A stretch of 31,378 nucleotides of DNA, taken from positions 1 through 31,378 of the IMG/VR virus record IMGVR_UViG_3300025711_000024; one strand, given 5' to 3'. The notes beneath the pieces are model-generated. The model did no database searches. It worked only from the letters and a program-made list of their open reading frames with translations, and was not told the origin of the DNA. This DNA comes from a virus. The first letter of the stretch is position 1. Each line of letters opens with the position of its first letter. The translations under genes were made by a program, and so were the position numbers. Shown piece after piece: positions 1 to 31,378 of this stretch.

Positions 1-101
1 GTGAGCCATTCAGCCACGAAGAGTTACTCGGTTTACTTGCTCTCGCCAGAGGGGGCATCGACACTATCTTCCAGGCGCAGAAAGCGGCGCTGGCGGAATA
101 A
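1..101 (+). CDS. rph: RNase PH, C-terminal end (partial)
   Basis: The frame starting at base 3 reads [18 protein letters not shown] and ends ALAE-stop at 99-101. This matches the C-terminus of enterobacterial RNase PH, the phosphorolytic 3'-5' exoribonuclease that trims tRNA 3' ends. The end is the normal full-length one, without the frameshift known from E. coli K-12. The gene enters from the left of the window and was presumably followed directly by pyrE before phage integration. Its stop codon lies 12 bases before the left attachment core. Confidence 0.93.
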
Positions 102-113
102 TTTTTTAAGGCG

Positions 114-127
114 ACTGAGAAGTCGCC
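114..127. repeat. attL core (14-bp direct repeat)
   Basis: ACTGAGAAGTCGCC here is identical to 31252-31265; the bases immediately outside the 14-bp match differ on both sides. One copy flanks the rph end and the other flanks pyrE next to the integrase gene, as expected for attL and attR of an integrated phage. The core lies in a perfect hairpin GGCGACT-GAGA-AGTCGCC (110-127). In the empty site this hairpin would have been followed by the T-run now found at 31266-31271. Confidence 0.9.
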
Positions 128-200
128 CTAAAACCGTTTCAGTGTGTTGAAATAAAAGGATTTATTTCTAGCGATGTCCACATCGTGACCATGTCGACTT

Positions 201-229
201 AAAAGCCCCGCTATCCGTGGGGCTTTTTT
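201..229 (+). terminator. Rho-independent terminator just inside attL
   Basis: The stem AAAAGCCCC / GGGGCTTTT (201-209 with 219-227) has a 9-base loop and runs into a T-tract. It lies about 100 bases after rph and before the accessory gene at 317. It should stop transcription arriving from rph and insulate the prophage; together with the 31-kb insert it ends any rph-pyrE co-transcript. Confidence 0.8.
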
Positions 230-316
230 ATCGAAACAATTTGAAATAACTAAAATGTCGATGGCAAGATGCCTAGCGTAAACAGATATACGTGAGTAAC
301 AAAGGGATAACTAAAT

Positions 317-826
317 ATGGCAATAACAAAGTGCAAGGAATGTAAAAAAGAAGTGTCTAGCAAAGCCAAGGTCTGCCCGCATTGCGGCGTCAAAGACCCA
401 GGCTTTAACGCTATGGATGCGGTGAAAGGGTTAGTCTTTTTGGCAATTCTGGGCAGTATTGGTTATTGGTATTTCAGCGGCGATGACGACGCTGCCATTA
501 AAGAACCCGCAAAAGCGAAAGTATGTGCAGCCAATGACGGGCAGTGTGTCTTTGATGCTCATTTAGTTGATGCGCTGGTCGCTTGTAAGACGCCAATCCA
601 AGAGCGTTCAAAATATGATTACGAATGGACGAACGGCACTTTTGAGAATATTTTCAGTCGTTACATCAATCAGCCCGATAAGCATCAAATCATCTACATG
701 GGCGACAAACTGAAATTTACCAACGGCTTTAATGCCAAGTTAAATATGACTTACTCATGTACTTTCGACACGAAAAGCAATCAAGCCGTTGACTATAAAG
801 TGACTGAGGGCCGCTTACCTAAGTGA
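317..826 (+). CDS. Membrane-anchored zinc-ribbon accessory protein
   Basis: A 169-residue protein with three visible parts. Residues 1-25 form a short zinc ribbon with Cys6, Cys9, Cys20 and Cys23 (CxxC...CPHCG). Residues about 36-53 are a hydrophobic membrane segment (GLVFLAILGSIGYWYF). Residues 54-169 are a polar domain with four cysteines that could form disulfides if it faces the periplasm. It has its own frame and strand, opposite to the tail operon, and lies between attL and the tail genes behind a terminator. This is the position of lysogenic-conversion or superinfection-exclusion cargo in this phage group. An AAGGG sequence lies about 10 bases before the ATG. The fold type is clear but the function is not; a host-envelope role is inference. 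Confidence 0.75.
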   Translation: MAITKCKECKKEVSSKAKVCPHCGVKDPGFNAMDAVKGLVFLAILGSIGYWYFSGDDDAAIKEPAKAKVCAANDGQCVFDAHLVDALVACKTPIQERSKYDYEWTNGTFENIFSRYINQPDKHQIIYMGDKLKFTNGFNAKLNMTYSCTFDTKSNQAVDYKVTEGRLPK

Positions 827-1325
827 TCCTTTTGCGCAGTGGTTTGCAAAAATCGCTGCGCCGCATATATTCACACCAGCCCTTGCGCCGCAAGGCTTCC
901 CGCAATTTTCCCCACTTGCCAGAATTCTATTCCCTCACTGTTTTGATCCAGACGGAAAGCAAAGAGATCCAAATAAAAACAATCACTTAATCAGATGGTT
1001 AGCAGGCCGTAACCTGCTGAGTTTTGCAAAGCGCTGCAAAAGCTTGCGCAGTGTGCAATCGCAGCTCATGCGCAGAACCCCAGACACCGCGCGGGCTGGC
1101 GGGGTGGTTTGCACAAAATTTCTTTTGCAAAATTTTTGCGATCCAAATCGTGCAGGCGGGTGCGGTGTAGCGCCGTTTCCGTCTGGTATGCGCTTCCGTG
1201 TGCGGGTTTCTGCTGCGGCTGTGGGGCGTGGCTGGACGAACGAACAGAAGGCCGAACGGTGTCGGCCTTTGGGTACTGCGTTCAATGGTGGGCGTTACAG
1301 ATCGTTTTACACGATGAGGATAAAA
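827..1325. other. Gene-free repeat-rich region, candidate cos
   Basis: About 500 bases without a convincing gene; the open frames here have no family resemblance or good ribosome sites. It contains a perfect dyad CCTTGCG-C-CGCAAGG (881-895), a hairpin AGCAGG/CCTGCT (1001-1018), direct repeats TTGCGCAGTG (832-841, 1044-1053) and GATCCAAAT (966-974, 1140-1148), several TTTTGCAAA motifs, and GGCTGGCGGGG at 1094-1104. In HP1-type genomes cos lies between the end of the tail operon and attP, exactly here. In P2 cos is beyond the portal gene, but here the portal runs straight into the ogr gene and a terminator, leaving no room. A cos function is inferred. Confidence 0.5.
1248..1269 (-). terminator. 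Probable terminator of the tail operon
   Basis: The stem AAGGCCGA / TCGGCCTT (1248-1255 with 1262-1269) with a 6-base loop lies 57 bases beyond the stop of the last leftward tail gene. The leftward strand downstream of the stem is only moderately T-rich (CTGTTCGTTCG), so it may be a weak or Rho-assisted stop. No gene reads through this stem. Confidence 0.55.
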
Positions 1326-3026
1326 TCAGGCTATCAGCGGAGCATATTTCTTGCGAAGTGTATCGGTTTTACCGGCGATCGTAGTGAACTGACCAGACTG
1401 CTGGCTTGCACCGGTGCTGGGGTGGGTATGGCTGGCGACAAGCGTCGCCAGTTCGTTGACGACCGTCAGCGTATCGGTCAGCAAGGTGAGGACGTTAATT
1501 TCGTCGGTACCCAGTTTCACCACGGGCGCAATCAGCTGTTGCGCCTGGGCGACGCTGCGGCGTATACCGGTGATTTTCTCGGTGAGCGTGCCCCCGACCG
1601 AAATCGAAGCATTGCCGGTGATGTTGTCGTCCAGATTGCCCCCGACCGCGCGGTTGGCATCTTTACCGCATGACAGGGTCATATTGCCCGATGTGCCGAT
1701 GCTGTAATCCCCCTCGCTGACATGAACAACGGCACCCGCCAGAAGGGTGGCCGTACCCAGTACGATGGTTTTATCCGTGGCCTGGACGGTGGTTTCGCGG
1801 GCTACCAGCGTGCGGGTTTCATCGTCGGCTGTGATTATCCGACTCATGGAGATTTCGCGGATGGTCTGGTCTGTCTGGCGTTCCCAGTCACCGGCGACGG
1901 TCACGCGCTGCGATACGCCGTCACGCTGTTGTTGCAGCTGTTCACCTGGCTTAACCGATGGCAGGTTTTGCCCCTGTGGCATACTTTGGCGCACGAACGG
2001 CTTGTCCGGGCGGCCATCGGTAAAGCCCACTTCCACCAGCGTGCCGGGCGGCGGAAATTGAAACATCCCGGATTCGCTTCCGGCCATCGGTACCGGTAGC
2101 GGCACGGCGGGATAAACCGGCGTATCGACTGCGGGGTTACCGTCTGCGTCAAGCAGCTGCAAATCGACGGCGTAGCGAGGGCGGAATGGGTCGGCAATAT
2201 TTCCACTGCTGACGTCTTCACTCGGCGCCTCTACCCTGGCGAATTTTGGCAGATGCAGCCCGGAGGCGAGTTCCGGGAACGCGCCTTCTACCTGGCGTTG
2301 TACCGGCGTTTTTTGCAATGCCTGGCCGGTGGCTTTGTTGCGTGGTTGCCAGAAAATCGCCATATCGTCGTTATCAAGACGCACCTGATTCAGCCGCTGG
2401 CCGTTCACCTCGGCGCCGGGGCGTAAACTTTGGATCATGGGAACGGTCATGGAGTTGCCGCCCGCCGTTGCCTGGCTAAATTCACCGGGAATTTCTACCG
2501 GCTTACCCGCAAACATGCTGTGCTGGGCTGCGCCAACAAAGACGGCGCCGTCCGGCAGCTGGTACCAGAGGTAATCCGTGATGGAGAACGCACGGCCCAG
2601 ATTTGCAAAAAGCTGGTACCCGGTGCCGCTGTGGGTGAAGTGGGGGATCGGCTTATCGGCATAGGCGGCGCCTGTCGGCGGTGCAACCGTTAACCCGCTC
2701 TGTTCACTAATCCAATCAGTAATCTGTCGAAGGGTCGGATGCTGGAATGAGCACGGCCACGGCTTATCAAAAATACCGATGAGTTCACGGACGAAAAGTC
2801 TTTGCGTGCCGTTCTCTGCGGGCTGCGACCTGACGACGTAACCGGTAAACCAGCGCAGGACAAGCCCGTCGTAGCCAATGTCTAAGCGCACCATTTTGCC
2901 GGTGTAATCATTATCAGTTTGGGCCGTGATAAATCCCCGACCGCACGCATTTATCTCGAGCATCAGAGTGACGTCGACCAGGTGCACGGTATCACTGGAA
3001 AGGTACAGGCGTTTTATTGGTTTCAT
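1326..3026 (-). CDS. Fused baseplate hub and spike protein (gpD-gpV-like)
   Basis: At 566 residues this is a VgrG-like fusion of two proteins that are separate in P2. The N-terminal part (about 1-230) has the tail-hub (gpD/gp27-like) character. Residues about 270-355 look like the OB-fold of gpV/gp5, with YPAVPLPVPMAGSESGMFQF and GTLVEVGFTDGRPDKPF. The segment from about 380 to 530 is a repetitive beta-rich stretch, as in a trimeric spike needle. Near the end is SHTHP, an HxH pattern like the iron-binding tip of P2 gpV. It is the last gene of the leftward tail operon, starting 7 bases after the stop of its neighbour. It would form the central cell-puncturing part of the baseplate. Confidence 0.8.
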   Translation of the reverse strand: MKPIKRLYLSSDTVHLVDVTLMLEINACGRGFITAQTDNDYTGKMVRLDIGYDGLVLRWFTGYVVRSQPAENGTQRLFVRELIGIFDKPWPCSFQHPTLRQITDWISEQSGLTVAPPTGAAYADKPIPHFTHSGTGYQLFANLGRAFSITDYLWYQLPDGAVFVGAAQHSMFAGKPVEIPGEFSQATAGGNSMTVPMIQSLRPGAEVNGQRLNQVRLDNDDMAIFWQPRNKATGQALQKTPVQRQVEGAFPELASGLHLPKFARVEAPSEDVSSGNIADPFRPRYAVDLQLLDADGNPAVDTPVYPAVPLPVPMAGSESGMFQFPPPGTLVEVGFTDGRPDKPFVRQSMPQGQNLPSVKPGEQLQQQRDGVSQRVTVAGDWERQTDQTIREISMSRIITADDETRTLVARETTVQATDKTIVLGTATLLAGAVVHVSEGDYSIGTSGNMTLSCGKDANRAVGGNLDDNITGNASISVGGTLTEKITGIRRSVAQAQQLIAPVVKLGTDEINVLTLLTDTLTVVNELATLVASHTHPSTGASQQSGQFTTIAGKTDTLRKKYAPLIA

Positions 3027-3033
3027 GGCTCAG

Positions 3034-3576
3034 TTATCCCAGGGCATCATTCACAGGTTTTAAAACTTTCTGTTCAAACCAACTCATTTTGTCTTTGTCT
3101 TCATCTGCGGATGCCGAACCGTTCGCCCCTGCTACGCCGGTTTGCTTCGTGCTGGCCGTGGCGTTCGCCTTTCGTGCCTGGCGTTTTTCCGGGACGCTGC
3201 CTTTTTCGCGCAGGGTGAAACTGACCTGCCAGGCGAGAATGTCTTCCTGCGGTGTGGCATCAATTTGGCCGGTGAATGTGCCTTCGCGAAAGTTGATGGC
3301 CGTCGCCGTTTCGTTGGCGATTCGGTACGTTTTGAGGGCGCCGCTGGATTCGGTCGCCGAGGCAATTTGAAAAAGTCGCTGTAACACGGTCTGATTGTCG
3401 AAGGTGATCAGACCGGAGACGCGCAGCTCTTTGGCTTTAATACCTTGTTCGGCATTGGCCGTGCTGGACGTCTGCCCCGACTGGTCTTTTTCCTGAAACT
3501 GCATCGACGGCGAAACCAGCATGTTTTGCATCGCAATGCCTTCCCCATCAAGGGCGAGTAGCGCGGTCTGGCTCAT
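3034..3576 (-). CDS. Baseplate-associated protein next to hub
   Basis: 180 residues. The middle (about 50-130) is beta-rich and regular (KELRVSGLITF, FREGTFTGQIDATPQEDILAWQVSFTLREK). It is followed by a low-complexity tail rich in Ala, Ser and Lys, then a short amphipathic end. GGAGAAAATGTTAC before the ATG gives a ribosome site, and the first 29 bases overlap the upstream gene. Its place directly before the hub gene matches small baseplate or hub-adaptor proteins of HP1-type tails, perhaps the counterpart of P2 gpU. That role is inferred from position and I cannot assign a family with certainty. Confidence 0.6.
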   Translation of the reverse strand: MSQTALLALDGEGIAMQNMLVSPSMQFQEKDQSGQTSSTANAEQGIKAKELRVSGLITFDNQTVLQRLFQIASATESSGALKTYRIANETATAINFREGTFTGQIDATPQEDILAWQVSFTLREKGSVPEKRQARKANATASTKQTGVAGANGSASADEDKDKMSWFEQKVLKPVNDALG

Positions 3577-4273
3577 GTAACATTTTCTCCAAATCGGCCA
3601 GGGAATCCCCGGTGAACATCATGGCGGCGGTATGCACGGCGGTAGTGAGCGGAATGTTTTTTAATATCTCGACGGCGCCGGTGTTGTGATTTCCGCTATG
3701 GGTAAAGGCCCACACTTTCGCGCTGGCTCCTTTGAGTTCTTCCAGTCCCTGACTCACGGCGGATAACAATCCGGCGCGGGCCTGGACAAAACCGGCCAGC
3801 TGTTGTTTCAATCCTGCTGTACTGCTGGTAACGGCGGCGGCCAGCTGCGCGGCGGCGACGCGCTGGGCGTTCACGGCGGCTCTGTTCGTCGGTACAGAAA
3901 GAGGCGCAGCGGCGGGCAGGGCGTTGGCTACTTTGGCAGGCAGCTGCATTTTTACGGCGCTTAACTCGGCAGCGGCTTTCGCCATTCTGCTGACCTGGGT
4001 AAATGCGGGCGCAGGAAAAACGGTGGCGAGACTGCTTAGTCCCTGCATAAATGCGTCATGCGTATTCTCGGCAATCATCAGGACGATCACATCGCCATTG
4101 CCCCCGCTGGATGCCAGTTTTTTTGCGAGGTAGCCCAGCGCATTGGCCGGGCTGAGATAACCGCCTGAGTCTGCCGATTGCCCCAGTCCATAAACCCACG
4201 GGTGCGCGGGTACCACGGCGCAGGACAGCGCTGCCATATCATCAGCTATCTGGATAATCGACTCTCGCCACAT
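3548..4273 (-). CDS. Tail/baseplate protein of unknown role
   Basis: 241 residues, in the late operon between the tail-fibre chaperone and the hub-adaptor gene. It starts with TAATG stop-start overlap with the chaperone gene and so is probably translationally coupled. Residues about 90-180 are strongly Ala-rich and likely helical; the ends are mixed. There is no signal peptide or obvious catalytic motif. The position is conserved in HP1-type tail modules as I understand them, suggesting a structural or assembly role. I do not recognise a named family. Confidence 0.6.
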   Translation of the reverse strand: MWRESIIQIADDMAALSCAVVPAHPWVYGLGQSADSGGYLSPANALGYLAKKLASSGGNGDVIVLMIAENTHDAFMQGLSSLATVFPAPAFTQVSRMAKAAAELSAVKMQLPAKVANALPAAAPLSVPTNRAAVNAQRVAAAQLAAAVTSSTAGLKQQLAGFVQARAGLLSAVSQGLEELKGASAKVWAFTHSGNHNTGAVEILKNIPLTTAVHTAAMMFTGDSLADLEKMLHEPDRATRP

Positions 4274-4785
4274 TACTGCGGTACCTCCGGCCAGGTGATA
4301 TCCGGTGCGGTCGATAAATCCAGGCGGTTAAGAGCAACACGGTATTTTTTCCAGGCTTTAAGCGCCGCCAGTTCGTCATCTGTTGCATCGTCAACGTCAA
4401 CGGCATCCTGTAGCGGTGTAATGGCCGTGTTGGCTTCGGCCAAAAGAGCATTGCGCTTAGCCGTCGCCTGCTCGATCAATTCATCGGATGTATATGTACG
4501 GCGAAAGATTTTTTTCCCATCAAACGCCCAATCACCATTAATGTCTAAACCAGCGGGTACTTTTGATACTTCGGACACCGAATTACCGACCGGCCAAAGT
4601 CTTGACACATCATAATCGAACGAAATGATGATGCCGTTTTCATCAAATACAAACTTAAGCGTTTTTTTACCGAAATTAGCTTGTGATTCATACCAATCCA
4701 AACCCGATTCGTCTTTTAAAAACAAAATTGATGAACCCGCAATCATCTTTGAATCGTAAAGTTGAAAATTCTTTAGAGTAATCAT
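4273..4785 (-). CDS. Tail fibre assembly chaperone
   Basis: 170 residues from the start MITLKNFQLY, whose ATG shares one base with the TAA stop of the tail fibre gene (TAATG). The C-terminal half, ending in YTSDELIEQATAKRNALLAEA and then a predicted helix and TWPEVPQ, is the typical Caudo_TAP tail-fibre assembly chaperone region. Such proteins help the distal fibre trimerise and are specific to its C-terminus. The N-terminal two thirds (DNA about 4490-4785) is visibly more AT-rich than the flanking tail genes, while the C-terminal third looks like the rest of the operon. This pattern suggests recombination together with the fibre tip. An earlier ATG at 4809 is open but would overlap the fibre gene and has no homology support. 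Confidence 0.85.
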   Translation of the reverse strand: MITLKNFQLYDSKMIAGSSILFLKDESGLDWYESQANFGKKTLKFVFDENGIIISFDYDVSRLWPVGNSVSEVSKVPAGLDINGDWAFDGKKIFRRTYTSDELIEQATAKRNALLAEANTAITPLQDAVDVDDATDDELAALKAWKKYRVALNRLDLSTAPDITWPEVPQ

Positions 4786-7583
4786 TATGCAAGGCCTATT
4801 GTCATCCAATTTCCGTTAATACAAACCTGCTCTGCGGCATAGAGAAGTCCCATATGCGCTACGTCAGAACTCCCGTTATTTCGGGCACCTATCACTACGC
4901 AGCCCGCTGGTACCTGCAAACCGCCCCCGACACCCCCAGACCATTGGGCGGAAGCTTGACGCTGCCCAGTAACAAAACTCTGACGGCACCAGTTGTAAAT
5001 ATCATTGCGTAAATCGCTATTCGCCCAATTGCGAGTTCCTGCAATTTCGTTTTGTAACTGCTCTCTGGTGGGCAGGACAACAACGGCATTGCTTGTTGAG
5101 TGACGCATATACGGGTCATTTGCATTGCCTGAAACAAATCCCGCTACGCTACACACATCTCGCGCGATGGCGTTTATAGCGTCCGGTGTTGGTTTGTAAT
5201 TTGAGCTATAAGCTCGCACTGCCCCACCTGATTCGTACAAGCCTTGCCCCGCTACAACATTCCCTCCGGGGGCTGAGAATGTCCCGTCAGTAGGGTCAAA
5301 AAACCATTGCCGTGAAATGCCGCTGTCACCGATAACGTGAATGACAGCCTGCGCAAATTTGGCTGTACCAGAGGTTACAGCACCAAAACTTACCGCCGTG
5401 CCATAGCCATGGGTTGCGGTTTGCACGAGTCCTTTAATGATAGGCAGGTAATTACTGACACCTGCGGGGGCTTGGTAACCTATCGGGATAACGAATGGTG
5501 CTACCGGGTTGGTATATTGAGCGGCAAACCCACCCGCACCTTCCCATGTACCCTTCTTAATGCCGTAGTGAGCGGCGTTGTTCAAATATGCAACATCGCC
5601 GCCAGCCGTAGGAACCGCCCCGACATCTGACGGACTCGGTTTGTTTGCCTGGCAATAAATTTCATTCCAGCCAGACCAGGGGCCATCTATGCCGTTCCAT
5701 GCTCCGGTGGCGTATCGGGTGAACTGCCGCCCGTTACTGTTAAAGGCAATTTGCTGCGTGGCATTCGGCCCCCAGGTAACGAAAATAACCCCGACAAAAC
5801 CATTCATCGGATAGCCTTTTTCCGTCGTTGCTGCCGCAACGCCTGGCACGCCGTAATGCCCAAACATGGCACTGCCGCGAAGCGTGTTTGGTGAATCCGT
5901 CGCCGTTAAGTTTTCGCGAATTTTAAACGCCTTGGCGATTTCATCGGCCAACGCTTTTTCACTGGCGGCGCTTTGCGCTGCCGTCCATGCTCCTACGTCT
6001 GCGGCTGTCGGTTTATTGTTAGCGCTGTAGGTTGGCACCCAGTCTTTCCATGGACCATCTACGCCGTTCCAGTCACCGGACAATCCGCGATTCCAGATAT
6101 TGCCGGTGAAAGTCACGTACATCTGCTGGCATCCGTAGGCGCTCGGCGTCACATACAGCGTCCCGGCAATAGCCTGCGGATAATGCAGCGCGGCGTTCGC
6201 GTTCACATTTTTAGGCTGCGAATAAATCGCCGTGCCTGAAATGCCGCTGGCAAAACCCAGCGTATTGATATCGGTGGTTGTCAAAATAGCCGTGGGTACG
6301 TTGACGGAATTGACCGCGCTTATTTGCACCCATTCACGCCATGGTCCATCGCTGCCATTCCAGGAGGCGTTCAGGGCACGCGTCCACACCATCCCGGTAT
6401 TTTGTACGGTGTAACGCTGCAAAACTCCGCCCGTCCAGGAGGCGGGGATCACCTCCAACACTCCCGCCGCCTGCGAACCTGCCGGATAGCCATTCGCTAC
6501 CGTGGCATTTGCGCCCGTGCTTTGTACATAAACACCAATATTTGCCAGATTCAGTGTGTTGATATTTGTCGTACCCAGCACGGCGGATGCTACAGGCAGC
6601 GCCCCGATGTCTGCGGCAGTCAGGTCAAAATCATTCGATAGGGCTTTCTTATTGATTTTGCGAGTTTTCGGCACGCCGTTTAAATTATTCAGCGCTATGG
6701 CTGGATCAGCGATATCGGTGAGGTTTTTATCCCTGCGCAGATATTGGCTGCTGCCCTTTGGACGTAAGTCTGTGATAACGCCGTTCGCGTCAATACTCGC
6801 CAGGGCAAAGACATAGTGCGCGATGCCGTTGGTGGTGTAGTCGGCAAGCGTGGCCGCGACGGTGAATTTAATGTCCGTTTTAAACGCGCTGGTCAGCGTG
6901 CCCTGGTAGCTGACGTCTGCCCAGACTTTGGTCGGCTTTGCCGACACGGCAACGTTTTGATTTGCCGCCAGCGCCGCGCGAAGCCCTCCTATGTACCCTA
7001 AACCCTTGGTCACAAAATACTGGGTGCCGGTTTTTGCCACTAAAAAGCCGTTATCAAAAAACGCACCGGCGCCGTAAATATCCAGCGCGTTCAGGCGATC
7101 GGCTTCATCCATCCCGGCCAGGCGGGCGGTAAAATCAATCTGCCACGTCTCTGCCGGGGTGGTGATGCTCGTCGCTGTCTGTGCGCCGCTGTATTCCATC
7201 AGCATTGAGCGCACCAGAACGTTGCCCTGTTGGCCGCTGGCATTTTTGACTTTGCGCTGCGTCGGGGCGTGAATAATCATGGCGAGCGTGCCGCTGGCCT
7301 TATTAACCAGCCCAATCCAATTGAAGTCGAAATCCCCCACGTCGGCGCCCAGCGTGACCGAATACACCACGGAGTTGGTATTCACTACACCGGTTTTGCC
7401 CACGGCCTGACGATAAACAATCTTATCGGCGGCGGGGATGCCTTCGGTGTTGCTGATAGGTTTTGTAACGTCCAGACCCGGCACGTTCGCAAAAATAAAT
7501 TCGTCGAGCGTGACGGCTTTATTATCGACCGCTTGCTGCGCTTTCCACTGAGTAAACGCTTTGGTAATGACCGCTTGTGACAT
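4785..7583 (-). CDS. Tail fibre protein (gpH-like)
   Basis: 932 residues. The N-terminal about 280 residues (MSQAVITKAFTQWKAQQAV..., FDFNWIGLV) match the phage tail-fibre N-terminal family (DUF3751 type) that attaches to the baseplate. Then come three pyocin-knob-like repeats, each closing with a W-N-G-x-D-G-P-W motif at residues about 411, 508 and 631. Linkers of the type NKPTAADVGA separate them. The distal part ends GNWMTIGLA, a fibre-tip style end. It should bind the host receptor and sets host range. A GGGGAAT sequence precedes the ATG, which lies 9 bases after the gpI-like gene. The tip and its chaperone are likely exchanged as a unit. Confidence 0.88.
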   Translation of the reverse strand: MSQAVITKAFTQWKAQQAVDNKAVTLDEFIFANVPGLDVTKPISNTEGIPAADKIVYRQAVGKTGVVNTNSVVYSVTLGADVGDFDFNWIGLVNKASGTLAMIIHAPTQRKVKNASGQQGNVLVRSMLMEYSGAQTATSITTPAETWQIDFTARLAGMDEADRLNALDIYGAGAFFDNGFLVAKTGTQYFVTKGLGYIGGLRAALAANQNVAVSAKPTKVWADVSYQGTLTSAFKTDIKFTVAATLADYTTNGIAHYVFALASIDANGVITDLRPKGSSQYLRRDKNLTDIADPAIALNNLNGVPKTRKINKKALSNDFDLTAADIGALPVASAVLGTTNINTLNLANIGVYVQSTGANATVANGYPAGSQAAGVLEVIPASWTGGVLQRYTVQNTGMVWTRALNASWNGSDGPWREWVQISAVNSVNVPTAILTTTDINTLGFASGISGTAIYSQPKNVNANAALHYPQAIAGTLYVTPSAYGCQQMYVTFTGNIWNRGLSGDWNGVDGPWKDWVPTYSANNKPTAADVGAWTAAQSAASEKALADEIAKAFKIRENLTATDSPNTLRGSAMFGHYGVPGVAAATTEKGYPMNGFVGVIFVTWGPNATQQIAFNSNGRQFTRYATGAWNGIDGPWSGWNEIYCQANKPSPSDVGAVPTAGGDVAYLNNAAHYGIKKGTWEGAGGFAAQYTNPVAPFVIPIGYQAPAGVSNYLPIIKGLVQTATHGYGTAVSFGAVTSGTAKFAQAVIHVIGDSGISRQWFFDPTDGTFSAPGGNVVAGQGLYESGGAVRAYSSNYKPTPDAINAIARDVCSVAGFVSGNANDPYMRHSTSNAVVVLPTREQLQNEIAGTRNWANSDLRNDIYNWCRQSFVTGQRQASAQWSGGVGGGLQVPAGCVVIGARNNGSSDVAHMGLLYAAEQVCINGNWMTIGLA

Positions 7584-7592
7584 GTTATTCCC

Positions 7593-8183
7593 CTACAAAC
7601 TCGCGCTATACGTTGCGCTTAATTCGGTGTTGATGTCGCCCAGGCTGGCTGGGTAACAAATATATTCACCCTGATACCAACCGATGTTGATATGCAGGGG
7701 CAGCGAGGTGATCACCTCAAACTGATAGCGTCGGCAGGTGCGGCCATATTTACGGATAATCTCTAAAAGAAGATCGCTGTTATCCGCAACCTGGCTATCA
7801 GTTACCCGCACGACGATGACGTCCCAGTCAAGCCCGTCCTGACGCTCCAGCAATTCGACATAGCCAATGCCCAGGCGGCTGAATATGGCGATAAACCCGG
7901 CAATCTCCCCGGCGTCTTGAGCATTGATAAAGGCGTAATTCACACGCTTGCGGTAGAGGCTCAACGGCTCCCCGTTAAACCGGGTGATGTCACGTTCCCA
8001 GGCAAGCAGGTTTAACAGCGGTTCGGCACAGGTGAGCGGGTCAAACTGTTTGAGCGGCCAGGTGACCCACTCGTAAACCTGTGACCAAAAGCGGACGCTT
8101 GCCCGGAGTAATTTCGCGGGTTCGCCTGCGTCCATCCATGACGGCAGTTTCAGGCTTTTAAGCTGGGTCAGGAAATCAGTCAT
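7593..8183 (-). CDS. I: Baseplate wedge protein (gpI-like)
   Basis: 196 residues, following gpJ with an 8-base overlap and preceding the tail fibre, the same order as J-I-H in P2. The sequence has the pattern of the P2 I / DUF2612-type tail protein, including NLLAWERDITRF and YRKRVNYAFINAQDAGE near the middle. It would link the wedge protein gpJ to the tail fibre at the rim of the baseplate. No membrane segment or enzyme motif is present. The assignment rests on order and general resemblance; the exact family is less sure. Confidence 0.75.
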   Translation of the reverse strand: MTDFLTQLKSLKLPSWMDAGEPAKLLRASVRFWSQVYEWVTWPLKQFDPLTCAEPLLNLLAWERDITRFNGEPLSLYRKRVNYAFINAQDAGEIAGFIAIFSRLGIGYVELLERQDGLDWDVIVVRVTDSQVADNSDLLLEIIRKYGRTCRRYQFEVITSLPLHINIGWYQGEYICYPASLGDINTELSATYSASL

Positions 8184-9360
8184 TACGGATCTCCACGGTC
8201 AGCCCGGCCAGACGCGGGACGGAAAGTTCGCTGATAATGTCGGCCAGTGAAAAACTCAGCGAGTCGATAACCGGAAACGTTTTATGTAATTCGCGGCCCA
8301 GATTGGAAAAAGAGAAGCGAGCGTAAGGCCAGGTCTTTTTGACCTCATAGTTGGCATTTTCCCGAAAGGCGCAGCGGATCAAGTTGGTCACGCCGGATTG
8401 CAGTTCGGCAAGTTCTTCCGAAGTCATGTTCTCTTTACTCAGCACATACACCGTCACGGCCAGCGTGTGCGTCGTGTCAGGCATGGCGAAACACTGCAAA
8501 TCATCGCCGTGGCCGTGGTGGCCCTGGCTGTTGATGTAGTCATTCACCGCGTCGATAAAGGGCTGCGACGTCTCGCCGCTGTCGAGCAGCAAATAGGCGT
8601 TGGCGGTACCGGGGCCGCGCGGGGCATCGTGTAAAAAGAAAATGCGGTCAACGCTCAGACCCACCACGCTGGCAATCATGCTGCGGTAAATGGCGTCCGT
8701 ATGGTAGTTGCCCACCAGGTTAAACTGGTTGCGGGTTCGGTCGCGCAGCTCGTCGTCGGTTTCTTCATCAGCGCCCGGCGTGGTCAGCCAGTCATCTTCA
8801 TTGACCACGCTGGCGATACCCGTTACGGCGATCGGCAAAATGCGGTAATAGCCCGGTGCGAGGTTGTAACCCGTTCCGTTACCCGTGGCGGTAACGTCGA
8901 CTAAGCCGCTTTCAACACCGGCTGGCAGGGTAATGTCGCGGTTCACACTCAACCCATAAACCACGCCATTGATGCGCTCCGTCTGGATAAGCGTTCCCGC
9001 GTTAATGGTCACGGCATTGGCGGAGGTGGTTTTGTAAAAACGGATGATGCCCACCGCCGCGCTGGCCGGTTTGGCTTCGATGTTCACCGCCCAGGCAAGC
9101 AGGCGCAGCATCGGGCCGGTGGCCGTCGCGACAAACATATTGGTTAACACGACCTGGACTAACACGTCTTTCAGCCACAGCACCGGCGTGCTGACGATTT
9201 TTTGAATGAGCCGCCAGAACGGGGACATGCGCGACGTATTGGTCACATAATTTTCATCTTTTACGATGGCCTTAAACGCCGTGTCGATTTCGGCTTCGGT
9301 GGTCGGCATCCCGCTGTCGCGCAATACCTGCTCAAAATCAACGGTCGGTTTCTCAGTCAT
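8176..9360 (-). CDS. J: Baseplate wedge protein J
   Basis: 394 residues of the baseplate J family. Typical features are the central PGADEETDDELRDRTRNQFN stretch, GSGTGYNLAPG-like beta segments (GNGTGYNLAPGYYRILPI), and a C-terminal half with VYVLSKENMTSEE. Its start overlaps the stop of the DUF2590 gene by 8 bases and its end overlaps gpI by 8 bases, so the three are translated together. In contractile tails gpJ forms the baseplate wedge with the gp25/W-like protein and transmits the trigger for sheath contraction. Confidence 0.9.
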   Translation of the reverse strand: MTEKPTVDFEQVLRDSGMPTTEAEIDTAFKAIVKDENYVTNTSRMSPFWRLIQKIVSTPVLWLKDVLVQVVLTNMFVATATGPMLRLLAWAVNIEAKPASAAVGIIRFYKTTSANAVTINAGTLIQTERINGVVYGLSVNRDITLPAGVESGLVDVTATGNGTGYNLAPGYYRILPIAVTGIASVVNEDDWLTTPGADEETDDELRDRTRNQFNLVGNYHTDAIYRSMIASVVGLSVDRIFFLHDAPRGPGTANAYLLLDSGETSQPFIDAVNDYINSQGHHGHGDDLQCFAMPDTTHTLAVTVYVLSKENMTSEELAELQSGVTNLIRCAFRENANYEVKKTWPYARFSFSNLGRELHKTFPVIDSLSFSLADIISELSVPRLAGLTVEIRND

Positions 9361-9688
9361 AGTTCATTCCCTGGCTAACCTGGCCGAAATCGTAGGTTTC
9401 AGCCGTGATGTAAAGGCGCGACAAGCTTTCTTCGGTGATCACAATCGTGCCGGGTATCAGGCGGGTGTCACTTTCTACCAGCAAGGTCAGCTGCGTGAGG
9501 ACGTCGCCGCGCATGGTCGGGCTGCGTTCGCCTATCAGTTTGGCGGTGATGCCGCTTTCTAAGATGCTGTGAATAATGTCCTGGCCGATGCTGACGCGGT
9601 TGTTGCACCGCTGCGGCTCGTTGCCGCTGTCGAGCGTGAAATCACGGCCAGTAATCAGCAAATCAATGTAAATCGGGGCGTCGCTCAT
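9353..9688 (-). CDS. DUF2590-family baseplate protein
   Basis: 111 residues from MSDAPIYIDLLITGRDFTLD. The sequence is that of the DUF2590 family found in HP1-type tails in the slot occupied by gpW (gp25-like) in P2. The region IGQDIIHSILESGITAKLIG followed by a beta-rich half fits a wedge component. The start at 9688 is chosen because its ATG overlaps the tape-measure stop as ATGA; an upstream ATG at 9709 is open but less likely. The gp25-like role is inferred from position. Confidence 0.8.
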   Translation of the reverse strand: MSDAPIYIDLLITGRDFTLDSGNEPQRCNNRVSIGQDIIHSILESGITAKLIGERSPTMRGDVLTQLTLLVESDTRLIPGTIVITEESLSRLYITAETYDFGQVSQGMNYD

Positions 9689-11982
9689 CCTGCGTTCATC
9701 TCCTGCCATTCGGCCAGCTGGCCGGGGGTAATGCCGTTCGGCGCGTTGATGTAGGTGTCACCCCACGTCTTGCGGCTGTCGACGACGGTTTTGCTGTCGG
9801 ATTTAACCTGGCTCATTAGCCCTTCACGCGGGACGACTGAACCGACTTTGTTCCCAGATAATAGGTTTTCACCCCCGGCCAGCTTGGGCGGCTTGGCTCT
9901 GTCTGCGGTGGCCGCCGCCAGCGCAGGGGCGGGCAGTTCTGTGGGAAGCGGTGCCGACATCAGCGACGGCGCACGGACTGCCGGGACATTCACCTGCGGC
10001 AGCGTGGACACTGGCGGCGGCATACGTACGGCGGCAGACGGGACGGCCACCGGCTGCGGCGGCAGGCTGATACCCGGTGAGGGGACGGCGGCCGCTTGCG
10101 CGGGTACCTTTGCGTTCGTCGCCGGTGTCTCGACGGTTTTCAGGTCGATATCTACGCCGGGGATTTTGTTTAGCTTGTCGACTATCCAGTTGTAGGTTGC
10201 CGCAAAGGTATTTCTCAGCACGTCAAACAGCTTGTTAAACACGCTCCCGATGGCCTCGGAAAAGCCTTCGAACGCGGCGACCGGGGACAGGCCGGTAAAG
10301 AACTGCACCACGGCGTCCCAGCCCTGGGCGATGGCATCCCACACGACGGCAAAGACCTGGCCGACTTTTTCGGCTGTCTCCATCACCCAAGCAAACGCGG
10401 CGGTTTCCATCACGGCGGCTTTCAGCTCATCCCAGTGCGTGACCACGTACCAGATACCCACGGCCAGCGCGGCCAGTGCGGCAATGATTAAGGTGATCGG
10501 GCTGGTCAAAATCTGCATCGCCACCCCGGCGAACATCGTCGCGGCGCCGTAAATGCGCATAGCAATGGCCCCGGCTTTCAGGACGGCATTCCAGGCAAAC
10601 AGGGCCACGCGGCAGACGCCCGTCCAGACCGCCAGTAATTTGGACTGGATCCACAGACCGGCCAGACCGATACGGGTAGTAATCAGGGAGGGGCGCAGTA
10701 AATTCAGCGTCCAGGTGAGCGCCTTCCAGGCGAGGCCCAGCACTTTGGCGATACCGGTCAGCCCCATCATGGTGAAGCCAAACACGCCCATCATGATGTT
10801 TGCAGCGGCGCCGACCAGGCCAAAGGACAACACGGCAAGCGTGATGTAACCCAGCCAGCGGGCGATGTTCGGGAACATATCCAGCCAGCGGGCAAACTTC
10901 GCGCCCACGTCGGCCACGCGGTTAATCAGCGGGGTGAGGATAGGGAGTAAGGTGTTACCAATGGCGACGCGAATCGCATAAAAAGACGCGGTGATCCGCT
11001 CCCAGGGTTTCGCCATTTTGGCGGCCATTTCCTCGGCCCGCTTCATGCCGTCATTGCGGCCCAGTGCGCTGATGCTCTTATTGAGAATGTTTTGCTGGCC
11101 GTACAGTTTTTTAATCACGTCGGCCCCGCCGCCGAACGCTGCGTCTAACGCCTGCTGGGCCTTGACGTTGCCTTCAATGCTCTGGCCGTATTTGTCTTGC
11201 AGCTTTTGCAGGATATCGCCCATTGGCAGCATCTTGCCGGTGGCGTCGACAAAGCTCATGCCCAGCTTTTCGGCAGCGGCGGGCGCACTGCGCAGGAACT
11301 GCTCATAAATGCCGCTGGATTCGGTGCCCAGCGTGCGCGACAAGGTGCCCAGCACGGCGAACTGTTCGTCCATGCTGACGCCAAAGTCAGCACCGGCGTT
11401 TTTGGTGCCTTCGATAAGCTCCTGCATGGTCTGCATTTTTACGCCAAAGTTTTGCACCATGTAGGCGGTTTTCCCCGCCAGTTCTTCGGCAAAACGCACG
11501 TGTCCCAGGCTGGACAGGTCGCTGTTAAAACGCGCGGCCATCGCGCTGATGTATTCCCCGGCTTCCTCGCCGCTGGCTTTAACCCCTGCGGCCAGTGTGT
11601 TGGCGGCCAGCGTGACGCGCGGCAAGTCCTGGTCAGCAAGCCCGGCCATTGCGCCTTTGATCGCATAGCTTGAATTGACCACGTCGACCGCGCTTTTGCC
11701 GTAGCGAATACTGAATTTCAGCGCCGAGCTGGACAGCTTATCGAGCGTGTCTTGTGCCACGCCTTTGGTACCAATCTCCGAAAGCGCCGCATTCATTTCA
11801 TACGCTGGGCCGACTACGCCCTGGATAGACTGGGCTACCGCCCAGACGGCGGCGGCCCCGATACCGATTTTTTGAAATGACGCCTGCGATTTTTCGGCGA
11901 AGCCGGTCAGCGACGCCTGCGCGGTTTTTAACGGTCGCGTCAGTTTGTCGATTAGGCTCAATGTAAAATCTAAATGGCTCAT
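9685..11982 (-). CDS. T: Tail tape measure protein
   Basis: 765 residues, TP901/gpT-type tape measure. The N-terminal about 330 residues are helical and contain the family pattern (MNAALSEIGTKGVAQDTL, KASGEEAGEYISAMAARF). The middle (about 370-530) has several hydrophobic membrane-type segments such as WLGYITLAVLSFGLVGAA and LIIAALAALAVGIWYVV. The C-terminal part is rich in Pro and Ala. It sets tail length and is released during infection; using roughly 1.5 angstrom per residue the tail would be near 115 nm. It starts one base after the stop of the frameshifted chaperone (TGAGATG), matching the universal order chaperone then tape measure. Confidence 0.92.
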   Translation of the reverse strand: MSHLDFTLSLIDKLTRPLKTAQASLTGFAEKSQASFQKIGIGAAAVWAVAQSIQGVVGPAYEMNAALSEIGTKGVAQDTLDKLSSSALKFSIRYGKSAVDVVNSSYAIKGAMAGLADQDLPRVTLAANTLAAGVKASGEEAGEYISAMAARFNSDLSSLGHVRFAEELAGKTAYMVQNFGVKMQTMQELIEGTKNAGADFGVSMDEQFAVLGTLSRTLGTESSGIYEQFLRSAPAAAEKLGMSFVDATGKMLPMGDILQKLQDKYGQSIEGNVKAQQALDAAFGGGADVIKKLYGQQNILNKSISALGRNDGMKRAEEMAAKMAKPWERITASFYAIRVAIGNTLLPILTPLINRVADVGAKFARWLDMFPNIARWLGYITLAVLSFGLVGAAANIMMGVFGFTMMGLTGIAKVLGLAWKALTWTLNLLRPSLITTRIGLAGLWIQSKLLAVWTGVCRVALFAWNAVLKAGAIAMRIYGAATMFAGVAMQILTSPITLIIAALAALAVGIWYVVTHWDELKAAVMETAAFAWVMETAEKVGQVFAVVWDAIAQGWDAVVQFFTGLSPVAAFEGFSEAIGSVFNKLFDVLRNTFAATYNWIVDKLNKIPGVDIDLKTVETPATNAKVPAQAAAVPSPGISLPPQPVAVPSAAVRMPPPVSTLPQVNVPAVRAPSLMSAPLPTELPAPALAAATADRAKPPKLAGGENLLSGNKVGSVVPREGLMSQVKSDSKTVVDSRKTWGDTYINAPNGITPGQLAEWQEMNAG

Positions 11983-11983
11983 C

Positions 11984-12447
11984 TCAATTTCCGTTTAAGG
12001 CTATCGCGATCCCCTCCGCCGTTTTATAGGCTTTGGTCTGCGCGAAATACTCATCAAGCCACAACGCGCGGGCGAGACTTTCTTCGGTATCGTCTTCGTG
12101 GGGCAGGTAATAGCGGCGCAACGTCAGGTACTGTTCCAGCGCATTGGCGCGGATGGCCGCTACCCGCGCCTTTAGTTTTTTATTTCAATCTCAACCTGCG
12201 GTGAATAAATCGAATTCACCTTCTCGGCGATTTGCAGCTCAACGCCCGGATAAGCATCAAGCAGGTCAGCAAGCTGCGTTTTACAGTCAGGCGATACGAT
12301 GCGGCCCAGATAGGTGACCATGGGCGCCATTTTGTTGGTCTGGGTGACTTCATTCATCAGGCCATTAAACGCGGTCTTGTTTGGCTCGAAGGTCAGCGGG
12401 ACACCGGCCACGGTCATGGTGATGGTTTTATTTTTTGGGATGCTCAT
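11984..12447 (-). CDS. Tail assembly chaperone, -1 frameshift product
   Basis: The reading frame starting at 12447 has a slippery heptamer A-AAA-AAC at 12181-12175, immediately before its TAA stop (12174-12172). A -1 slip there continues through 63 more codons (LKARVAAIRANALEQYLTLR...) to TGA at 11986-11984, giving 154 residues instead of 91. A hairpin GGCGCGG/CCGCGCC (12146-12170 on this map) follows the heptamer after 4 bases. The extended protein is the counterpart of P2 E+E' and lambda gpGT, and would bridge tape measure and tube during assembly. Its end abuts the tape-measure start. Frameshifting has not been shown here but every sequence element is present. Confidence 0.85.
12146..12181 (-). 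promoter_or_regulatory. Programmed -1 frameshift signal
   Basis: On the leftward strand the heptamer AAAAAAC (12181-12175) is in the X-XXY-YYZ register of the short frame. It is followed by TAAA and then a GC-rich stem GGCGCGG...CCGCGCC of 7 pairs, extendable by a G-T pair, with a loop of about 9 bases. The frame stop TAA lies inside the spacer. This is the standard arrangement of slippery site, short spacer and stimulating hairpin. Confidence 0.85.
12172..12447 (-). CDS. Tail assembly chaperone, short form (gpE-like)
   Basis: 91 residues (MSIPKNKTITMTVAGVPLTF...), a small tail chaperone in the slot of P2 gpE. Its ATG overlaps the Rz1 stop as ATGA, and AAGGAATTAGAACA before the ATG supplies a ribosome site. 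It is the major product of the frameshift pair; the minor long form is listed separately. The short form ends VEIEIKN, encoded by the slippery site itself. Confidence 0.85.
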   Translation of the reverse strand: MSIPKNKTITMTVAGVPLTFEPNKTAFNGLMNEVTQTNKMAPMVTYLGRIVSPDCKTQLADLLDAYPGVELQIAEKVNSIYSPQVEIEIKN

Positions 12448-12740
12448 TGTTCTAATTCCTTACGTTCTCGGATGATGCCCACCAGGGCGTTATGTCTTGC
12501 GGCGCAGTCGGTATACAGCTGAAAGTACCGTGTCAGCGCCGCGTTAAAGTCAGTGCCTGTTTTGCCCGCCAGTCGCGGCAGGTTGACCGGGCACAGGGTC
12601 AGCTGGTTTTCCTGATAGGGTTCGCTGGGCGCGTTCAACGCCCTGGTTGAACACCCGGACAGACTCATCAGTAGCGCAGACGTTGCTAAACACCGGCTTA
12701 ATAATTTCCGTGCGGATTTCCCGCTCGGTGTGAATTTCAT
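12444..12740 (-). CDS. Outer-membrane spanin lipoprotein (Rz1-like)
   Basis: 98 residues. The N-terminal signal (MKFTPSGKSARKLLSRCL then ATSALLMSLSGC) ends in a lipobox LSGC with Cys at residue 30. It starts inside the Rz gene in another frame, overlaps it by 191 bases and extends past its end, the usual overlapping layout of i- and o-spanins. With Rz it would fuse inner and outer membranes at the last step of lysis. GGAG lies 10 bases before the ATG. It is longer than lambda Rz1 and has two extra cysteines. Confidence 0.85.
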   Translation of the reverse strand: MKFTPSGKSARKLLSRCLATSALLMSLSGCSTRALNAPSEPYQENQLTLCPVNLPRLAGKTGTDFNAALTRYFQLYTDCAARHNALVGIIRERKELEQ

Positions 12741-12933
12741 TGGCTTTTAGCTCCGCTAATTTGGCTTCCAGTACCTGCCCGGATTGCCGGGTCGCTTCGG
12801 TGACAATCACGCGGGTTTTCTCCGCCGACTGACTGGCCGCCAGCTCTAACTTTGCGTTGTGCCAGCCGTGGGCAATCCAGCCGATGTAAAACACGGCGGC
12901 GAAAACCAGCATTTGCCCCCACAGCGCACGCAT
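12550..12933 (-). CDS. Inner-membrane spanin (Rz-like)
   Basis: 127 residues with an N-terminal membrane anchor (LWGQMLVFAAVFYIGWIAHG) and then a helical, charged periplasmic region (about 30-90) typical of i-spanins, ending in a Pro-rich tail. It begins by TAATG overlap with the endolysin stop, and the o-spanin gene lies partly inside it. It completes a lysis set: holin, endolysin, Rz, Rz1. Confidence 0.87.
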   Translation of the reverse strand: MRALWGQMLVFAAVFYIGWIAHGWHNAKLELAASQSAEKTRVIVTEATRQSGQVLEAKLAELKANEIHTEREIRTEIIKPVFSNVCATDESVRVFNQGVERAQRTLSGKPADPVPGQPAATGGQNRH

Positions 12934-13274
12934 TAGCGCACCCCGTTATGTTCAAGGCTGAAATGGTTGCCGTCCGGGTTGGTCTTGAAGCGACCGCCCC
13001 AGCTCCCGCCCAGGCTTTCCCAATACTCGCCCAGCGGCGTGAATGCGCGGCTGTCGGTCTGCCAGACGTCGCCGATAAACAGATTAAAATCCACGGCCAG
13101 ACGCAGGGTGTGCAGGCTGTTGGCGATACCGGCGCCGCTTTTGGCGTTCAGCTTTGCCTGTTCCGGCGTGCGGTAGGCTTCGCCGAACGTCAGGGCGTAG
13201 CCGTTGGCATCGGCCCAGGCGATCAACTTGCCCACCATGCGGGTGAACTGCTGTTGTTTCTGGCTCAGTGTCAT
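12933..13274 (-). CDS. Endolysin, M15-type peptidase
   Basis: 113 residues with the M15 D-Ala / L-Ala-D-Glu peptidase pattern: SLHTLRLAVDFNLF with His55 and Asp62, and DGNHFSLEH with His104, the expected zinc ligands. WESLGGSWGGRF before the last histidine is also typical. It would cleave peptide cross-links or stems of peptidoglycan, like T5-type endolysins, rather than the glycan cut by the P2 and HP1 lysozymes. There is no signal peptide, so it needs the holin encoded just upstream. Its ATG overlaps the holin stop (ATGA). Confidence 0.9.
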   Translation of the reverse strand: MTLSQKQQQFTRMVGKLIAWADANGYALTFGEAYRTPEQAKLNAKSGAGIANSLHTLRLAVDFNLFIGDVWQTDSRAFTPLGEYWESLGGSWGGRFKTNPDGNHFSLEHNGVR

Positions 13275-13573
13275 GGGTTCTCGCCCCTCTTCTTAGCCAG
13301 CCGGTGGTCTAGCCAGCGTTTGAAATACTCTTCGATGATCGCGCTGCCTAAAATGCCCAGACCGCACGCGATGCCAATCACCGCCAGTTCAGGCATGTTT
13401 TCGAATTGCAGCAGGGCAATCCCGGCAATTGGTGCGACCGCCGACCCTAAAATTATCCGGCCCAGCAAGGTGCGCACCGTAATGCGCTCGTTGCTGACCA
13501 TGAGTTGCCCCAGCCCAATGACCGCGCCAATTAACAGAAGCTTGGTCAGGAGTGAGGTTTCACCGTTTGGCAT
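13271..13573 (-). CDS. Holin
   Basis: 100 residues with three hydrophobic segments: about 9-25 (LLLIGAVIGLGQLM), 36-55 (RIILGSAVAPIAGIALL) and 62-80 (LAVIGIACGLGILGSAI). A basic tail (RWLDHRLAKKRG) follows. Three membrane spans and a charged C-terminus fit a class I-like phage holin. Placement directly before the endolysin with a 4-base overlap makes the role secure; the exact family is not assigned. Confidence 0.83.
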   Translation of the reverse strand: MPNGETSLLTKLLLIGAVIGLGQLMVSNERITVRTLLGRIILGSAVAPIAGIALLQFENMPELAVIGIACGLGILGSAIIEEYFKRWLDHRLAKKRGENP

Positions 13574-13577
13574 TGCG

Positions 13578-14033
13578 TTATCCTTTCAAGTCGCGCGTGT
13601 CGCGGGCTGACAGATAAGGCACGCCGTCGATCGCGACAAAGTCCGGGCTGGTGACCATGAATTTGATTTTCTTCGTGGTCTTGCTGGCCTCAGATGGTGC
13701 GATGTTGACCAGGTCGGACAGCGTCGGGACGCAGCCAAACACCTCGATTTTTTCCTCTTCGTCGCCCGCGTTGGCGTAGAACAAGAAGTCTTTTTCCGCG
13801 ATGTCACGCCATGAACCCGCCGCGCGGGCCACGGCGGTGAATTTCTTGAAGTTCAGCGAATCGACTTCGATTTCGACGTCTGCCGTGACTGACCCTTTGA
13901 CGTGGCCGTTGGGTACGCCGCGCGTTTGCACGGCGGTGCTGTTGTCGGTGATGGTCACCGTGGCGTTTTCGACGTGGATCATGACGCTGTCATAGTTCAC
14001 GTCGAACGAACCGCCGCTAATGCGTTCTGTCAT
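13578..14033 (-). CDS. Tail tube protein (DUF2597 family)
   Basis: 151 residues (MTERISGGSFDVNYDSVMIHV...), beta-rich, of the DUF2597 family. It follows the sheath gene after 3 bases, the same place as tube protein FII in P2 and the tube in HP1. The protein would stack as hexamers to form the inner tail tube. It has no enzymatic motif. Lysis genes follow immediately, so lysis is embedded in the tail module, as in HP1-type phages. Confidence 0.85.
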   Translation of the reverse strand: MTERISGGSFDVNYDSVMIHVENATVTITDNSTAVQTRGVPNGHVKGSVTADVEIEVDSLNFKKFTAVARAAGSWRDIAEKDFLFYANAGDEEEKIEVFGCVPTLSDLVNIAPSEASKTTKKIKFMVTSPDFVAIDGVPYLSARDTRDLKG

Positions 14034-14036
14034 GGG

Positions 14037-15179
14037 TTAGCTCTCCAGTGAGGTGTCGAGTTCGATACTCACGCCGATTTCTTTCGCGCTTTCGTACGGT
14101 CGCACCACGATAAAAATTTGCACCTTGACGCTGCTCGACCAGGTGATGCTGATGTCTCCGTCTTTCGGCGGTTTGACTTCGCCCGGAAACTCCACCCCGT
14201 TGATTTGGGTGGTGATCGCCATATCGCGCAGCGGCTTGCCGAAGTACGTCACGTGGGCGGCGATGCTGCCCGGCGTGCTGTTGAGCGAACGGTCGGCGAT
14301 TTTCGGGATAGCCCGCAAACGCACCTTGCGAGACGCTTTATCGACGATGCGCACGTTTTCAATGGTCTGGTAGTCGCCGCCTTCCACGTCCAGCGTGCGA
14401 CCGTCCGACCAGTAAATGCCGTCGAAATCGTGGTACCACATCGGCACGCTGAACCGATTGGCTTCCAACGCTTGAAGCACGGCCAAATCAATCTCTACGC
14501 CGGTGCCGTCTTTGGGCAGGCTGTCGCTGCCGAGCGCGGTCACCGCACCCGTCGCCACGCGGGCGGGGCTGTCGGCGATGGTCACCGAACGGTTGCACAG
14601 GCGACCAGCAAGAACGCCGGGTTCACTCCCCCACAGGCGCGGTACCAGCTGGACGCCGGGAGAGGCGATCCCCTCTTGCAGCAAGGCCATGCGGGTGAGG
14701 TAGTCGGCCCACGTTTCTGCCGACTGCGGCCCGCCCACGGACAGCACGAACCACACGAACCGCCCGTATTTGGCTTGCAGGGTGGATCGCATTTCCGTGG
14801 CCCGGTTGATGGTGGCTGGTGTTTCGGTATCGAATGCCAGGACAACGCCTTCGACCGATGCCACGTTCTGCCCGGCCTGAATAGCGGCCATCCAGTCGGC
14901 ATCCGGCGTGTAGTCTTCTGCCTCGGTATCGGGTGCCGCCAGTACGTGAACGAAGGCGAACCAGTTTTGACCGGCGTTGTTCGCAGCGGCGGCAACCAGC
15001 GATTTCAGCAGGCTGGCGTTATCGCCCAGGGCTTTATCCAGATCGCTGCCGGTGTTTAACGCCTGGGTTTTCCCGACGTTGGTTGTGCCGTAGCCGACAT
15101 ACAGGACGACGCGCTCGACGTCGGTCGTGGTGCCGTTGAAGCGGTTAATCTGACTGACGTTGACATTAGGCCAGGTCAT
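14037..15179 (-). CDS. Contractile tail sheath (DUF2586 family)
   Basis: 380 residues (MTWPNVNVSQINRFNGTTTD...) matching the DUF2586 family of HP1-type phages, the counterpart of P2 gpFI. C-terminal segments such as ITTQINGVEFPGEVKPPKDG and IFIVVRPYESAKEIGVSIEL are the sheath-core type region. Next to a tube gene and a tape-measure gene it establishes a contractile (myovirus) tail. Confidence 0.88.
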   Translation of the reverse strand: MTWPNVNVSQINRFNGTTTDVERVVLYVGYGTTNVGKTQALNTGSDLDKALGDNASLLKSLVAAAANNAGQNWFAFVHVLAAPDTEAEDYTPDADWMAAIQAGQNVASVEGVVLAFDTETPATINRATEMRSTLQAKYGRFVWFVLSVGGPQSAETWADYLTRMALLQEGIASPGVQLVPRLWGSEPGVLAGRLCNRSVTIADSPARVATGAVTALGSDSLPKDGTGVEIDLAVLQALEANRFSVPMWYHDFDGIYWSDGRTLDVEGGDYQTIENVRIVDKASRKVRLRAIPKIADRSLNSTPGSIAAHVTYFGKPLRDMAITTQINGVEFPGEVKPPKDGDISITWSSSVKVQIFIVVRPYESAKEIGVSIELDTSLES

Positions 15180-15184
15180 GATGG

Positions 15185-15898
15185 TTACTCCGTGATGTCC
15201 TGCGCGTTGACGTCCCAGCCGAAGCCGATCGCCTGCAATTGCCGCGCAAGTATTTTGTTGAATTCATCGTTGCTTACGCCCAAAAACACGCGGGCCGGCA
15301 AGTCGATTGTCCAGGTGCGTTTGGGAGGCACCCCTCCCAGCTCTTTAATTACTAGTCCAGCCTGGGCACGGCTCATGCTCTCGATGATTTTTTTGGTTGA
15401 TGGTTTAACCATCCTTTTTCCCTGACGGATTTTGTAGCCCAGCGCGCGCAGTTTTTTAGCCTGTCGTATCAGTGCGGGCTGGTTGGCCTGCGGCTTTCGC
15501 GGGGCCTTATCGGCGTTCATGGTGGTACGGCTGCCGTTTTGCTGCGCGGCCCCGACCACGCCCGCCGCAATGGGCTTCGTCCCGTTGCGGTAATTCCCAC
15601 CCTTGAGGTAAATCCTCACCCCCTGGATTTCGGGCATTTCACGCACGGCCAGCAGCTTGGGCAGGCCGCGCAGCATCTTGCCCTTGCCGCGTTTTCGTGG
15701 TGACCAGGGCGAGCCGTCCGGCGCAGCCTGTTGCCGCTGGTTACGTTTGGCCGCCACGATGATGCCGAGTTTGGCGATTCGCCATAAAAGGCGCTGGCGT
15801 TTCTTCGGCGGTAAATCAGCGGCGGCCAGCGCCGCACGCAGGTTTTGCAACTGACGCTTGTTCAGTTCACCGTAAACAACGGTGTCGCTTCTGCTCAC
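15185..15898 (-). CDS. Virion morphogenesis / tail completion protein (gpS-like)
   Basis: 237 residues, strongly basic in the middle (KRGKGKMLRGLPK, KKLRALGYKIRQGKRMVKPS). The N-terminal LPPKKRQRLLWRIAKLGI and QAAPDGSPWSPRKRG segments are typical of the P2 gpS virion-morphogenesis family. The start is a GTG that overlaps the preceding stop as GTGA; no ATG near the start gives a comparable N-terminus. It is somewhat longer than P2 gpS. It sits between the R-like and sheath genes, as expected for tail-head joining functions. Confidence 0.78.
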   Translation of the reverse strand: MSRSDTVVYGELNKRQLQNLRAALAAADLPPKKRQRLLWRIAKLGIIVAAKRNQRQQAAPDGSPWSPRKRGKGKMLRGLPKLLAVREMPEIQGVRIYLKGGNYRNGTKPIAAGVVGAAQQNGSRTTMNADKAPRKPQANQPALIRQAKKLRALGYKIRQGKRMVKPSTKKIIESMSRAQAGLVIKELGGVPPKRTWTIDLPARVFLGVSNDEFNKILARQLQAIGFGWDVNAQDITE

Positions 15899-16371
15899 GC
15901 ATCCCCCGCGTGCTGCGTCACTATCTCGGCCTCTGTCGCTGTCCAGACTTCGGCGCCGACCAGCTCCCAGCGCTCACCCTTGAACGGTATCGCGCCGGTG
16001 TTGCTGGGTTTGATGATGATCGGGTCAGCCAGGGCGACCACGATGTCCAAAATGCACGAACCTTCATCGTCAAACTCCGGGTCGACCGTGGGGTCGGGAA
16101 GATTTAACTGTCCGTGCAGTTCGTTGGCGTACTCATCAATCCACGCCAACACCAGGGCATACACCACGCCGGGCGAAAAACGCCGGTAAGGGAAGTTGTC
16201 CCAGGATAAATGCGCGTTGTATCGCAATATCCCGATGCGCCTTTGCCCCAGTCCCAGCGCTTTGGCGTTGCGGCTGATCTCGCAATCGTCCATCGCGCTT
16301 TCAAACATCTGCATGGCTTCCGGGGGCAGGTTCGCGGTAATGAATGCGGTCAGGCTCTCCAACTGGCTCAT
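15895..16371 (-). CDS. Tail completion protein (gpR-like)
   Basis: 158 residues (MSQLESLTAFITANLPPEAM...). The pattern of a helical start, then YNAHLSWDNFPYRRFSPGVV and a strongly acidic LPDPTVDPEFDDEGSCILDI segment, resembles the P2 tail-completion R family. Its order between L and S also fits that family. The ATG overlaps the L stop (ATGA) and its end overlaps the GTG of S. Likely role: capping the tail and joining it to the head. Confidence 0.72.
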   Translation of the reverse strand: MSQLESLTAFITANLPPEAMQMFESAMDDCEISRNAKALGLGQRRIGILRYNAHLSWDNFPYRRFSPGVVYALVLAWIDEYANELHGQLNLPDPTVDPEFDDEGSCILDIVVALADPIIIKPSNTGAIPFKGERWELVGAEVWTATEAEIVTQHAGDA

Positions 16372-16841
16372 ATCAGATGCACCCCGACGCGCGGCAGCTG
16401 CAACATGTTGCGCATGACGTAAGCCGCCTCGGCCAGCAGGTTGGCGCGGGTGTCGGTGCTTTCCTGTCCCGGATGCGATTCACGGCGCCCGATGGTGGCG
16501 AACTCCCCCAGCAAATCAGCTTTCGCCCTGGCATAGACGGCCTTTTTGTACTGCGCCGTCAGCTGGTTTTCATCGCCCAGCGTTGCACCGGGCACGTCCT
16601 TAGCTTTCGCGTTTCCCTTGCCTGTCCAGTAGGTGACCACGTCGCCCAGCGTGTCGTTGACCTCAGCAATGGCGGCCAGTACCGCCACGCCTGCAATCTC
16701 TGGCGGCAGGTCGGCGGGCAGGGTGCGCGATTTCTGAAACTCGGCGAGGTTCAAATCGGGCCAGAACGCCACGCCGTTGGTGATCGTGTCGTTCTGATAC
16801 GTCACCGGCGTGCCGCTGATGCTGAAACTTGGGGCGCTCAT
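16368..16841 (-). CDS. L: Head completion protein (gpL-like)
   Basis: 157 residues from MSAPSFSISGTPVTYQND, with ribosome site GAGGTG six bases before. The frame is open further upstream, but nothing there looks like the family start. The sequence (FWPDLNLAEFQKSRTLPADL, IAEVNDTLGDVV, YKKAVYARAKADLL) is the P2 head-completion L family, which plugs or joins the filled head. A gap of about 105 bases separates it from M, the largest in the head cluster. Confidence 0.85.
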   Translation of the reverse strand: MSAPSFSISGTPVTYQNDTITNGVAFWPDLNLAEFQKSRTLPADLPPEIAGVAVLAAIAEVNDTLGDVVTYWTGKGNAKAKDVPGATLGDENQLTAQYKKAVYARAKADLLGEFATIGRRESHPGQESTDTRANLLAEAAYVMRNMLQLPRVGVHLI

Positions 16842-16946
16842 CGGGTACACCTCTAAAAATGTGAGAAGCGGGCTAACGGTTTCCACGGCCAAAAAGCTTT
16901 ACGGGCTTTATGCCTCCACCGCGCCCGCCCCGGCTAGCGGTAGTCG

Positions 16947-17651
16947 TTACTGCGCGACCAGGCTGTTAATGCGGGCCTGAATTTTCACGCGCATGGTTTT
17001 TACACCGGCGTTTCGGTTGAACTTTTCCGCCTGGGCGAGCAGAGAGTCGGCCTGTTCCAGCGTGTCGACGTCTTCCACGGCGGTGGCTCGCGGGGTGCCG
17101 TTCTCGTCGCGCAGCATGTACAGCCCGGCGAACTTGAACCATTTGGCGTTGATGTCTTCATGCAACCGCCACTTGTCGCGGATGTTGTTAAACGTCCGGG
17201 TGAAGTAGGGTTCCAGGCTGTGACCGGCCTCTGCCTCGGTGATGGCCCATTCCATAACGGTATCGGCCACGAACGCCGGTAAGGTGCTTCTGAAGTTGTC
17301 AGGCATGGCCTGACCTTCGGCGATGGCCGCGTCTGCCCAGTCGAGCGCCTTCTCCATTTCCCCGGTGTCAAACAGCCAGATGACGCAATACGCCAGGGCC
17401 GGATTTGCATAACGCTTATCACCGGCGAGGTAGGCTTCGACGGTCGGCAACCAGCGCGGCAGCAGGTGATCGCGCTTGAACTCGATGCGGTCTTCCGTGC
17501 GCGGCAGGCTGCGCAGCTGCGTGACGTCGCTTTGCAGTTCCAGCTTTTGCAGGTGGAAACTGACCGGCGAGGCGGTGAGCGCTTCGCGGTTGTCCAGCGC
17601 TTTGGCGGCCTTAACCTGCGCACGGTGGCGTTGACACGGGGACATGGCCAT
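16947..17651 (-). CDS. M: Terminase small subunit / endonuclease (gpM)
   Basis: 234 residues from MAMSPCQRHRAQVKAAKALD, aligned with the start of P2 gpM (M-T-S-P-A-Q-R-H). GGAG lies 9 bases before this ATG and the N stop lies 4 bases before it. A longer frame up to 17729 overlaps N and is not expected to be used. The helical core contains LLPRWLPTVEAYLAGDK and VIWLFDTGEMEKALDWADAA, typical of gpM. It recognises and cuts at cos together with the P ATPase. Confidence 0.88.
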   Translation of the reverse strand: MAMSPCQRHRAQVKAAKALDNREALTASPVSFHLQKLELQSDVTQLRSLPRTEDRIEFKRDHLLPRWLPTVEAYLAGDKRYANPALAYCVIWLFDTGEMEKALDWADAAIAEGQAMPDNFRSTLPAFVADTVMEWAITEAEAGHSLEPYFTRTFNNIRDKWRLHEDINAKWFKFAGLYMLRDENGTPRATAVEDVDTLEQADSLLAQAEKFNRNAGVKTMRVKIQARINSLVAQ

Positions 17652-17655
17652 CGCG

Positions 17656-18690
17656 TTACTCTCCGTTGTTTTCTGGTGGGGTGACCGGTTCCGCCAACGT
17701 GATTTTGTCGAAGGCGGCATACAGTTCATCGTGCTCTACGGCGTAACCTTCCATGCGCAGATAGCTGTTTTCGAACTGCTTGCGGTCGTCGCTCCAGTCG
17801 GCTTTACGCTTGCGGGTACCGCCCTGCGTATAGATATGCAGGTTATCCAGCGTGGTGATGATCAAACGGCCTTCCGGCATAAACGGCGGGGTGTGTACGT
17901 CCATCCCCGCAATTTTGCGGTTCATCAGCTGCGCGGCCACTTTCTCAGTCGGACGGTCGACCATGTTCATCATGGTGGTGGCGTCTTTACCGATAAGGTC
18001 ACCGGAAATCAGCACGCAGAGGCGCGGATCATTGCGGTACTGTTCCAGAATGCAGGCGTGAAGCAGGTCAGTGACCGCCGCGTCTAAGGACACGAAATCG
18101 GCGCCGGTGCCGCCCAGGGTGACGGTGTCGGCAATAATCTGGGCCGGTGTGCGGTCTTTGACGATTTTGTGCCAGCCGATGTTGACGTCTTCGCCGTTCG
18201 GGTTTGCGTCCGGGTCAGTCGTTTCTGCAACGCTCACACCGTTAAAGGCGACGCGCAACATGTCGAGGGCAAAGGATTCATTGCTGAATGCCTGGATGCG
18301 CTGGAAGAATTCGTCTTCGCTGCCGGAGTTTGCCCAGTTGGTCAGGGTGTTGTAATCCAGATACGAGCCGGAATCCGTTTCTGCGAGTTTGTATTCGTTA
18401 CCGTCTACGCCCAGCGGACGGCTAAAACGGCCATTTTTCTTACGACCGGTATAAATGCCCGGCTTACCGGTGCTGATTACCTGGCCGGTGGTCTGGCTGA
18501 CGTCGGTGACGTTAATCAGGCGCAGGAAATCCGAGCGCTCAAGCAGGGCATCGCGCAGGGCGGTTTCTTTTGGCGGGGTGATCGCGAAAAACTTCGCGGT
18601 ATCACGCACGCCGTAAGAACGAGCCAGGGCAGCGGTGAACTTGATCAAACGTTCTTCGGCCTGGGATGATAATTGTTGGCTTTGGTGCAT
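17656..18690 (-). CDS. N: Major capsid protein (gpN)
   Basis: 344 residues of the P2 N family with the HK97 fold: ETALRDALLERSDFLRLINV, DYNTLTNWANSG, LISGDLIGKDATTMMNMVDR, and near the end ADWSDDRKQFENSYLRMEGY. AAGGAAAACACC before the ATG gives a good ribosome site. It lies between scaffold O and terminase M as in P2. The N-terminus (first about 30 residues) is probably cut off by the O protease, as in P2; this is inferred. Confidence 0.93.
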   Translation of the reverse strand: MHQSQQLSSQAEERLIKFTAALARSYGVRDTAKFFAITPPKETALRDALLERSDFLRLINVTDVSQTTGQVISTGKPGIYTGRKKNGRFSRPLGVDGNEYKLAETDSGSYLDYNTLTNWANSGSEDEFFQRIQAFSNESFALDMLRVAFNGVSVAETTDPDANPNGEDVNIGWHKIVKDRTPAQIIADTVTLGGTGADFVSLDAAVTDLLHACILEQYRNDPRLCVLISGDLIGKDATTMMNMVDRPTEKVAAQLMNRKIAGMDVHTPPFMPEGRLIITTLDNLHIYTQGGTRKRKADWSDDRKQFENSYLRMEGYAVEHDELYAAFDKITLAEPVTPPENNGE

Positions 18691-18736
18691 GGTGTTTTCC
18701 TTAAAAAACTGACGCGTTAACGCAATAAACGGGCGC

Positions 18737-19825
18737 TTACACTAATTCGCGGGGTTTATCGCTGCCGCCTGGTGCGCGGTTAGGGCGTTGCGTGCCGCCA
18801 TTTTCTTGGGCTGAAAGCTTGGTCATGACGTCAGACAGTTGAGCGGTCAGTTGAGTAAACGCGTCGCCGTTGGTTTTCTTACCTGGGCGGCGGGCACTAA
18901 ACTGGCGACGTTCACGACGGGCCGTTCGTGCCGGTTTGGAACCGACGTTAAACGCCTTCATGGCTTTCACCAGGTTGGCTTTTGCGACGGTAAATTCAGC
19001 CGCTTTGACTTCGTCGTCCGGGTTTTCGGCAACGTCTGCGGCAATTTCGGCGACTTGGTCGGCGGCCTCAGCGATATCCGTTGCGATATCCGCTACGGCG
19101 TCGGCGGCCTGGTCTGTGTTATCTACTTGCGGATCGTCGCCGGTGCTGGCATCGCTCATGTCGGTGAGCATTTGCATCATTTGCTGCAAGAGGGCTTTTA
19201 ACTCATCCATCTTTTGTTCCTCGCCCTCGTTGGGCTTGTTGGTTTCAGTGTCGGTATTGGGTTCTGGCGTTGGCGTAAACTCTTTGCGGGAGGAAAACAA
19301 CTTCGCCCACAAAGAGGATTCTTTCTTTTCAGCCTTATTATTTTTTAAGGTGCCGAGGCTGAACGTTTCTAAACTTCCTCGCGCGGCGTCTTTTTCTTCG
19401 CCCGCTAAAATGAACTTTAATTTTTCCGTTCCCAGACTGGCGGGAATATCTGTTACAGCAAGGCCGAATAAATATTCTTTGCCACTGCCCGCGAAATCAG
19501 AAATAAACTCAGCTGAGGTAAATAACTTTTGCCCCATCCGGTTGGCGTCGATTAAAAACTGATTCGGAATGAGCTGGGCATAAAGCTTGGTGACGTCGCC
19601 CTCGGTTTCCACTTTCAGCGCGTCCACCTCGCCCAGGTTGCAGGTGAATTCGCGTTCGCCTAAATCATACTGCGGGTGGTGCGGCCAAATCATGGCGGTG
19701 TACGTATTACGGGTGTAAGTTTCTGCCGCATCATTCAGCCATTGCGCTTCAATGACGCGACCGTCTACAGCCTTGCCCGACGTGGCAATACAAAGCCATT
19801 CAGTACGGTAATTAGGTTGCGGCAT
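18737..19825 (-). CDS. O: Capsid scaffold and maturation protease (gpO)
   Basis: 362 residues. The N-terminal protease domain carries the P2 O triad: Asp21 (KAVDGRVIEAQ), His49 or His50 (IWPHHPQY) and Ser104 (LFTSAEFISD). These match D19, H48 and S107 known for P2 gpO. The next segment YLFGLAVTDIPASLGTEKLKF is highly characteristic. Residues about 205-280 are an acidic Ala/Asp-rich scaffold helix, and the tail is basic (ARRERRQFSARRPGKK). It is the first gene of the leftward late operon, after AAGGTCAGTT. Confidence 0.92.
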   Translation of the reverse strand: MPQPNYRTEWLCIATSGKAVDGRVIEAQWLNDAAETYTRNTYTAMIWPHHPQYDLGEREFTCNLGEVDALKVETEGDVTKLYAQLIPNQFLIDANRMGQKLFTSAEFISDFAGSGKEYLFGLAVTDIPASLGTEKLKFILAGEEKDAARGSLETFSLGTLKNNKAEKKESSLWAKLFSSRKEFTPTPEPNTDTETNKPNEGEEQKMDELKALLQQMMQMLTDMSDASTGDDPQVDNTDQAADAVADIATDIAEAADQVAEIAADVAENPDDEVKAAEFTVAKANLVKAMKAFNVGSKPARTARRERRQFSARRPGKKTNGDAFTQLTAQLSDVMTKLSAQENGGTQRPNRAPGGSDKPRELV

Positions 19826-20001
19826 AACTGACCTTAATAGTTAATAAATTTATCAGACGGTATTCTGTGGAGGGCAGTATTACGAATTGAGGAATAACGC
19901 GCACCCGCTTTATTTCGGGTGCATTCGGATATAAGGCGTTAACCTACTATTGCCGATATTTAATGATAAATTGCTTTGTTTTATCCCGTCATAATAGCCG
20001 C
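19826..20001. promoter_or_regulatory. Divergent late promoter region between O and P
   Basis: 176 bases between the divergent O and P genes, the place from which P2-type phages fire two late promoters with Ogr. It holds a dyad CAGA-N6-TCTG (19854-19867) and a stable hairpin GCACCCG/CGGGTGC (19901-19922) without a T-run. I could not find the P2 Ogr consensus TGT-N12-ACA, so the activator site is not located. Regulation by the Ogr protein is inferred from gene order. Confidence 0.55.
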
Positions 20002-21810
20002 ATGGCTAAATATTCAGATGAAATAAAAGAGGCCGCCCGCGCTTTATATATTAAACGCTGGCAGCCGAAAGACATCGCGCAGGAATTAAACCTCCCGCCG
20101 CGTACCATTTACCATTGGGCGGACGTCGGCCAGTGGGCATCCCTGCTGCCGGTCGAATCCGTCGAGCATGTGATCGCCCGGCGCATTGACCAGCTGACGC
20201 GCCGGGAGAAAAAAACCTCCCTGGAACTGGAAGAACTCCGCGACCTGGTCGCCCAGCACGTAAAGCTGATGGCCCAACACAATAAGCACGCCGAGAAGAT
20301 GGCCGAGATTAAGGCCAAAAGCACGGCGAGCTATGAGGGCGGACACGGCCCGGACGGTGAACCAGAAGAAGGGCGCAAACGCCGCTATAAGAAAAACGAC
20401 GTGTCCGGCATCACGGCGGAAATGCTCGACGAGTGGGCACGTGAACATCTGTTCGACTACCAGCTGCATTGCCGTGAGCACAAGGATGAAGACTGGCGGT
20501 TTATCCTGAAAAGCCGCCAGGTAGGCATGACCTACTATTTTGCCTGGGAAGCCTTCGAAGACGCGGTTATCAGTGGCGACAATCAGGTCTTTTTCTCGGC
20601 CTCACGCGCACAGTCCGAAATCTTCCGCGAATACATCGTCCAGATTGCGCAGCAACATTTCGGCGTGACGCTGACCGGGAAAAATATCCGACTCAGCAAC
20701 GGCGCCGTTCTGCGGTTTTTGTCTACCAATGCCAGCACGGCGCAGGGCTTTAACGGCCACCTGTACGGTGACGAGGTGTTTTGGATCCCGAAATTCACCC
20801 GCCTGCACGAAGTGGCGTCAGCCATGGCGACGCATAACAAATTTCGCACGACCTATTTTTCAACGCCCAGCGCGAAGACTCACCAGGCCTATACCGTGTG
20901 GACGGGGGAGGCGTGGAGCGAGGACGACCCGACACGCAAAGGTAAGGTCTTTCCCAAAGAGAAGGCATTGCGCGAAGCGGGCATCCGCTGCCCGGATGAA
21001 ATCTGGCGTTACATCATCACCATGGAAGACGCCATCGAAGGCGGACTCGCCGCCCTGGTCGACATTGAGCGCCTGCGCAATAAATACAATCCGACCGCCT
21101 TCGCCATGCTTTACATGTGCCAGTTCGTCGACAGTAAGGACGCCGTGTTCAAGCTGGCCGCCCTGGTGGCGTGTGAAGTGGATGCGGGAACCTGGGGAGA
21201 CTACGACACGACCGCCGCCCGGCCATTTGGAAACCGTGAGGTGTGGGCCGGTTTTGACCCGTCGCGGTCGGGGGACAATTCCACCTTTGTGATAGTGGCC
21301 CCGCCGATACACGACGGCGAGCGCTTCCGCGTTCTCGCCATTTACCAATGGCAGGGGCTTAATTTCAGCTGGCAGGCCGAGCAGATCAAACAGCTGATGC
21401 GCCGGTTTAACATCACCTATATCGGCATCGATACGACCGGCATCGGTAAAGGGGTGTATGACCTGGTGACGAAGTTTGCCCCGCGTGAAGCCCACGCCAT
21501 TTTGTACAGCGTCGAGAGTAAAAACCGTCTGGTGATGAAGATGATCGACGTGGTGGAACGTAAGCGCATCGAGTGGGCCAAAGATGCCCAGGACGAAACG
21601 AATAATGAACGCGCCGAAATCCCGGCCAGTTTCATGGCTATACGCCGGACGACAACGGCCAGCGGCAACGCGCTGACGTTCGTCGCCGAACGCTCGGACG
21701 CCACCGGACACGCGGACGTGTTCTTCGCCATTTCTCACGCCGTGATAAATGAACCAATCGACTACGAATTTGACCGCCCGTCTACCTGGGCCTTTGGACA
21801 AGCAGCATGA
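20002..21810 (+). CDS. P: Terminase large subunit ATPase (gpP)
   Basis: 602 residues from MAKYSDEIKEAARALYIKRW. The N-terminus is a helix-turn-helix (WQPKDIAQELNLPPRTIYHW). The ATPase domain has a P2-type Walker A variant (FILKSRQVGMTYYFAW, about residue 170) and Walker B (YGDEVFWI, about 256). The C-terminal nuclease domain shows acidic motifs GFDPSRSGDNS (about 417), IGIDTTGIGKG (about 473) and GHADVFFA (about 575). It packages DNA through the portal and cuts cos with M. The ATG at 20002 is chosen by family alignment; the frame is open to 19963 and neither start has a clear ribosome site. Confidence 0.92.
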   Translation: MAKYSDEIKEAARALYIKRWQPKDIAQELNLPPRTIYHWADVGQWASLLPVESVEHVIARRIDQLTRREKKTSLELEELRDLVAQHVKLMAQHNKHAEKMAEIKAKSTASYEGGHGPDGEPEEGRKRRYKKNDVSGITAEMLDEWAREHLFDYQLHCREHKDEDWRFILKSRQVGMTYYFAWEAFEDAVISGDNQVFFSASRAQSEIFREYIVQIAQQHFGVTLTGKNIRLSNGAVLRFLSTNASTAQGFNGHLYGDEVFWIPKFTRLHEVASAMATHNKFRTTYFSTPSAKTHQAYTVWTGEAWSEDDPTRKGKVFPKEKALREAGIRCPDEIWRYIITMEDAIEGGLAALVDIERLRNKYNPTAFAMLYMCQFVDSKDAVFKLAALVACEVDAGTWGDYDTTAARPFGNREVWAGFDPSRSGDNSTFVIVAPPIHDGERFRVLAIYQWQGLNFSWQAEQIKQLMRRFNITYIGIDTTGIGKGVYDLVTKFAPREAHAILYSVESKNRLVMKMIDVVERKRIEWAKDAQDETNNERAEIPASFMAIRRTTTASGNALTFVAERSDATGHADVFFAISHAVINEPIDYEFDRPSTWAFGQAA

Positions 21811-22874
21811 CAACGAAACAGCGTAAGCAAAAAAAACAGTACGGCGCCGCAGCTGCGCGACCGAAAACATTTTCCCCGATGGCTGGTAAGGGCAGCGTTA
21901 TCACATTCGGCGAACCGGAGCCCATTCTCACGACGGGCACGGATTACCTGAATATATGGTATGACAATGCCTATGATCATTGGAGTTTGCCAATTGACCG
22001 CATGGCCCTGGCACAGCTGCCGAACCTTAACGGACAGCACGGCGGCGTACTGTATGCACGGCGTAACATGGTGGCCGGTGGCTATCTGGGCGGCGGGTTG
22101 TCCAGTGACCAGGTCGAACAAATGGCTTTCGACTACCTGACCTTCGGGGACGTGGCGGTCTTGAAAATTCGTAACGTCTTCGGGGAGGTGATCGACCTGC
22201 TGCCGTTGCCGTCGCTGTATCTGCGTTGCCGAAAAACGGGGGAGTTTGCTGTATTGCAGGAGGGGCCACCGCTGGTATACGACCCGCGTGACGTGGTGTT
22301 CTTCAAAATGTATGACCCACGCCAACAGGTTTATGGACTGCCGGACTACATCGGCGGCATTCATTCGGTGTTACTCAACAGTGAGGCGACGATTTTCAGG
22401 CGTCGTTACTACAACAACGGCGCACACATGGGCTTTATTCTCTATGCCAATGACCCGAACATCACCGGCGAAGTGGAAGCCGAAATCAAAACGAAGATTG
22501 AGCAGTCCAAAGGGCTGGGCAACTTTCGCAATATGTTTATCAATATCCCGAAAGGTGACCCGGAGGGCGTGAAGTTAATCCCGGTCGGCGAAGTCAGCGC
22601 GAAAGATGAATTCGCCAACATTAAGGGCATCACCGCACAGGACGTTTTCACCGCCCACCGGTTCCCCGCTGGCCTGGCCGGTATCATTCCGACCAATGGC
22701 GCGGTCATGGGAAACCCGGAAACCGCCCGCGCGACCTACCGCAAAGACGAGGTGATCCCATTGCAGCGCAAATTTATGAACGGCATCAACAACGACCCGG
22801 AAATTCCTCCACGTCTGCATCTCAATTTTGACGTTGAAATTCCGGTAATTAGCGAGGGTAAGGGCGAAAAATGA
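21807..22874 (+). CDS. Q: Portal protein (gpQ)
   Basis: 355 residues of the PBSX/P2 portal family, with FSPMAGKGSVITFGEPEPIL, DYLTFGDVAVLKIRNVFGEV, VFFKMYDPRQQVYGLPDYIG and EATIFRRRYYNNGAHMGFIL. It forms the DNA gate at one capsid vertex and the contact for terminase and head completion proteins. Its ATG overlaps the P stop (ATGA), and its end overlaps a possible upstream start of the ogr gene. Confidence 0.93.
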   Translation: MTTKQRKQKKQYGAAAARPKTFSPMAGKGSVITFGEPEPILTTGTDYLNIWYDNAYDHWSLPIDRMALAQLPNLNGQHGGVLYARRNMVAGGYLGGGLSSDQVEQMAFDYLTFGDVAVLKIRNVFGEVIDLLPLPSLYLRCRKTGEFAVLQEGPPLVYDPRDVVFFKMYDPRQQVYGLPDYIGGIHSVLLNSEATIFRRRYYNNGAHMGFILYANDPNITGEVEAEIKTKIEQSKGLGNFRNMFINIPKGDPEGVKLIPVGEVSAKDEFANIKGITAQDVFTAHRFPAGLAGIIPTNGAVMGNPETARATYRKDEVIPLQRKFMNGINNDPEIPPRLHLNFDVEIPVISEGKGEK

Positions 22875-22930
22875 GCGCAAATAAGCTAAAATCAGGCTCA
22901 TTATTGGCACTGGCGTGCGGGGGCGGAATC

Positions 22931-23197
22931 ATGCGCATCTTTAAAATTAATTGTCCTGAGTGTGGATCACCGGCCACCATTCGTAAATCGGACTGGAAAG
23001 ACAAGAAACTGGCGGATTTATACTGCGCCTGTTCAGAAGTTGAGTGCGGCCATACGTTCGTTTTTAACGCGACGTTCTCACACTCACTGAGTCCCAGCGG
23101 GCTGACCGGTAACAAGCTGGTCAAATTCCTGATTGACCAGCTGAAACCGGACGAACGTCAGTTCGCGTTGAACCTACTGTCCGGCCAGGCTGGATAA
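22931..23197 (+). CDS. ogr: Ogr/Delta-like late transcription activator
   Basis: 88 residues from MRIFKINCPECGSPATIRKS. The zinc finger has four cysteines in the family arrangement (CPECG and then YCACSEVECGHTF), close to P2 Ogr and P4 Delta, which activate late promoters through the RNA polymerase alpha subunit. A second in-frame ATG at 22871 overlaps the portal stop (ATGA) and could add 20 residues, possibly by translational coupling. I prefer the downstream start because Ogr proteins begin just before the first cysteine pair. In P2 this gene lies between tail gene D and int; here it is the third gene of the P-Q unit. Confidence 0.87.
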   Translation: MRIFKINCPECGSPATIRKSDWKDKKLADLYCACSEVECGHTFVFNATFSHSLSPSGLTGNKLVKFLIDQLKPDERQFALNLLSGQAG

Positions 23198-23200
23198 AAG

Positions 23201-23224
23201 AAACCCCGCTTAGGCGGGGTTTTT
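23201..23224. terminator. Bidirectional terminator between ogr and gene A
   Basis: The stem AAACCCCGC / GCGGGGTTT (23201-23209 with 23214-23222) has loop TTAG, with T-runs following on the rightward strand and A-runs flanking on the other side. It ends the rightward P-Q-ogr unit. The stop codon of leftward gene A (23210-23212) is read from the loop, so both convergent units use this stem. Confidence 0.85.
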
Positions 23225-25771
23225 GTTGAGTACCTTCTGTTTTTCTTCGATAAATCTTCGCAATCTGGCGGTTCTCTCCTCCCGTATTAATCCCTCGCAA
23301 CGTTCCGGCGCCGGGCCCACGGCAAATAATGTGCCGTCAGCCGTGCCGATGTAACGCCGCCCGTCAATAATCCATTCCGCGCCGAGGGCCAGTGACATGG
23401 CCGCAGACATATCGAGGGCAATTCCGGCTGTTTCTGCAAAATCGATAAGCCGCAATGCTGTATTTCGGGCGTGAGTATCCCGCACCTGGGGTACTGATGC
23501 CTTCTCCGGTAAGGAATTTTGAGGTGTTTTTGGGGTAACCGGTGGGTTTCTCAGCCTTCGCAATAGGCCCCGACGTTCCTGGTCTGTTAACCGGTCAAAA
23601 TCTATGCCAACACCCCCGACAAAACTGTCATCAACTCCGGCATTTTCGTTTAAATTTTCGTCTGCCGTAGAGTTATTGACAGAACTCCAAGGGACGGCGG
23701 GGCCGTCCAGTAAGGTCAAAACCTCCGGGGTTTCGCGTGCGTCTTCGGCTTGCGGCGTCTTGAGTTTGGCGACAATCGTCCATGTTTTAAGACGGGTACA
23801 AACGCGGGAATCCTCGCCCAGACGGGGCGAGAAAACACCGAAAATCTTTTCTACGATTTCGCCGTAAGCGTTCGGCTTGTCAGCGTCATGGTAAGCCAGG
23901 CGCACAGCATAATTTTCGCGGGGAATGAGCACGCCGCCCTGTTTCATTATGTAGGTTGCAAAACATCCGGCATCCGCCGCAGCCATAACCGCGTCCATTT
24001 CTGGATCAGATAACAGGCGCTGGCCGCGCTTATATCCGCGCGACTTAATCAGTTCAGCTTGCAGGGCATTATTGAGTTTGCGCAGTTCCCGCCAGACCGT
24101 CACCGGTGGCGTGCCGATTGGCTGGTACTGGCGGATGCGGTGACGGGATGCCCAGGCCATTGCCAGGCGTGCGGTTTCTTTCAACGGCTTGCCGGTTTCG
24201 TGGTCTTTCTCGCCGTCCAGGGCGTAGCCGTCGATATTCTTCGAAATGTATTTCGCAATGTAGGCGGTCGCGCTGCCTTTCTTCGGGTCTAAGCGTTTAG
24301 CCGTAAAGCGGGCGCCGGTGCGTTTGCCCAGCTCGGCGCGGTCTTCTTTGACGGCATAGCTGCGCATGATGCTGGTGATCGCGTTACGTTCTTCCGGGCG
24401 CATAAATAGCAAAAGATGCCAATGCGGCGTTTCGTCGTGGTGTGGCTCGGCAACGCGGAAACCGTAAACCCGCAAGCCTTCCCGGCCCAGCTTTGAGCCG
24501 ATGCGCTCCCAAAGATTAGTCAGGTATTTTTGCGCCTGCTTAACGTCGCTGTGGTTCCACTTAGGGTTCGCGTGACCGCTGGCGTTCGTGGCGTGGTACT
24601 TCGACGGGCAGGTGATGGTATAGAAAACGCCGACGTCGCCACGTGATTGAGCGACAAATTCTATGCCTTTCATACGGGCCATCAGTTCGTGACGACGGAT
24701 CGCCGGATTACTGATACTGGCATCAACCATGGATTCCAGAGAAACGCGGTTTCCTTCCTCGTCAGCAAGTTCGTGAGATTTGAAGAATTCGCGGTTCTTC
24801 CGGCGCTGTTCCAGCCAGTCGGCCAGGGCGTCGCGGCTGATGTAGGGAGTGGCCCGCTTGTGGACGTTACCGATAGCGCGGAGTTGGTTCTCCCGCCAGT
24901 CGCCGCGCAGCCGCCACAATTGGCGCTCCCACCAGTCAGGGTTAATCATGCGGGCCATTGCTGACACAAAAACCGCCCGGTCGAGCGGTTCAGGCGGCAA
25001 TTCCACCGGATTGAATAACGGGCTGATTACCTTCCAGAACGGTGGCCGCACGCGCAGCGCGTGAACCTCCACGGCCATATGACGATAAATAAATAACAGT
25101 TCCGCGTCAGGCAGGGCGGCGGCGTTTCCGCCTCGTTCGTCGATCGCCGTCGTGAACATTTCATTCAGACGCCCGGCGATTTCGTTACCAAGCGTTTTGA
25201 CGCGGGATTTGGAGAACTCAGCCAGGTGGCAATATGACGGGCGATAATAGGCGATGAATTCAGAATCGTGGCCGGTGCTGACGCCGTGGTATTTACGGAC
25301 AGTATCCAGGCGCAACAATGCATTCTTAATGGTACCCATCAAAAACGCATTGGTGTGCTTAGTCCCGCGATTATCGCGAAGCCAGGCTATTTTTTTCTCA
25401 AACGGGGCGCGGATAAAAAACGGTTGGTCATGGAACCGCGCTTCGACACCTTCCGGTGATTCTGACCACGTCGCCTGGGCACGTTCAAAGGCGCTGCGTT
25501 CGGCAGCTGCGCGGGCTTGAAGAAGGTCACGCAATACCGTGCTGATTTCGTCAGATTCGTGAATGCCGTTTTTTGACAGGCGTTTGAGGTGAGCAACAAC
25601 GGCGGGGTGCTGTTCAACCGGCAGCGCAGCAACAACCGGCGCCGGTGTTTTGTCGACGCCAATCGCTTTTAAAGGGTCATTCCACGAATAAACCCCAGCG
25701 AACGTGTCAGCGTTGCCGGGGTATGGTGGTGGGGGAGTTGGGGCCACGCGGCCCCGCAAGGTTTCGGACAT
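23210..25771 (-). CDS. A: Replication initiator, HUH endonuclease (gpA)
   Basis: 853 residues of the P2 gene A family, which nicks the phage origin and starts rolling-circle replication with host Rep helicase. HUH motif TPHWHLLLF (H-x-H, about residue 449) and the active-site tyrosine motif YIAKYISKN with two tyrosines (about 507) are present. So is an upstream YTITCPSKYHA segment. Downstream residues about 690-760 look linker-like, then a conserved-looking end. It is longer than P2 gpA (761). It begins right after the stop of the preceding gene (TAGATG). In P2 the nick site lies inside gene A; I could not locate it here. Confidence 0.92.
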   Translation of the reverse strand: MSETLRGRVAPTPPPPYPGNADTFAGVYSWNDPLKAIGVDKTPAPVVAALPVEQHPAVVAHLKRLSKNGIHESDEISTVLRDLLQARAAAERSAFERAQATWSESPEGVEARFHDQPFFIRAPFEKKIAWLRDNRGTKHTNAFLMGTIKNALLRLDTVRKYHGVSTGHDSEFIAYYRPSYCHLAEFSKSRVKTLGNEIAGRLNEMFTTAIDERGGNAAALPDAELLFIYRHMAVEVHALRVRPPFWKVISPLFNPVELPPEPLDRAVFVSAMARMINPDWWERQLWRLRGDWRENQLRAIGNVHKRATPYISRDALADWLEQRRKNREFFKSHELADEEGNRVSLESMVDASISNPAIRRHELMARMKGIEFVAQSRGDVGVFYTITCPSKYHATNASGHANPKWNHSDVKQAQKYLTNLWERIGSKLGREGLRVYGFRVAEPHHDETPHWHLLLFMRPEERNAITSIMRSYAVKEDRAELGKRTGARFTAKRLDPKKGSATAYIAKYISKNIDGYALDGEKDHETGKPLKETARLAMAWASRHRIRQYQPIGTPPVTVWRELRKLNNALQAELIKSRGYKRGQRLLSDPEMDAVMAAADAGCFATYIMKQGGVLIPRENYAVRLAYHDADKPNAYGEIVEKIFGVFSPRLGEDSRVCTRLKTWTIVAKLKTPQAEDARETPEVLTLLDGPAVPWSSVNNSTADENLNENAGVDDSFVGGVGIDFDRLTDQERRGLLRRLRNPPVTPKTPQNSLPEKASVPQVRDTHARNTALRLIDFAETAGIALDMSAAMSLALGAEWIIDGRRYIGTADGTLFAVGPAPERCEGLIREERTARLRRFIEEKQKVLNKNPA

Positions 25772-26572
25772 CTAACCGGCAGCCTCAGAACTACCCATTG
25801 ATAAAAGCGGGATTGAACTCTGGTTCTCAATGGCATGAGCTACGGCGGATTTATCAGCGAAGAAATCCCCGATGCGTTTTGAAGTGGCCGAAAGGTTGAG
25901 CAACAAACCATAGAAAAAGGCGGCGGCTTCTTCGGTGTAAGGCATGGTTTGCGCGGTCATATGGGCGGGTGGCACCATGTGCGAAAAATCGTTAAGTCGG
26001 TGAGCAACGTTGTATTTTTGGCGGTCGCTAAATTTTTCCGACCGTGTCAAATGGACTTCTTTTTCAGTCACACCCCGCGCATTCTTATGTAGCTGTTTAA
26101 CGACGACTTTCGCATACAGACCCAGCGAGTAAATATTCCCAGAGTAACCAGAAAATCGGGCCGTTTTATTCCACTGGCCGTTATGGTCAGCATCGGCTGC
26201 ACTTCCATTGGCTGCAATCGTTCCGTCGCGGTTTTCCCACCAGTGGCAAGTCGTTTCAAAGAAATACGTAATAAACATCTGTTCTTCGATTTCGGTCGCG
26301 AGAATATTTTTAATCGCCTGGGTGATCGCATCCCTTGCGGCGGTCATGGTCATGGATGTGACTGTGTAACCCTCAATGCCTAACCCTCGCTTTTCGCGGA
26401 CTACATGAGCGAAAACTCCCGGTGGATTCAGAAGGAGTATTTGGTCGTGCAATTCCTCGTTGATGGTCAGCTCAAATTCCCCAGAATGCGCGTCAACCTT
26501 AGCCCGGCATGAAATGGCGTATTTGTCAGTTGCTGATTTCTCAAAAAATTTAACGTCTGGGAGTTTCGGCAT
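25772..26572 (-). CDS. Unrecognised early gene (266 aa) before gene A
   Basis: 266 residues starting MPKLPDVKFFEKSATDKYAI, with an ATG that shares a base with the previous stop (TAATG). Beta-rich start, then helical region about 85-110 (AARDAITQAIKNILATEIEE), then CHWWENRDGTIAANGSAADA, and a helical end (AAAFFYGLLLNLSATSKRIG). No signal peptide, membrane span or known catalytic motif. It forms a coupled unit with the 183-residue gene and gene A, so it is expressed with replication functions. P2 has gene B (helicase loader) here, but I see no Walker motif, so it is not simply a B homologue. Confidence 0.6.
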   Translation of the reverse strand: MPKLPDVKFFEKSATDKYAISCRAKVDAHSGEFELTINEELHDQILLLNPPGVFAHVVREKRGLGIEGYTVTSMTMTAARDAITQAIKNILATEIEEQMFITYFFETTCHWWENRDGTIAANGSAADADHNGQWNKTARFSGYSGNIYSLGLYAKVVVKQLHKNARGVTEKEVHLTRSEKFSDRQKYNVAHRLNDFSHMVPPAHMTAQTMPYTEEAAAFFYGLLLNLSATSKRIGDFFADKSAVAHAIENQSSIPLLSMGSSEAAG

Positions 26573-27123
26573 TATTCAGCCCCTTTATCGATATTTAAAA
26601 AAGCATGAATAAACGCCCTCTCAACATCCCTGTAATATTTCATTGGTTGAAATGTCCCATCAAACCAATAATTAGCGGAGGTTATATCGGGAATTGTTTC
26701 GAGTACTTCTGAAGGTGCGACGCGCTGGGGGTGGGAAATATGACTTTCTTTTTGAAATGCCTCCGCTATCCGCTGCTTTTCATCACGTTCTGAGGCCAGT
26801 TTTTTAACCGCTGCTATGGCGGTGACGGTCATTCGCTCTGCATCGGCAGCGTTGATAATGTCGGCGGTACCATCAGCACCCATGATCGCGAAAATCAGTG
26901 AATCCCAATGCACTTCATAACTGTTGGAAGCTGTAGCCAAATTTTGATTTTTGGCTGTTAACGCGGCAATCTCGCCCGCTTGATTAATAATGGTACGGCT
27001 TATTTCATTACAAAAGTGTCGAGCAGCGATACAACCAATAGGGGCTAGCCCCAGAGAAAGTTCTTTAATCAGCTCAACTGATTTCAGAGTGATACTTAAT
27101 TTAGCCTGTTTTGACGTCGTCAT
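26572..27123 (-). CDS. Unrecognised early gene (183 aa)
   Basis: 183 residues (MTTSKQAKLSITLKSVELIK...). Good ribosome site AAGGAACTAAATA before the ATG. A probable coiled-coil region spans about 45-65 (INQAGEIAALTAKNQNLA), then a helix about 90-125 (AADAERMTVTAIAAVKKLAS). The layout of N-terminal helix, coiled coil and small C-terminal domain is like variable accessory early proteins of lambdoid and P2 phages, but I cannot assign a family. Overlaps the next gene as TAATG. Confidence 0.55.
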   Translation of the reverse strand: MTTSKQAKLSITLKSVELIKELSLGLAPIGCIAARHFCNEISRTIINQAGEIAALTAKNQNLATASNSYEVHWDSLIFAIMGADGTADIINAADAERMTVTAIAAVKKLASERDEKQRIAEAFQKESHISHPQRVAPSEVLETIPDITSANYWFDGTFQPMKYYRDVERAFIHAFLNIDKGAE

Positions 27124-27197
27124 TATTTAGTTCCTTATGCTGTTTTTTAGATGCAGAAAGCCCGACGCAGTAGCGCCTGTTTAAAAAACTGGTTGGT

Positions 27198-27518
27198 TTA
27201 AATGTCTAGAATTCGGTCAGATGCCGAAATGTAATTAGGCAGTGAGCGGCCCCATTTGGACAGGCTGTTCATTGCGTCGATTATCATTTCCCGCTGGTAT
27301 TCGCTGAAATCTTCGAAAGGTTTTCCGATATCAGACGGGATGAATAGTTTGGGTGTACGGCGATTCGATAACGTCAACACAACGAATTTGAAATCATCAC
27401 TGGCCGTATTAAACCGGCGCAACGCAATATTTTCATGACGTTTAAAAAGCTTGCGGGCAGTTATCTGAAATTCTTTAAACGGTAACGGCGCAACATGCTG
27501 ATTATTTGGAACCTGCAT
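27198..27518 (-). CDS. Unrecognised early gene (106 aa)
   Basis: 106 residues (MQVPNNQHVAPLPFKEFQIT...). A basic N-terminal half (ARKLFKRHENIALRRF) is followed by a beta segment and an acidic helix ending near SKWGRSL. AGGGGGATTT before the ATG is an acceptable but short-spaced ribosome site. It is separated from the 183-residue gene by 74 bases. No family recognised. Confidence 0.5.
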   Translation of the reverse strand: MQVPNNQHVAPLPFKEFQITARKLFKRHENIALRRFNTASDDFKFVVLTLSNRRTPKLFIPSDIGKPFEDFSEYQREMIIDAMNSLSKWGRSLPNYISASDRILDI

Positions 27519-27537
27519 AAATCCCCCTGCGAATTAA

Positions 27538-27759
27538 CTACGCGAAAATACCCATCAGTCTGGCGAACCAACGGCGTTTATTTCGTGGGCGGGACATGAA
27601 CGGCAGACGGCGACCGTTAACGAATTGCACGTCGGTGACTTTGGGCTGAAAAAAACGACCGTCCGGGGTTTCAATCCATCCGCGCTGGTGAGCGCGGTGC
27701 GTAACCTGCTGGCCGTGGGTCAGCATATTAGCCAGAGATGGGCACTGGATTGTTGTCAT
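27538..27759 (-). CDS. fil: Fil-like phage filamentation protein
   Basis: 73 residues from MTTIQCPSLANMLTHGQQVT. The sequence HRAHQRGWIETPDGRFFQPK followed by FVNGRRLPFM is the pattern of the Fil family (DUF2724) of P2-like phages, first known from phage 186, where expression makes cells filament. GAGG lies 7 bases before the ATG. A longer frame starting at 27819 overlaps the preceding gene and is not needed. A role in host cell division inhibition is from the family, not shown here. Confidence 0.72.
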   Translation of the reverse strand: MTTIQCPSLANMLTHGQQVTHRAHQRGWIETPDGRFFQPKVTDVQFVNGRRLPFMSRPRNKRRWFARLMGIFA

Positions 27760-27761
27760 GA

Positions 27762-28016
27762 TTAAGCCTCGTCGAAAATAATGGTGAAAGGTTCGGGCAT
27801 TTTGTGGGTCTTGCTCCAAAGTTCGGCTGTAGCGTTAAGTTTGATCGCTTCATTGCTTCCCGCATAAGCCGCAGCTCCGGCAATTTCTCGCAGCTTTTCA
27901 CAGGCCCAATAGATTTCGCTTTCTGAATGTGCCGGCGCTTTGGCGGTCGCAGCTAACTGGCGGCGTTCGTACATGTTCAGAACTCTGTTACCCGCTGCCA
28001 AAAATGGTGTACGCAT
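27762..28016 (-). CDS. Small early protein, function unknown
   Basis: 84 residues from MRTPFLAAGNRVLNMYERRQ. GGAG lies 6 bases before the ATG at 28016; the frame is open to 28088 but without a better start. Residues 30-65 look helical (SEIYWACEKLREIAGAAAYA). It is followed by the Fil-like gene after 2 bases. Its N-terminal sequence has the look of small P2/186 early proteins, but I cannot name a family. Confidence 0.55.
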   Translation of the reverse strand: MRTPFLAAGNRVLNMYERRQLAATAKAPAHSESEIYWACEKLREIAGAAAYAGSNEAIKLNATAELWSKTHKMPEPFTIIFDEA

Positions 28017-28154
28017 GCTGATCTCCATCAAATTGAAAGGGTGCCGGGGTACAGCTCCACGCCCGGCGCGTGCCCCCTGTGATAACATCGCTATACCTGT
28101 GAAACTTTGAGCAGTGAATCAGGCGCAACATTTACCAACACAGAAGGAGTTGTA

Positions 28155-28634
28155 ATGAAATTCAATGTATTTTTTAAAAAAGACCATGGAGCACATTGGG
28201 TGCTTTCGAATGGATCAGCGATATTTGAAAGCTTTTTATTTAAAACAATGACAGATGCTATGGATAACCTTGAGGAGTTTGTCACACTGATGCAGTCACC
28301 AGTACTCAGTGGCTCTGATGAATTGGTCAATTTTGGAGAGACAAAAACTAGCCCATCAGCATTAGTCATATTTAAACAAAAGAGCACGCGCTGGTACTGG
28401 GATTTATTTATCTCAACAGGCGCGAAATTATCTAAAGTTGCTGAATGCTCAGATAAAGGCTTTGACTCATTAGAACAGGCAAGACAAAAAGCAAAGTCTT
28501 TGTGTGATTCCATTGTTAAAGCTCCAATTTTAGATTGGGCAAACGTCGCCATACCAGGGTGCAATTTTTCAAAAACCTTTGAGAATGAACATCACATAAA
28601 GGATATTCACCCCTCCAGTAAGTGGATTAAATAA
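28155..28634 (+). CDS. AT-rich reverse-oriented cargo gene, YegP/DUF1508-like
   Basis: 159 residues from MKFNVFFKKDHGAHWVLSNG, with strong ribosome site AAGGAG five bases before the ATG. It runs rightward against the surrounding leftward early genes and ends in its own terminator, so it looks like an inserted accessory (moron) gene. Two similar units are visible: WVLSNGSAIFESFLFKTMTD then A-M-D-N-L-E-E-F-V, and WYWDLFISTGAKLSKVAECS then DSLEQARQKAKSL. This is a tandem WY...GA...F-x-S-x-E-x-A pattern that recalls DUF1508 (YegP). The antisense frame is open but lacks a ribosome site. AT-rich compared with the early genes. Function unknown. Confidence 0.7.
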   Translation: MKFNVFFKKDHGAHWVLSNGSAIFESFLFKTMTDAMDNLEEFVTLMQSPVLSGSDELVNFGETKTSPSALVIFKQKSTRWYWDLFISTGAKLSKVAECSDKGFDSLEQARQKAKSLCDSIVKAPILDWANVAIPGCNFSKTFENEHHIKDIHPSSKWIK

Positions 28635-28661
28635 CCCCATTAGTCAGGGGTTATTGTTTTT
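28630..28661 (+). terminator. Terminator between convergent cargo gene and early gene
   Basis: The stem AATAACCCC / GGGGTTATT (28630-28638 with 28647-28655) is followed by G and a T-run. The stop codons of both the rightward cargo gene (28632-28634) and the leftward 115-residue gene (28640-28642) lie in it. On the leftward strand the T-run is weaker, so early transcription may pass partly. Confidence 0.8.
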
Positions 28662-28987
28662 CTAGTGCGGGATGGTATATCTCGCACTGTTTCTTCATCC
28701 ACAATCAATTCATAAATCTTAATGCCACTGTCACTTTCTGAAATGTCACTGAAAACCTGCATCATGAAATTCATGAACTGCTCATATGATACGGAGGGTG
28801 AAATATAACCAGTTGTAACCTCCAGCAATGGTGTTAGCCCTGAGTTATCATTTATTGAAATGCAATTCAGCTTATCCAAACGGAAAAAATAATTTCCGCA
28901 AGGTGTTCTTTTATCCTTGATGCGGATAAATACGTTTGATAACCCTTTGGGATCATCTGAGAGTTTAAAAATTTCAGCAGTCTTCAT
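28640..28987 (-). CDS. Unrecognised early gene (115 aa)
   Basis: 115 residues (MKTAEIFKLSDDPKGLSNVF...). Start overlaps the preceding stop as ATGA. The first 55 residues look beta-rich (FIRIKDKRTPCGNYFFRLDK), followed by a helix (YEQFMNFMMQVFSDI), and an acidic end. DNA is AT-rich like the neighbouring cargo gene. It ends inside the terminator. Coupled to the 97-residue gene and cox. No family recognised. Confidence 0.5.
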   Translation of the reverse strand: MKTAEIFKLSDDPKGLSNVFIRIKDKRTPCGNYFFRLDKLNCISINDNSGLTPLLEVTTGYISPSVSYEQFMNFMMQVFSDISESDSGIKIYELIVDEETVRDIPSRTRKTITPD

Positions 28988-29277
28988 TTTATCCTCGGTT
29001 CATTCAGTTTTTTCCATTCATTAAGTTGCCGCTGAGTTACGCCACGTACTGGGTTAATAACAACGGCCCCAATTACCTTAAAAGCGACCTTACTTTTATA
29101 AAGCGCATCTATGTACCCAGTCGCCTGGGCCTGCGCGTCGAATAACCCGAAAGATTGCTCGCCGAGTGTGACCTCATAGCGGGCAATCTTGCTGATAACC
29201 GTTTTCGGGCGGCGAGTAATTAAGAAGCCGCGGTAAATTGATGAATGACGGCTTATTTCTTTGATGGCGTGGGTCAT
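28984..29277 (-). CDS. Unrecognised early gene (97 aa) after cox
   Basis: 97 residues (MTHAIKEISRHSSIYRGFLI...), basic, ATGA overlap with the cox stop and with the next gene. It has a short beta pair (GFLITRRPKTVISKIARYEV then TLGEQSFGLF) and a helix (DAQAQATGYIDALYKSKVAF). The end VTQRQLNEWKKLNEPRIK is helical. The position right after cox is that of early regulators or replication accessories in P2-type phages. No family recognised. Confidence 0.55.
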   Translation of the reverse strand: MTHAIKEISRHSSIYRGFLITRRPKTVISKIARYEVTLGEQSFGLFDAQAQATGYIDALYKSKVAFKVIGAVVINPVRGVTQRQLNEWKKLNEPRIK

Positions 29278-29684
29278 GCCGCTGCCCCTTGTGCTTTCGC
29301 ATTGCGAGGTTTCTTCTGCCTACCTGCTGATAAGCGGTCTTTCCACCCATGCCATTCAGCTGGTGCACTTTCCACCAGCTGGGCGGCGTACTTGTCCCAC
29401 TCTTTGCGGTTAACCCAAAGTTCTGCTTGTCCGCCAGGTTTCGAAGGGTCAACCATGTAAAACGCTGGCAACTTCCCAGCCTTAGCCATGCAAACCACAG
29501 CGTTCGGTGTCTTGCCTACATACAGCGCAAAACCTTCTTTTGACAGTAGGTCAGAAGGCGTTGTCGCCAGTTTGATGGCATCAAGCTTGCGTAGTGAAGG
29601 GGCACGATTGACTTCGGATCTAGCCTCAAGCTCGAGGCTTTCTTCTTCTGCTAAGAGTTCTAGAATTTTTTCCTCATCTTGCAT
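29274..29684 (-). CDS. cox: Cox-like excisionase and regulator
   Basis: 136 residues from MQDEEKILELLAEEESLELE with GGAGG eight bases before the ATG. From about residue 50 the sequence matches P2 Cox: FALYVGKTPNAVVCMAKAGK then L-P-A-F-Y-M-V-D-P, and AELWVNRKEWDKYAAQ. The winged-helix part GKTPNAVVCMAKAGKLP is the DNA-reading helix region. P2 Cox is 91 residues, so this one has an acidic 45-residue N-terminal extension. Cox represses the lysogenic promoter and directs excision. It is first in the early operon, with two downstream genes coupled by ATGA overlaps. The basic tail (RQKKPRNAKAQG) is also extra. Confidence 0.85.
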   Translation of the reverse strand: MQDEEKILELLAEEESLELEARSEVNRAPSLRKLDAIKLATTPSDLLSKEGFALYVGKTPNAVVCMAKAGKLPAFYMVDPSKPGGQAELWVNRKEWDKYAAQLVESAPAEWHGWKDRLSAGRQKKPRNAKAQGAAA

Positions 29685-29715
29685 TCTGCTATCCTCCAGG
29701 CTGGTACCCGATTTT

Positions 29716-29743
29716 CTAACTGGCACTAATTGGAGCTAGTTGG
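29716..29743. promoter_or_regulatory. Three direct repeats spaced 10 bp, likely Cox sites
   Basis: CTAACTGG (29716-29723), CTAATTGG (29726-29733) and CTAGTTGG (29736-29743) fit CTA-R-Y-TGG at exactly 10-bp steps, one helical turn. They lie in the cox-C intergenic region on the side away from the early promoter and upstream of the expected lysogenic promoter. Related octamers with the same spacing occur near attP (31156-31183). In P2, Cox binds short repeats in both places, so these are probably its sites. Confidence 0.7.
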
Positions 29744-29755
29744 ATTTCATTCGGG

Positions 29756-29791
29756 TGTTAGTAATGCGATAAAATTATAGGATGCTAATAA
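29756..29791. promoter_or_regulatory. Candidate C repressor operators flanking the early -10
   Basis: Direct repeats TGTTAGTAA (29756-29764) and TGCTAATAA (29783-29791), seven of nine identical, lie on either side of the early promoter -10 (29774-29779). P2 C binds two direct-repeat half-sites around the early promoter in the same manner. Repressor binding here would block early transcription. Assignment is by position and resemblance only. Confidence 0.5.
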
Positions 29792-29800
29792 CAATGTCAA
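29774..29800 (-). promoter_or_regulatory. Early promoter Pe (leftward)
   Basis: On the leftward strand a perfect -35 TTGACA (29800-29795) and perfect -10 TATAAT (29779-29774) are separated by 15 bases. Transcription would start near 29767 and reach cox. The -35 overlaps the first codons of the C gene. The short spacer may lower basal strength. It faces the C and int transcript, as in P2. Confidence 0.7.
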
Positions 29801-30096
29801 CATACGATAGCCATGAGAAGTTAGCGCTCATTCGCGAATCTGAAAGGATGAATCGACGAGAGATGAGTCAACTACTTGATATTCCTTACAGTAGTTTGTC
29901 TAACTACGAATCAGGTCGAATGAAAATGTCATTTGAGGTAGGGGCTAAAATTTTCAAACACCCCAGATTTAGGAAATACCAAAATTGGTTTATGTATGAC
30001 GAGGTGGATCCAGCAGCCGGGCAAATCGCCCCGGTTCTCTCTCTTAGTGGGCAAGAGCAAATAATATCAGCCCAATCCGTAAAGAAATCTGGCTAA
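29794..30096 (+). CDS. C: C-type lysogeny repressor
   Basis: 100 residues from MSTYDSHEKLALIRESERMN, close to P2 C (99 residues). The helix-turn-helix is residues about 16-44 (MNRREMSQLLDIPYSSLSNY then E-S-G-R). The C-terminal part YQNWFMYDEVDPAAGQIAPV is strikingly like P2 C (WFM...PESGQIAPA). An in-frame ATG at 29782 would add four residues; 29794 aligns with P2 C and has AGGA 11 bases upstream. It should keep the early promoter off and maintain lysogeny. It is co-directional with int, suggesting one lysogenic transcript. Confidence 0.9.
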   Translation: MSTYDSHEKLALIRESERMNRREMSQLLDIPYSSLSNYESGRMKMSFEVGAKIFKHPRFRKYQNWFMYDEVDPAAGQIAPVLSLSGQEQIISAQSVKKSG

Positions 30097-30162
30097 CAGT
30101 ATATAAACTATACATTTTCACTATTTGTTACCAAGACGATATATTTGTCGGAGGGTCTTCTT

Positions 30163-31149
30163 ATGTCAATTAAGAAACTCGACGATGGTCGTTATGAAGT
30201 GGACGTCAGGCCGCAGGGTTCCGAGGGAAAGCGAATCAGGCGGAAATTTGGTACCAAGGGCGAGGCGCAAATTTACGAACGCCACATCCTGGTTAACTAT
30301 CACAATAAAGAATGGCTAGAAAAACCGGCAGACCGGCGAAAGCTGACTGACCTGTTGGATGTTTGGTGGCTACAGCATGGCAAGCATCACGTTCGTGGTG
30401 AAAAAGAGAGAGAGCGTTTAACTGCCATCATCAAGACGATGAAGGAATTAGGCTTGCAGCGAGCTGACCAGTTAACCGTTAAAGCGATTAAAGACTATCG
30501 GGTATACATGCTAAATCAGGGGTTGAAGGCTTCAAGTGTTAACCGGCACCTGGCGATTATGAGTGGTATGTTCACCAAGCTTATTGACGCAGGCGAGTAC
30601 CACAGTGAGCATCCTATCCGGGGTATCAAGGCATTCAAAGAGGGTGAATCGGAAATGTCATTTCTCACATCCAGAGAAATTGATACCTTGCTTGAGCTGC
30701 TTGATGGAGATGATCGGAAGGCCGCGTTGCTGTGTTTAGCGACCGGGGGCCGTTGGGGAGAGGTTGCTAACCTTAAGGGTGTGCACATTATTCAGGGGAA
30801 AGTGATGTTCATGAAGACGAAGAACGGCAAACGTCGAACTGTTCCGATATCCTCTGAGCTGGAAGCCTTGGTCAAAGGAGATAAAACAGGAATATTGCTT
30901 CACCCGGATTATGTTAGGGTGCGTACCACGTTGAAAGCAATGAAACCCGATTTGCCGATGGGGCAGGCTGTCCATGTATTGCGCCATACGTTCGCCACAC
31001 ATTTTATGATGAACGGCGGTAACATCATCACGCTCCAACGGATTTTAGGGCACGCGACCATACAGCAAACTATGACATATGCGCATTTTGCACCGGACTT
31101 TTTACAGGATGCAGTTGCGTTAAACCCGGTTGCCGGAGTGTCCATATAG
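30163..31149 (+). CDS. int: Tyrosine integrase
   Basis: 328 residues from MSIKKLDDGRYEVDVRPQGS, with GGAGG seven bases before the ATG; an upstream ATG at 30145 has no such site. The N-terminal arm-binding domain is followed by a core-binding domain (KASSVNRHLAIMSGMFTKLI). The catalytic residues are visible: Arg about 196 (GGRWGEV), Lys about 218 (KTKNGKRR), His-x-x-Arg-like LRHTFATH about 274, His in LGHATIQQT and Tyr about 305 (MTYAHF). It is next to attR, as expected. Related to P2 Int; its site here is the pyrE attenuator. Confidence 0.95.
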   Translation: MSIKKLDDGRYEVDVRPQGSEGKRIRRKFGTKGEAQIYERHILVNYHNKEWLEKPADRRKLTDLLDVWWLQHGKHHVRGEKERERLTAIIKTMKELGLQRADQLTVKAIKDYRVYMLNQGLKASSVNRHLAIMSGMFTKLIDAGEYHSEHPIRGIKAFKEGESEMSFLTSREIDTLLELLDGDDRKAALLCLATGGRWGEVANLKGVHIIQGKVMFMKTKNGKRRTVPISSELEALVKGDKTGILLHPDYVRVRTTLKAMKPDLPMGQAVHVLRHTFATHFMMNGGNIITLQRILGHATIQQTMTYAHFAPDFLQDAVALNPVAGVSI

Positions 31150-31155
31150 TGTCCA

Positions 31156-31203
31156 CCAACTAGCATTAATTAGCACCAATTAAACCTAATGCGATTAATT
31201 AAG
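31156..31203. promoter_or_regulatory. attP arm with 10-bp-phased Cox-like boxes
   Basis: Right after the integrase stop, octamers at exactly 10-bp steps read CCAACTAG (31156), TTAATTAG (31166), CCAATTAA (31176), then weaker CTAATGCG (31186) and TTAATTAA (31196). The first is the exact reverse complement of box CTAGTTGG at 29736, the next two differ at two or fewer positions from the box family. The sequence TAATGCGAT (31187-31195) is also found in the switch region (29762-29770). This is the place for Cox and integrase arm sites. Confidence 0.65.
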
Positions 31204-31222
31204 TGACTGTTTTAAAACAAAT

Positions 31223-31242
31223 AACCCCGTTGCGGCGGGGTT
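31223..31242 (+). terminator. Hairpin after integrase, weak terminator
   Basis: The stem AACCCCG / CGGGGTT (31223-31229 with 31236-31242) has loop TTGCGG. On the rightward strand it is followed by GTGTAGG and not a T-run, so termination of the C-int transcript may be incomplete. The leftward strand reads ATTTGTTTT after the stem, which is the better terminator direction. Confidence 0.6.
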
Positions 31243-31251
31243 GTGTAGGTC

Positions 31252-31265
31252 ACTGAGAAGTCGCC
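31252..31265. repeat. attR core (14-bp direct repeat)
   Basis: Second copy of ACTGAGAAGTCGCC, 102 bases after the integrase stop and 57 bases before the pyrE ATG. It is followed by the T-run TTTTTT (31266-31271). The left hairpin arm here is GGTCACT instead of GGCGACT, so the stem is interrupted by one mismatch and one G-T pair. Confidence 0.9.
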
Positions 31266-31322
31266 TTTTTTATGGCCTGCGGGCTGACAATAAGAAATAA
31301 GACGTTATAGAGGAGACCATCA

Positions 31323-31378
31323 ATGAAAGCCTATCAGCGCCAGTTTATTGAGTTCGCACTGAACAAACAGGTTTTGAA
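31323..31378 (+). CDS. pyrE: Orotate phosphoribosyltransferase, N-terminal start (partial)
   Basis: MKAYQRQFIEFALNKQVL is the start of enterobacterial PyrE, which makes OMP from orotate and PRPP in pyrimidine synthesis. GAGGAG lies seven bases before the ATG. The gene continues past the window. Because the prophage sits between rph and pyrE, its normal promoter upstream of rph is now more than 31 kb away, and expression must come from within or beside the prophage end. Confidence 0.95.
   Translation, partial: MKAYQRQFIEFALNKQVL

Follow-up and report, generated by a model that had tools for sequence, protein, structure and literature searches.

A P2-like prophage between rph and pyrE

The window, i.e. 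the whole stretch of 31,378 nucleotides of viral DNA that was analysed, starts in the 3' end of rph, stops in the 5' end of pyrE, and holds between them a 31-kb element that we identify, from sequence alone, as a P2-like (Peduoviridae-type) temperate prophage (Table 1). PHROG matches within the window comprise an integrase, a Cox-like protein, a C-type regulator and a protein nicking at the origin (gpA-type replication protein), that is, the integration, switch and replication genes of a P2-type phage. The DNA is similar to that of Salmonella phages SW3 and SW5 and of Cronobacter phage ESSI-2. At the right end, the gene order is cox(-), C(+), int(+), followed by pyrE(+).

Two genes of the element are likely cargo. 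The first, just inside attL (317-826), encodes a protein of 169 aa that has a zinc-ribbon-like motif at its N-terminus and probably a membrane segment (PHROG 13160, function unknown). The second (28107-28634, + strand, 175 aa; PHROG 9021, function unknown) lies inside an early region that is otherwise on the - strand. A search of the whole window against Rfam gave no family match.

Table 1. Features of the window, and the other prophages occupying the same site (G325 is an uninfected genome).
Feature	Position	Strand	Evidence and remarks
rph (RNase PH), 3' end	1-101	+	TAA stop at 99-101; exact match in the G325 rph-pyrE junction
attL hairpin GGCGACT-GAGA-AGTCGCC	110-127	+	Full stem, then CTAAAACC; sequence, folding
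att core ACTGAGAAGTCGCC at attL, 14 bp	114-127	+	End-to-end repeat comparison
Phage bidirectional terminator	201-229	+	11-bp stem and T-run, about 75 nt inside attL; scan, folding
Cox-like excisionase/repressor	29274-29726	-	PHROG 1831 and PHROG 272; divergent from C
C-type repressor	29782-30096	+	PHROG 147 transcriptional regulator; opens the operon aimed at pyrE
Tyrosine integrase	30145-31149	+	71% identity to Escherichia phage pro483 integrase, 55% to P2 Int
Candidate substitute left arm GCGATT (31191-31196) and inner-stem arm AGTGAC (31202-31207)	31191-31207	+	RNA folding
G+C hairpin between int and core	31223-31242		Terminator-like on the - strand only
att core ACTGAGAAGTCGCC at attR	31252-31265	+	Repeat comparison; adjacent left arm GGTCACT (31248-31254)
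Host attenuator T-run TTTTTT	31266-31271	+	Now beside the broken stem; sequence
pyrE (orotate phosphoribosyltransferase), 5' end	31323-31378	+	ATG at 31323; G325 junction
Prophage of Erwinia psidii	L002, attL in L118		Related integrase, same site, same stem/T-run split, terminator after attL
Prophage of Yersinia pekkanenii	L003, attL in L121		Related integrase, same site, same split, terminator after attL
Viral contig L036	L036		Related integrase, same site
Prophage of G299	L249, attL in L261		Related integrase, same site, phage terminator after attL
Prophage of G414 (Serratia genus set)	L255		Related integrase, same site

The attachment site lies within a terminator hairpin

The 14-bp ACTGAGAAGTCGCC is the sole exact repeat of at least 10 bases common to both ends of the window, and it corresponds to the right arm and loop of the hairpin, as a first-pass annotation of this DNA had proposed when it placed a prophage inside the rph-pyrE attenuator. 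That annotation had also claimed that joining the outer flanks rebuilds an empty site, with the stem and TTTTTT following the rph stop. Such a site exists: in the uninfected genome G325 the joined flanks are matched over 240 of 240 positions, uninterrupted and at 100% identity, and G325 carries window 1-127, window 31252-31378 and their exact join. Host DNA extends for merely 113 nt beyond the core on each side, as might be seen if the junctions resulted from an assembly chimera or a chance repeat. A chimera is already refuted by the exact empty site of G325; the coincidence of the att edges with the hairpin edges and the matching junctions of five other prophages (see below) also speak against this reading, which we regard as next to impossible.

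The other two readings of the junctions were confirmed as well. At attL the stem is kept and the T-run is lost, because CTAAAACC comes next after the stem. At attR the T-run is kept, and the left arm GGTCACT gives a stem with a T.G wobble and a C/C mismatch (GGTCACT-GAGA-AGTCGCC-TTTTTT, 31248-31271). Folded in isolation, the hairpins of the rebuilt attB, attL and attR had energies of -12.9, -12.5 and -1.6 kcal/mol, respectively, and of -14.7, -13.0 and -6.2 kcal/mol with slightly more flanking sequence. In a terminator consensus scan the rebuilt empty site scored as a terminator; the attL hairpin was not called, and on the + strand of the window no terminator was found at attR or between int and pyrE. 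By scan and folding, an intact hairpin with its T-run is thus missing before pyrE in the lysogen, and the att core lies inside a hairpin that is terminator-like in the empty site. The two inverted core-type sites that the integrase uses are probably the halves of the hairpin dyad.

G325 belongs to one genus group with G258 and G382, whose integrases lie at positions that correspond to Rahnella bonaserana and R. woolbedingensis loci, which makes it probable that the host, as well as the uninfected genome, is Rahnella. The ends of the window give a further hint on its source: the stretch from position 1 through the left copy of the core and that from the first base of the right copy to position 31,378 are both exactly 127 nt long. 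A de Bruijn assembler with k=127 ends contigs in this way when host flanks branch at the core. The two distances therefore suggest a branch in a k=127 assembly graph and, from there, a lysogen and an empty site in one sample; the source would have held both chromosome states, or another element at the same site.

Among the rph-pyrE junctions read in a broad sample of Enterobacterales, nearly all had a hairpin and T-run right behind the rph stop, many of them with the same GGCGACTGAGAAGTCGCC, and the E. coli junction has both as well. The comparison with uninfected relatives proposed by the first-pass annotation thus found the hairpin where it was expected, and no att junction of the prophage fell elsewhere. 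Since a G+C hairpin and T-run between the rph stop and pyrE are present in the empty site and conserved at nearly all junctions, the attB of the prophage is, as judged from this conservation, the pyrE attenuator.

In E. coli, the site is seldom interrupted: in 5357 of the 5374 genomes that gave a match, a single place accounts for 80% or more of the junction query. Among the approximately 17 exceptions, the one that was opened, E. coli PEC399 (L246, 10940-11914), has the insertion sequence ISApl1 between rph and pyrE.

Six prophages at the pyrE site, with two types of attR

Prophages at the pyrE site number six, in at least four genera that include Serratia, Erwinia and Yersinia (Table 1). In the integrase tree, a branch with support 72/99 has all six integrases on one side, next to a group of 13 rows whose site is pflA. 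A scan of viral contigs for the pyrE-start pattern gave no new prophage: L116 is the same as L036, L115 is an empty E. coli site, and L117 is a chance match. The attL of the G414 prophage was not found in the 18-54 kb of its contig that were examined. A search of the open-access literature, with subscription papers mostly outside its scope, returned no prior description of rph-pyrE as a phage site.

The first-pass annotation had stated that both halves of the attenuator are altered at once. This is correct for the prophage of the window and fails as a rule for the site. The adjacent left arm at attR is broken in the window, L036, E. psidii and Y. pekkanenii. The attR of G299 and G414 retain GCGACT-NNNN-AGTCGC (a 6-bp hairpin) and the T-run, and are terminators by the same scan; in G299, GCGACTTGTTAGTCGCCTTT is common to attL and attR. 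Because the attR hairpin survives in these two relatives, breakage of the attenuator is a trait of the attP type of the window, not of the site. In the G299/G414 types, the stop codon is 78 nt from the core, and by analogy with E. coli K-12 rph-1 they are predicted to give low pyrE; the predicted effects of this type and of the window type on pyrE are opposite in sign.

Transcription of pyrE in the lysogen

In E. coli, the UTP level sets how closely ribosomes on rph trail RNA polymerase, and the attenuation of pyrE is a textbook example of how translation is coupled to transcription. In a P2 lysogen, the C promoter drives C and int. The work of Bonekamp 1984 and Jensen 1993, as far as it is relayed in PMC2784333 and PMC6941894, describes UTP-modulated attenuation of pyrE and an effect of the distance between the rph stop and the hairpin on pyrE output; PMC2784333 links pyrE expression in E. 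coli to how far the stop codon lies from the attenuator.

What our analysis adds to the first-pass annotation is that pyrE is parted from the rph promoter and placed co-directionally downstream of C and int, that a terminator stands inside attL, with counterparts at attL of the E. psidii, Y. pekkanenii and G299 prophages, and that at least five other prophages use the site. The distance from the int stop to the core is 102 nt, as compared to 8 nt from the rph stop to the stem. Promoter searches of the window revealed none that was convincing upstream of C or between int and pyrE, and the source of pyrE mRNA is therefore inferred from P2 biology.

From this arrangement, rph transcripts would end at the phage terminator, and pyrE would be transcribed by polymerases reading on from C and int in the lysogen, which is the most likely state for the window. 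As long as the prophage is resident, pyrE transcription would no longer be coupled to rph translation in a UTP-dependent manner, given the weak attR hairpin and an int stop so much farther from the core than the rph stop is from the stem; excision would bring the coupling back. The regulation of pyrE and its response to UTP may plausibly change in the lysogen, and the separation of the operon probably outweighs the damage to the hairpin in its effect. Taken as a whole, the explanation that a P2-like phage integrates at the attenuator and feeds pyrE by C-int read-through, with UTP coupling lost until excision, is the one we consider probable.

The junction might instead be neutral for regulation, with enough pyrE supplied by a weak promoter at or close to attR, or by read-through from the host, and the attenuator being a mere conserved landing site, as tRNA genes are. 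Conservation of the site by itself accounts for its use as attB, and terminators inside attL insulate the phage. However, no promoter-like site was seen near attR in the window, L036, L002 or L255, and 31 kb of DNA with a terminator separate pyrE from the rph promoter, which leaves neutrality as a rather unlikely explanation.

A possible substitute hairpin at attR

According to another alternative, phage sequence restores a functional terminator or attenuator at attR; attenuation of pyrE would then persist, or its expression would fall, perhaps under a new rule. In the window, GCGATT is predicted to pair with the core's AGTCGC, enclosing a nested stem (Table 1). Candidate arms were also found in L036 (GCGATTT) and E. 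psidii (GCGACTCT), where GCGACTCT/AGAGTCGC matches the phage's own core, and the pairing probability in RNA folding was 0.87-1.0 in the window, L036 and E. psidii. The G299 and G414 prophages, which keep the adjacent arm GCGACT and are called as terminators, point in the same direction. However, shuffled phage leaders equalled the substitute pairing in 6-10% of trials (10% for the window), the three cases are homologous and not independent, and in Y. pekkanenii the pairing was no better than chance. Given the shuffles and the homology, the phage-built arm is a weak lead only, and a rebuilt attenuator at attR seems unlikely. A leader peptide was also considered at this place (GTG ORF of 17 codons, stop within the core) and discarded, as a ribosome-binding site is not evident and the ORF lacks conservation in both L036 and E. 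psidii.

A lower level of pyrE in the lysogen is conceivable too, in view of the two relatives that keep the attR hairpin and of the nested substitute terminator that might form in the window. A broader proposal, which we find doubtful, is that the integrated prophage is a reversible pyrimidine switch: pyrE would escape UTP-coupled attenuation and belong to the C-int transcript, possibly with a substitute attenuator, excision would restore UTP control, and one lineage would have kept the attR hairpin while another broke it.

A sister group at pflA, and comparison with known systems

Returning to the reading we prefer, C-int read-through into pyrE, related phages at pflA (n=13 rows, many near-identical: L004-L009, L043, L044, L065, L248, L254, L257, L258) offer a comparison. 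In 13 of the 13 junctions read, the phage sequence after int gives PflA a new in-frame start. E. coli E94 carries cox(-), C(+), int(+) and pflA(+) one after another, the arrangement of the window with pflA instead of pyrE, and the annotated pflA start is in phage-side sequence right behind int. The new N-terminus amounts to some 20 residues, e.g. MTTDCITKNFPATEGERKSVT-GRIHS. Together, the pflA junctions and the genes aimed at pflA indicate that this integrase family runs its 3' edge into a host gene, so that seating just upstream of a host metabolic gene, with int aimed at that gene, is a habit of the family.

P2-like phages with an integrase of the pro483/D8/P24E6b type share with the window a closely related integrase (70.6-70.9% identical; about 71% over the full length), the same cox(-), C(+), int(+) order, and an int that abuts a host gene and points at it. 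Their attB is the 5' coding end of pflA, whereas that of the window is the pyrE attenuator; the former supply a new N-terminus, the latter a leader. Regulatory switch prophages interrupt a host gene or regulator, which may become whole again when they excise. The window would resemble them in a reversible parting of two pieces of one host control element. The empty site shares with the E. coli pyrE attenuator its location and the kind of hairpin, GGCGACT..AGTCGCC with T-run right after the rph stop; in the lysogen, by contrast, the stem is separated from the T-run, pyrE is no longer preceded by rph, and the closest gene stop upstream is that of int, 102 nt from the core. A parallel in geometry is offered by rph-1 and its delta-82 bp suppressors in E. 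coli K-12, in which an altered distance between stop and attenuator is thought to change pyrE expression (PMC2784333). Those are mutations within rph-pyrE, while the change in the window is made by a removable 31-kb prophage.

Changes in rph-pyrE are among the commonest adaptive mutations in laboratory evolution of E. coli K-12 (7 of 11 strains, PMC2784333). A temperate phage family that repeatedly lands in the attenuator and would swap the leader of a core biosynthetic gene amounts to a natural experiment. As a regulatory junction between phage and host, the pyrE site recurs and lends itself to testing: a lysogen, a cured strain and the two attP types, with the hairpin kept or broken, can be compared for how phages pay for integrating before a metabolic gene.

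In Rahnella, four loci (L010, L011, L252 and L253) encode integrases 65% identical to that of the window, followed by a primase-like frame with a zinc-finger-like start, which suggests P4-type satellites using the same integrase family.
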